Both the position numbers and the translations under genes were made by a program. Of a DNA stretch of 41,311 bases, positions 1 to 41,311 are shown piece after piece (position 1 is the stretch's first letter; every line of letters begins with the position of its first letter). The notes under the pieces are model-generated. The model was given only the letters and a program-made list of their open reading frames with translations. It made no database searches and was not told the origin of the DNA. Location: the IMG/VR virus record IMGVR_UViG_3300021962_010588, positions 1 through 41,311 of that record. One strand, given 5' to 3'. Source of the DNA: a virus.

Positions 1-769
1 CCATGATGGTCTGGCATCTTTGTGCATCATCTTCTATGGCATCAAAAGAATAATCTATCACATCCTTGGGCAGTTTGAACCCTAATCCTTCTATCTCTCT
101 GTGGATGCCTTGGGGACCAAATATCATGAATGGTCTCTTGAAGAATACTGGCATCCATGTTTTCTCTGTCACGAAGTGTGCTTTCATGTTGGCTTCCGCC
201 ACCAAACTGATCAGAGTGTCAGAGAAGGATCGTGGCAGTGTGTTGTAGGAGTCCAACATGCGTGGATAGTCTTCATCCAACTGCATGGGTGTCATCTTCC
301 AGTGTTTGAAGTCGTACTTTACATTAGTCTCATGCCATGACACATCACCATGCTCGAATAGATTATTCATCGATATGTGATCCAACATCATGCACCTGTG
401 TGGATGCGCCTTGTTGTTGAGGCTCATGAAAATCTTCTTGATGGGTTGTGATTTTGGAAATACAATAGGTTTCAATTTGCTGGCGGTGTGATGTATCCAG
501 TGCGTGGGCCAGTAATGAACATTGGCCTTGGGAGGACAAATGAAGTTGCGTTTGTGTAAATCGGTTTCATGACATCCCACAATGATGTTCAATTCTTTTG
601 ATTCAGCGAATTCACACAGATCTTGGTAATAGGCATGGTTGTTCCAATCGCATCTCAACTCCCATTCTTCGCCGGCAAAAAGGTTGATTTTACTGACGTC
701 TGGGTTTTTGATGGATTCTGCTATGCCTTCGTCGAATCCAGGGTGCCATATGAAAAAGTCTTTAATCAC
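1..769 (-). CDS. glycosyltransferase-like conserved phage protein, partial at left edge
   Basis: An uninterrupted minus-strand frame runs from a GTG at 769 to the left edge, giving about 256 residues without a stop, so the C-terminus is missing. The N-terminus reads VIKDFFIWHPGFDEG. A block near residue 125 (SLNNKAHPHRC) and a later stretch with TEKTW followed by KRPFMIFGPQG resemble glycosyltransferase or fucosyltransferase-like proteins that I recall from marine T4-like phages, with the 'TEKTW..PF' block typical of them. The GTG start is chosen because a late-promoter hexamer TAAATA lies five bases before it, the spacing seen at other late genes here. The gene is divergent from the next one. 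The family call is from memory of motif style. The plus-strand frames inside it are shadows. Confidence 0.6.
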   Translation of the reverse strand, partial: MIKDFFIWHPGFDEGIAESIKNPDVSKINLFAGEEWELRCDWNNHAYYQDLCEFAESKELNIIVGCHETDLHKRNFICPPKANVHYWPTHWIHHTASKLKPIVFPKSQPIKKIFMSLNNKAHPHRCMMLDHISMNNLFEHGDVSWHETNVKYDFKHWKMTPMQLDEDYPRMLDSYNTLPRSFSDTLISLVAEANMKAHFVTEKTWMPVFFKRPFMIFGPQGIHREIEGLGFKLPKDVIDYSFDAIEDDAQRCQTIM

Positions 770-774
770 TGCGG

Positions 775-780
775 TATTTA
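775..780 (-). promoter_or_regulatory. late promoter TAAATA (minus strand)
   Basis: TAAATA on the minus strand is followed by five bases and then the GTG start at 769. It matches the T4-type late promoter core and the spacing of other late promoters in the window, implying a leaderless late transcript. Confidence 0.5.
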
Positions 781-786
781 CAGCAG

Positions 787-815
787 TTGACAGATGACAC
801 CCTCCGTTTTATAAT
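787..815 (+). promoter_or_regulatory. consensus sigma70-type early promoter
   Basis: TTGACA (787-792), a 17-base spacer and TATAAT (810-815): a perfect consensus. An ATG begins six bases after the -10 box, so the predicted transcription start falls on the start codon. Confidence 0.85.
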
Positions 816-821
816 AACTGT

Positions 822-1226
822 ATGACTATGCATCTTGTAGGACCATACCTTAGTATGAACTCAACCAAAAAACGTAAGACCAAAGGTCTCACAGCCAAGG
901 ACAGGCAAGCACAGGAAGATTACAAACAATATCTTAGATCATTGGGGGTTGACCCTGACAAGAAACACAACAAAAGAGACATGGCGATCTTTGACAGTTC
1001 AGTGCATACAAATTATTCTGAACCGAGAAATACTCCATACTACAAGTCTAACCCACAGGATTTACCGACTCCCAACAAGATGTTCGCAAAAAGCAATCGC
1101 AGTTGGAAGGACACACAAGAAAGATTAGAGATCAGCAAACAATACTCGATCATGCCGGCCTACAACAAAGGCCCTTACATGGTGGTGGGCAAGGCCGACA
1201 TCAAAACAGCAGGTAAGAAAGTATGA
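822..1226 (+). CDS. conserved small basic phage protein, unknown function
   Basis: Basic, polar protein of 134 residues, or 123 if started at the second ATG at 855 (MNSTKKRKTKG). No signal peptide or membrane segment is evident. The C-terminal part (SKQYSIMPAYNKGPYMVV) resembles short hypothetical proteins I recall from marine T4-like phages. Two starts are possible. The ATG at 822 sits exactly six bases after TATAAT, like the leaderless genes elsewhere in the window. The ATG at 855 has a weak AGGA nine bases or more upstream. The stop overlaps the next ATG (ATGA at 1223), so the two genes are translationally coupled. Function unknown. Confidence 0.7.
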   Translation: MTMHLVGPYLSMNSTKKRKTKGLTAKDRQAQEDYKQYLRSLGVDPDKKHNKRDMAIFDSSVHTNYSEPRNTPYYKSNPQDLPTPNKMFAKSNRSWKDTQERLEISKQYSIMPAYNKGPYMVVGKADIKTAGKKV

Positions 1227-1501
1227 TCAGGTCACTCGTTTTATCCGTAGTATTCTTCTTCATCATTCTTTACATCCCCTATTGCGCCAAAGCGGGAGTC
1301 ATCATCGAACCAAGATACACCGAAAATCAATTGGACTGGGTTGACCCAAACAAAGAGCCATCCAACTTCGACGGATACTATATCTCCGAGCACGGATTGA
1401 CCTGTCAGAATCAAGTATTCCAAGTTTACCAGAATGGCATGTATCTGCCTGCAAGAAAATGCCAATTGCCGGACGGTGCTTGGTTTGCCGAACTGCTTTA
1501 G
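1223..1501 (+). CDS. small exported protein, unknown function
   Basis: Protein of 92 residues with a clear N-terminal signal peptide: a hydrophobic stretch at about residues 5-20 ending near AKA (22-24). The mature part is about 68 residues with two cysteines (in TCQNQ and RKCQL), which could form a disulfide in the periplasm. Its start overlaps the stop of the previous gene (ATGA), so it is translated with it from the promoter at 787. It opens a run of exported products that includes the lipoprotein and DUF4384-like protein downstream. I do not recognise a family. Confidence 0.7.
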   Translation: MIRSLVLSVVFFFIILYIPYCAKAGVIIEPRYTENQLDWVDPNKEPSNFDGYYISEHGLTCQNQVFQVYQNGMYLPARKCQLPDGAWFAELL

Positions 1502-1528
1502 TCTTATTTTCCAACAATTTTACCCTGG

Positions 1529-1556
1529 TTGACACTGCATCGTTCTGTAGTATAAT
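1529..1556 (+). promoter_or_regulatory. sigma70-type early promoter
   Basis: TTGACA (1529-1534), a 16-base spacer and TATAAT (1551-1556), followed by six bases and the ATG at 1563. No ribosome binding site is present, so a leaderless mRNA is predicted. Confidence 0.85.
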
Positions 1557-1562
1557 AAAAGC

Positions 1563-2111
1563 ATGAAACATATAACAGCAATACTACTCATGTTGATGCT
1601 TGGTGCTTGTTCATCAGGACCTTTTAACAAGAACATCAACAAAGGAGTAGATGTTGATACGGTAAAACTGCGTGGTGGCAGTGAAGTTCCTGAATGGTTC
1701 TTTGATTATCCAATGGATGACGAATCATGGGTTTATGGTGTTGCCACAGGTCAAAGTCAGGACATGCAGTTCTCGATCGACAAAGGCATCCATGACGCCA
1801 AGGTCATGATTGCGGATAAACTACAGAACTATATCAATGGAGACTTCAAAAGATACATAGAAGATTCCGGATCTGTAGTGAACGGTAACACTACCCAATT
1901 GACTCAAAAATTGTCACAGGCGATTATAGATGAGTTGGACATGGGTGGTTACATCGTTGTAAACAAAGTGGTCGTCAATGAAGGACCTCACTATAGATCT
2001 TTCATATTGATGAAATTCAATCGTTCAGATTGGTATCCACCTGCGAGAGTAGTGGAGATCAACAAGGATGCAATTGATGAAACATTTGCTCAATCGGAAA
2101 TCATTGAGTAA
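1563..2111 (+). CDS. LPP20-like outer-membrane lipoprotein
   Basis: Protein of 182 residues with a lipoprotein signal peptide and lipobox (LGAC, Cys16). The mature protein has a segment starting PEWFFDYP, then GVATGQSQDMQFSIDKG and repeated helical 'DAKVMIADKL' features. This is the pattern of the LPP20/FlgT-N lipoprotein fold, in which a conserved PxW and GxA(T/S) precede a helix that begins 'A...A...A'. It is predicted to be exported and lipid-anchored in the host outer membrane. It has its own consensus early promoter and a leaderless start. The stop overlaps the next gene by about 35 bases. In bacteria LPP20-type proteins often neighbour envelope or flagellar assembly genes. A phage copy could alter the host surface, for example against superinfection; that role is inference. 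Confidence 0.6.
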   Translation: MKHITAILLMLMLGACSSGPFNKNINKGVDVDTVKLRGGSEVPEWFFDYPMDDESWVYGVATGQSQDMQFSIDKGIHDAKVMIADKLQNYINGDFKRYIEDSGSVVNGNTTQLTQKLSQAIIDELDMGGYIVVNKVVVNEGPHYRSFILMKFNRSDWYPPARVVEINKDAIDETFAQSEIIE

Positions 2112-2829
2112 ATTAACCACCACACTCGTTGTGTGTCTATGGTGTGCATCGGCTTGGGCCGGCACTGCCATAGGCATACACGACTTTGGACCTGACATAA
2201 CAGAAAATCAATCTTGCGAGATCGCTAAACTAAAAGCGACCAAGCAGTTGATAGAAGATGAGTTGGGACAAGTCATCCAGGTGAACGATCTCAAAACATG
2301 CATCAATGACAACTGTGAATTGAACTCGTTCAAATGGATCACATTTCCTGGCATAGTCAAGAAATCAACCTACGCCACAGAGATAATATATCGTGACGGT
2401 AGGAGATACTGTGTAGCACAGGTAGATGGATTCGTGATGGACATCAACAAGTTGTACGACACAGATCATGATTTCTCCGTGCTGATGAACAAGAATGGAC
2501 AATATCATGCCAATGACTATATGAAGTTGGAAGTCCATGCAGAGAGCAAACAATACTTTGCCATATTTGTGCTGAACTCGGAAGCCATCAAAGTTTACCC
2601 CAATGAGGTTCATCCTGGCCAAAAGGTCGACATGTTGACAGTGCCAAATTCTAATTACAACATCAAGATGGTCAAGGACGAAAATCCAAATGAACTGCTG
2701 ATGGTGATATCATCCAAGGATCCTTTTGAAATGAATGATTTCTACAGTGTGAAGGATTTCGCAGATAAAATAATGGATATGAAAACCAAAGGTTTTCGTA
2801 TACGAATGTACGATTTTGTAGTACAATAA
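2077..2829 (+). CDS. exported DUF4384-like protein
   Basis: About 250 residues with a signal peptide (hydrophobic stretch then ASAWA) and a cysteine-containing N-terminal domain. From about residue 150 there is a domain that reads like DUF4384: 'YMKLEVHA' and 'YFAIFVLNSEAIKVYPNEV' lead into 'GQKVDMLTVPN' and 'ELLMVISSKDPF'. ATG at 2077 is preferred because AAGGA lies about nine bases upstream; an in-frame ATG at 2068 is too close to it. It overlaps the lipoprotein gene, indicating one operon and probably one complex. In bacteria DUF4384 domains often accompany LPP20- or CsgG-type envelope proteins (general knowledge). Biochemical activity is unknown. Confidence 0.55.
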   Translation: MKHLLNRKSLSKLTTTLVVCLWCASAWAGTAIGIHDFGPDITENQSCEIAKLKATKQLIEDELGQVIQVNDLKTCINDNCELNSFKWITFPGIVKKSTYATEIIYRDGRRYCVAQVDGFVMDINKLYDTDHDFSVLMNKNGQYHANDYMKLEVHAESKQYFAIFVLNSEAIKVYPNEVHPGQKVDMLTVPNSNYNIKMVKDENPNELLMVISSKDPFEMNDFYSVKDFADKIMDMKTKGFRIRMYDFVVQ

Positions 2830-2845
2830 ACCCAAAGGAGATTTT

Positions 2846-3298
2846 ATGAATTATTATTCAACAAAGAGATTCGGTCCTATCTGTACAGGACACAGGCAAT
2901 GGCGAGATGACGGACACTGCAAACACATACACGGATACGGAAGACATGTCCAGATAACTTTCAGCGGAGAACTGGATCACAGACAATGGGTTATGGATTT
3001 TGGTTATTTGCGTGAAATCAAGTCATGGTTGGAAGAACAGTGGGATCACAGAACACTGATCGCTTCGGATGATCCTAATCTTGAAGATATTAAAAAATTG
3101 CATCAAATTGGAGTTATAAACATCAATATCATGGATGTGACCAAAGGATATGGTCCTGGCATAGAAGCATCATGCAAATTCGTGTATGACTATGTGGACG
3201 ACTGGGCAAAGAAACAGTCCAACAACAGGGTCAAGGTAAGCAAGGTAGAAATTTGGGAACATGAAAACAATTCTGCTATATACGAATGCAATGATTAG
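2846..3298 (+). CDS. queD: QueD-like 6-carboxytetrahydropterin synthase homologue
   Basis: Protein of 150 residues, the usual length for the QueD/PTPS family. QueD converts dihydroneopterin triphosphate to 6-carboxytetrahydropterin in the 7-deazaguanine pathway. Visible residues are a His in the first strand region (H16), Cys25 followed by H27 and H29-G-Y31, the DFGYL block (51-55), the catalytic DHRTL (67-71) and a C-terminal WEHENNSAIY containing the family Glu. The usual zinc motif HGH is HGY here, so one canonical ligand is replaced, perhaps compensated by H27. The ATG follows a good AAGGAG. No queC, queE or folE is in the window, so preQ0-type DNA or tRNA modification is only a possibility. 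Confidence 0.75.
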   Translation: MNYYSTKRFGPICTGHRQWRDDGHCKHIHGYGRHVQITFSGELDHRQWVMDFGYLREIKSWLEEQWDHRTLIASDDPNLEDIKKLHQIGVININIMDVTKGYGPGIEASCKFVYDYVDDWAKKQSNNRVKVSKVEIWEHENNSAIYECND

Positions 3299-3407
3299 AA
3301 AGATATTATCAATTATCACATGGCCCTATCGGAAAATCAAATCCGAATTAGCCTATCGTAAAAAAATCAAAGAACTCAAGAAAAGAGATCCTTTTATCTA
3401 CGAATAA
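3291..3407 (+). CDS. small conserved basic protein (38 aa)
   Basis: A 38-residue frame overlaps the QueD stop by eight bases and ends in TAATG, which starts the carbamoyltransferase. The peptide is MIRKILSIITWPYRKIK plus a basic tail ending KKRDPFIYE. It has a short amphipathic hydrophobic start and a KELKKRDPF tail that I recall from small conserved proteins of marine T4-like phages. Its tight packing between two genes supports real translation. Function unknown. Confidence 0.6.
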   Translation: MIRKILSIITWPYRKIKSELAYRKKIKELKKRDPFIYE

Positions 3408-4903
3408 TGATTAGGTGGGGTATATCAGCACTGGCCCATGATGCGGCCTTGGCAGTATTTGACGATAAAAAATTGGTTTTTGCCAGCCATGCAGAAAGAT
3501 ATTCTGGCATAAAAAATGACAAATGGCTCAATCAATTGATCATCGATGATGCTCTAAAGTTTGGCCACCCATTCGAAATACATTTTTACGAGAATACATG
3601 GATCAAAAAAACAAGGCAGGCTTGGGCGGGCCAATGGGATTTGGTCTTCAACAAACCATCCATTCAAGCACACCTCGAAGACTTCGGCATCAAAAAAGAC
3701 AGATTCACCAAATTCAAGATGCACTCGCATCATAGGAGCCATGCGGCGGCAGGTTACTTTACAAGTGTTTACAATGATGCAACTATTGTGGTGATCGACT
3801 CAATAGGTGAATGGGAATGCCTCACTGTATGGGAAGGCAAGGGAGAAAAGTTAAAAAAAGTTTATTCGCAAAATTATCCACACTCGGTGGGCCTATGGTA
3901 TTCTGCCATGACACAGAGGGTGCATTTCAAACCCAACGAAGAAGAATACATCTTGATGGGCATGAGTGCTTTGGGAGATCCCAACAAATACTTCGGCGAG
4001 ATGAAAAGAAACTTCTTTGATTACGACAACCAAGGATTCTCAACAAAATTTAACATCAACTTGCACAGAGGCTGCCAGGGTTGGTTGCCAGAAGCGAACA
4101 CCATCCAAGACCTTTGTGACTTGGCCGCTACCACCCAAGCATTGTACGAAGAAAATTTCCAAAGGATCATCAAGGAAGCCAGATACACCCTTGGATCCAA
4201 AAATTTGGTGTTGGTGGGAGGTTGTGCTCTAAACTGCGTGGCCAATCCCATCGCAAAAAAATATTACGAAAATGTCTGGATAGTGCCCAACCCGGGAGAT
4301 GCTGGATCCTCGGTAGGTTGTGTGCTGGATTCCATAGGTAGGATCGAATGGCCAGGGCCATACCTCGGTTACGACATCGAGGGTGATTATCCTGTTTATG
4401 ATCTCATACAGCACTTGGACAAGTACAAGATCGTTGGCGTGGCCAATGGCCGTGCAGAGTTTGGTCCCAGAGCATTGGGGCACAGATCACTGTTGGCGGA
4501 TCCAAGAGGACCCAACATCAAGGACATGGTCAATCAAATCAAACACAGGCAAGAGTTCAGACCCTTCGCTCCGGCCATATTGGAGGAATATGTGTCAGAT
4601 TACTTCGACACATCTACAATAGGCACACAGAGCCCTTATATGCAGTATACAGCGGTGTGTAAACGCCCAGAAGAGTTCCCTGCCATAGTGCATGTGGACA
4701 ACACATCAAGGATACAAACTGTGGGCAAAAATGATGGATCACCAGGGTTCAGATCACTGCTGGAACAATGGTACAATAAAACAGGTTGCCCCATGTTGTT
4801 GAACACGTCACTGAACATCAAGGGCAAACCCATGGTCAACAACGAACAAGACGCCAAAGACTGGACAAACAAATATGGTGTCACCGTGTTGACAAAATCT
4901 TAA
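3407..4903 (+). CDS. NodU/CmcH/TobZ-family O-carbamoyltransferase
   Basis: A 498-residue protein spanning both family domains. The N-terminal Kae1-like half has GISALAHDAALAVF (5-18), the metal-binding HHRSHAAAGY (108-117), 'VVIDSIGEW' and the nucleotide-binding GGCALNCVAN. The C-terminal YrdC-like half has RAEFGPRALGHRSLLADPR. The family transfers a carbamoyl group from carbamoyl phosphate, via carbamoyl-AMP, to a hydroxyl. Some phage members are reported to carbamoylate 5-hydroxymethylcytosine in DNA (from memory), and others act on sugars or natural products. The substrate here cannot be read from the sequence. It starts in a TAATG overlap. No hydroxymethylase gene is in the window. Confidence 0.85.
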   Translation: MIRWGISALAHDAALAVFDDKKLVFASHAERYSGIKNDKWLNQLIIDDALKFGHPFEIHFYENTWIKKTRQAWAGQWDLVFNKPSIQAHLEDFGIKKDRFTKFKMHSHHRSHAAAGYFTSVYNDATIVVIDSIGEWECLTVWEGKGEKLKKVYSQNYPHSVGLWYSAMTQRVHFKPNEEEYILMGMSALGDPNKYFGEMKRNFFDYDNQGFSTKFNINLHRGCQGWLPEANTIQDLCDLAATTQALYEENFQRIIKEARYTLGSKNLVLVGGCALNCVANPIAKKYYENVWIVPNPGDAGSSVGCVLDSIGRIEWPGPYLGYDIEGDYPVYDLIQHLDKYKIVGVANGRAEFGPRALGHRSLLADPRGPNIKDMVNQIKHRQEFRPFAPAILEEYVSDYFDTSTIGTQSPYMQYTAVCKRPEEFPAIVHVDNTSRIQTVGKNDGSPGFRSLLEQWYNKTGCPMLLNTSLNIKGKPMVNNEQDAKDWTNKYGVTVLTKS

Positions 4904-4916
4904 AATACAGTACAAT
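4889..4916 (+). promoter_or_regulatory. sigma70-type early promoter for uvdE
   Basis: TTGACA (4889-4894) lies within the end of the carbamoyltransferase gene, followed by a 16-base spacer and TACAAT (4911-4916). Six bases later is the ATG at 4923, so a leaderless transcript is predicted. Confidence 0.8.
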
Positions 4917-4922
4917 ACAATT

Positions 4923-5954
4923 ATGCGTCTTGGCTTCTGTTGTAAATATCTTCATTCAGATCGTAGTTTAAAACCCAAATTGTTGAAAGAAGCAGAGTCT
5001 CCTTTAAACTGTAAAGCAACGACTGTGAGATGGTTGAACGAACATCGCGATGAAGCAGAAGAAAAACTTTGGATGCTCATGCAACACAACATTTCATCTA
5101 TTCACGAACTAATAAAATACACAGGCGCACTGCCTGAACCACTGAGGATGTGTCGTTTGAGTTCACCTATTCTTCCGGTTGCAACCGAAGCCACGTGGCG
5201 TTACTTCTGGTCAAAACCAGACGTGATAAACTATTTGGAGAAACACTTTGCGGAAGTTGGCGAAACAGCAAGGCAACTCGGTGTTAGGGTTTCATTCCAT
5301 CCCGGACAGTTCACAGTGCTGGCATCGGAGTCGGATGATGTCATAGAACGATCCATAGATGAATTCGAATATCATGTCAACATGGCCCGTTGGATGGGAT
5401 ACGGTAAGACCTTCCAAGACTTCAAGATCAATGTACACATAGCAGGCGCACGTGGCCCACAGGGCATCATAGATGTGTTGCCACGACTTTCACCAGAAGC
5501 AAGGAATTGCATCACCATAGAGAACGAAGAAATGAAATGGGGATTGTCTGACATACTCGAACTTGAAAAACACGTGGCATTGGTTTTCGACATCCATCAT
5601 CATTGGGTGAACACAGGCGAATGGATAACCCACACAGATGATAGGATCAAGAGAGTCATAGACTCATGGCGTGGTGTGCGTCCTGTGATGCACTACTCAC
5701 AACCGAGAGAAATACTTAAAGACAAAGTAGATGCAAACAAATTGTTAGACAGAGATTGGTTGTTTGCGAATGGTGAAAACAAAGCCACCATACGAGCACA
5801 CTCCGATTTTTATTGGCATCATAAAACCAATGAGTGGGTACGACCATTCGGCGAACTGTTTGACATCCAATGCGAATCCAAGGCAAAAAACCTTGCATCA
5901 ACACTGCTGGCGACAGAATACCAATTGGTGTCTGTGGGATCGCCTGTGTGGTGA
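4923..5954 (+). CDS. uvdE: UV-damage endonuclease UvdE (UVSE)
   Basis: A 343-residue TIM-barrel nuclease matching the UvdE family in length and motifs. It has LGFCCKY at the start, MCRLSSP (near 78), VSFHPGQF (near 121), INVHIAGARG, ITIENEE, the metal-site DIHHHWVN (near 219), PVMHYSQPR and a terminal AHSDFYWH. UvdE uses divalent metals to nick DNA 5' of UV photoproducts and other lesions, starting alternative excision repair in the cytoplasm. All major metal-ligand blocks seem present, so it should be active. The start is fixed by the promoter six bases upstream; there is no ribosome binding site. UV repair is a common acquisition of sunlit-ocean phages. Confidence 0.93.
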   Translation: MRLGFCCKYLHSDRSLKPKLLKEAESPLNCKATTVRWLNEHRDEAEEKLWMLMQHNISSIHELIKYTGALPEPLRMCRLSSPILPVATEATWRYFWSKPDVINYLEKHFAEVGETARQLGVRVSFHPGQFTVLASESDDVIERSIDEFEYHVNMARWMGYGKTFQDFKINVHIAGARGPQGIIDVLPRLSPEARNCITIENEEMKWGLSDILELEKHVALVFDIHHHWVNTGEWITHTDDRIKRVIDSWRGVRPVMHYSQPREILKDKVDANKLLDRDWLFANGENKATIRAHSDFYWHHKTNEWVRPFGELFDIQCESKAKNLASTLLATEYQLVSVGSPVW

Positions 5955-5983
5955 TTGACACAAATGGCAAAAATAAGTATAAT
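5955..5983 (+). promoter_or_regulatory. consensus sigma70-type early promoter for the SOD/Fe-S operon
   Basis: TTGACA (5955-5960), 17 bases, TATAAT (5978-5983). Unlike the others, this transcript has a short leader with GAGGAG (5995-6000) before the ATG at 6010. It starts directly after the uvdE stop. Confidence 0.85.
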
Positions 5984-6009
5984 AACAAAATAAAGAGGAG
6001 ACCACAACA

Positions 6010-6186
6010 ATGATATGGTTAGTAAAATGGTTATTCGGTGGACACAAGGAAGCCACAGCATCAACGGCTGCGACTGCCCAATCTACTACTGTAGAAGCAC
6101 CAACCACCAAAAAGAAAACGACTAAGAAAACAACAACAAAGAAAACGACTAAGAAAAAAGGTCGAGGACGACCTAAGAAGAAGTAG
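6010..6186 (+). CDS. small AT-hook-like basic protein (58 aa)
   Basis: A 58-residue frame preceded by GAGGAG. The N-terminal 12 residues (MIWLVKWLFGGH) are hydrophobic and amphipathic. The rest is threonine/alanine- then lysine-rich (repeated TTKKKTTKK), ending in GRGRPKKK, a textbook AT-hook core (RGRP) that binds the minor groove of AT-rich DNA. The mix suggests DNA binding, perhaps membrane-associated. The next ATG follows two bases after the stop region, so it leads the SOD/Nfu/SufT operon. Function is inferred only from composition and motif. Confidence 0.7.
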   Translation: MIWLVKWLFGGHKEATASTAATAQSTTVEAPTTKKKTTKKTTTKKTTKKKGRGRPKKK

Positions 6187-6187
6187 T

Positions 6188-6820
6188 ATGAAATTAGATC
6201 AAGTAGCAGATGATATAAATGTGAAAGGTGGCAAGTTCACCCTAATGGAACTGCCCTATTCAAGAACAAGCCTCGAACCATACATGAGCAGGGACACATT
6301 GGATCTGCATCATGGCAAGCATCATCAGACCTACATCGACAAATTGAATGAATTAATCAAAGGCTCGGAATACGAAGGCAAGAGCCTTAAACAAATCATA
6401 GTTGATTCGAGAGATGCTAACGAGGGCGTTTTCAACAACGCAGGACAAAATTTTAATCACATCATCTTCTGGCAATGCATGACTCCGAAGTATGAACAAC
6501 CATCGGAAAATCTACAGGCAAAGATAGACGAATCCTTTGGATCTTTGGACGAATTCAAGTCCCAGTTCGTGGACGCAGGAATGAAGAGATTCGGATCAGG
6601 CTGGATCTGGTTGATTTTAGAAGACGACAAGATGAAATGGAAAACCACACCCAACGCAGACAATCCGGTGGGCGACGATGTTGAAGTTTTGGCGGGATGC
6701 GATGTGTGGGAACACTCGTACTATCTCGACTACAAAAATGACAGGAAGAAATATCTGGAAACTTGGATCAACAACTTGATCAACTTCAAGTTCATCGAAT
6801 CAAGAATGCTCGAATTGTAA
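6188..6820 (+). CDS. sodB: iron superoxide dismutase (SodB-like)
   Basis: A 210-residue Fe/Mn SOD that dismutates superoxide to peroxide and oxygen. The four metal ligands are visible: H41 (in LHHGKHHQTY), H91 (in NFNHIIFW), D172 and H176 (in CDVWEHSYYLDY). Gln87 in NNAGQNFNH is the placement typical of the iron enzyme. The catalytic domain starts at about residue 20 (MELPYS), so the first 19 residues are an extension. An internal ATG near 6245 would give the usual length. No signal peptide, so it is cytoplasmic. It ends in a TAATG overlap with the Nfu gene. SOD in a phage is unusual and makes sense beside oxygen-sensitive Fe-S assembly proteins. Confidence 0.93.
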   Translation: MKLDQVADDINVKGGKFTLMELPYSRTSLEPYMSRDTLDLHHGKHHQTYIDKLNELIKGSEYEGKSLKQIIVDSRDANEGVFNNAGQNFNHIIFWQCMTPKYEQPSENLQAKIDESFGSLDEFKSQFVDAGMKRFGSGWIWLILEDDKMKWKTTPNADNPVGDDVEVLAGCDVWEHSYYLDYKNDRKKYLETWINNLINFKFIESRMLEL

Positions 6821-7341
6821 TGTTCGTACAGACTGAACCAACCCCCAACCCCGATGCTTTGAAATTTAAATCAAGGTCTCAGTTGGTGGGCAATGGTTCA
6901 GTTTGGTACGACATCGATCTCGCCATCAAATCCAACGACTTCGTGAAAAAGTTATTCAGGGTCGCGGGAGTGAGATATGTCCTTTTACAGGATCATGAAG
7001 TCACCGTGACTAAGTTTCCGCAATGGGGATGGGGTGAGATTACCGATAAGGTCAAACAAGTGATGGAGTCCGATAAGTGTTTCATCGAGACAGGACAGAC
7101 AGATCAATACTGCACAGATGAGATATGTTGTGCAATCAGGCAGATCATCCAAGATGAAATCAGGCCCGCTGTGCAAATGGATGGTGGGGACATCAAGTTT
7201 GTCAAATATCAAAATGGCATAGTGCATCTTCAAATGCATGGATCCTGTTGGGGTTGCCCTAACAACGAAGCCACCCTTGGAGCGGTCTACAATAAGATAG
7301 CATCCAAAGTTCCCGAAATCAAACAAGTGAGGATAGTGTGA
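6820..7341 (+). CDS. nfuA: Nfu-type Fe-S cluster carrier protein
   Basis: A 173-residue protein with an N-terminal Nfu_N domain (starting MFVQTEPTPNPDALKF, about 1-85) and a C-terminal NifU-like domain carrying the cluster-binding CWGC (143-146, in GSCWGCPNNEATL). Nfu proteins receive Fe-S clusters from scaffolds and deliver them to client enzymes in the cytoplasm. The domain order matches mitochondrial/alphaproteobacterial NFU1 rather than E. coli NfuA with its degenerate A-type domain. The start is the ATG overlapping the SOD stop (TAATG). The stop overlaps a GTG for the next gene (GTGA). Extra cysteines at 87, 98 and 103-104 lie in the linker. Confidence 0.9.
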   Translation: MFVQTEPTPNPDALKFKSRSQLVGNGSVWYDIDLAIKSNDFVKKLFRVAGVRYVLLQDHEVTVTKFPQWGWGEITDKVKQVMESDKCFIETGQTDQYCTDEICCAIRQIIQDEIRPAVQMDGGDIKFVKYQNGIVHLQMHGSCWGCPNNEATLGAVYNKIASKVPEIKQVRIV

Positions 7342-7643
7342 GCGAGCAAATAAAAGAATCGATTGTAAAAAATTTAAGGAACGTCTATGATCCGGAAATC
7401 AGCGTCAACATATATGATCTTGGCCTGATATACGACATAGATCTACAAAATTTACCCACAGCGAAGATCACACACACGCTGACATCGGCTTTTTGCCCAG
7501 CGGCGGACATGATCATAGAGGACATCAAATCAGCCACAGAATCAGTGGAAGGTGTTGACATCTGTGAGATAATCACAACATTCGATCCACCATTCGGACC
7601 AGACATGATGTCAGAAGATGTCAGATTGGCCCTGGGGTTCTGA
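7338..7643 (+). CDS. SufT/MIP18-family (DUF59) Fe-S assembly protein
   Basis: A 101-residue single-domain DUF59 protein. The signature is visible as VYDPEISVNIYDLGLIYDI (near 16-34), then HTLTSAFCPAADMI with the conserved cysteine, and a C-terminal TFDPPFGPDMMSEDVRLALG. These proteins help mature Fe-S enzymes (SufT, PaaD, MIP18/CIA2). The GTG start overlaps the Nfu stop in a GTGA, so it is translationally coupled to nfuA and shares the SOD promoter. The function fits the flanking Nfu and A-type carrier genes. Confidence 0.88.
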   Translation: MSEQIKESIVKNLRNVYDPEISVNIYDLGLIYDIDLQNLPTAKITHTLTSAFCPAADMIIEDIKSATESVEGVDICEIITTFDPPFGPDMMSEDVRLALGF

Positions 7644-7644
7644 T

Positions 7645-7650
7645 TAAATA
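7645..7650 (+). promoter_or_regulatory. late promoter TAAATA
   Basis: TAAATA just after the previous stop, five bases before the ATG of the A-type carrier gene. The spacing fits a leaderless late transcript. Confidence 0.55.
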
Positions 7651-7655
7651 TTAGT

Positions 7656-7976
7656 ATGATAGAAGTTACAGAATCAGCACAAGAAAAGATGAAAGAAGTG
7701 TTGGATGCCAACGGCAAACCTTACATTCGTTTCGGAGTCAAAGGTGGTGGTTGTGCTGGATTCAACTATCAAATCGATGTAGAAGACAGCAAAAAGGATG
7801 GTGATCAAGAATTGGCGTTTGGCGACGTCAAAGTGCTGGTTGCAGATGTGTGCGAAATGTTCGTGTTGGGCACACGCATAGACTACAAAAAGGAAATATT
7901 TGGGTCCTATTTCACCTACGATAATCCCAATGCGGCTTCGGCCTGTGGATGCGGAACTTCCTTTTCTGTAAAATAA
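7656..7976 (+). CDS. erpA: A-type Fe-S carrier (ErpA/SufA/IscA family)
   Basis: A 106-residue protein, full family length. The three cluster-binding cysteines are present: C33 in GGGCAGFNY and C97/C99 in ACGCGTSF. A-type carriers hold [2Fe-2S] or [4Fe-4S] clusters and pass them to apo-enzymes, often in partnership with Nfu. It lies directly behind Nfu and the SufT-like gene. A late-type TAAATA box separates it from that operon, so it may be made later, or by both read-through and its own promoter. No ribosome binding site is evident. The radical SAM enzymes of this phage are plausible local clients (inference). Confidence 0.92.
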   Translation: MIEVTESAQEKMKEVLDANGKPYIRFGVKGGGCAGFNYQIDVEDSKKDGDQELAFGDVKVLVADVCEMFVLGTRIDYKKEIFGSYFTYDNPNAASACGCGTSFSVK

Positions 7977-7979
7977 ATA
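7974..7979 (+). promoter_or_regulatory. late promoter AATAAATA
   Basis: TAAATA overlapping the preceding stop codon, six bases before the ATG at 7986 of a virion-type gene; leaderless spacing. Confidence 0.7.
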
Positions 7980-7985
7980 CTCATA

Positions 7986-8387
7986 ATGAGCAAACAAAGA
8001 ATCAACGTAGGCACAGGAATCAACACAGGAACGGGCGACACACTCCGCTCGGCCATGGAGAAGTGCAACAACAACTTCGACGAACTGTATGATCTGATGG
8101 GGCTGGACTCCACAGGAAAATCCATAGACATATCAGGCAACACCATATCATCCACTTTCACCAACACAGACATCAACATATCACCCAACGGAACTGGTGA
8201 TGTTGTGATTGGTTCAGACCTTGTGGTAAACACAATCAAGTCAGATGATTCTGCACAAGTCACTATTGAAGATGGATTGACTGTAAATGGTGCAGTGATA
8301 ATGCTTTCGAATCTACCTACTTCAAATCCTAATAATGCTGGTCAGCTGTGGAACGATTCAGGCACACTCAAAGTGTCTGCAGGTTAA
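7986..8387 (+). CDS. tail-fibre/virion-associated protein, short form
   Basis: A 133-residue protein. Its first 35 residues (INVGTGINTGTGDTLR, then a NNNFDELY block) form the N-terminal motif shared with the gene at 8722 and widely seen in tail-fibre or baseplate-attached proteins of marine myoviruses. The middle has the beta-rich 'TDINISPNGTGDVVIGSDL' pattern, and the end resembles a short knob-attachment stretch (SNLPTSNPNNAGQLWNDSG). It has a late promoter with leaderless spacing and is followed by a convergent minus-strand gene. Exact position in the virion is unknown. Confidence 0.7.
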   Translation: MSKQRINVGTGINTGTGDTLRSAMEKCNNNFDELYDLMGLDSTGKSIDISGNTISSTFTNTDINISPNGTGDVVIGSDLVVNTIKSDDSAQVTIEDGLTVNGAVIMLSNLPTSNPNNAGQLWNDSGTLKVSAG

Positions 8388-8665
8388 AGTTTTACTTCAG
8401 TAGAACTGGCATCGATAGACCAAATCTTACGCATCTCAACACCCACTTTCTGAGCATATCTATGCACATCACACTTGGTGCACACATGATGATAATCATT
8501 TGATGCTCGCTTGGCAGTAACTTTGGCCTTGTCTCTGAGGAATTCTTTTCCACAATCATCGCACTTGAAATGATACACTGTCCTGCGCCTTTTGAAATTG
8601 TGTACGTTACCTAATTTGCTTTCACGCTGATGTAGGTGTATCTCTGTGGTTTGCTTGATGAACAT
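8384..8665 (-). CDS. small zinc-ribbon protein, possible HNH/homing relative
   Basis: A 93-residue basic protein on the minus strand, inserted between two virion genes. It has two Cys pairs (CDDC near residue 35 and CTKC near 62), preceded by YHFK and a YHHV stretch; together they form a zinc ribbon. Some phage HNH endonucleases and free-standing Zn proteins look like this, but I cannot place all catalytic His/Asn residues, so nuclease activity is unproven. It overlaps the end of the upstream virion gene by four bases. Its lone opposite orientation is typical of mobile free-standing genes. No clear promoter was found. Confidence 0.6.
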   Translation of the reverse strand: MFIKQTTEIHLHQRESKLGNVHNFKRRRTVYHFKCDDCGKEFLRDKAKVTAKRASNDYHHVCTKCDVHRYAQKVGVEMRKIWSIDASSTEVKL

Positions 8666-8692
8666 TTACTTTAGGTTTATAGAATTATTTAG

Positions 8693-8698
8693 TAAATA
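8693..8698 (+). promoter_or_regulatory. late promoter TAAATA with ribosome binding site downstream
   Basis: TAAATA lies 23 bases before the ATG at 8722. Here the leader contains an AGGAG ribosome binding site, unlike the leaderless late genes. Confidence 0.6.
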
Positions 8699-8721
8699 CA
8701 CTTACCACAGGAGAACAAAAT

Positions 8722-10032
8722 ATGGCATACCAAAACATCAATATAGGATCAGCGGCCAATGACGGCACGGGTGATCCGTTAAGAACAGCGTTTGATAAAA
8801 TCAACGACAATTTTACAGAAATTTATGACACATTAGGAGGCCCGAGTGCTTCCACACTTTCTGATTTATATTTCCAAAATTCAACAATAACCAACAGAAC
8901 AACCAACGGCGACATCACAATTGATCCTAACGGCACAGGCAAATTTATAGTAAATGCAGATTTCGAGGTCAAAGGCACAACAACACAAATGAATGCCACA
9001 ACCATGCAAGTTGAAGACAACTTGGTCGAATTCAACAGAAATTCGTCCGGCGCAGACATTGATGCGGGTTTATACATCAATCGAGGCGGTGCTGGTAACA
9101 ATGCTGTGTTCTATTGGAATGAAGGTGATGATAAATGGAAAGCGGTCACATCAACTTCAAATGCGTCAGCAACTTCGGTGACTGACACAGCAAAAGCAAC
9201 CATCGTGGCAAACTTCGAAGGCGAAACACTACAAATCAATTCAGTATCATCACTCGATTCTTCTGTGGTAACATTCAGTGAAGGCATACTGTGCGAAGGA
9301 ACACTTTCTGCCAACAGCATAGACACCAATTCTATATCATCCGCTGACTCAACTGCGGTAACGGTGGAAGAAGATCTTCATGTGGTTGGCACATTATCGG
9401 CAAACACTATTGACGCAAACAAGATCATTAATTCGGATTCCGTCGCACTCGAAACTCCTGCACTTGCTGTGCAGGGAGATGTGGATGCCACATCCATCAC
9501 AACTTCTAACATCAATCTCAAAGACTCTGTTAGATTAGTGATTGGCGGAGCCACTGATGTGGAAGGAATCCTTAGAGTATCAGAGCTGGAATCTGCGGGT
9601 GATTCTTCGCAGATTAGATTCTCCGACTCTGTCTACTTCAACAACAATGTGAGAACCAACGGCAACATAACCATAGAAGCAGGAACAATCTACGGTGTGT
9701 CGGACAACCTCGCAACATCGACCACTGCACTTTCACTTGCATACACTGTACATTCATTGGCGGCGGGCGAAGGTGGATACACGCTGGCGGATGGAGCCGA
9801 AGGACAAATCATGTACTTCACAATCGCAGGGGACTCGTCAGCAGTCAGTTCCACAGCAGTGACACTGTCAAATGTGAGAAATCCTATCGACGGTGATGTG
9901 GATGCTTCATACAAATGGTATCCATTCATAATGCCTGGCACTACCAATGCTGACTCCACACAGGGAGTGCGTTCACTCGCGACAGCGATATTTGCCAACG
10001 GTGCATGGAACGTGGACTTTTATCCTGGTTAA
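8722..10032 (+). CDS. tail-fibre/virion structural protein
   Basis: A 436-residue protein with the N-terminal attachment motif (INIGSAANDGTGDPLRTAF, then a NDNFTEIY block) shared with the gene at 7986. A beta-rich middle follows with repeated 'SLDSSVVTFSEG', 'SSADSTAVTVEE' and 'NSDSVALETPAL' units of about 25-30 residues, as in fibrous tail proteins. The C-terminus (GQIMYFTIAGDS to FANGAWNVDFYPG) looks like a compact terminal domain. The serine/aspartate-rich repeats are degenerate rather than exact. It has a late promoter and AGGAG site, and a hairpin immediately after the stop. Probably a receptor-interaction or fibre component. Confidence 0.75.
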   Translation: MAYQNINIGSAANDGTGDPLRTAFDKINDNFTEIYDTLGGPSASTLSDLYFQNSTITNRTTNGDITIDPNGTGKFIVNADFEVKGTTTQMNATTMQVEDNLVEFNRNSSGADIDAGLYINRGGAGNNAVFYWNEGDDKWKAVTSTSNASATSVTDTAKATIVANFEGETLQINSVSSLDSSVVTFSEGILCEGTLSANSIDTNSISSADSTAVTVEEDLHVVGTLSANTIDANKIINSDSVALETPALAVQGDVDATSITTSNINLKDSVRLVIGGATDVEGILRVSELESAGDSSQIRFSDSVYFNNNVRTNGNITIEAGTIYGVSDNLATSTTALSLAYTVHSLAAGEGGYTLADGAEGQIMYFTIAGDSSAVSSTAVTLSNVRNPIDGDVDASYKWYPFIMPGTTNADSTQGVRSLATAIFANGAWNVDFYPG

Positions 10033-10044
10033 TTCTAATTCATA

Positions 10045-10066
10045 AGTGGGGTTGAAAAACCCCACT
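10045..10066 (+). terminator. hairpin overlapping the next promoter
   Basis: A perfect nine-base stem (AGTGGGGTT/AACCCCACT) with a GAAA tetraloop, 13 bases after the virion gene stop. No T-run follows. The -35 box of the next promoter (TTGAAA) lies in the stem and loop. Confidence 0.6.
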
Positions 10067-10080
10067 GACTCTGTTATAAT
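10052..10080 (+). promoter_or_regulatory. sigma70-type early promoter for radical SAM gene
   Basis: TTGAAA (10052-10057), 17 bases, TATAAT (10075-10080), then six bases to the ATG at 10087; predicted leaderless. Confidence 0.82.
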
Positions 10081-10086
10081 ATCTTG

Positions 10087-11154
10087 ATGCTGGACATTTC
10101 TGTCGATAAACTGCAAAACATTCATTTTGAAATCACCAACAAGTGTAATTCGAGGTGTCCTGGATGTGCGAGGACGCACAAAGGGGAAACACATCCTTAT
10201 CTGGCGGACAAGCTGATGGAGTGGGATCTTCCCACAGTGCAAAAAATATTCACTCCTGACATAATCCGAGATAAACACATCACCCTCGGCGGCACCGTGG
10301 ATGAACCATTCATGAATAGGCACATAGCAGACATCTGCGAGTACCTCATAGACAACCATGCCACCATAGAAATCTTCACCAATGGTGGAGCCAACACCGT
10401 GCAAACATTCGAGAGGCTGGGCAAACTAAGTGCCCGCACACAATCATTGCAGGTCAAATTCTCAGTGGATGGGTGGGAGGATACTAACCATCTTTATCGC
10501 GTGAATGTGGACTGGGACAAGATAGTAGAGAACATGACCGCATACATGCACAACGGCGGCATAGGCGAGTGGCAGTACCTGGTGTTCGCTCACAATGAGA
10601 AGAGCATACCACAGGCAAAGGAACTGGCGGACAGTTTGAAGATTCCACTCATGCTGAGACAGAACGTGAGAAACATCGCACCATGGACTTCTTACATCAA
10701 AAAGAAAGTAGATGGCAAAATTGTCACAGAGAAATTTATAGTCAATCCTACCACAAGCGAAAAACACGAGCATCCCGAGACCAAGACTGTCAGCAAATGG
10801 ACGCAACCAGAAAACATCACTGAACAGGACAAAGCAGATTCCATATTTTGTCTCATGTATCACAAGAAAGAAGTGTTCGTGGATTGGAGTGGCAAGGTTT
10901 GGCCTTGCTGTTGGTTTGCAACAGACTACCATTTCGACAACGAACCAACACTCAAGCAAATAGATGAAGAGTACGGGTCGACATGGAACAGCCTAATGCA
11001 CAACTCGTTGGATGAGATTCTCAAAACACCATACTACAAAGAACTATTATATAAGTCCTGGATCAAAGGCGCCAAGTTCCACAATCCGGAGTGCTTTAAA
11101 AAGTGTGGCGACTTTGCCAAACGCCAAAACTATCGTTATAGCACAGTAGAATAA
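10087..11154 (+). CDS. radical SAM enzyme with SPASM-like C-terminus
   Basis: A 355-residue protein. The radical SAM CxxxCxxC motif is CNSRCPGC (near residues 20-27), preceded by the usual first strand (IHFEITNK). A GGTVDEPF segment takes the GGEP position, and FSVDG follows. The C-terminal part has VDWSGKVWPCCW and later CFKKCGD, cysteines that probably hold an auxiliary Fe-S cluster as in SPASM/Twitch enzymes. It would cleave S-adenosylmethionine to start radical chemistry on an unknown substrate, perhaps a peptide or sugar. ATG at 10087 is preferred over the TTG at 10084 because it sits six bases from the -10 box. Similar enzymes occur in marine T4-like phages. Confidence 0.85.
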   Translation: MLDISVDKLQNIHFEITNKCNSRCPGCARTHKGETHPYLADKLMEWDLPTVQKIFTPDIIRDKHITLGGTVDEPFMNRHIADICEYLIDNHATIEIFTNGGANTVQTFERLGKLSARTQSLQVKFSVDGWEDTNHLYRVNVDWDKIVENMTAYMHNGGIGEWQYLVFAHNEKSIPQAKELADSLKIPLMLRQNVRNIAPWTSYIKKKVDGKIVTEKFIVNPTTSEKHEHPETKTVSKWTQPENITEQDKADSIFCLMYHKKEVFVDWSGKVWPCCWFATDYHFDNEPTLKQIDEEYGSTWNSLMHNSLDEILKTPYYKELLYKSWIKGAKFHNPECFKKCGDFAKRQNYRYSTVE

Positions 11155-11169
11155 ACCCAACATTACCAT

Positions 11170-11175
11170 TAAATA
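11170..11175 (+). promoter_or_regulatory. late promoter TAAATA
   Basis: TAAATA followed by a leader of nearly 100 bases before the virion gene at 11274, the first of two late genes here with long leaders. Confidence 0.55.
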
Positions 11176-11273
11176 CACAGTCTAATAGAGCTTGCATAGC
11201 AGGACTTATGCGGTAACGTCCTCCGCGTAGTGGCTAGAACCCACGTTGGACACACAAACAAAAGGAGAACATA
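11176..11273 (+). promoter_or_regulatory. structured 5' leader of an abundant virion gene
   Basis: This 98-base leader has several complementary segments. AGGAC (11201-11205) pairs GTCCT (11218-11222); TGCGG (11209-11213) pairs CCGCG (11223-11227); GCATA (11194-11198) pairs TATGC (11207-11211); GTGG (11230-11233) pairs CCAC (11241-11244). Several are mutually exclusive, so alternative folds are possible. It ends in an unpaired A-rich stretch with AAAGGAG before the ATG. No open frame fills it. A role in mRNA stability or translation control is inference. Confidence 0.5.
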
Positions 11274-11747
11274 ATGGGAAGACCTATTAATAAAAAATAC
11301 TTAGGATCAGGCGCAGGCAAGATTCAAGTAACTTCATACAGACTCGTAGGCGGAACAGAAACAACAACTACACAAGATTCACTTGCGTACATCGTTTCTC
11401 AGCGTTCAACAAGAAAATTCAAAGTGAGAGTAGACGCAGTGGCTGACTCAGCCGCTTCAGATGTCGTGCTTACACTTGTTGACAAAGCTGCCGGTGCTCT
11501 GGGAGAAGGCGAGTTCAGAATCTCAGTTGTAAACCCACTTGATTCATCTGTAGACAACGCTTCTAAAATCACAAATAGAACTGTTGTTGTAGGAGGAATC
11601 GGTGCTGACGCTACTGCAGGTTCTAACAAGTTCAAATCTTCAATCGCAGATGGCAACAACACACAAGGTGGTGCGGCGATCGGTGACGAGGCATTTGACG
11701 CATCTTCAGTTGCGGCACTTGGTATCGCAAACATAGATTCACAGTAA
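11274..11747 (+). CDS. probable abundant virion structural protein
   Basis: A 157-residue protein starting MGRPINKKYLG, an N-terminus I recall from structural proteins of marine T4-like phages. It is rich in small residues (A, G, S, T), with a beta-type middle (RKFKVRVDAVADSAASDVVLTLVD) and a C-terminus full of GxxA turns. It has its own late promoter, a long structured leader, a strong AAGGAG and a T-tailed terminator right after the stop. It is therefore a monocistronic late unit, which fits a highly expressed virion protein. Its place in the particle is unknown. Confidence 0.7.
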   Translation: MGRPINKKYLGSGAGKIQVTSYRLVGGTETTTTQDSLAYIVSQRSTRKFKVRVDAVADSAASDVVLTLVDKAAGALGEGEFRISVVNPLDSSVDNASKITNRTVVVGGIGADATAGSNKFKSSIADGNNTQGGAAIGDEAFDASSVAALGIANIDSQ

Positions 11748-11760
11748 TCTTAACTTTTAT

Positions 11761-11788
11761 AGTGGGTGTAGCACACACCCACTATTTT
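11761..11788 (+). terminator. intrinsic terminator
   Basis: Nine-base perfect stem AGTGGGTGT/ACACCCACT with a five-base loop, followed by ATTTT. It closes the monocistronic virion unit and sits just ahead of the next late promoter. Confidence 0.8.
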
Positions 11789-11791
11789 CCA

Positions 11792-11797
11792 TAAATA
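11792..11797 (+). promoter_or_regulatory. late promoter CATAAATA
   Basis: TAAATA directly after the terminator, six bases before the ATG at 11804; leaderless spacing. Confidence 0.7.
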
Positions 11798-11803
11798 GTA
11801 CAA

Positions 11804-12751
11804 ATGGCAAAACCTCAATGGAAAACTCGGTCTGGATTGTTAGCGACAGTGGAAGAAAAATCTTCATTCTCCAAGCAGTTGTTGGCTGATGACCCTGCAG
11901 GACAAAGCCTTACTTTCACTAAATCAGCGGGAACATTACCATCAGGAATAACCCTGTCAAGCAAAGGACTTCTGTCAGGAGTGCCGCTGGAAGTGGACAG
12001 GAAAAAAGAGTACGATTTCGTTGTGCGAGTCACAGATGGCACATACTCGGTTGACCGCACTTTCACCATAGTGATTCTTGGGTCAGATGGTCCAGTTTGG
12101 ACAACTGCCAGCGGAAACATACTCACAGTCAACAACGGAGATTACGTTAACTATTCACTGCTGGCGACCGATCAAGATGACAGCATTCTGGAATACAGGA
12201 TCGTTTCCGGATCATTGCCATCCAATCTTACACTCAACAAGAAGACGGGCAAGATAATAGGAGTGGTTGCATACACTCCAGATTCTACCACTGTGTACAA
12301 CTTCACCGTGAGAGTAACGGACGGAGTAAATTATGTGGACAGAGATTTTTCAATTACATACGAACTCACCTCAGTTTCTGATCTTTACTGGTTACAAGCA
12401 GAGGATAGTATCATAGGCAGGATCAAGCACCAAAATTACAATGTGGTCAAAGTGAATGTGTATGATCCAGGAGACATACCTTCGCTGTCAGGACAAACCA
12501 CACTGAGATATAGCCTTTCCAGTGGATCACTGCCTCCTGGCATGTCGGTGAGTACTTTGAGCGGGGAAATTTACGGAGTAGTGCCTTTGATATACGACAC
12601 CCTAACAACTTATACTTTCACAATCCAAGTGATCAAATCATCACCACTGTTCGACGACAAGACCTTCACAAGGCAGTTCAAGATAGAAGTGGAAGGCCAA
12701 GGCGCCAATGAAATCACATGGTTCGCTGACCTCAAGGAGTTATCACTGTAA
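11804..12751 (+). CDS. virion protein with He_PIG/Ig-like repeats (first part)
   Basis: A 315-residue protein made of about three Ig-like repeats of the He_PIG type. Each has a xxxLPSG(I/L)xL or LPPGMSV step followed by GxxxGVPL and a 'YxFxVRVTDG' strand: SAGTLPSGITL near 45, SGSLPSNLTL near 135, SGSLPPGMSV near 240. Such repeats build adhesive tail or baseplate proteins in marine myoviruses. The last residues (NEITWFADLKELSL) look like the start of a fourth repeat that continues in the next frame, which begins in a TAATG overlap. The two genes may be one ancestral protein. Late promoter, no ribosome binding site. Confidence 0.75.
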   Translation: MAKPQWKTRSGLLATVEEKSSFSKQLLADDPAGQSLTFTKSAGTLPSGITLSSKGLLSGVPLEVDRKKEYDFVVRVTDGTYSVDRTFTIVILGSDGPVWTTASGNILTVNNGDYVNYSLLATDQDDSILEYRIVSGSLPSNLTLNKKTGKIIGVVAYTPDSTTVYNFTVRVTDGVNYVDRDFSITYELTSVSDLYWLQAEDSIIGRIKHQNYNVVKVNVYDPGDIPSLSGQTTLRYSLSSGSLPPGMSVSTLSGEIYGVVPLIYDTLTTYTFTIQVIKSSPLFDDKTFTRQFKIEVEGQGANEITWFADLKELSL

Positions 12752-14280
12752 TGGGACACGTGAGTCTGGGTAGCATAACAAACAACAAGAACAGCCTGTT
12801 CAGGGTGAGTGCTGTTTCGGATGCTGGAGTACCGTTGGAATACAGTTACTATTCCGGCAAGTTACCACCAGGACTATCAGTACACCCATCCGGAGAAATA
12901 TTCGGAATCACTCAGCACAACATGTTCGAGTGTGACGAAAACACCACATACTTCGATGGCCAAAAAACAACTTTCGATCAAGTTTTTAGATTTACAGTCA
13001 AAGCCACTAACAAAGACAGACCTGTCACCAGCACACATGAGTATTCGATAACTGAAAAAAGATTGAACACCAACCAAGTAGGAAACATTTACGCCAAGAT
13101 ATCTCCGGACAAGATCACAAAAAATGCTTTTGATAGATTTGTGGCGGACACTAAGATATTTGATCCGGACATATTATATAGGATGTCTGACATAAATTTC
13201 CAGACAGGCTCAAGGAATGTGCTTATAATGTCGGGAGTAGAAGCACCTTATCTATCTGATTTCAACAGTGCCCTTGGTAGGAATTTCTACAACACTAAAT
13301 TAAGAATTTCTAATTTTGCAGTCGGCAAGGCCAGAGATCCAAAAGGCAATGTAATCTACGAAATAGTGTATGCCGAACTGATCGACGCATATGAAAAATC
13401 ACCCAACACCGTGCAGGATAAAATAAACGGTCATGAACTTTACATTGCCAGCATCAACAACATGAAGAAGGCCATCAAGGACAACTTGAATGTTTCGGAA
13501 TTTGAATACATGCCACACTGGATGAAATCTAATCAATCTAACCAATTGGCTACTGGATACAAATTGATTTTACCAATTAGATACGTCAAACCTAATCAAG
13601 CCGAAAGAGTGCTGTTCAAATTAGAGAATGAGCAATCATTCGACCTATCTACAGTGTTCTTCCAGATCGATAGACTTTACATAGACAAACACAAGGGAAC
13701 AACCATCGACGACAACAGGCCAACAGCAACATTTGTAGCAGATGGAAACACAACTTCATACATACTACCACAACGGGTAACATTGCCTAAACATGTACAA
13801 GTTACCATCGATGGGATCTCCATGAACACATTGGATGCCAGCGGCAATCCGACCTACACAGTCGAACCCATCAACGATTCCAGCGAGCAGGATTCTGCTG
13901 GCGCGGACTCCACGGCCTTGTATTCAAGCATTTTAACTTTTGCTTATGCTCCAAGGTCTGGTTCGGTGATCACTTTCAGAAGGAAAAAAACTACTTTCGG
14001 AGTCAACGATTATGTGACATTTGACAAGCCCAACGAAGCATTGCCAAAGATCACAGCGGATACTATTCGCATAAGTGCTGACAGCAACTTGTATGACACT
14101 TCATACTTTGGTGGCACGGAAACCACTTTTGACGGCAAGGGCACCACATTCTTCAGCCAGATCATTACATTCGATCAGCAAAAACCAGAGGACACGCAGG
14201 TGCTGTTTGCACGTGAGAACGTGCTGGAAGGCATCACTAACACATCAAAACACAGGGATTTAATCCGTAAGGCATCATAA
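12751..14280 (+). CDS. virion protein continuing the He_PIG repeats (second part)
   Basis: A 509-residue protein whose N-terminus completes an Ig-like repeat: LGSITNNKNSLFRV, then YYSGKLPPGLSV and GEIFGI. Next comes a domain containing 'FDRFVADTKIFDPDILY' and a C-terminal beta-rich region (near 335-500) with 'TSYILPQRVTLPKHVQVTIDG'. It is translated from an ATG overlapping the stop of the upstream gene (TAATG), in a different frame. The repeat crossing the junction suggests it and the upstream frame were, or are, one protein. It ends at a late promoter for the next virion gene. Probably part of a tail-fibre or baseplate structure. Confidence 0.72.
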   Translation: MGHVSLGSITNNKNSLFRVSAVSDAGVPLEYSYYSGKLPPGLSVHPSGEIFGITQHNMFECDENTTYFDGQKTTFDQVFRFTVKATNKDRPVTSTHEYSITEKRLNTNQVGNIYAKISPDKITKNAFDRFVADTKIFDPDILYRMSDINFQTGSRNVLIMSGVEAPYLSDFNSALGRNFYNTKLRISNFAVGKARDPKGNVIYEIVYAELIDAYEKSPNTVQDKINGHELYIASINNMKKAIKDNLNVSEFEYMPHWMKSNQSNQLATGYKLILPIRYVKPNQAERVLFKLENEQSFDLSTVFFQIDRLYIDKHKGTTIDDNRPTATFVADGNTTSYILPQRVTLPKHVQVTIDGISMNTLDASGNPTYTVEPINDSSEQDSAGADSTALYSSILTFAYAPRSGSVITFRRKKTTFGVNDYVTFDKPNEALPKITADTIRISADSNLYDTSYFGGTETTFDGKGTTFFSQIITFDQQKPEDTQVLFARENVLEGITNTSKHRDLIRKAS

Positions 14281-14283
14281 ATA
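14278..14283 (+). promoter_or_regulatory. late promoter CATAAATA
   Basis: TAAATA starting in the stop codon of the upstream gene, 18 bases before the ATG at 14302, with AAGG in the short leader. Confidence 0.6.
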
Positions 14284-14301
14284 CTCAGAAGGTAATACAA
14301 A

Positions 14302-14886
14302 ATGGCAAGTGCAATATCAGTTACAAACATAGATGCTACATATCCAGTAGCAGGACAAGACAATGACTCGCAAGGGTTTAGAGATAATTTCAGTCAGATC
14401 AAGACTCAACTTACCACAGCAGGCACAGAAATAACTTCACTGCAATCAAACAAAGCATCAACAAATGCAACAACAAGTTTCAATGGTCATGATGTTGGAC
14501 AAGCCAATCTCATAGACTGGTCACAGAAAGTCAAGGCTTTAGGTGCAGTTACATCTGCCGCTATCGATCTTAACAATGGAAATGTTGTCACTCTGACAAC
14601 TGCCGGCAACACGACATTTTCTTTTTCAAACTTTCCCAAAGAAGATGATGGCACCACAGATGTTGCTGTGAAGATCAAAGTGATCATGCACAGAGCAGTT
14701 GACTCACACACCATAACTATGCCTGCGGCAGTTAAAATGCCATACTCAATGGGCGATGGTGCAGACGATTCAACAGCATATACATTTCCAGCAAGGAAAT
14801 CTACCTTCGTATTCGACTTCTTCACAGTAGACAGCGGAACTACAATATTCATGTCTAACCCTGAAGAATACGATTACGCTGGATAA
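14302..14886 (+). CDS. tail-fibre-like virion protein
   Basis: A 194-residue protein whose N-terminus (SVTNIDATYPVAGQDND followed by SQGFRDNF) is a motif I recall from many T4-like marine phage tail proteins, probably an attachment segment. A short coiled-coil-like stretch (QIKTQLTTAGTEITSLQSN) and a beta-rich C-terminal domain (VVTLTTAGNTTFSFSNF, TFVFDFFTVDSG) follow. This is the layout of a small trimeric fibre. Its stop overlaps the next ATG (TAATG). Confidence 0.75.
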   Translation: MASAISVTNIDATYPVAGQDNDSQGFRDNFSQIKTQLTTAGTEITSLQSNKASTNATTSFNGHDVGQANLIDWSQKVKALGAVTSAAIDLNNGNVVTLTTAGNTTFSFSNFPKEDDGTTDVAVKIKVIMHRAVDSHTITMPAAVKMPYSMGDGADDSTAYTFPARKSTFVFDFFTVDSGTTIFMSNPEEYDYAG

Positions 14887-15122
14887 TGTTTCACCCCACT
14901 TTAGACCCCAGAGGACTTTCAGATCAAGAATTAGAATCTAAGGTCAAAGAAGTAATCACAAAGATTAATCAAGCATCTCGCATGCAGAACGAAAACTACT
15001 ATCATCAACTGATCGCAATCAACAACACCTTGCAGTTAGAAGTTGAAAAAAGGAAAATGATCGAAGCCAAGAAAAAACAATCGGACGATGATCAATTCGA
15101 TGACTTGATAAACGTCAACTAA
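14886..15122 (+). CDS. small conserved coiled-coil protein
   Basis: A 78-residue charged, mostly helical protein: LSDQELESKVKEVITKINQA followed by NTLQLEVEKRKMIEAKKKQ and an acidic tail. It is likely a short coiled coil. It overlaps the fibre gene in a TAATG, so it belongs to the same late unit. Small helical proteins in this position may be chaperones or linkers for the preceding virion protein, but that is inference. No signal or membrane segment. Confidence 0.65.
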   Translation: MFHPTLDPRGLSDQELESKVKEVITKINQASRMQNENYYHQLIAINNTLQLEVEKRKMIEAKKKQSDDDQFDDLINVN

Positions 15123-15131
15123 ACTCTTTTG

Positions 15132-15160
15132 TTGTTCTTTTTCCAAAAAATTTGTATAAT
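15132..15160 (+). promoter_or_regulatory. sigma70-type early promoter
   Basis: TTGTTC (15132-15137), 17 bases, TATAAT (15155-15160). Six bases after the -10 box is an ATG (15167) that opens a nine-codon leader frame. Confidence 0.7.
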
Positions 15161-15166
15161 ATATGA

Positions 15167-15196
15167 ATGAAATCTAATAAATTCCAATGTACTTAG
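15167..15196 (+). CDS. putative leaderless leader peptide (9 aa)
   Basis: ATG six bases after TATAAT opens MKSNKFQCT and a TAG. Its last ten bases overlap the start of the next gene (ATG at 15187, different frame), which lacks any ribosome binding site. Ribosomes that load on the leaderless mRNA could finish this peptide and restart on the overlapping ATG. Support is the exact promoter spacing and the overlap only; there is no direct evidence of translation. Confidence 0.4.
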   Translation: MKSNKFQCT

Positions 15197-15756
15197 AAGA
15201 CGGAATCCAATGGAGCACGAGATTTACCAACACGGTGTTGTTGGCTGGTAAGCTGTGGCCCAATGAAACCAGCGTTACTCTTCACCTGTCCCCCAACTCA
15301 GACGATCCCGACAAACAAAATATTACCTTCGAAAAATACAAATACTGCTTCAATAAAATTTTGCAGAATTCCATATTCATCGGCAACAAGGAGAAAGAGT
15401 ACAACATGTTCAAGGATTATGCCAACTATGTGATAGACTTTCCGGTGAGACCCGTGGATCAAATGACGGGCACTTGTTTGTACGCCAAATTGAACACCAT
15501 AGGCGGCGATGTCTTGAAAATAGATGGTTTGCAAATAGAATCATGGCAGGGAGAAAATCTGCGGTTCAACATCACACAGGATTCGCCCGAATGGGAGTTC
15601 GTGCCAACCGACAAAAGCCAATGGTGGAATGATCCACAACCAAATTTTACCAACTTCGAAAAAGATAGGTTGACATGGGAAGAAATTGGTTTTACAATAA
15701 ACAACATAAGATCACATCTAACCGTGATACAGGGCAAGAAAAATGAACGTGAATGA
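15187..15756 (+). CDS. conserved phage protein, unknown function
   Basis: A 189-residue soluble protein with many aromatic and charged residues and no signal peptide. Recognisable stretches are WSTRFTNTVLLAGKLWPNE and a tail with 'WWNDPQPNFTNFEKDRLTWEEIGF'. I recall similar proteins in marine T4-like phages without a known function. It starts behind an early promoter and its stop lies 14 bases inside the DnaE-like gene, so they are co-translated, hinting at a replication-related or early role. The ATG has no ribosome binding site but overlaps a possible leader peptide. Confidence 0.65.
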   Translation: MYLEDGIQWSTRFTNTVLLAGKLWPNETSVTLHLSPNSDDPDKQNITFEKYKYCFNKILQNSIFIGNKEKEYNMFKDYANYVIDFPVRPVDQMTGTCLYAKLNTIGGDVLKIDGLQIESWQGENLRFNITQDSPEWEFVPTDKSQWWNDPQPNFTNFEKDRLTWEEIGFTINNIRSHLTVIQGKKNERE

Positions 15757-16282
15757 GTATGGACAGGTAGCATTTGGAACTGAAGAAATAATCCAAAAGA
15801 TCTATTCCCAAGAATGGCAAACCGTGTTGGGATTCATGGAGAGCATAGATGAAGTAGCAAAATGGAACGAGCATTGTGCTCGGTTCGAATTACAACCAGT
15901 TGAAATCATCAACAAGCCCGAACAGGATCTCATCCAGTATCATCAACAACGAAATTTTCAATGGAAGATGCCCAAGCAGTACATGGACTTCGATCCAATA
16001 AAATTCTTCGGCACGGAATTGGAAAGAAGGTCTCTGAACACACAGGAATACGTGAATTATCTTGTGGGCGAGATCGAAGCGTGGGGCAAAGTGATGTCAC
16101 CACAGAGTTCTTTACTGTTATGGAAATTCCTCAACTATTTGATGGCGGTCTGTAAGGAAAAGGATATAGTCACAGGAGTGGGTAGAGGATCATCTGTCAG
16201 CAGTTTGACACTCTATCTTTTGGGGGTCCATGCTGTAGACCCGGTTAAATACAAATTGAACTACGAAGAATTTTTAAGATAG
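15743..16282 (+). CDS. DnaE-like (PolIII alpha) fragment protein
   Basis: A 179-residue protein whose C-terminal 60 residues match the palm entry of bacterial replicative polymerase alpha subunits: 'FLNYLMAVCKEKDIVTGVGRG' style text with GVGRGSSVSSLTLYLLG and VDPVKYKLNYEEFL. In DnaE this GRGS segment is followed directly by the catalytic PDFDxDF, but the reading frame stops exactly before it. The protein therefore cannot polymerise alone. It may bind DNA or nucleotides, or interact with a polymerase. The N-terminal 100 residues are not recognisable. It overlaps the upstream gene and is followed by an AGGAG for the next small gene. Confidence 0.65.
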   Translation: MNVNEYGQVAFGTEEIIQKIYSQEWQTVLGFMESIDEVAKWNEHCARFELQPVEIINKPEQDLIQYHQQRNFQWKMPKQYMDFDPIKFFGTELERRSLNTQEYVNYLVGEIEAWGKVMSPQSSLLLWKFLNYLMAVCKEKDIVTGVGRGSSVSSLTLYLLGVHAVDPVKYKLNYEEFLR

Positions 16283-16291
16283 GAGAACACA

Positions 16292-16471
16292 ATGCCAGCA
16301 AAAGCACCAGGTAAGAAAATACACTACACCATGCAAGGTAAACCAATTGATTTCGATTCGCTGAGAACAAAAAATGAAAAATCGATAGCAGTTGGTAACA
16401 CTAAAACTAATGCTCGTGGAGACACATTGGGCAAGGGCGGAAAAATAGTCAAGTCACGTGACCAGAAGTAA
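16292..16471 (+). CDS. small conserved phage protein (59 aa)
   Basis: A 59-residue basic protein preceded by AGGAG. It contains HYTMQGKPIDFDSLRTKNE and AVGNTKTNARGDTLGKGGK, a block that I recall as strongly conserved in T4-like marine phages (N-A-R-G-D-x-L-G). No membrane or signal segment. Its stop overlaps the next ATG (TAATG). Function unknown; earlier proteome lists of such phages place homologues in virions, but I cannot confirm this here. Confidence 0.65.
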   Translation: MPAKAPGKKIHYTMQGKPIDFDSLRTKNEKSIAVGNTKTNARGDTLGKGGKIVKSRDQK

Positions 16472-16614
16472 TGTCCGAAGATAACAAACCTTACAAGATA
16501 AAAGTTGTCACCAAGTTGGTGTACGATAACACTGACTTGAAAAAACTTGACAACATGTCAAAATTTCTATATCCTAATATTGCATCAGCGATAAGGAGAA
16601 TATATGCCCAGTAG
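16471..16614 (+). CDS. small protein (47 aa), unknown function
   Basis: A 47-residue frame starting in a TAATG overlap with the previous gene and ending 11 bases inside the GroES-like gene. The sequence is a short charged strand (KPYKIKVVTKLVYDN) followed by a helix (DLKKLDNMSKFLYP) and a basic end (AIRRIYAQ). Position and overlaps support a real gene; no family is recognised. Confidence 0.5.
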   Translation: MSEDNKPYKIKVVTKLVYDNTDLKKLDNMSKFLYPNIASAIRRIYAQ

Positions 16615-16954
16615 GATCAAAGGAAAAATAACACCCTTGAAAAAAAGAGTGTTGGTATCAGACATGCACTTCGGCGACGTCAAGACCAAGGGCGGCGTGA
16701 TACTATTAGATGATGATGGCAAGGCAGACGGAACACACCCTCGATGGGCAAAAGTGTATGCGGTTGGTCCTGATCAAAAAGATGTTCACATCGGAGAATG
16801 GGTGCTGGTTGCACACGGTCGTTGGACCCGTCATATCACATTAGAAACTGACAGCAAAGATCTTGATGTGCGAATGATCGATGAAAACGACATCCTGCTC
16901 ACATCAGACCAAGAACCAGAAGCAAACACAGTAACAGCGCCTTACAAAAAATAA
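16604..16954 (+). CDS. GroES-like co-chaperonin
   Basis: A 116-residue protein of the GroES beta-barrel type. 'PLKKRVLVSDM' matches the first GroES strand, the mobile-loop region reads VKTKGGVILLDDDG, and YAVGPDQKDVHIGEWVLVAHGRW matches the later strands (VxxVGxG..G..V). A C-terminal extension of about 20 residues (after ILLTSDQE) is not in bacterial GroES. T4 gp31 and related phage co-chaperonins cap host GroEL to fold the capsid protein. The hydrophobic tripeptide expected in the mobile loop is VIL here. AAGGAG lies just upstream. Confidence 0.75.
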   Translation: MPSRIKGKITPLKKRVLVSDMHFGDVKTKGGVILLDDDGKADGTHPRWAKVYAVGPDQKDVHIGEWVLVAHGRWTRHITLETDSKDLDVRMIDENDILLTSDQEPEANTVTAPYKK

Positions 16955-17871
16955 TGCACAAAATAGTTTGTTTGGGCACCATGCACACCTTCGGTGGCCA
17001 GAAAACTACTCGCTACGAGTTCGACCAAACTTGGCCGGGATTGCTCAGCAAATGGCTGGAAGATCAAGGCATAGAAAATTATGTGTACAACGGTGGCGAA
17101 AGTGCTTTCTCGATAAATTATTTCCCCTATAAGATCTTAAATTTCTACAATGAATTTAAACCCGAACTTTTTATAGTAGAACTGCCTATCATGGATAAAA
17201 TAGATGCAGAAATAAGTTCTGCCATCACAGGAGATTACATCAATCAAAAAGAAGATTATCATCCCATATACTCAAGGCAACGAGTGCTGACCAAAGATTG
17301 GAGTAAAGGAGAACCTTATATTTGGCCAAACAGAATTAGTATATCCAAACAGGAAGCATTAGATCATTATCTTTCAGATAAATCAAATAAAGATTTATTC
17401 AAAGGTCATATCACAAACGAATTCCAATCATTTATGCAAGATCTTGATATGGGAGATCATGAAAGAAAAAATGTAAATTTTAAATTTGAACGTTTGAAAA
17501 ATGTTTTAGGCTCTGAAGAAAATTTAGACTTAGTCAACAAGTATTTTTATTTTTATTCTATGTTTATGGACGAAAGCGATACAGACGTAATATTATATCT
17601 AAACAATGTGTTAAACATAATTAACACCTGTGCATCATTGGGGGTCAAACTGTTGTTGTTAAATGTAAACAGGCCAAATTTTGTCAAGCATTATTTGTAT
17701 GACGAAACCTACAGACAGCACATAGATAAAAGTGAACTTTGGATCGAAGGACCAACATGGTTTATGAAAAACTATTACAGAGTTTCTGAAGGCGGATACT
17801 TCGACTCGGAAGATTGGCAACACTGCATAGATACAGTGATAGGAAAAAAAGTAAAAGGAACATTGGCATGA
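16954..17871 (+). CDS. SGNH-hydrolase-like protein
   Basis: A 305-residue protein starting in a TAATG overlap with the co-chaperonin gene. The first block (IVCLGTMHTFGGQKTTRY) replaces the usual GDS, and 'VYNGGESAFSINYF' fits block II, where a Gly/Asn-rich turn contributes to the oxyanion hole. 'KPELFIVELPIMDKID' fits the next strand. The nucleophilic Ser of the first block is not obvious (it reads Thr-Met-His), so it may be inactive or a structural relative. Marine T4-like phages often encode such proteins, possibly acting on acyl or sialyl-like groups of surface sugars. It is coupled to a second SGNH gene downstream. Confidence 0.55.
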   Translation: MHKIVCLGTMHTFGGQKTTRYEFDQTWPGLLSKWLEDQGIENYVYNGGESAFSINYFPYKILNFYNEFKPELFIVELPIMDKIDAEISSAITGDYINQKEDYHPIYSRQRVLTKDWSKGEPYIWPNRISISKQEALDHYLSDKSNKDLFKGHITNEFQSFMQDLDMGDHERKNVNFKFERLKNVLGSEENLDLVNKYFYFYSMFMDESDTDVILYLNNVLNIINTCASLGVKLLLLNVNRPNFVKHYLYDETYRQHIDKSELWIEGPTWFMKNYYRVSEGGYFDSEDWQHCIDTVIGKKVKGTLA

Positions 17872-18593
17872 AAAAATTAGCTGTGGTTGGTTGTAGTTTT
17901 ACAGATCTGTATCCATGCTTTCATCCGGTTCCTGATGATCCTAATCAAACTTACAGCTGGTTATGGTTTGCGGTGCAAGATTATCCCCATGTACATTTTG
18001 ACACATATGCTTCGGGAGGCAATGGTGCAGTGTACTTTGACACTGTGCTGAAACATCTCGTCACCCAAGGATACAAGAACACGCTGTTGCAACTCACAGA
18101 TAACTCAAGATGGTACATGCCTTTGGCCTCACGAGCATTGCCAGTAGGTGAAAGTTTTTGGCACACAGATCGGTATGCTGATAATCTTACTCAATATAGG
18201 TTGAAACTTAATACAGTAGCTATGACCGGAAATTTTAACATCCACATCAAACTGGCTCCCAACAGTCCTAACCCAGATTTTTACGAGTCCAAAGTGGGCA
18301 AAGGTAACTGGTGGGGACCTTCCCAACTTTCTAGCATGTACTCAGACCTGTTCAATGAAACACTACACCTGTATGATAATGTGTTTGATAAATTTGTATA
18401 TTTTTCTTTTTACCAACAAAGAACAAACAACTGTAATTTAGAGGAAAGTTTGTATGATTTCCTTACAGAAAAATTTGGATATGAAATTTTTGTAAAGAAA
18501 TATCTTTCCGATGACAAACATCTCAACTATTATGGAGCAGAGATTGCCTATAACGAATTCATAAAACCATTTGTGTTATCCAAAATTTTATAG
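17868..18593 (+). CDS. SGNH/GDSL-family hydrolase-like protein
   Basis: A 241-residue protein. VVGCSFTDLYPCF fits block I, with Ser9-area as nucleophile. ASGGNGAVYFDTVLKHL fits block II with the conserved Gly and Asn. DDKHLNYYGAEIAYNEF near the C-terminus fits block V (DxxH), the Asp-His of the catalytic dyad. This looks like a complete set, unlike the upstream paralogue. The family cleaves esters such as acetyl groups on sugars. The start is the ATG overlapping the upstream stop (ATGA). The -35 box of the clamp-loader promoter lies in its 3' end. Confidence 0.7.
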   Translation: MKKLAVVGCSFTDLYPCFHPVPDDPNQTYSWLWFAVQDYPHVHFDTYASGGNGAVYFDTVLKHLVTQGYKNTLLQLTDNSRWYMPLASRALPVGESFWHTDRYADNLTQYRLKLNTVAMTGNFNIHIKLAPNSPNPDFYESKVGKGNWWGPSQLSSMYSDLFNETLHLYDNVFDKFVYFSFYQQRTNNCNLEESLYDFLTEKFGYEIFVKKYLSDDKHLNYYGAEIAYNEFIKPFVLSKIL

Positions 18594-18599
18594 TATAAT
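18571..18599 (+). promoter_or_regulatory. sigma70-type early promoter for clamp loader
   Basis: TTGTGT (18571-18576), 17 bases, TATAAT (18594-18599), six bases to ATG 18606; leaderless. Confidence 0.75.
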
Positions 18600-18605
18600 A
18601 ACAAC

Positions 18606-19538
18606 ATGAACACACTTTGGGTAGAAAAACATCGTCCTAACACACTGCAGGGATATGTGTTTCGTGATGAAGCACAGAAAAAACAAGTAGAGCAGTGGGT
18701 CAAATCAAAATCAATTCCACATCTATTATTTTCGGGTGCTCCGGGTGTGGGCAAGACCACGCTGGCAAAGATACTGCTGAACTTGTTGGAAGTGATCGGC
18801 ACAGACATACTTGAGATAAATGCTTCAAGAGAAAACTCTGTGGACGTGATTAGAGATAAAATCACAAACTTTGTGCAAACCATGCCATTCGGCGAATTCA
18901 AAGTTGTGCTGTTGGATGAGGCGGATTACATTTCACCCAACGGACAAGCGGCACTGAGAGGTGTGATGGAGATGTATCATCAATCTGCTCGTTTCATACT
19001 CACTTGCAACTATCCCAACAGAGTGATTCCTGCACTGCACTCGAGATGCCAAGGCTTCCACATCGAAAAGATAGACAAGACAGAGTTCACTGCTCGTGCG
19101 GCGGAGATATTGGTGGAAGAAGGCGTTGAGTTTGATTTGGACACGCTGGACACATACGTCAAGGCAACGTATCCTGATCTAAGAAAATGCATCAACACAC
19201 TGCAAATGAATTCTGCGGATGCCAAACTACAAGCACCAAATGTGGCAGATGTGGGTGAACAAGATTACAGAATAGAGATGGTTGAACTGTTCAAACAGGG
19301 CAAGATCACAGAAGCAAGAAAATTATTGTGTTCACAGGCACGCCCAGAAGAGATGGAAGACATCTATCGTTGGATGTACGACAACATTGAAATATTTGGC
19401 GACACAGAGGATCAACAGGATGAGGCCACACTTGTTATCAAACAAGGTATTGTGGATCATTCATTTGTAGCAGAAGCAGAAATCAATTTGTCAGCAGTTC
19501 TTATCAAATTAGCAAGGATACGCAATGGCTCAAATTAA
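18606..19538 (+). CDS. 44: sliding-clamp loader ATPase, T4 gp44-like
   Basis: A 310-residue AAA+ protein matching T4 gp44/RFC small subunits. It has WVEKHRPNTL (5-14), Walker A GAPGVGKTT (44-52), Walker B VVLLDEAD (100-107), a sensor-1 stretch FILTCNYPNRV and the SRC motif HSRCQG. With gp62 it loads the gp45 clamp for DNA replication, and in T4-like phages the clamp also activates late transcription, matching the late promoters here. gp62 and gp45 are not recognised in this window. The leaderless start is set by the promoter six bases upstream; the last bases overlap the next gene. Confidence 0.93.
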   Translation: MNTLWVEKHRPNTLQGYVFRDEAQKKQVEQWVKSKSIPHLLFSGAPGVGKTTLAKILLNLLEVIGTDILEINASRENSVDVIRDKITNFVQTMPFGEFKVVLLDEADYISPNGQAALRGVMEMYHQSARFILTCNYPNRVIPALHSRCQGFHIEKIDKTEFTARAAEILVEEGVEFDLDTLDTYVKATYPDLRKCINTLQMNSADAKLQAPNVADVGEQDYRIEMVELFKQGKITEARKLLCSQARPEEMEDIYRWMYDNIEIFGDTEDQQDEATLVIKQGIVDHSFVAEAEINLSAVLIKLARIRNGSN

Positions 19539-19830
19539 GTATTTGATCTGTCATTACTACATGGTTCCGGTGAAACCAGGAATAACATCTGTGCCTGGCT
19601 GGAACAAGGACCCCGCAAATGTGCAGTATGATGAACAGATATCCTTCGATTCCAAGATAAGAGCAAAAGATCAATCAGCATCCATCATCCTGGATCTTAA
19701 AGACAAAGTCATTGTGCAGAATCGTTTAGATCCTAAACTTACATTTGATCAGTCCTATCAATATTTTTACAAAGCATACAAAGACCATATGGATCAAGTC
19801 TCTAAGACTTTTGATCAAGCTTCATCGTAG
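19525..19830 (+). CDS. conserved phage protein (101 aa), unknown function
   Basis: A 101-residue soluble protein overlapping the gp44 stop by 14 bases, so co-translated with it. It begins IKYLICHYYMVPVKPG and has 'DQSASIILDLKDKVIVQNRLD' in the middle and a helical C-terminus (SYQYFYKAYKDHMD). The position is that of gp62 in T4, but the length and sequence do not resemble the clamp-loader small subunit, so I do not name it. It meets phoH tail to tail with a 16-base overlap. Confidence 0.65.
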   Translation: MAQIKYLICHYYMVPVKPGITSVPGWNKDPANVQYDEQISFDSKIRAKDQSASIILDLKDKVIVQNRLDPKLTFDQSYQYFYKAYKDHMDQVSKTFDQASS

Positions 19831-20501
19831 ATCTTAAGAGCTTCAGTCACTGCTTTGTGCCTGACTATGTCCTCGCCCACTAACTGAACGTTGCAGATAT
19901 GATGAGCTTGGCTTCTCCACAATTTGTGTAGGAAATCGGCCATACCGTTGTCCTTGCCTCGATCTGTTTGATCAAGGTCACCGGTGATCACCAGTTTGGA
20001 ACCTTCTCCAATTCTTGTCAGCAACATCTTGAATTGATTGACTGTGGTGTTTTGCATTTCATCTGCTATGATGTATGAATTCTCAAATGTTCTACCACGC
20101 ATGAATGCCAACGGAGCGATTTCTATCTGTTCTTCTCTCACCATCTTTTGCACCCTATTAACGGTGTAATTTTTGTGGAATATGTCTATCAATGGTCTGG
20201 TCCATGGCTCCATTTTACGCTGTAATGAACCAGGTAAAAAACCAATATCTTCATCTGCACCTACCACAGGACGGGTTATAACTATCTTTTCTATCTTCTG
20301 CAGTTTGAGTAGATCTATGCCATTTTGGGTGGCTAAAAGCGTTTTTCCGCACCCTGCAGGGCCATGAGCGATAACAATTGACTTTTTATCGTCTTTGAGC
20401 AAATTCCAGTACTTGTGCTGGTTTGCTGACCTTGGTCGTACTTCGTATCGTGAAAAATCGTCACGAAGGTCGTCAAATGATAGTACAGTTTTGTGTTTCA
20501 T
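19815..20501 (-). CDS. phoH: PhoH-like ATPase
   Basis: A 228-residue minus-strand P-loop protein of the PhoH family. It has Walker A GPAGCGKT (47-54), 'ITRPVVGADEDIGFLPG' with the family PVxxGxxxGFLPG, 'IAPLAFMRGRTFENSYIIADEMQN' containing the Walker B-like DE, and VITGDLDQTD. PhoH is a very common marine phage gene with RNA-related ATPase or helicase ideas but no settled role. It overlaps the upstream convergent gene by 16 bases and has its own promoter and a GGAG site on the minus strand. It is one of only a few minus-strand genes in the window. Confidence 0.93.
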   Translation of the reverse strand: MKHKTVLSFDDLRDDFSRYEVRPRSANQHKYWNLLKDDKKSIVIAHGPAGCGKTLLATQNGIDLLKLQKIEKIVITRPVVGADEDIGFLPGSLQRKMEPWTRPLIDIFHKNYTVNRVQKMVREEQIEIAPLAFMRGRTFENSYIIADEMQNTTVNQFKMLLTRIGEGSKLVITGDLDQTDRGKDNGMADFLHKLWRSQAHHICNVQLVGEDIVRHKAVTEALKIYDEA

Positions 20502-20515
20502 TAATATCTCCGATC

Positions 20516-20544
20516 TGTATAGGACTATGCGAATGCATACACAA
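20516..20544 (-). promoter_or_regulatory. sigma70-type promoter for phoH
   Basis: On the minus strand TTGTGT (20544-20539), 17 bases, TATACA (20521-20516); a short leader with GGAGAT precedes the ATG at 20501. Confidence 0.6.
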
Positions 20545-20557
20545 ATATTTAGATCGA

Positions 20558-20586
20558 TTGTGATTAGCGTTAAATTGTGCTATAAT
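20558..20586 (+). promoter_or_regulatory. possible sigma70-type promoter
   Basis: TTGTGA (20558-20563), 17 bases, TATAAT (20581-20586), divergent from phoH. The nearest in-frame ATGs are 24 and 42 bases after the -10 box, without ribosome binding sites. Confidence 0.5.
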
Positions 20587-20615
20587 AAAAAAGTTGTTAA
20601 CAAAATTAATATGAA

Positions 20616-20621
20616 TAAATA
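20616..20621 (+). promoter_or_regulatory. late promoter AATAAATA
   Basis: TAAATA seven bases before the ATG at 20629. It lies inside the N-terminus of a longer frame starting at 20611, so the position decides for the shorter start. Confidence 0.5.
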
Positions 20622-20628
20622 CTTGACT

Positions 20629-21105
20629 ATGATTGACACACTTGATGTAATCCGTAATATCAAAAAAATCTATGCTTCAGACAACGTGATTAACTCGCTG
20701 GTTGGCATGGAGAAAGTTATGGATGACGTCAATCTATATGCTTATCAAAACTGGAATCTGGGAGAAATAGTAGACGGTCCGCACCAAACAAAATATACCA
20801 CAGAAGCAACATTCATGTGGGAAGCAGACAAAATGCCGGATCCAGAGGGTGCTTTGAGACTTACCAATTTGGGTGCCAAAGTTGAGTTCAAGAAAGATAT
20901 CAAACTCACACCACGCAAAATTAAGTCCTATGATGATTATCGTCCTGGCACAAGGAAAGCAAAATTAGATGAAATTCCTGTATGGCTTGTTAAGGTATCT
21001 ATCCCAAAAACTGTGATAGAAGACTTTAACAACGAAACTGAAAAAACTAAAACAGTTTCAGGAATGCAAGTTGATCAATCTCCTCAAGACGCTGTAGAAT
21101 TATAA
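20629..21105 (+). CDS. probable virion protein, unknown function
   Basis: About 158 residues from the ATG at 20629 (MIDTLDVIRNIKKIYASDN), preferred for its seven-base distance from a late promoter. ATG 20611 would add six residues. The sequence is a soluble alpha/beta protein with 'LNLGAKVEFK'-type strands and conserved YQNWNLGEIVDGP and RKIKSYDDYRPG stretches that I recall from marine T4-like phages. An earlier promoter candidate also exists upstream. Its stop overlaps the next gene (TAATG). A structural or neck role is only suspected. Confidence 0.55.
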   Translation: MIDTLDVIRNIKKIYASDNVINSLVGMEKVMDDVNLYAYQNWNLGEIVDGPHQTKYTTEATFMWEADKMPDPEGALRLTNLGAKVEFKKDIKLTPRKIKSYDDYRPGTRKAKLDEIPVWLVKVSIPKTVIEDFNNETEKTKTVSGMQVDQSPQDAVEL

Positions 21106-22265
21106 TGCTTTGCCTTTGGCCTTTTAGACACGTGTCAGTGGACCAACGAGGTCGCATCAGACCTTGCTGTTCATGGCGTTTCGAAGAATGGGAAGATCAT
21201 TACGGCGAAAATGATATAATAAATTTTAATGATTCCTCCATACAAGATTATATAGATTCTAAATTCTTATCTGTGTTGCAATCCAACATGATTAACGATC
21301 AGTTTCCTAAGGGTGGGTGTAGTGATTGCATCAACGAAGTAAAGTCTGGTAGAGATACTTTGTTCGAAGCGGGCAATAGAAGATATGCCATGAGCAACTC
21401 ATTCCGCATACACGACATGGAAATAAAGTTTGGCAACAAGTGCAATCTCGGTTGTGTGATGTGCGGTCCTGCTTGTTCCAGTCTGCTCGAATCGGAATCT
21501 GCAGAGAACTTCGATACTATCGAATCATACGGATTCGAAGCGACCAAAGAAAAATTATACAGTGGACAAACACCTTGGTTCGAACGTGAAGAAAAAATGC
21601 AGGAACTGGCCAAGTTCGCTTCTAATGCTAGATTGATCAGATTCACCGGTGGCGAACCCACAGTCAACGGATACTTGAGAAAATTTTTATCATATCTCAG
21701 AGAGTACACTACAAACATCGATTTAAAATTGACAACTAATGGATTCAAAGTTCCTCAGAGCCTGCTCGACAGCGTCAAGGATTTCCAATCAGTTTGGTTT
21801 GATTTTTCTGTGGATGGAGTGGGCAAAGTTAATGAGTTCGTGCGTTGGCCGTCTAAATGGTCCAATATTTGCGATAACATCAAGAAGTGCAACGAACTGA
21901 CCAATTCCGCTGTTTCCGTCAAAACAACTCTACATGCGATGAACGTGCATAACATAGGAGAGATAGCAGATTGGATCGACCATAATCATGACATATTCGA
22001 ATGGGACATAAACTTGGTTTGGGAGCCTGAATATCTAAGGCCATATCTGTGTTCAGAAGAGTCAAAGCAGGTGTATCATGATACCTGCGCCAAATATCCA
22101 ACCAAAGATCATAAATGCTCTGTGGTGCACTCTGTAAAAAAAGCAATAGATAATAGTTCTGTTGAACAGGATAAATTGGACATGCTCAATGAAAAATTAA
22201 CTAAATATCTTACAATGCTGGGGTCTATCAGAAATCTGGATTGGCAACAGCACATTAGGATTTGA
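21105..22265 (+). CDS. radical SAM enzyme, SPASM/Twitch type (second)
   Basis: A 386-residue protein. A first segment (about 1-75) holds cysteines in RPCCSW and GGCSDC, an unusual N-terminal placement of an auxiliary-cluster-like domain. The radical SAM core follows, with KFGNKCNLGCVMCGPAC carrying CxxxCxxC (near 110), then FTGGEPTVNGYL (the GGE motif) and DFSVDGVGK. Other cysteines near the C-terminus are sparse. It overlaps the upstream stop (TAATG). The substrate is unknown; phage homologues are common but uncharacterised. It differs clearly from the radical SAM enzyme at 10087, whose cluster domain is at the C-terminus. Confidence 0.85.
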   Translation: MLCLWPFRHVSVDQRGRIRPCCSWRFEEWEDHYGENDIINFNDSSIQDYIDSKFLSVLQSNMINDQFPKGGCSDCINEVKSGRDTLFEAGNRRYAMSNSFRIHDMEIKFGNKCNLGCVMCGPACSSLLESESAENFDTIESYGFEATKEKLYSGQTPWFEREEKMQELAKFASNARLIRFTGGEPTVNGYLRKFLSYLREYTTNIDLKLTTNGFKVPQSLLDSVKDFQSVWFDFSVDGVGKVNEFVRWPSKWSNICDNIKKCNELTNSAVSVKTTLHAMNVHNIGEIADWIDHNHDIFEWDINLVWEPEYLRPYLCSEESKQVYHDTCAKYPTKDHKCSVVHSVKKAIDNSSVEQDKLDMLNEKLTKYLTMLGSIRNLDWQQHIRI

Positions 22266-22267
22266 AA

Positions 22268-22981
22268 ATGAAAAGCGTACTACACCAGGAAATGAAGGAC
22301 TTCATCCAACCGTTTATCGCTGTGGATTCGCACCAAGCAAAGTTGGGTAGAGACAGTGAAGTCAGTGTGCTACGTTTGGAATCCACAAACAAGGATGTAG
22401 CAAAGGATCTCGTGTCATTCATCGAAAGCGGATACAAATTTGTTTTAGATGCAGACCATTCACCATCCAAAAATAAAAATGGAAGCTTTGACATATTCGT
22501 GGAAGTAGAAAGAAATGAAGAACTACCAAGCAACATTGTGAAGTTGGCACGTGACATCGAACAAGTCACAGGTATGCTACCATGGAAATTCTCATTTTAC
22601 AAAAACGAAGACACACACAAGTTGAATGTGGAAAATCTTTCCAATCAGATTCCTACCAATGCTTCCGAGTATGAATTCCTAACCAGCGACACGGTTGACG
22701 AGGACATTTCTAAATTTTTCGAATCTGCTAAAATTAACAACATCAAAAGAAACGGCAAGACTCTTACTTTGAACAAGATGTACAGCAAACATATATTCGA
22801 AGTCAAGGCAGTTAATTCTACAAATGGTCATGGCACTTACAAGATAGATGCTTCATCGGAATCACAGAGTTCGTACATAAACTCATGGTTGGGTTCTGGT
22901 TTCAAGGTAGTGAAATTCGAAGATGATTTCAAAGTAAGCAATGATGATTCTGTGATGATATTAAAAGCAAAGGATTTTTAA
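22268..22981 (+). CDS. conserved phage protein, unknown function
   Basis: A 237-residue soluble protein. Its N-terminal half has a regular alpha/beta pattern (SEVSVLRLESTNKDVAKDL, then GSFDIFVEVERN) and the C-terminal half is rich in Ser/Asn with 'KHIFEVKAVNSTNGHG'. The ATG at 22268 follows directly on the radical SAM gene; an upstream TTG is less likely. It is placed just ahead of the endolysin and spanins. I recall related proteins in marine T4-like phages with no assigned role; virion association is possible. Confidence 0.6.
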   Translation: MKSVLHQEMKDFIQPFIAVDSHQAKLGRDSEVSVLRLESTNKDVAKDLVSFIESGYKFVLDADHSPSKNKNGSFDIFVEVERNEELPSNIVKLARDIEQVTGMLPWKFSFYKNEDTHKLNVENLSNQIPTNASEYEFLTSDTVDEDISKFFESAKINNIKRNGKTLTLNKMYSKHIFEVKAVNSTNGHGTYKIDASSESQSSYINSWLGSGFKVVKFEDDFKVSNDDSVMILKAKDF

Positions 22982-22982
22982 A

Positions 22983-23495
22983 ATGGCGGCAACAAACTGG
23001 CAAAAATGTTTAGAGACAATTTTACATCATGAGGGTGGTTATGTTAACCATCCCAAAGATCCAGGTGGCGAGACCAACCTGGGTGTTACCAAAAGAGTGT
23101 ATGAGGATTGGGGCGGAACCAAAGACATGAAGGATCTAACAGTGGAAGATGTTTCACCCATCTACAAGAAAAATTACTGGGATCGTGTCAAAGGCGATCA
23201 TTTGCCTGCAGGTCTTGACTTGTGCGTTTTCGACTTTGGAGTGAACGCCGGAACGGGCAGAGCTGCCAAATATCTACAAAAGATGATTGGGACAACACCG
23301 GATGGTGGCATAGGTCCTGCAACATTACAAAAATTAAAAGAGTATGTGGACGATCAAGGAGTTGAGCATACGATCAAACTGTACCAAATGGGCAGACAAA
23401 AATATTACGAGTCACTATCTACATTCTCTACATTTGGCAGAGGTTGGACTCGAAGGGTTGAAGAAACAACTGCCCTTGCTCTTAAAATGATCTAA
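22983..23495 (+). CDS. endolysin, GH108-type muramidase
   Basis: A 170-residue peptidoglycan hydrolase. The family motif is clear: HHEGGYVNHPKDPGG with catalytic Glu17, followed by TNLGVTKRVYEDW. The C-terminal half has the PG_binding_3-type stretch 'DFGVNAGTGRAAKYLQKMIG' and DGGIGPATL. It lacks an obvious signal peptide or signal-arrest segment, so a holin would be needed for export. It precedes two overlapping spanin genes, the usual Gram-negative lysis order. The stop overlaps the i-spanin ATG (TAATG). Confidence 0.92.
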   Translation: MAATNWQKCLETILHHEGGYVNHPKDPGGETNLGVTKRVYEDWGGTKDMKDLTVEDVSPIYKKNYWDRVKGDHLPAGLDLCVFDFGVNAGTGRAAKYLQKMIGTTPDGGIGPATLQKLKEYVDDQGVEHTIKLYQMGRQKYYESLSTFSTFGRGWTRRVEETTALALKMI

Positions 23496-23983
23496 TGTTT
23501 GGAACCTTTAAACTTGTGATGGTAGGCATCCTGGTCAGTTCGCTGGCAGGTGCTGGATTGTATGTGATGAAACTTAGATCAGACAATGCCATACTAAAGG
23601 CAAATCAAATCAAATTGGAAGAAGCTGTGTCATCACAACAACAAGTTATAGAACAGCAAAAACAAGACTTCGAGTCCATAATGAATGCCAACAAAAAGTT
23701 ACAAGAAACCAAAGAGGTACTTACAAAAGAACTTGCCAATTTGGATGACAAGTTCAACAAAACAAATGCTTCTGGCAAAAAGCGAGACATAGGTGATCTT
23801 GCCATTGCCAAACCCGGCATGGTAGAAAAAATCATCAACAAAGCCTCAGTCAATGCTCTGCGATGTGTAGAAATTGCCATGGGATCACCACTCACAGAAA
23901 AGGAGTTAAATGCAGTTAAGCCAAGTGAAATCAACGCTGAATGTCCTAGCCTTGCTAATCCTAACTTTGTTCCTGCTGAGTAG
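23495..23983 (+). CDS. i-spanin (Rz-like inner-membrane spanin)
   Basis: A 162-residue protein with one N-terminal membrane anchor (about residues 5-24), then a long coiled coil (QIKLEEAVSSQQQVIEQQKQ and on to LDDKFNK) and a periplasmic C-terminus with two cysteines. This is the classic i-spanin layout. It acts with the o-spanin to fuse inner and outer membranes in the last lysis step. It overlaps the endolysin stop, and the o-spanin gene is embedded in its 3' end in another frame. Confidence 0.8.
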   Translation: MFGTFKLVMVGILVSSLAGAGLYVMKLRSDNAILKANQIKLEEAVSSQQQVIEQQKQDFESIMNANKKLQETKEVLTKELANLDDKFNKTNASGKKRDIGDLAIAKPGMVEKIINKASVNALRCVEIAMGSPLTEKELNAVKPSEINAECPSLANPNFVPAE

Positions 23984-24278
23984 TTGCTCATCAGTTAAGA
24001 AATTGGAAGTGTTCAAGACTGAAGTTCCCAGAGCACCACTCGATTTACCTGATCCAGAAACTCCAAGGATAGATGATCTAAACTTCATCATCATCACGTC
24101 AGAAAACGCGGAGGAAGTGTTTGCCAAGCTCAAGGAAAAGAACGTGGATCCTGTGCTGTTTGGCCTCACAGATGATGACTACGAGACGCTGTCCACTAAC
24201 TTCGCACAGATCCGTGCATACATGATCAAGCAAAAACTCACATTAGAACAGTATCGAGAATACTACGAATCACAATAA
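23910..24278 (+). CDS. o-spanin (Rz1-like outer-membrane lipoprotein)
   Basis: A 122-residue lipoprotein: signal peptide with a long hydrophobic stretch and lipobox LSSC (Cys26). A proline-rich mature start (RAPLDLPDPETPR) precedes a helical C-terminus. It starts 74 bases inside the i-spanin frame, the overlapping arrangement typical of Rz/Rz1 pairs. It is longer than lambda Rz1, with a C-terminal helical part (YRVYM-like 'QIRAYMIKQK') that may add contact surface. It ends at a late promoter. Confidence 0.8.
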   Translation: MQLSQVKSTLNVLALLILTLFLLSSCSSVKKLEVFKTEVPRAPLDLPDPETPRIDDLNFIIITSENAEEVFAKLKEKNVDPVLFGLTDDDYETLSTNFAQIRAYMIKQKLTLEQYREYYESQ

Positions 24279-24281
24279 ATA
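24276..24281 (+). promoter_or_regulatory. late promoter AATAAATA
   Basis: TAAATA overlapping the o-spanin stop; its transcript would have a leader of more than 150 bases before the gene at 24438. Confidence 0.6.
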
Positions 24282-24437
24282 TTTGCATCAATGCTGATTG
24301 GCGGTGACTTATAGTTACGCCTACCTTTGGTAACAGTGCTCGCGTCCGACACGGCTGGTGACAAAGAACAGGTTAATATTATAAGGTGACGTTACAATAG
24401 TTTCGGTCCATTCTCCATTGAAGAAACAGGAGAAAAG
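24282..24437 (+). promoter_or_regulatory. long structured 5' leader with a hairpin on the ribosome binding site
   Basis: This 156-base leader has no long frame (a seven-codon frame at 24291 reads MLIGGDL). GTGAC (24305-24309) can pair with GTTAC (24315-24319) within a GGC/GCC-closed hairpin. Near the gene, TTCTCC (24411-24416) pairs perfectly with GGAGAA (24429-24434), so the AGGAG ribosome binding site is buried. It shares GACTTAT and GGTAAC, in the same order, with the leader at 11176. Translation control is inferred. Confidence 0.45.
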
Positions 24438-25076
24438 ATGGACAGCTCACATCTAACAATAGGAATTATAGATTTCTTAAAATCAAAACCATTCGTACAC
24501 ATCATTTCAGAACCAAGGACAGGAAGCAGTGCCCTGTATGGAAGCCTTTCGGGAAGTTTGCAACTATTCAATCTTAACGAGCCTTTCGACCCTAACAACA
24601 AGCCACATGTGCGAGATCATGTGCTGACATATCTTAACAATAATGCATCGCAATGCAGAGTGATGAAAAATCATGCCTTTGCTATATTAGATCTAAACCA
24701 TAACGAAAAAGAAAGACTGTGGAAGGTACCCGCGTTCAATGTGGGTCTCAGCAGGAGAGATTGGTTCGCCCAAACCTGCAGTCTTGCCTTGGCGGAGTAT
24801 ACACAAAATTGGGATTTTCCTCACTCTGCAAAATTTAATGTTCCGGTTGATTTTTTCGAAGACAAATTTAGACAGTTGATGGGTTGTAAAAATGATCTGT
24901 CACAGTTAGACGAGCACTATGATATTTTGGTGTACTACGAGGACATAAAATTTCCTAAATCACAGTCCCATAGGCACATCTCTTCTCAAACAGCAATTGA
25001 AAACATCGAACAACTCCGAGAGGTGTACTCCAAGCTAAAGAGCGTTCACCAAAAATACTGGAGATTGCAGGACTAA
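24438..25076 (+). CDS. sulfotransferase-like protein
   Basis: A 212-residue protein with an N-terminal P-loop-like phosphosulfate-binding segment, VHIISEPRTGSSALYGSL (20-37). It is followed by NEPFDP, 'VMKNHAF', and LSRRDWFAQTCSLALAEY, which resembles the second conserved region with a Ser/Arg contact to the 3'-phosphate of PAPS. It would move a sulfuryl group to a sugar or protein. Such genes are frequent in marine T4-like phages but none has a proven substrate to my knowledge. Expression may be limited by the hairpin covering its ribosome binding site. Confidence 0.7.
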   Translation: MDSSHLTIGIIDFLKSKPFVHIISEPRTGSSALYGSLSGSLQLFNLNEPFDPNNKPHVRDHVLTYLNNNASQCRVMKNHAFAILDLNHNEKERLWKVPAFNVGLSRRDWFAQTCSLALAEYTQNWDFPHSAKFNVPVDFFEDKFRQLMGCKNDLSQLDEHYDILVYYEDIKFPKSQSHRHISSQTAIENIEQLREVYSKLKSVHQKYWRLQD

Positions 25077-25083
25077 AGAAAGA

Positions 25084-25089
25084 TAAGTA
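25084..25089 (+). promoter_or_regulatory. late-promoter variant TAAGTA
   Basis: TAAGTA five bases before ATG 25095, the same spacing as late promoters elsewhere, with one mismatch to the core. Confidence 0.35.
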
Positions 25090-25094
25090 TTAGC

Positions 25095-25370
25095 ATGTTA
25101 GAAATGATAGAACGTATGGCCTCTGATAGACTGTGGATATACACAGCATTAGTTGGGTCTTTGTTTGGTCTGGCATTTTCCACATATTTTAAGTCAACTC
25201 GCATAGGTCTTTGGATGTATGCTAAATTTGATACGATGGTTGATTTTTTGGTGGAACGCTATGGTTGGACTTGGTTGCAACAACCCGAAGATGGATGGCG
25301 TAAAAAATATCCTTATGTGACCAAAAAAATAGATGAATTAGAAGCAAGAATCAAAAAGTTGGAGAAATAA
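25095..25370 (+). CDS. small membrane protein, possible lysis or baseplate protein
   Basis: A 91-residue protein with one membrane segment (about residues 13-32, WIYTALVGSLFGLAFSTYF) and a charged C-terminal coiled coil (KKIDELEARIKKLEK). It heads a run of three small membrane proteins lying behind the spanins and sulfotransferase-like gene. Holin or antiholin function is possible because the window otherwise lacks a holin, but the single membrane span and the coiled coil are not diagnostic. Confidence 0.55.
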   Translation: MLEMIERMASDRLWIYTALVGSLFGLAFSTYFKSTRIGLWMYAKFDTMVDFLVERYGWTWLQQPEDGWRKKYPYVTKKIDELEARIKKLEK

Positions 25371-25371
25371 A

Positions 25372-25533
25372 ATGATACAATGGATCAAAGACAGAATAAA
25401 AGAATCATCAACCAAGCACGGCATAGGACTGCTGATCGGTTGCTTGTTAATCATTGCATTCGGTGGGTTGGCTAAAATTTTAGCATACTGTGGAATTGCA
25501 TACTCGATTTGGAGAATCTGTAAAAAAGGTTAA
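25372..25533 (+). CDS. small membrane protein (53 aa)
   Basis: A 53-residue frame one base after the previous stop: a basic start (MIQWIKDRIKESSTKH), then a hydrophobic region from about 17 to 48 that could form one long or two short membrane segments, and a KKG end. Cationic ends around a hydrophobic core resemble small holins. The late promoter of the next gene overlaps its stop. Expression is supported by position only. Confidence 0.45.
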   Translation: MIQWIKDRIKESSTKHGIGLLIGCLLIIAFGGLAKILAYCGIAYSIWRICKKG

Positions 25534-25536
25534 ATA
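25531..25536 (+). promoter_or_regulatory. late promoter TAAATA
   Basis: TAAATA beginning with the stop codon of the small membrane protein gene, six bases before ATG 25543; leaderless spacing. Confidence 0.6.
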
Positions 25537-25542
25537 TCAAAA

Positions 25543-25932
25543 ATGGCACAAGATATCAAAGATGACGAACTGAACGTTTTCGACGACATTGAAAAGGACA
25601 CACTCAAGGAAGACAAGATAGTGGCGCCCGTCGACCAAAAGACAACTTCTAAGAAAGTGTCTGTTGAACTGGAAGTGGATACATCTGTGAAGGATCTTGG
25701 CCCAAATCCTTATGCTAAATTAATTCATCTTGCTCGTGCTGTAGACTCATGGAGAATATTTCCGAGAATTTTTATTACCACTTACATTTATTTGTTATAC
25801 AGAGTAGTTGTTTGGTACATGAACCTTGCAGATCCAACCATGGAACAGTCAGGATTGGTATCAATTGTAGTTGGTGCCGGTGCGGCTTGGTTTGGTTTAT
25901 ACACAGGCTCTTCTAAAAAGCACGACAAGTAG
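25543..25932 (+). CDS. membrane protein, holin candidate
   Basis: A 129-residue protein: an acidic, unstructured N-terminus of about 65 residues, then two hydrophobic segments (about 77-95, IFITTYIYLLYRVVVWYM, and 105-122, LVSIVVGAGAAWFGLYTG) with a short turn and a basic tail KKHDK. Two membrane spans with a charged tail are compatible with a class II holin. I recall similar proteins in marine T4-like phages, with the PTMEQSGLVSIVVGA part conserved. It has a late promoter with leaderless spacing. The holin role is inference. Confidence 0.5.
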   Translation: MAQDIKDDELNVFDDIEKDTLKEDKIVAPVDQKTTSKKVSVELEVDTSVKDLGPNPYAKLIHLARAVDSWRIFPRIFITTYIYLLYRVVVWYMNLADPTMEQSGLVSIVVGAGAAWFGLYTGSSKKHDK

Positions 25933-25940
25933 CACTTGTC
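25924..25940 (+). repeat. inverted repeat overlapping an early promoter
   Basis: GACAAGT-AGC-ACTTGTC, a perfect seven-base inverted repeat holding the stop codon of the upstream gene in its loop area. Its right arm overlaps the TTGTCA -35 box of the dnaJ promoter. No T-run follows, so it is a weak terminator or an operator-like site. Confidence 0.45.
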
Positions 25941-25965
25941 ATTTGACAAATCAACATTATATAAT
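25936..25965 (+). promoter_or_regulatory. sigma70-type early promoter for dnaJ-def-clpA
   Basis: TTGTCA (25936-25941), 18 bases, TATAAT (25960-25965), then five bases to the ATG at 25971. A nearby TTGACA (25943) is only 11 bases away and cannot serve as -35. Confidence 0.65.
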
Positions 25966-25970
25966 ATACT

Positions 25971-26801
25971 ATGGATATGGATCCTTACACGGTATTAGGC
26001 GTTGACCAATCTGCATCTGACCAAGACATCAAACAAGCATTCAGGAAACTGGCTGTCAAATATCATCCCGACCGTGGCGGAGATGAAAACAAATTCAAAG
26101 AAATCAACGAAGCCTACGATAAGATAAAAACTGCTGAAAAACGCCAGCAGTTCGAAGCATCCAAAAGATTCGGCGGCGATGGATTTAATTTCAACTTTTC
26201 GCAGGGCGACCCCTTTGACATGCAGGATATGTTTGCACAATTCTTTGGTGACGGATTCAGGCAACAAAGGAGATACTCGAGAAGGCCCAGCAATAAAAAC
26301 ATTCAAGTCAATCTGGAAATAAGCCTTGAAGACTCCTATCATGGCGCAAAAAAACTTTTCAATTTGGATCAACTACCAAAAAAGATATCAGTAGATATTC
26401 CACGTGGCATAGATTCGGGGCAAACAATACGATACAAAGGATTAGGAAGCAGTGAAATCAAGGAGGCGCCGGCCGGGGATCTTTTGATAAAAGTGTATGT
26501 GTCTCCGCATCCTGTCTTCAAAAGAAGTAAATTAGATCTGCACATGGAACAGACTGTTAATTGTTTCGACGCAATATTAGGAACCAAGTTAGTGATCACA
26601 CATTTGGACAAATCAAAAATAACATTAAAAATACCTCCTGGAACACAGCCAGGCACAACCATGAGAATACCCGAACATGGAATGGTAAATTCCAGCAATC
26701 AAGTAGGACATTTGTACATCCATATAAATGTAAGCATACCGACAAGTTTAACAGAAAGGGAAAAAGATGACATCAGAAGAATCTCAGAAACATATTCTTA
26801 A
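25971..26801 (+). CDS. dnaJ: DnaJ/CbpA-type J-domain co-chaperone
   Basis: A 276-residue protein. The J domain occupies residues 1-68 with the HPD tripeptide at 32-34 (KYHPDRGG). A Gly/Phe-rich linker follows (FGGDGFNFNF to FGDGFRQQ). Two C-terminal substrate-binding barrels come next, without the four-cysteine zinc finger, making it CbpA-like. 'DSGQTIRYKGLG' and 'GDLLIKVYVSPHPVFKR' match DnaJ C-terminal strands. J proteins deliver clients to Hsp70 (DnaK) and stimulate its ATPase. No dnaK is in the window, so it would use host DnaK. It starts the operon and overlaps def by 35 bases. Confidence 0.92.
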   Translation: MDMDPYTVLGVDQSASDQDIKQAFRKLAVKYHPDRGGDENKFKEINEAYDKIKTAEKRQQFEASKRFGGDGFNFNFSQGDPFDMQDMFAQFFGDGFRQQRRYSRRPSNKNIQVNLEISLEDSYHGAKKLFNLDQLPKKISVDIPRGIDSGQTIRYKGLGSSEIKEAPAGDLLIKVYVSPHPVFKRSKLDLHMEQTVNCFDAILGTKLVITHLDKSKITLKIPPGTQPGTTMRIPEHGMVNSSNQVGHLYIHINVSIPTSLTEREKDDIRRISETYS

Positions 26802-27279
26802 ACTAAATCTGCATCCTCATGACGCACTGCGTCAAGTCATTCCCGAAACAGATCTCAAACAAGATTTAGAATGGGACAAGATCGCCAACCTCATGCACAC
26901 CACTATGGAAGCCGCAGGCGGACTTGGGTTGGCCGCTAATCAAGTCTCCGTTGGCATAAGGATGTTTGTGATGAGAGAACGCAAGTCATTTATCAATCCC
27001 AAAGTTGTTGAATTTTCCAAGACCACCACACTGACCGAAGAAGGATGCCTGTCATTTCCAAATCTTTTCATGACAGTGGAACGTCCAGAATGGGTAGTGG
27101 TAGAATGGTATGATGAACAATTAAAGAAATCAGTTGACAGATTCACGAATATATGGGCAAAATGTATACAGCATGAAATCGATCACTTGGATGGAAAACT
27201 CTTTATCGATAGAGTGAGCAAATTTAAATACGAAAGGGCAAAAAAGAAACAAGGTAAGTTAAATGATAGAACCAGATGA
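26767..27279 (+). CDS. def: peptide deformylase
   Basis: A 170-residue enzyme with all three family motifs: GGLGLAANQ (51-59), EGCLS (92-96, metal-ligand Cys) and QHEIDH (135-140, two metal His and catalytic Glu). It removes the formyl group from nascent N-terminal methionine at the ribosome. Phage versions are widespread in marine myoviruses. It starts inside the dnaJ frame and ends inside the clpA frame, so translation of the three genes is coupled. In context it would raise processing capacity for newly made phage proteins. Confidence 0.95.
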   Translation: MTSEESQKHILKLNLHPHDALRQVIPETDLKQDLEWDKIANLMHTTMEAAGGLGLAANQVSVGIRMFVMRERKSFINPKVVEFSKTTTLTEEGCLSFPNLFMTVERPEWVVVEWYDEQLKKSVDRFTNIWAKCIQHEIDHLDGKLFIDRVSKFKYERAKKKQGKLNDRTR

Positions 27280-29485
27280 TAAGTTAAAGAGTTTGTTTGA
27301 CGATGCAGTCAAAGAAGCAAGGAAACACAAGCACGAATACATCACATTAGAGCACTTGCTGTTGTCCATAGTGTCGGATGAGGAGATTGCTAATCTTTGT
27401 AAACAAGCGAAAAAAATCAAATACGGTGACCTTATAACTGATCTGAAAAGCCATATCGAAACTAAACTCAACGAAATCAAAGTCAAAGACGATGTTTACC
27501 CTAAAAGGACTGCGGCCATAGATCGTATGGTCAACAGAGCATTCACACACGCCATCTTCGCAGGTCATGAAGCGGTGAGCAGTCTACACCTACTATCATC
27601 CATGTACTCAGAAACTAATTCACATGCCGTGTTTTATCTTTTAAAGAATGGACTCACTAAAAAAATAGTTGTGGATTACATGACAGAAGTCGGATCGGAT
27701 CTTGGAGAAGAAACCGCCAGTCATGTGTCTTCGAAACAAGCGTCAAAGATTTTGAAACAATACACAGTCAATTTGAATGAACAGGCTAAAGCAAACAAAA
27801 CGTTCACTTGCATAGGAAGACAAGACATAATAGACGAAATTACTCTGGTATTAGGAAGAAAGATCAAGAACAATGTGATCATGATCGGTGATCCTGGTGT
27901 AGGTAAGACTGCTGTTGCTGAAGGCCTTGCACACATGATAGTGAACAATCAGGTTCCAGAAGTGATCAAGGACCATACCATTTATTCTGTGGATGTGGGA
28001 TCATTGATAGCAGGTTCCAAGTACAGGGGAGATTTTGAAGAACGTTTAAAAGTTTTGTTAGGTGTGTTAGAAAAAAATAACAAAGCAATCATGTTTATAG
28101 ATGAAGCACACATGATGCATGGTGCAGGATCTGGTGGACAAGGTGGTGTCGACCTTGCCAATTTGCTAAAGCCACACTTGGCAAGGGGAGATTTAAAAGT
28201 TATTGCTTCGACAACTTGGGAAGAATACAGAAAGCATTTCGAAAAGGATCGTGCATTAATGAGAAGATTCGCCAAAGTCAACATTGAGGAACCGTCGATA
28301 GAACATGCCAAACAGATTATGTATGGTCTAAAAGATGAATTTGTTAGATTCCATAATGTGCAGGTAGATGACACAGCCATCGAAGCAAGCGTCGACTTGA
28401 GTGTGAAATACATCACTGATAGGCAACTGCCGGACAAGTCGATCGATGTGCTGGACAGGGCATGCGCCAAAGCAAAGATATTCGATGCCTTCAAAGATGT
28501 TCAACTAAAGGATGTGCAAGAACAAGTTTCTAAAATATCAGGAATCAAATTCGAATCCATAGTGCAAACCAAAACTGAATCCATGGAGAATCTTTCCGAA
28601 CACATCAAGACACAGGTGTTCGGGCAAGATGAAGTGATAGACAAGATGGTGGACACTGTCTTGGTAGCACAAGCAGGATTGAAGCAAGAAAACAAACCGA
28701 TAGGCTCTTTCTTGTGTGTGGGTCCAACAGGTTGTGGTAAGACCGAAACAGCAAGGAAATTAGCAGACGGGTTGAATCTTCCACTATTGAAATTCGACAT
28801 GTCGGAGTACCAAGAGAAGCACTCAGTGGCCAAACTGATCGGTGCTCCTCCAGGATATGTAGGATACGATGATGGACAAACCGGATCAGGACAATTGATA
28901 AACGAATTAGAAAAACATCCTAACGCAGTGATATTGTTCGATGAAGTTGAGAAAGCACACAGAGATGTGATGACAATATTACTACAAGCCATGGATGACG
29001 CAACTATCACATCGTCCAACGGCAAAAAAGTAAATCTCGCTAATTCTATCATACTGTTGACATCCAACCTTGGTGCTGAAGATATGCAGTCCAACACACT
29101 CGGATTCATGGAGAACACAAACCATGATGGAGCAGTTGATATAAATGCTTACTTCTCACCTGAATTCAGAAATAGACTGGATGCTGTGTTGAGATTCAAG
29201 GCACTTGAAAAACCTGTCATGTTCGATATAATTGATAAATTTATTAATGAGTTGAACAACCAGATGAAAGACAAATCCATATCAATAAGGCTTGATGATA
29301 CGGCAAAAGAACAATTAGTCGAAGAAGGATTCGATTCAAAGATGGGGGCGAGACCATTACAGAGGGTGATCAACACACGAATTAAATTGCCTTTATCTAA
29401 AAAAATATTATTCGAAGGCATATCGCACACAGATCTCACAGTGAGTTATGACAAGGATGAAAAGGATTTTACAATATCAAAATAA
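27263..29485 (+). CDS. clpA: ClpA-type AAA+ unfoldase
   Basis: A 740-residue protein, close to E. coli ClpA. It has an N-terminal Clp_N domain (about 1-150), D1 with Walker A GDPGVGKT (209-216), Walker B IMFIDEAH and pore loop KYRGD, and D2 with Walker A GPTGCGKT (487-494), pore loop GYVG and VILFDEVEKAH. There is no long ClpB middle domain. Between Walker B and sensor 2 of D2, where ClpA carries the IGL/IGF loop that docks on ClpP, it has TLGFM (612-616), compatible with ClpP binding. No clpP or clpS is nearby, so it would use host ClpP. It overlaps def by 17 bases. Confidence 0.93.
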   Translation: MIEPDDKLKSLFDDAVKEARKHKHEYITLEHLLLSIVSDEEIANLCKQAKKIKYGDLITDLKSHIETKLNEIKVKDDVYPKRTAAIDRMVNRAFTHAIFAGHEAVSSLHLLSSMYSETNSHAVFYLLKNGLTKKIVVDYMTEVGSDLGEETASHVSSKQASKILKQYTVNLNEQAKANKTFTCIGRQDIIDEITLVLGRKIKNNVIMIGDPGVGKTAVAEGLAHMIVNNQVPEVIKDHTIYSVDVGSLIAGSKYRGDFEERLKVLLGVLEKNNKAIMFIDEAHMMHGAGSGGQGGVDLANLLKPHLARGDLKVIASTTWEEYRKHFEKDRALMRRFAKVNIEEPSIEHAKQIMYGLKDEFVRFHNVQVDDTAIEASVDLSVKYITDRQLPDKSIDVLDRACAKAKIFDAFKDVQLKDVQEQVSKISGIKFESIVQTKTESMENLSEHIKTQVFGQDEVIDKMVDTVLVAQAGLKQENKPIGSFLCVGPTGCGKTETARKLADGLNLPLLKFDMSEYQEKHSVAKLIGAPPGYVGYDDGQTGSGQLINELEKHPNAVILFDEVEKAHRDVMTILLQAMDDATITSSNGKKVNLANSIILLTSNLGAEDMQSNTLGFMENTNHDGAVDINAYFSPEFRNRLDAVLRFKALEKPVMFDIIDKFINELNNQMKDKSISIRLDDTAKEQLVEEGFDSKMGARPLQRVINTRIKLPLSKKILFEGISHTDLTVSYDKDEKDFTISK

Positions 29486-29494
29486 GGAGAAACA

Positions 29495-29746
29495 ATGCCA
29501 ATACCAGAAAAAATTATCATACCAGCCAGTAAAGATCCGGGACAAGGACACTTCTATGTCAGCATAGTCAAAAGCATGTTTAGATTTGTTGCCTCATTTT
29601 TGTTGGCATATGCAGGTTACAGATTATGGAGTGGCGAAATAGTCTACACCGACTTTTTTATAACCGAAGTTGGATTCCTAATGATGTGGTCCGGTGTGAC
29701 ACTTTTTGTTGCAGAAGCATTAGGAATAATAGAAGAAATAGTATAA
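29495..29746 (+). CDS. small membrane protein (83 aa)
   Basis: An 83-residue protein with two predicted membrane segments (about 28-44, FRFVASFLLAYAGYRLW, and 55-77, ITEVGFLMMWSGVTLFVA) joined by a short loop. AAGGAG lies upstream, only nine bases after clpA, so it shares that transcript. Function unknown; a holin-like or membrane adaptor role is possible. Confidence 0.55.
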   Translation: MPIPEKIIIPASKDPGQGHFYVSIVKSMFRFVASFLLAYAGYRLWSGEIVYTDFFITEVGFLMMWSGVTLFVAEALGIIEEIV

Positions 29747-29765
29747 AAAGAATCAAGGAGAATAA

Positions 29766-30047
29766 ATGAAAAATAGAATATTAAAGTTCATGATAGAACA
29801 TGAATACATCAAAACCAATTCCATGATTAACGCTACCATACAATCGCATGGTTTGGGAGGATCACCGGTCATACTCAAGAAGGACATCCTTTTCGAGGAC
29901 AGCGCCATCACCCCCAAGGGAACGATTTACATCAAAGGATGTGATCCTGAGAATCTAAAAGAATATGTCGTAGGCTCTGCCAAGGTACACGCAGTAAACG
30001 GCATGGATGAGCCCACTATTAGAAGACTATTTCCTGAAATAGCCTAA
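29766..30047 (+). CDS. small conserved protein, unknown function
   Basis: A 93-residue soluble protein preceded by AAGGAG. It begins with a helix (RILKFMIEHEYI) and continues with 'VILKKDILFEDSAITPKGTIYIKG', which reads as beta strands with a turn. It closes the dnaJ-def-clpA transcript; a late promoter starts at its stop. No family recognised. Confidence 0.55.
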   Translation: MKNRILKFMIEHEYIKTNSMINATIQSHGLGGSPVILKKDILFEDSAITPKGTIYIKGCDPENLKEYVVGSAKVHAVNGMDEPTIRRLFPEIA

Positions 30048-30053
30048 TAAATA
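30048..30053 (+). promoter_or_regulatory. late promoter AATAAATA
   Basis: TAAATA just after the upstream stop, five bases before ATG 30059; leaderless spacing. Confidence 0.65.
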
Positions 30054-30058
30054 TACAC

Positions 30059-30406
30059 ATGCCCGTAACAGCAATCACCATTCAAAGCCAAGTTGATGCA
30101 AGCGATTCGTCAGCATCAACAGTATCAGACAAAGTTAAAGCAGATGGATACTATGGCAATGCCGATGGACTGCACACTGTGGCATACATTTGTTCTTCTG
30201 ATTTCGTAGGAACCATCAAACTGCAAGCCTCGTTGGCCTCTGATCCTGCGTCCACAGATTGGTTCGACATAGACGGAACCTCGGTGGGGGATGGATCCAG
30301 CGTCGTGGCAACTACCTATAAGAATTTCACAGGCAATTTTGTATGGATCAGATCAGTGGTTGATGTTACCACAGGATCCGTAACCAAAATTTTACTTAAT
30401 TATTAA
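30059..30406 (+). CDS. probable virion protein
   Basis: A 115-residue beta-rich protein (SQVDASDSSASTVSDK, HTVAYICSSDFVGTIKLQASL, NFVWIRSVVDVTTGSVTKI) with the small-residue composition of the other virion proteins here. It looks like a single jelly-roll-type domain, as in small decoration or fibre-tip proteins of marine phages. The late promoter with leaderless spacing agrees. No closer family is recognised. Confidence 0.65.
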   Translation: MPVTAITIQSQVDASDSSASTVSDKVKADGYYGNADGLHTVAYICSSDFVGTIKLQASLASDPASTDWFDIDGTSVGDGSSVVATTYKNFTGNFVWIRSVVDVTTGSVTKILLNY

Positions 30407-30426
30407 ATTCCATTATAACTAACTGC

Positions 30427-30771
30427 ATGATAGCAGGAAAAGTATGGGGAACCACTGAATTAGTGGAACGCAACGGCGTTCTCGAATTCCACAGAATTGT
30501 AACCAAAAAAGGCGGAGTATGTTCTAAACATCTACACGAATTTAAGTGGAATGGATTCTTTGTCGAATCTGGATCACTAATGATTAGAGTTTGGCAATCA
30601 GACTATGATCTATGTGATGAAACTGTATTAAAAGCGGGTGATTACACCAAAGTAAAACCAGGACTCCTACACCAATTTGAGTGTTTGGAAGACTCTGTGG
30701 CGTATGAACTATATTGGGCAGAATTTCCGGAAAAAGACATCAAGAGAGACACTGTAGGCTTCCAAAAATAG
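30427..30771 (+). CDS. cupin-fold protein
   Basis: A 114-residue single-domain cupin. Metal ligands are visible in 'KHLHEFKWNGFFVESG' (H35, H37) and PGLLHQFE (H82), matching the two cupin motifs, with the basic loop 'KVKPG' between. Relatives include sugar-isomerase-like and dioxygenase cupins; I recall the HLHEFKWN form from cyanophages. A weak TATAAC lies seven bases before the ATG. The substrate is unknown. Confidence 0.75.
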   Translation: MIAGKVWGTTELVERNGVLEFHRIVTKKGGVCSKHLHEFKWNGFFVESGSLMIRVWQSDYDLCDETVLKAGDYTKVKPGLLHQFECLEDSVAYELYWAEFPEKDIKRDTVGFQK

Positions 30772-30785
30772 CGGGTTTTACCACA

Positions 30786-30813
30786 TTGACAGATCACTAA
30801 TCTGTATTACAAT
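30786..30813 (+). promoter_or_regulatory. sigma70-type early promoter for subtilase gene
   Basis: TTGACA (30786-30791), 16 bases, TACAAT (30808-30813), six bases to ATG 30820; leaderless. A six-base inverted repeat (ACAGAT/ATCTGT, 30789-30805) lies across the -35 end and spacer and could be an operator. Confidence 0.8.
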
Positions 30814-30819
30814 ATACGT

Positions 30820-33504
30820 ATGACAAGATTAGTGAGTATTCTATTATTATCACTATTTTTAACAAACTGCGGAGGCAGTGGGGGAGGACCTGTTTCTATT
30901 TCTGTTCCAAATCCTACAAATATTTCAATCAGCACCGATGTGGTTTCTAATTCATTTGTCAGTGCTTTGATCGACATCGCCGACGACAAACAGATAGATA
31001 TCAATGAAGCCTATCAAGCATTTCAATGGGTGGAACAGCATCCTAACTTTGATCCGAGTTCGCTGGCAAATGTCAACATAATAATCGACAGCCAAAGTAT
31101 GACCTTGGAACAAGGCTATTATGCATTGAAAGGATTCAAAAAGAGGTATTATGATGGCAAGGAAAGTTTATGGTCTATGGCAGTTGAACAAGGCCAGTTC
31201 GACGATCAGTCAGCAGAATACATAGCAGTGCAACAGATAGTTGAGTATGACGATTCACTATCAAGCCAAGAAAGATTAGATTTATACAAAGATCAAGGAC
31301 AAGGCCAAAAAGTTGTTGTCAGCACAAGCATTTCTCAGACAATTACAAACACAGATGTGGTTGTGGGCGAAAGTGTGATCACCACAGCGATCACCACAAG
31401 AAATGTTGTGGAATCTACACTGGACGGCACAGTGACCAAGACATATCAAACCACGACCACCACAACCAAAGTACCAACACACACAACAACCACCAGAGCC
31501 ACAAGGACAACTTTTAATTGGTCGGATGGCACAACAACATCAACTGATTCAGACCCTGTTTCAGAAACAGTCACCACTTGGAGCGAAAGCGCCGATGTGG
31601 AAGAAGTATTGACTGCAACATCAACTGTGCCCGTAGGTGAAATATTTTTGACTGACGAGTACAACAGCACAGCATTGGATCAGATAGGAGCCTCATATGC
31701 CTATGCCAGAGGCTGGACTGGAGACGGTGTGATAGTTGGCATGATAGATTCAGGCATAGACACTGACCATGAAGATCTTGATTCTGATAGATTTTCAACC
31801 ATCAATTACAGATTTGCTGGCACAGAAGATGACAATGGTCACGGCACGCATGTGGCTGGAATCATCGCCGGTGCAAAGAATGACATAGGCACACACGGTG
31901 TGGCCTATGATGCTGATCTTATTTCAATAAAATTGTGTTCGAGCAGTGGCAGATGTTCATTTTCCTATTTCGATGATGCCATGGTGGTGTTGAGCAATCA
32001 AGGCGCCGCTGTGGCCAACCTATCCGCTAACACATCGACAACAATCTTGACACAAATTGGTAGCACTGATGCTTACTACTTGCCCGGACAAACTTCCGTG
32101 GATGGTGTTGCAGATGCCACACTGTCGAATTATCAGACAGCGATCGACAATGGCATGATCATTGTGAACTCCGCAGGCAACTATGGGATGGATTACCCCA
32201 TGATGCCTTCGCACTACGCCACCAGAGTGGATTCGAATGGTGACTTATATCTTAATGGACAATGGTTGATCGTGGGTGCTGTCGACTCCAACAATCAAAT
32301 TGCTTCATGGTCCAACAAGGCGGGACACATCTGTTCCAATGTGGTGTACACGGACGGCGTTGCCACAGGCTGTGATGACACTTTCAACACCAAAGATTTC
32401 TTTGTGGTGGCACCAGGTGTGAACATTCTTTCCAGTGCCAACGGTGGTGGCACAACCACCAAGAGTGGAACTTCTATGGCGGCTCCTTATGTGACAGGAT
32501 CTATCGCTGTGTTGAAACAGGCATGGCCACAACTGAGACCTGAACAACTGGTAGGATTAATCACATCAACCGCCCGAGACTTGGGAGCACCAGGAGTTGA
32601 TGCTGTGTATGGACACGGATTGGTGGATTTGAATGAAGCAACCAAACCACAGGGTGACATAGTTGCTGTGCAACCTTCCGGAGCCATCAGTGCCATATCA
32701 GGTGGCATCGTGGGCGACTCATCCATGAGTGGGTTGGACAACATATCCGCAGTTTCATCCATAGTTGTGATGGATTCATATAACAGAGATTACTATGCCG
32801 ATGACGACAATTTCACTTCCTTTCAATTGACCGAACAAGCACTGGGCAATCAATATGTCAACTATGAACCAGTGACAAAACTGCAAGGGGATGGCATGCT
32901 GTTTGCAATGAGTGAGAACGGCGATGATTGGCTGTATGGAAAATCAGTAGAACACTCAGACAAGTTGGACGTCACATACAGTTTTGGACGCATGAAACAG
33001 GACGGCAGTCTGTTGGGATCATCCTTCCAAGGATCATTCGCAATCAAGTCCAGCACCACAAATTATGTTGGGGCAGACATGAACTACTCAGTGACGGAAA
33101 AATGGACATGGAATAGTGGTTTTATTAGGGGATATTCGGACGTTAAATCTGCCAATGATTCATACATCACTGGATCTTCCAACATACAGTCACAATCATG
33201 GTATTTGGGGATGACCTATCAGAACATTAACAATCAATTCATTATCAAAATGGGTGAACAATTGAATGTCGTCGACGGTGATATCAATTATACCCTTCCA
33301 ACAGCATATAATTGGACCGACAACTCGACCACATTCACAAGTGGTTCTGCTTCGGCAAAATCAAGCGAAGTTCCTAAGGTAGTGGAGTTGGCGTATTCCA
33401 AACAACTATCAGAATCATGGAATTTTTCTGCAAGTTCGAGGTACACTTTTGTTGAAGATAATGACTTGATGACGGCGAATTTGGGTGTGAAATATGTTTG
33501 GTAA
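30820..33504 (+). CDS. subtilisin-like lipoprotein protease with autotransporter-like C-terminus
   Basis: An 894-residue exported protein. A lipoprotein signal with lipobox LTNC (Cys17) is followed by a GGSGGG linker, a helical region (40-165) and a Thr-rich stretch (about 165-270). A subtilase domain then carries the full triad: Asp310 (MIDSGID), His341 (GHGTHVAG), Ser552 (SGTSMAAPY), plus oxyanion Asn454 (NSAGNYG). The last 170-200 residues alternate aromatic/hydrophobic and polar residues (TWNSGFIRGYSD, SWNFSASSRYTF) and end in YVW, as in autotransporter beta-barrels. It would act at the host outer membrane or outside. Early, leaderless promoter. No phage homologue is known to me; bacterial transfer is likely. 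Confidence 0.82.
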   Translation: MTRLVSILLLSLFLTNCGGSGGGPVSISVPNPTNISISTDVVSNSFVSALIDIADDKQIDINEAYQAFQWVEQHPNFDPSSLANVNIIIDSQSMTLEQGYYALKGFKKRYYDGKESLWSMAVEQGQFDDQSAEYIAVQQIVEYDDSLSSQERLDLYKDQGQGQKVVVSTSISQTITNTDVVVGESVITTAITTRNVVESTLDGTVTKTYQTTTTTTKVPTHTTTTRATRTTFNWSDGTTTSTDSDPVSETVTTWSESADVEEVLTATSTVPVGEIFLTDEYNSTALDQIGASYAYARGWTGDGVIVGMIDSGIDTDHEDLDSDRFSTINYRFAGTEDDNGHGTHVAGIIAGAKNDIGTHGVAYDADLISIKLCSSSGRCSFSYFDDAMVVLSNQGAAVANLSANTSTTILTQIGSTDAYYLPGQTSVDGVADATLSNYQTAIDNGMIIVNSAGNYGMDYPMMPSHYATRVDSNGDLYLNGQWLIVGAVDSNNQIASWSNKAGHICSNVVYTDGVATGCDDTFNTKDFFVVAPGVNILSSANGGGTTTKSGTSMAAPYVTGSIAVLKQAWPQLRPEQLVGLITSTARDLGAPGVDAVYGHGLVDLNEATKPQGDIVAVQPSGAISAISGGIVGDSSMSGLDNISAVSSIVVMDSYNRDYYADDDNFTSFQLTEQALGNQYVNYEPVTKLQGDGMLFAMSENGDDWLYGKSVEHSDKLDVTYSFGRMKQDGSLLGSSFQGSFAIKSSTTNYVGADMNYSVTEKWTWNSGFIRGYSDVKSANDSYITGSSNIQSQSWYLGMTYQNINNQFIIKMGEQLNVVDGDINYTLPTAYNWTDNSTTFTSGSASAKSSEVPKVVELAYSKQLSESWNFSASSRYTFVEDNDLMTANLGVKYVW

Positions 33505-33508
33505 GACA

Positions 33509-33536
33509 TTGACAAAACTTAAATTTGCAATATACT
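33509..33536 (+). promoter_or_regulatory. sigma70-type early promoter for polysaccharide-lyase-like gene
   Basis: TTGACA (33509-33514), 16 bases, TATACT (33531-33536), six bases to ATG 33543; leaderless. Confidence 0.82.
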
Positions 33537-33542
33537 AAAAGG

Positions 33543-34751
33543 ATGATAAGATATATTTTATATTTTGTATTGATATGCATACCACTGCATGCAGGTGAAT
33601 ACCAAATTTTTCCTAAACAAGGAACCCACAATCCCAGGTGTCTTGAAAACGCACAATTCCAAGTTTCGGAATTAGATCATTTGTTGTCACCAAACAAAAA
33701 CTTCAAATGGGTGACAATGAGACAAAAAAATGATTTTGATTATGCAAAAGTCAATAGAAACACAATCAGGAACCTTTCTTTTTATTGGAGCCAACCAACA
33801 AAACAAAATGCAGATCAATTTATCAGATATCTTTTAGAATTATATAATGATAAAAAATTCGCCAATGGTGTAGGTGGTGGTGACGGTATAGACAACGCAG
33901 GTAGATTGCAACCAGCCATATTTGCTTTGTATTTTTCTTATCATGCACTTCAATCAAACGGTCATTTGGACGACACACAGCAAGAAATATTTTTAGAAAT
34001 GTTGGGATCTCGTTCAAAAAACTTGTTTGGATTCATCAACAGGGAAGCAAATCACACATATACCATGTCAAGATGCAGTAAAGGTGGAGACATTTTTGGA
34101 TGTCAGAACCATACCTATGATGTTCAATTGACCAGGGTGCTGTACGGAGCCACTTTCAATGATCCAAAACACTTTCAACAAGGACAAAAAATATTTCATT
34201 TCGCGATAGACGACTTGCATGATGATGGAGCATTGTGGAGAGAAGCACAAAGAGGAGCATGGAGTTGGCACTACTATTCCAAGGGTCTTAATCTTTTAAC
34301 AATCGTGGCCGAAATACACAGATCGAATGGTAAAGATCTTTATGATTACAGCAATAGCAATGGCCAAACTTTCCATGACGCAGTCAAGTTCTTGCTGGAT
34401 GCAATGCACGATCATGAGATCATGTGGAAGCATGCGAGGAAAAACAAAGGATTAGATGGCAAAGGTCAACGCAAGGACTACAAAGATTTAGAATATTATC
34501 ACATGCTAAAATTTAACGGCATGGATGGACACAATGGGTGGGCATATGTATATGTCAACAATTTTCCGGATCACCCCAACTCACAAAGGATTAAGGAAAC
34601 AATACAACTGCAGGATGAGATAGAATGGTCTGCAGAAGGTTTGGATTTGGGTTGTTTTTATCCTGTACCGGTCTCTGAATATGGAGTAGACGGGCAGGAC
34701 ACAATCAACGACACAGAGATGGTCACCAAATTTACATGGGAGAAAAATTAA
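33543..34751 (+). CDS. exported alginate-lyase-like (PL5-type fold) protein
   Basis: A 402-residue protein with a signal peptide (IRYILYFVLICIPLHAGEY) and an all-helical body. The region around residues 175-290 matches the Alginate_lyase family pattern: QNHTYDVQLTRVLYGATFND, where PL5 has NNHRYW; DDGALWREAQRGAWSWHYY, where PL5 has RG..ALHYH; and 'LTIVAEIHRSNGKDLYDY' followed by a FLLDAM block. PL5 enzymes cleave mannuronate polymers by beta-elimination in the periplasm. Here the tryptophan of NNHRYW is Asp, so activity and substrate are uncertain. TTG 33525 is rejected because the ATG at 33543 fits the promoter spacing. Stop overlaps the next ATG. Confidence 0.6.
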   Translation: MIRYILYFVLICIPLHAGEYQIFPKQGTHNPRCLENAQFQVSELDHLLSPNKNFKWVTMRQKNDFDYAKVNRNTIRNLSFYWSQPTKQNADQFIRYLLELYNDKKFANGVGGGDGIDNAGRLQPAIFALYFSYHALQSNGHLDDTQQEIFLEMLGSRSKNLFGFINREANHTYTMSRCSKGGDIFGCQNHTYDVQLTRVLYGATFNDPKHFQQGQKIFHFAIDDLHDDGALWREAQRGAWSWHYYSKGLNLLTIVAEIHRSNGKDLYDYSNSNGQTFHDAVKFLLDAMHDHEIMWKHARKNKGLDGKGQRKDYKDLEYYHMLKFNGMDGHNGWAYVYVNNFPDHPNSQRIKETIQLQDEIEWSAEGLDLGCFYPVPVSEYGVDGQDTINDTEMVTKFTWEKN

Positions 34752-34942
34752 TGATAGAAACAGTCAAAGTACACTGCACAGATAACAACAAATGGGTTGA
34801 TTTGGAAATACTCAATCACACGGATGGATGGTTAGTAGGATTACTGAAACCGGGTGATCTAAAATTGACATTAAGGAAGGTCAAACCCAAATTGTACGTG
34901 GGTAGTCTAAACGGTTATGAATTTGTCTACAAAGAAGATTAA
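34751..34942 (+). CDS. small conserved protein (63 aa)
   Basis: A 63-residue beta-type protein starting in a TAATG overlap. It contains KVHCTDNNKWVDLEILNH and 'VKPKLYVGSLNGYEFVY', a small-barrel-like pattern that I recall from short proteins of marine T4-like phages. An upstream in-frame ATG at 34736 is inside the preceding gene and less likely. The stop lies within the next gene. Function unknown. Confidence 0.6.
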   Translation: MIETVKVHCTDNNKWVDLEILNHTDGWLVGLLKPGDLKLTLRKVKPKLYVGSLNGYEFVYKED

Positions 34943-35735
34943 TGTAGGCATCATAGGCAGTTCGTTTTCCACAGGTAGGAGCGAGTTAAACTATAAGTTC
35001 GAGAATATTTTCCACTCTCTCACTTCGGACTTTCACTTCCACAATCTCGCATGCGGTGGCAAGGGATCTGAAAAGTATCTTCAATCTGTGGTAAGACTCA
35101 AGGAAAAACACGATATAGATTGCCTGTTGATGGAATTGTGTTACAATAGAGCATCTATTAATGTACCATTATCTGAAAATTTTACCTTAGACGATTCCGA
35201 ATACGATCTAAATTGGATAACCGAATCTTATTACGCACCTCAAGGATTCCAAAGTTGGGAAGTTCATCTGCAACACGATGACGGAGTGTTTCCGTTGTGG
35301 CAGGAAAGGCCGTTCATCAGAGACATGACCTGGGAAGAACAGTCCAAGAAACTTAACATCGTTTCTGGAATCAGAGATGTGCAGAAATGGCAAAAATTCC
35401 AACTGGAGATAGCATCCAACTACAAGATGCGCCAAACACTGTCTGTGATAGACTATCAATCTGTGGTTAGCCTCTGCAGGCAACTGGACATAAAATTAGT
35501 GAGTTGGAGCCACAATTCAAACACAGAATTTACAGTCAAATGCTTCCGTGACTTGTTGCCCGATCTAAACCGTGTTCAATTCGGTGATCATGATAATGCA
35601 CAGGACTATTACATGAACATACACCATGGGGAGATACTGTGTGACGGTTGCCATTTCACCATGCAGATAGATGAGCAAATGGTCAGAGATCATCTTTTTC
35701 CAGCAGTGCAATCAAGGTTTGAACGCAATAAATAG
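34917..35735 (+). CDS. SGNH-hydrolase-like protein (third)
   Basis: A 272-residue protein starting inside the previous gene. GIIGSSFSTGRSE (about 11-23) fits block I, with Ser in the GxSxS-like turn. LACGGKGSEKYLQSV fits block II with the conserved Gly, and a C-terminal 'CDGCHFTMQIDEQM' gives the DxxH pair (D then H) of block V. 'CLLMELCYNRASIN' lies between, where GxND is usual. All three SGNH-like proteins in the window differ strongly from each other. They may modify surface sugars. A late promoter lies at its 3' end. Confidence 0.62.
   Translation: MNLSTKKINVGIIGSSFSTGRSELNYKFENIFHSLTSDFHFHNLACGGKGSEKYLQSVVRLKEKHDIDCLLMELCYNRASINVPLSENFTLDDSEYDLNWITESYYAPQGFQSWEVHLQHDDGVFPLWQERPFIRDMTWEEQSKKLNIVSGIRDVQKWQKFQLEIASNYKMRQTLSVIDYQSVVSLCRQLDIKLVSWSHNSNTEFTVKCFRDLLPDLNRVQFGDHDNAQDYYMNIHHGEILCDGCHFTMQIDEQMVRDHLFPAVQSRFERNK
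35729..35734 (+). promoter_or_regulatory. late promoter AATAAATA
   Basis: TAAATA overlapping the upstream stop, seven bases before ATG 35742. Confidence 0.6.
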
Positions 35736-35741
35736 TATATC

Positions 35742-36011
35742 ATGCATGACGAAAATCTAAAAGACGCTATTTTTAATTCAGTTTTCGGTGATGAGGACAT
35801 GTATCGCAGGCATTATGTCCCCACTGTTATGTACTTGAGAAAAAATCCTGAGGACAAAACAAGGGTCCAGGAACTTGTGGACAATGCTACCATGCGTTTT
35901 TGTAAGGCCAACAAATTGGATTACCAGAGCATTCCATCAGAAGCCAAAGAAGAATTGACAGCGGACATTTACAACGAGATAGTACAAAATGAAATTAATA
36001 GAGGTAGATAA
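35742..36011 (+). CDS. small conserved virion-region protein
   Basis: An 89-residue helical protein (MHDENLKDAIFNSVFGDED, YVPTVMYLRKNPEDKTRVQ). It overlaps the nucleotidyltransferase gene by 23 bases. I recall similar short proteins near the structural genes of marine T4-like phages. It is first in a late unit running to 37929. Function unknown. Confidence 0.6.
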   Translation: MHDENLKDAIFNSVFGDEDMYRRHYVPTVMYLRKNPEDKTRVQELVDNATMRFCKANKLDYQSIPSEAKEELTADIYNEIVQNEINRGR

Positions 36012-36651
36012 TCCCACAGCGGCGTTCGTGTTCGGTAGATTCAATCCACCTACCATAGGACACAAAAAATTGTTTGACAAAGTCAAAACAGTAAGCGATG
36101 TCTACTTTGTGTTTGTTTCGCCCACACAAGATCCTAAGAAAAATCCACTGAACAGGGATCAAAAGATAGCAATAATTAATAAGCAATTTCCAGAAGCAGG
36201 CGATCATATCATCAATGACCCCAGCATAAGAACCATCATCGATGTGATGAAATTTTTACAACAAGCAGGACACAAGCGAGTGGCCATGGTGGTGGGTTCA
36301 GACAGAACCAAAGCATTCAACGACTTGTTGGCAAAATACAATGGACAGGAATACAACTTTGATTCTATTGATGTGATATCAGCGGGCGACAGAGATCCAG
36401 ACTCCGAAGGTGTTACGGGTGTCTCAGCAAGTAAGGCACGTGAAGCGGCGGTGGCTGGTGACTATGAAACATTCAAGAAAATGTTTGTGGGCAACGAAGG
36501 GTTGAAGAAAAATATCTACAAGGCAGTGAGAACTGGTATGGGTGTCAAAGAAGAAGCCGCTGGTGTTGGTATTGTTACCAAACAGAACACAACACCCGAT
36601 GTTAATAAAAAAACACTGGGCAAGATAATGAAAGCACTGCGCCTAAAATGA
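35989..36651 (+). CDS. nucleotidyltransferase (NMN adenylyltransferase-like)
   Basis: A 220-residue protein with the cytidylyltransferase-like Rossmann core. GRFNPPTIGHKKL (16-28) gives the TxGH nucleotide-binding motif, 'VVGSDRTKAF' follows near residue 97, and GVSASKAREA near 150 matches the ISxTxxR motif. These enzymes transfer AMP or CMP to phosphorylated compounds, often nicotinamide mononucleotide in NAD recycling. The C-terminal 50 residues after 'RTGMGVKEEAA' are extra. It is translated with its neighbours through overlaps on both sides (23 and 4 bases). Confidence 0.8.
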   Translation: MKLIEVDNPTAAFVFGRFNPPTIGHKKLFDKVKTVSDVYFVFVSPTQDPKKNPLNRDQKIAIINKQFPEAGDHIINDPSIRTIIDVMKFLQQAGHKRVAMVVGSDRTKAFNDLLAKYNGQEYNFDSIDVISAGDRDPDSEGVTGVSASKAREAAVAGDYETFKKMFVGNEGLKKNIYKAVRTGMGVKEEAAGVGIVTKQNTTPDVNKKTLGKIMKALRLK

Positions 36652-37187
36652 ACTTGTATGAGTTAGAAACCACGGTTAAATCGCCCATTTTGTATGTGGA
36701 CATGGATGGTGTGTTGGCGGATTTTTACGGCCCATTCAACAAGATGGCAGGTGTGGCATCGTGGAAAGATGCCTCAAAGGATACAGTCAGCCAGGTGCTG
36801 AAGGACATCACCAAGCAGAAGGATTTTTGGATAAACTTGGGTGTGCTGTCAGACGTGCCGAGATTGATGTCGGCCATATCGGCCATAGCAGATGGCAATT
36901 ACACCATATTGAGCAAGGCACTCGCTGGAGACAGCAGGGTGGTTGAACAGAAAAAACAATGGGTCAACAAGTTGCCCATCAAACCCCAAAAGACCATCAT
37001 CATGCCGGCCACAGCCGACAAGGGAAAATATGCTGTGCAGGCAGATGGAACACCCAATGTTCTCATCGATGACTTCGGCTACAACATCAAATCATGGCGG
37101 AATGCTGGCGGAATAGGCATACATCACAGCAACGGAACCATAAACCAAACCATCGATCAGCTCAAAACAGCTTTCTCAAAAAAATAA
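36648..37187 (+). CDS. HAD-superfamily phosphatase, 5'-nucleotidase-like
   Basis: A 179-residue HAD enzyme. Motif I is YVDMDGVLADF (17-27) with Asp18 and Asp20. A late motif is NVLIDDFGYNIKSWRNAGG, the acidic pair of motif IV with the usual loop. The overall form resembles NT5C-type nucleotidases that dephosphorylate deoxynucleotides. It overlaps the nucleotidyltransferase by four bases (ATGA), suggesting a joint nucleotide-salvage role, which is inference. A late promoter lies at its stop. Confidence 0.78.
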   Translation: MNLYELETTVKSPILYVDMDGVLADFYGPFNKMAGVASWKDASKDTVSQVLKDITKQKDFWINLGVLSDVPRLMSAISAIADGNYTILSKALAGDSRVVEQKKQWVNKLPIKPQKTIIMPATADKGKYAVQADGTPNVLIDDFGYNIKSWRNAGGIGIHHSNGTINQTIDQLKTAFSKK

Positions 37188-37190
37188 ATA
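37185..37190 (+). promoter_or_regulatory. late promoter AATAAATA
   Basis: TAAATA at the HAD gene stop, five bases before ATG 37196; leaderless spacing. Confidence 0.6.
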
Positions 37191-37195
37191 TTTTT

Positions 37196-37669
37196 ATGCG
37201 ATTCTTAGAATTCCAGATCAACGAGGGCATGAGTTTCCATGCATACAAGAAAGACCCCCAAAAAGGATATTGGATGATGGTAACTGGTGACGAATCACAA
37301 TACCAGGATGATGTCTACAAACATGATTTCAAAGGAGATCACAAGGACCACGTTAATCCTAAGTACAAAGAAGAGCATGATTTACACTTGTCCAACATGA
37401 GTTGGTATGACATATTTGACGTCATAGGTTATGATGTTGATGACAACATACCTATAAGCGAATTCATCGCAAGGACCACACAATGGTTGCAAAAAAATTT
37501 AGGCAAACCATCCAAAGAAGTACCAGATCAAGTTGATCAAAACCCGGGCGGACCCACCATGATAGGCGGGGGCAAACCAGAAGGCTACTACAACAGAGTT
37601 ATCAAACAGATGAATCAGATCGCACGTGATGGCCAAGCAATGGGGGCCACACACGTGGGAGCAAATTGA
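37196..37669 (+). CDS. conserved phage protein starting MRFLEF
   Basis: A 157-residue protein with the MRFLEFQINEG start that I recall from several proteins in T4-like marine phages. The body is polar with 'KDPQKGYWMMVTGDESQ' and a Gly/Pro-rich section (NPGGPTMIGGGKPEGYY) before a helical end. An ORF reaching further upstream overlaps the HAD gene and is less likely, because this ATG sits five bases from the late promoter. Function unknown, possibly a head or tail accessory. Confidence 0.6.
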   Translation: MRFLEFQINEGMSFHAYKKDPQKGYWMMVTGDESQYQDDVYKHDFKGDHKDHVNPKYKEEHDLHLSNMSWYDIFDVIGYDVDDNIPISEFIARTTQWLQKNLGKPSKEVPDQVDQNPGGPTMIGGGKPEGYYNRVIKQMNQIARDGQAMGATHVGAN

Positions 37670-37929
37670 TAACAAAAATATCTCTAATCGTTTACATGAT
37701 CACTGCTGTTATGATCGGACCAAATGGTGAAAAACTGAATCCTCGCTATGAAAGATTAATCTTCGACACTCTCGAACAATGCCAAATGGCCTTGGCAAAT
37801 CCAGATGTGTCCATGGCCATGTCCACTTCAGTGCAACTTGCTTATCCAGGATATCTATTGGAACAGATAGGGTGTGGTGCGTGGAACATGGAAGACGATA
37901 TCGACTCTCCATTAGAACTCCAGTCATAA
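37666..37929 (+). CDS. small protein with hydrophobic N-terminus
   Basis: An 87-residue protein beginning at TTG (overlapping the previous stop in TTGA, GGGAG seven bases upstream); an ATG at 37696 would shorten it by ten residues. The first 18 residues are hydrophobic (a signal or anchor-like stretch). The rest has two cysteines and a conserved-looking FDTLEQCQMAL. It is the last gene of the late unit, followed by a terminator. Export is possible but not clear. Confidence 0.55.
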   Translation: MITKISLIVYMITAVMIGPNGEKLNPRYERLIFDTLEQCQMALANPDVSMAMSTSVQLAYPGYLLEQIGCGAWNMEDDIDSPLELQS

Positions 37930-37932
37930 AAA

Positions 37933-37956
37933 AAGGGCACAGTTTCCTGCGCCCTT
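37933..37956. terminator. bidirectional terminator
   Basis: AAGGGCACAG and CTGCGCCCTT form a ten-base stem with one mismatch around a TTTC loop. It has an A-run on the left (T-run for the minus strand) and T-rich sequence on the right. It separates the convergent late unit and the giant minus-strand virion gene. Confidence 0.75.
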
Positions 37957-37974
37957 CTTAATTTTATCTTTTTA

Positions 37975-40900
37975 TTATGCTTGTGTTTCTTGGAACGATA
38001 TCTGCACGTCACAAGATCCTGAACCCGATCTCGTTGTTGGTCGAATGTTGATAGCCAAAATCTCAGGACCATCTGGGTAAACACCTCTGCCCGGTATGGC
38101 CGAAGCTGCCAGTTCCTTAATAGATGACAGATCTAATGTACCAGAGTTGGTAGTGTTGACCGGTATCGCAAACACACGCTCACCACCTGTGGCCGCAATG
38201 CCGCCATCTGTGAAAGCAATGTCATTGGGGTCAGCGTACTGCACGAAGGATGGTTGGAAACCGTTCGCCTCTGTGTCTAATCCCTGCCATTGTGTGTTCT
38301 CAGCATCGATGTTTGTGGAGTTCAATTCACCTGTGATCAGATATCTTCGTCCTGACACGTTGATCCTTAGGAAGTTTAGGAGCAACTGCGCCTTGTTGAC
38401 CAAGTCCCTGTCACCTATGTCACCAGTGATCGAGTTCGAAACCGATGGAGCCAATCTCATCACGATGATGGTTCTGTCCGCTGAACCCGAAGTTGAGAAG
38501 TTCTGCACGTTGATCGTAAAGTTGTAACCTCTGTCTGTTTGGAAACCACCGTCCATGATCAACGCAGATCCCCAGTGTGACACAGTCGGTGTACAAGTGT
38601 TACCTATCAGATAAACACCATCACCATCTGCGTGACCGGCAGCTGAACCCTTAGTGAAAGATCTCAACTGACCATCTGACCATTGTGTCAGTGTGGCTGA
38701 TCGAGTCAATCCTGTTAGATTGTTGCCAGACTTGCCTGTGTATCGGATCACTTCATTGTTGATGCCGATGTGTACTGGATTCGCCACTGATGCTGTTGGA
38801 AAGTGTGTGGCATCCACAACAGTCAGCGTGGTCGATCCTGCCTCAATGTCGCCAACCAATCTGGATCTACCCGCAGTGTTGGTCACACAATACTTGACAG
38901 GTGTGTTACCTGAACGCATGTATGCTTCGTAGTTCACGTTGTTGTTCTTGATTCTGTGACAGTGTAGGTACTTGCCGCCCTGGCCTCTCATGCCGTATTG
39001 GATGTAACCAGCACCGTACCATGTGTACTCGATGAAAAACATCTGCATCTTTGTGACATCGAACACGAATCCTGAAGGACCTGTGCCATCACACTTGTCG
39101 ATGTTCCACTTGCTCTGTGGAATACGCTGTTCTTCGATCAGTGTCAATTTAACGTTCTGTTGGTTTCTTCTGCCTCTGAAAGCAGGCGAAACGATCAATG
39201 TGTTGTTGTCTGTGATCTGCTGGATGGTGTGTGTCATTCCCCTGATGATCACTTGATCTGATACTTTACACTGTTCTGTGAATCTGCAGTCACCGTCACC
39301 AGTTACTTCTGTGGAATCCGCTTCCACGCTCACAGTACCTGCGAGTTGAAGTGTGGATCTTCTCTTGACCACATTGATTGTGACACCGTCATATTCGAAT
39401 AATGTGCCATTTTGGTCATCGAAAAGTCCCAATTGGATGGAAGAACCGTACCAATTCTTGACAGTACACCTTGGCTCTGAACCAAGTTCTGGCTGTGTGG
39501 AATCCAGTGCCGCTTGTGCTTCTATGATGAATGATGTGTCTGACACGATGGATTCGACCACATAGTCACCGTTCCAACCTGAAGTTGTGATGCCTGATAT
39601 GTTCACTGTGGCACCAGCGTTCAAGCCATGGTATCTGTCCAACACCACTGTGATGTTGGCTTCGCCACTGCCTGTGGAGTCTGATGACAGAGTTGTGATG
39701 TCAAATGTCGGACACAGGATCGAACCTGTGCTGAACACGAGACCCTTACCTGACTGGTATCTAAAGTATTTTCTTGACTGTCTTGATGCCAACGAACCAT
39801 GCGATGGTGTTCCGTTACCAATCAACACACCACCGTCGAACGGTCTGTGTACGAAGAAAGTGTTGTCCTTGACCGTGATCGTACCTGTCAGCGTGCCACT
39901 CACTGCCGCACCGCCTTTGGCTTGGTATGTGAATGTTGTGGGTGAAGGTATCGTAAGTATAGGAAATGATCCTTCGGCATATTCTTCATTGGTTGCAGAG
40001 TTCAACTGCACCAACACCAAGTTGCCTGGTTGCATGCCGTGTGCTGTCTTGGTTGTGACAGTTATGGTCGAAGGTGTTGATCCATCTGACGCGATCGGAG
40101 TGGTGTCCGCCAAGTTCAATTGAGCACCTGTGTATCTGCCCGCTTGTCTAACTGACGTAGACGATGTGTTTAAAACATCACCCGCTGTCAGTCCTGTTGC
40201 TCTTTTTGGATAGTAGAAGAAATAGTTGGTCTCCGCATTGTGGATGAAGTATCTACCGTTGGCATCTGTGTCTGCCAATTCCTGGATGGAAATGTAAGAT
40301 TCAGCGGTCAAACCGTGTGCTGAAATGTGTACGCCCACCTGTGGAAGGTTGGCATTACCGTTGTCGAACACACCTGTTAGGTAAACCAACAGTGATCCCA
40401 CTCCCGCTGATGACAGTGCTGATGTTCCCAAAGCACCTCTGCTGATGGTCTGAGCACCGTTCACTGAACGTGATGTGGATGTCATTTTGACAATTTCTCT
40501 AGTTGCAGAAATTTCTGCGATCACAGTACCAGCCGAGTAAGATGGCAAAGGTTCTGTGTTGAACTGACCTCTGTTGATGGTCAACTGTGTGGCAGAATCT
40601 ATGGAGAAGATCTTACCGATCTCCAACTTGTTGATTCTTCTGGCTGTGTTGCCTGATGTGATGTTTGCTCCAGCGGCATTAGAACCGTTGACCTGTCTGG
40701 TCACAGTCAATGTGTTTGTCGACTTGGCAGATACAGCCATGATCTCATACACATTCGATGTGTCTGTCTGCACCATGATGTAGTCACCGTCCGAGAAACC
40801 TGTGCCAGATGCTAAGTTAACGGATGTAGTTCCTGTGGATGTGATGTTTGTGGAAACGGTTGATCCCACGAATGATGAATCACCTGAATCAGGATTGTCA

Positions 40901-41311
40901 TACATGATCACATAGTCGCCTACAGTGAATCCTGATGAGTCTGCCACAGAGAATGTTCTGCCTGTGGCTCCTAAAACAGCTGCTGTGCTGTAGTTGGTTG
41001 TGCCCGAAACTGTCATCAAACAACCATAGTCGTTGTTGGCCCATGGTGTGTCGCCAGTCTCTTGGTTAGAAAGAGCGATGGATGTGTCACCTGCAGACCC
41101 GATGGTGTTGTCAGCGGCAAGATGAGTGACGTAACCTGCTTCGGGTAATCTAAGATCCGATCCAGCGAATTCATACAAACCAGGTCTGTCTGAAACTGTC
41201 ACCACTGACTGCCATTTTGTGTTCTGGAGACCGTATTCGAAGTCAGCGTCAAGTAGTGCTTCCGGATTGGACACCCTCATACGCTCAACGGCGTCAACGC
41301 CGAAAGCGTAA
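37975..41311 (-). CDS. giant virion structural protein, partial at right edge
   Basis: At least 1,111 residues in one frame on the minus strand, open to the right edge. The ATG at 41280 is preceded in frame by YAFGVDAVER, so the true start lies outside. The stretch VERMRVSNPEALLDADFEYG is one I recall near the start of very large structural proteins of T4-like marine phages (VrlC-like). The body is beta-rich, with repeats such as GFTVGDYVIMYD, GFSDGDYIMVQT and HGLTAESYISIQ (a short 'xG(F/L)xxGDYxxV' unit) suggesting many small barrels. It probably belongs to the baseplate or tail. It converges on the terminator at 37933. Codon use is like its neighbours. Confidence 0.7.
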   Translation of the reverse strand, partial: YAFGVDAVERMRVSNPEALLDADFEYGLQNTKWQSVVTVSDRPGLYEFAGSDLRLPEAGYVTHLAADNTIGSAGDTSIALSNQETGDTPWANNDYGCLMTVSGTTNYSTAAVLGATGRTFSVADSSGFTVGDYVIMYDNPDSGDSSFVGSTVSTNITSTGTTSVNLASGTGFSDGDYIMVQTDTSNVYEIMAVSAKSTNTLTVTRQVNGSNAAGANITSGNTARRINKLEIGKIFSIDSATQLTINRGQFNTEPLPSYSAGTVIAEISATREIVKMTSTSRSVNGAQTISRGALGTSALSSAGVGSLLVYLTGVFDNGNANLPQVGVHISAHGLTAESYISIQELADTDANGRYFIHNAETNYFFYYPKRATGLTAGDVLNTSSTSVRQAGRYTGAQLNLADTTPIASDGSTPSTITVTTKTAHGMQPGNLVLVQLNSATNEEYAEGSFPILTIPSPTTFTYQAKGGAAVSGTLTGTITVKDNTFFVHRPFDGGVLIGNGTPSHGSLASRQSRKYFRYQSGKGLVFSTGSILCPTFDITTLSSDSTGSGEANITVVLDRYHGLNAGATVNISGITTSGWNGDYVVESIVSDTSFIIEAQAALDSTQPELGSEPRCTVKNWYGSSIQLGLFDDQNGTLFEYDGVTINVVKRRSTLQLAGTVSVEADSTEVTGDGDCRFTEQCKVSDQVIIRGMTHTIQQITDNNTLIVSPAFRGRRNQQNVKLTLIEEQRIPQSKWNIDKCDGTGPSGFVFDVTKMQMFFIEYTWYGAGYIQYGMRGQGGKYLHCHRIKNNNVNYEAYMRSGNTPVKYCVTNTAGRSRLVGDIEAGSTTLTVVDATHFPTASVANPVHIGINNEVIRYTGKSGNNLTGLTRSATLTQWSDGQLRSFTKGSAAGHADGDGVYLIGNTCTPTVSHWGSALIMDGGFQTDRGYNFTINVQNFSTSGSADRTIIVMRLAPSVSNSITGDIGDRDLVNKAQLLLNFLRINVSGRRYLITGELNSTNIDAENTQWQGLDTEANGFQPSFVQYADPNDIAFTDGGIAATGGERVFAIPVNTTNSGTLDLSSIKELAASAIPGRGVYPDGPEILAINIRPTTRSGSGSCDVQISFQETQA

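What the first reader, a model, noticed from the sequence alone, without database searches (positions are those of the whole stretch)
787..33545. Genome-wide leaderless early transcripts: -10 box, exactly six bases, then ATG
At eight early promoters the hexamer is followed by exactly six bases and an ATG: 810-815/822, 1551-1556/1563, 4911-4916/4923, 10075-10080/10087, 15155-15160/15167, 18594-18599/18606, 30808-30813/30820 and 33531-33536/33543. With normal sigma70 geometry the transcript starts on the A of the ATG. None has a usable ribosome binding site, while internal operon genes do have AGGAG sites. A shared architecture across functionally unrelated genes suggests selection for leaderless translation, perhaps by 70S ribosomes or to favour phage mRNAs. 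Single leaderless phage transcripts are known (lambda cI from PRM), but a systematic early set is unusual.
Basis: partly seen in the sequence, partly recalled or inferred. Interest (0 to 1): 0.85.

Follow-up and report, generated by a model that had tools for sequence, protein, structure and literature searches.

The report
T4-like phage with leaderless gene promoters
This environmental T4-like phage and its close relatives place many promoters, of the host type and of the phage late type, so near the start codon that the messenger RNA should begin at the first codon with no ribosome-binding leader, a layout rarely described in phages and testable in the laboratory.

Summary
Seven open real genes; the one at 15155 opens a 9-codon ORF. 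The pattern beats chance: 5 TATAAT-N6-ATG on the + strand (shuffle mean 0.21), 0 on the - strand. Sixteen related IMG/VR contigs plus the window show both classes: TATAAT gap 6, 29 of 607 sites; NTAAATA gaps 5-7, 116 of 290. These starts lack Shine-Dalgarno 4-mers (0 of 78; other starts 99 of 308). For one virion gene, more distant relatives keep the late box 18-27 nt upstream in 28 of 33 cases; T4 has 0 of 32 TATAAATA at gaps 5-7. So both promoter types appear placed for leaderless mRNA in this clade. It is neither confined to early genes nor universal: 13 of 31 perfect sigma70 promoters have the ATG at gaps 5-7. Not shown: mapped 5' ends, timing, host, benefit. Precedent: Thermus phage phiYS40 (review passage). 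New variant of a known kind.

The parts
787..824 (+). sigma70-type promoter TTGACA-17-TATAAT, 6 nt, ATG of gene 822-1226 (unknown function)
   Evidence: orthologues G005 and G016 keep gap 6
1529..1565 (+). sigma70-type promoter TTGACA-16-TATAAT, 6 nt, ATG of gene 1563-2111 (lipoprotein-like by eye)
   Evidence: orthologues G005 and G016 keep gap 6
4889..4925 (+). sigma70-type promoter TTGACA-16-TACAAT, 6 nt, ATG of the UvdE-like gene 4923-5954
   Evidence: six near-clade sites, gap 5 or 6
10052..10089 (+). sigma70-type promoter TTGAAA-17-TATAAT, 6 nt, ATG of the radical SAM/SPASM gene 10087-11154
15155..15196 (+). TATAAT, 6 nt, ATG of a 9-codon ORF that overlaps the start of gene 15187-15756; not a gene start, weak -35
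18594..18608 (+). TATAAT (weak -35), 6 nt, ATG of the gp44-like clamp loader 18606-19538
   Evidence: TANNNT at gap 6 in 15 of 16 near loci
30786..30822 (+). sigma70-type promoter TTGACA-16-TACAAT, 6 nt, ATG of the subtilase gene 30820-33504
   Evidence: orthologue G016 gap 6
33509..33545 (+). sigma70-type promoter TTGACA-16-TATACT, 6 nt, ATG of the alginate-lyase-domain gene 33543-34751
7645..7658 (+). late-type box TAAATA, 5 nt, ATG of gene 7656-7976
   Evidence: 9 near-clade sites all at gap 5
7974..7988 (+). late-type box TAAATA, 6 nt, ATG of gene 7986-8387 (tail-fibre/baseplate connector match)
11792..11806 (+). late-type box TAAATA, 6 nt, ATG of gene 11804-12751
   Evidence: 9 near-clade sites all at gap 6
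20616..20631 (+). late-type box TAAATA, 7 nt, ATG of gene 20629-21105 (virion structural match)
   Evidence: leadered in distant relatives
25531..25545 (+). late-type box TAAATA, 6 nt, ATG of gene 25543-25932
30048..30061 (+). late-type box TAAATA, 5 nt, ATG of gene 30059-30406 (weak virion match)
35729..35744 (+). late-type box TAAATA, 7 nt, ATG of gene 35742-36011
37185..37198 (+). late-type box TAAATA, 5 nt, ATG of gene 37196-37669
5955..6012 (+). counter-example: perfect promoter with a 26-nt gap containing GAGGAG before ATG 6010

Best explanation
The window is a fragment of a T4-like phage, distantly related to the Pseudomonas phage PA5oct group, from a clade whose promoters have come to lie next to start codons. 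Host-type sigma70 promoters carry the -10 box 5-7 nt (mostly 6) before the ATG. Late promoters of the T4 gp55 type (TAAATA) carry the box 5-8 nt before it. With usual start-site geometry RNA polymerase begins on, or within a base or two of, the A of the ATG, so the first gene of such a transcript is read from a leaderless mRNA by a ribosome that recognises a 5'-terminal AUG; other genes use Shine-Dalgarno sites. Shown by sequence: the position peaks, lack of SD, kept spacing under divergence, leadered arrangement of the same genes in relatives. Inferred: the actual 5' ends, the late sigma factor of this clade, the initiation mode, and any advantage.
For: Window: shuffles and opposite strand. 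Clade: gap peaks in 17 sequences that persist in 14 contigs without the window and its same-species contigs (TATAAT gap 6 20 against a mean of 3.5 at other gaps; TATACT 13 against 1.4; NTAAATA gap 5 52 against 2.6). -35 present in 34 of 49 TATAAT at gaps 5-7, 116 of 557 others. Reversed-sequence control: 0 of 202 promoter-like sites at gaps 5-7, real 54 of 326. SD 0 of 78 against 99 of 308. Pyrimidine before the ATG 58 of 78 against 119 of 308, as expected for a start on the A. Orthologues keep the gap while the bases between change. Distant relatives have the late box 18-27 nt upstream in 28 of 33 copies of one virion gene. T4 0 of 32 and P-SSM2 0 of 20 TATAAATA at gaps 5-7.
Against: No 5' end is mapped. 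No gp55 gene was found in the 17 near-clade records, which are fragments. Late gap-6 sites do not show the pyrimidine (8 of 27; 17 of 27 are A), so their start may lie one base upstream. 17 of 31 perfect sigma70 promoters have the first ATG elsewhere. TACAAT alone has no significant gap-6 peak (6 against 3.25, p 0.11). Sites of related phages are not independent, so the p-values are only indicative. One near locus, L017, has an SD-like upstream instead, and the family with the minus-strand PhoH-like gene may start further down.
Confidence: 0.8

Rival explanations
1. The AT-rich boxes just before the ATG are translation-initiation elements (an unstructured, S1-binding leader), and transcription starts further upstream.
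For: AT-rich SD-less starts exist in other bacteria (PMC3160421 passages speak of atypical genes in Cyanobacteria and Bacteroidetes). TAAATA has no -35 partner to prove it a promoter. No 5' ends are mapped.
Against: The sigma70 boxes carry a -35 at the right spacing in 34 of 49 cases. The same late box sits 18-27 nt upstream, partly with an SD between, in relatives. Anagram hexamers averaged 8.3 per 1000 sites at gap 6 against 47.8 for TATAAT, though two AT-rich anagrams (TTAAAT, ATAATT) also reach 29-30.
Confidence: 0.1
2. The promoters are real but transcription starts a few bases upstream or at several sites, giving 1-5 nt leaders that are functionally ordinary SD-less mRNAs.
For: Gaps vary from 5 to 8 in the late class, and the late gap-6 group has A before the ATG in 17 of 27 sites.
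Against: The pyrimidine before the ATG in sigma70, late gap-5 and late gap-7 sites (54 of 62, 50 of 58, 25 of 29) points to a start on the A itself.
Confidence: 0.08
3. The eight sites are a selection effect in an AT-rich genome.
Against: Shuffles, the opposite strand and 14 further contigs.
Confidence: 0.01

Closest known systems
Thermus phage phiYS40 leaderless middle and late transcripts
   Same: A phage that makes most middle/late mRNAs without a leader, with evidence of IF2 up and IF3 down (review PMC3594737, passage).
   Different: Its host phylum has very many leaderless genes (PMC3160421 passage). Here the phage is T4-like, the host unknown, both sigma70-type and T4-late-type boxes are involved, and close relatives keep leaders. 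Nothing is measured here.
Deinococcus-Thermus -10 box next to the ORF
   Same: A -10 box at fixed short spacing before the ORF acts as promoter for leaderless mRNA, shown by experiment in D. radiodurans (PMC12340547, abstract and passages).
   Different: Cellular genes, TANNNT often without a -35; here mostly TTGACA-16/17-TATAAT in a phage.
T4 late promoters (TATAAATA, gp55)
   Same: Same TAAATA core; in relatives it lies upstream of virion genes with a leader.
   Different: T4 has 0 of 32 TATAAATA at gaps 5-7; the near clade has 11 of 24. The late factor of this clade was not found.
Xanthomonas phage XacN1 and Pelagibacter phage HTVC008M
   Same: Both show a minority of leaderless-type sites: XacN1 12 of 175 TATAAT at gaps 6-7 and 15 of 119 NTAAATA at gaps 5-7; HTVC008M 14 of 186 NTAAATA at gaps 5-7.
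   Different: XacN1 keeps a larger leadered peak (36 of 175 TATAAT at gaps 27-30); HTVC008M shows no TATAAT peak.
Lambda cI from PRM
   Same: A leaderless phage mRNA, used as a model (PMC9031893 passage).
   Different: A single transcript, not a layout repeated over many genes of a clade.

Membership tests
Leaderless gene expression | Promoter -10 box placed so that +1 falls on or next to the start codon | tested here: met
   Gap peaks with controls
Leaderless gene expression | No Shine-Dalgarno site before the start | tested here: met
   0 of 78 against 99 of 308
Leaderless gene expression | RNA 5' end mapped at the AUG | not testable with these tools
   Only an indirect sign, the pyrimidine before the ATG, 58 of 78 against 119 of 308
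phiYS40-type leaderless phage programme | Shift of host initiation factors towards leaderless mRNA | not testable with these tools
   Host unknown; precedent known from a review passage
T4-type late promoters | TATAAATA-like box upstream of virion genes | tested here: met
   Three of eight window late-type genes match tail, head or virion families; three match families of unknown function only or best, and three of the eight match none or nothing named; core TAAATA, the first T only in 24 sites of the near set
T4-type late promoters | gp55 late sigma factor encoded by the phage | tested here: inconclusive
   0 of 17 near-clade records, all fragments; present in 6 of 6 named relatives searched
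PA5oct group (Arenbergviridae) | Close core-gene similarity | tested here: inconclusive
   gp44-like clamp loader 56% identical, best of the named phages; no megablast match to any phage record for bases 1-25000; near clade separate from PA5oct in the gp44 tree

The most novel reading that the evidence does not exclude
A T4-like phage lineage has moved the first gene of most of its late transcription units, and about half of its strong host-type ones, to leaderless expression, and changes or exploits the host ribosome during infection so that 5'-AUG mRNAs are favoured over host SD-led mRNAs. The leaderless minority in XacN1, HTVC008M and other marine T4-like phages would be earlier or parallel stages that track hosts already tolerant of leaderless mRNA.
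Probability: 0.25. Interest if true: 0.85.

Novelty: new variant of a known kind. Interest (0 to 1): 0.62.

Why it matters
If true, gene starts and promoters of this phage group are mis-modelled by SD-based tools, and the group offers a natural contrast: the same genes with and without leaders in related phages. That makes the question of what favours leaderless translation testable with orthologous promoters. The layout may also hint at the host: in gammaproteobacteria predicted leaderless genes were found mostly in Xanthomonadales and Legionellales (PMC3160421 passage), and XacN1 infects a Xanthomonas.

Tried and rejected
Host: the NifU-like protein in genome contigs gave 12 weak relatives (29-53% identity) from unrelated groups; the host stays unknown. 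Phage-encoded ribosomal protein bS21 as a cause: 0 of 17 near-clade fragments, present in 5 of 6 named relatives; XacN1 lacks it and has leaderless-type sites, PA5oct has it and shows no TATAAT gap-6 peak (2 of 1008), so no link is seen. Megablast of bases 1-25000 against the phage collection found nothing; the rest was not run. Together they show a sharp peak at gap 5 (50 of 850 NTAAATA), but near-duplicates and gene families were not sorted out.

Dropped rows: the TAAATA-N7-ATG at 22202 lies inside a gene and opens no ORF of 40 codons, so it is not among the eight; the minus-strand TAAATA-N7-ATG at 20551-20536 opens 21 codons, and the PhoH-like gene probably starts further down. In one search seven of 17 sequences were used, window and G002 share DNA, and repeated sigma70 sites were filed as 'other'; one search repeats the count with duplicates removed (33 dropped, 2 too near an end), and its numbers are the ones used for SD. 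The start choice for 'other' genes (longest ORF) is crude and lowers their SD rate. In the gp44 tree (51 of the 80 loci plus three) the XacN1 row has a branch of 6.9 and is not used; the leaderless label needs 4 changes (shuffled mean 11.1), not one. G003 and G014 were fetched without their last 446 and 883 bases. For gp44 relatives 26 of 43 have no TATAAT within 45 nt and DnaJ relatives rarely have an SD (1 of 28), with TATAAT at gaps 3-7 in 4 of 28: leaderless-type dnaJ starts may be older than the clade, and the contrast is gene by gene.

Literature: ten searches listed no report of leaderless late promoters in T4-like phages; only openly licensed PMC papers are held and most listed papers were seen as listings only, so this is weak evidence of absence. 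Passages seen: AR9 (5' UTRs of 26-491 nt, the opposite layout, with a remark that phage transcripts are often leaderless), (a reference title only; methods of an OM43 phage paper). That phiKZ late transcripts are leaderless is my recollection and was not found. The T4 late start about six nt after the box and the polymerase preference for a pyrimidine before a purine start are also recalled.

Full report
What the window is. The 41,311-base window is a linear IMG/VR virus record with a T4-like gene set. Of ten proteins scanned, Pfam matches include UvdE, radical SAM/SPASM, a clamp-loader-like AAA ATPase, a subtilase, an alginate lyase domain, a carbamoyltransferase and a Clp-type ATPase. The best named relatives of the gp44-like clamp loader are Pseudomonas phages of the PA5oct/Paride group, at 56% identity. 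The 80 IMG/VR loci kept of 154 relatives fall into a near set (L003-L018, 87-100% identity) and others (65-75%).

Checking the claim. Seven start genes; the eighth (15155) opens nine codons, and the gene starts 26 nt after the box. On the + strand 5 of 14 TATAAT are followed by ATG after exactly six bases, on the - strand 0 of 13. In 300 dinucleotide shuffles the mean was 0.21 and the maximum 4; with a -35 required, 7 are observed against a mean of 0.08 and a maximum of 2. Not all promoters fit: the perfect promoter at 5955-5983 has a 26-nt gap with GAGGAG.

A second class. TAAATA, the core of the T4 late promoter, occurs 16 times on the + and 3 times on the - strand. Nine lie 5-7 nt before an ATG on the + strand, against a shuffle mean of 0.94 and a maximum of 4; eight of these open ORFs of 89-315 codons. 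Of the eight proteins, one matches tail families, one a virion structural family, one a virion family only as second match, two families of unknown function, and three nothing. So the arrangement is not confined to early genes.

Replication in relatives. The 16 near contigs were restored and with the window give 649,701 bases. Counting distinct sites and ATGs that open at least 40 codons: TATAAT 10/29/10 at gaps 5/6/7 of 607; TATACT 16 at gap 6 of 241; NTAAATA 60/27/29 at gaps 5/6/7 of 290. Without the window and G001 and G002, whose gp44 is identical to the window's, the peaks stay in 14 contigs: TATAAT gap 6, 20 (mean of 36 other gaps 3.5); TATACT gap 6, 13 (1.4); NTAAATA gap 5, 52 (2.6). 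TACAAT alone does not (6 against 3.25, p 0.11). A -35 with at most two mismatches accompanies 34 of 49 TATAAT at gaps 5-7 and 116 of 557 others. As controls, sequences read backwards gave 0 of 202 promoter-like sites at gaps 5-7, the real ones 54 of 326; other arrangements of the letters of TATAAT averaged 8.3 per 1000 at gap 6 against 47.8, with two of them (TTAAAT, ATAATT) near 30.

How general. Of perfect TTGACA-16/18-TATAAT promoters in the 17 sequences, 13 of 31 have the first such ATG at gaps 5-7, 17 elsewhere within 60 nt, 1 none. Counting any ATG and spacing 16-17, it is 15 of 29 distinct promoters. So about half, not all.

Conservation. 198 leaderless-type starts fall into 72 protein families, 77 sites of the sigma70 type (including some with 3 mismatches) and 121 late-type. 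In many families the box stays 5-7 nt from the ATG while the bases between change. For gp44, 15 of 16 near loci have TANNNT at gap 6; L017 has GAGG instead.

No SD, and a start-site sign. In seven sequences, with duplicates removed, SD 4-mers precede 0 of 78 leaderless-type starts (30 sigma70, 48 late) and 99 of 308 others. Lack of SD partly follows from the space the box takes up. The base before the ATG is C or T in 58 of 78 against 119 of 308; by class 54 of 62 sigma70, 50 of 58 late gap-5 and 25 of 29 late gap-7 sites, but only 8 of 27 late gap-6 sites. By family the majority is C or T in 17 of 24, 19 of 23 and 8 of 10, and in 4 of 13 for late gap 6. A start on the A predicts a pyrimidine before it (recalled), so the gap-6 late sites may start one base earlier.

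Same genes, leadered in relatives. For the virion gene at 20629, near-clade boxes lie at gap 7 in 10 of 11 sites. In 33 distinct more distant relatives the nearest TAAATA lies 18-27 nt upstream in 28, at 4-7 in 3, at 14 in 1, and is absent in 1; 14 of 33 have an SD. For gp44, 33 of 43 distant relatives have an SD, four with TATAAT at gaps 16-17, but 26 have no TATAAT nearby. DnaJ is different: 4 of 28 distant relatives also have TATAAT at gaps 3-7, and only 1 has an SD. Overall 60 of 145 NTAAATA in the 16 near loci lie at gaps 5-8, in the other 64 loci 34 of 805; for TATAAT at gaps 5-7 it is 22 of 276 against 22 of 1178. In the gp44 tree the near clade has support 100/99; 10 of its 12 rows are mostly leaderless by late boxes, two are ties (L012, L017), and two rows outside (L019, L042) also score so on few sites.

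Wider survey. TATAAATA at gaps 5-7: T4 0 of 32, P-SSM2 0 of 20, PA5oct 2 of 38, HTVC008M 5 of 21, XacN1 1 of 6, near clade 11 of 24. XacN1 has 12 of 175 TATAAT at gaps 6-7, eight of them with a perfect TTGACA, and a larger leadered peak of 36 at gaps 27-30. Perfect TTGACA-16/17-TATAAT with any ATG at gaps 5-7: 13 of 24 in eight near records (the window and G001 share DNA), 14 of 60 in XacN1 with its terminal repeats counted twice or 8 of 34 distinct, and 8 of 49 in the other 14 named phages. Loci around gp55 in other marine T4-like phages show 50 of 850 NTAAATA at exactly gap 5. A leaderless minority is therefore wider, and in the near clade it becomes the main layout for late boxes.

Mechanism. 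Host polymerase at sigma70 promoters and late polymerase at TAAATA boxes would start on or next to the A of the ATG. The first gene would then be translated from a 5'-terminal AUG; a review says that this happens mostly by direct binding of 70S particles, with IF2 stimulating in vitro and IF3 acting both ways by dose (PMC9031893 passages). The layout, SD loss and conservation are shown; the 5' ends, the late factor, the initiation mode and any benefit are inferred.

Place among known systems. Thermus phage phiYS40 is the closest precedent seen (review passage), and in D. radiodurans a -10 box beside the ORF was shown to be a promoter and not replaceable by a ribosome site (PMC12340547, abstract and passages). 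Different here are the T4-like background, the use of late-type boxes, and relatives that keep leaders. Ten paper searches listed no such report for T4-like phages, within an open-licence library. I score it a new variant of a known kind.

Noticed in passing
15155-15196: The promoter-adjacent ATG at 15167 opens a 9-codon ORF whose stop overlaps the start of the next gene (15187), a layout that could couple a leaderless mini-ORF to the gene.
   Followed up: partly
20551-20536 (minus strand) and 20616 (plus strand): Divergent late-type boxes. On the minus strand the adjacent ATG is in frame with a PhoH-like ATPase (named by eye) in relatives but opens only 21 codons in the window; the gene probably starts further down after a GGAG.
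   Followed up: partly
6188-7976: A run of genes that look, by eye, like superoxide dismutase, NifU, a DUF59/SufT-type and an IscA-type iron-sulphur protein; the last starts at a late-type leaderless site.
   Followed up: no
30820-34751: A subtilase and an alginate-lyase-domain protein, both with signal-peptide-like starts (by eye) and leaderless-type sigma70 promoters.
   Followed up: no
7986-8387 and 8722-10032: Two neighbouring proteins with similar N-termini: the first has a late-type leaderless start, the second an SD (CAGGAG), a possible natural pair for comparing the two modes.
   Followed up: no
10045-10066: A perfect inverted repeat with a GAAA-containing centre overlaps the -35 of the radical SAM gene promoter, perhaps the terminator of the gene before it.
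   Followed up: no
L170-L189 (XacN1) and L153-L160 (HTVC008M): Two cultured phages with a minority of leaderless-type promoters, sigma70-type and late-type in XacN1 and late-type in HTVC008M.
   Followed up: partly
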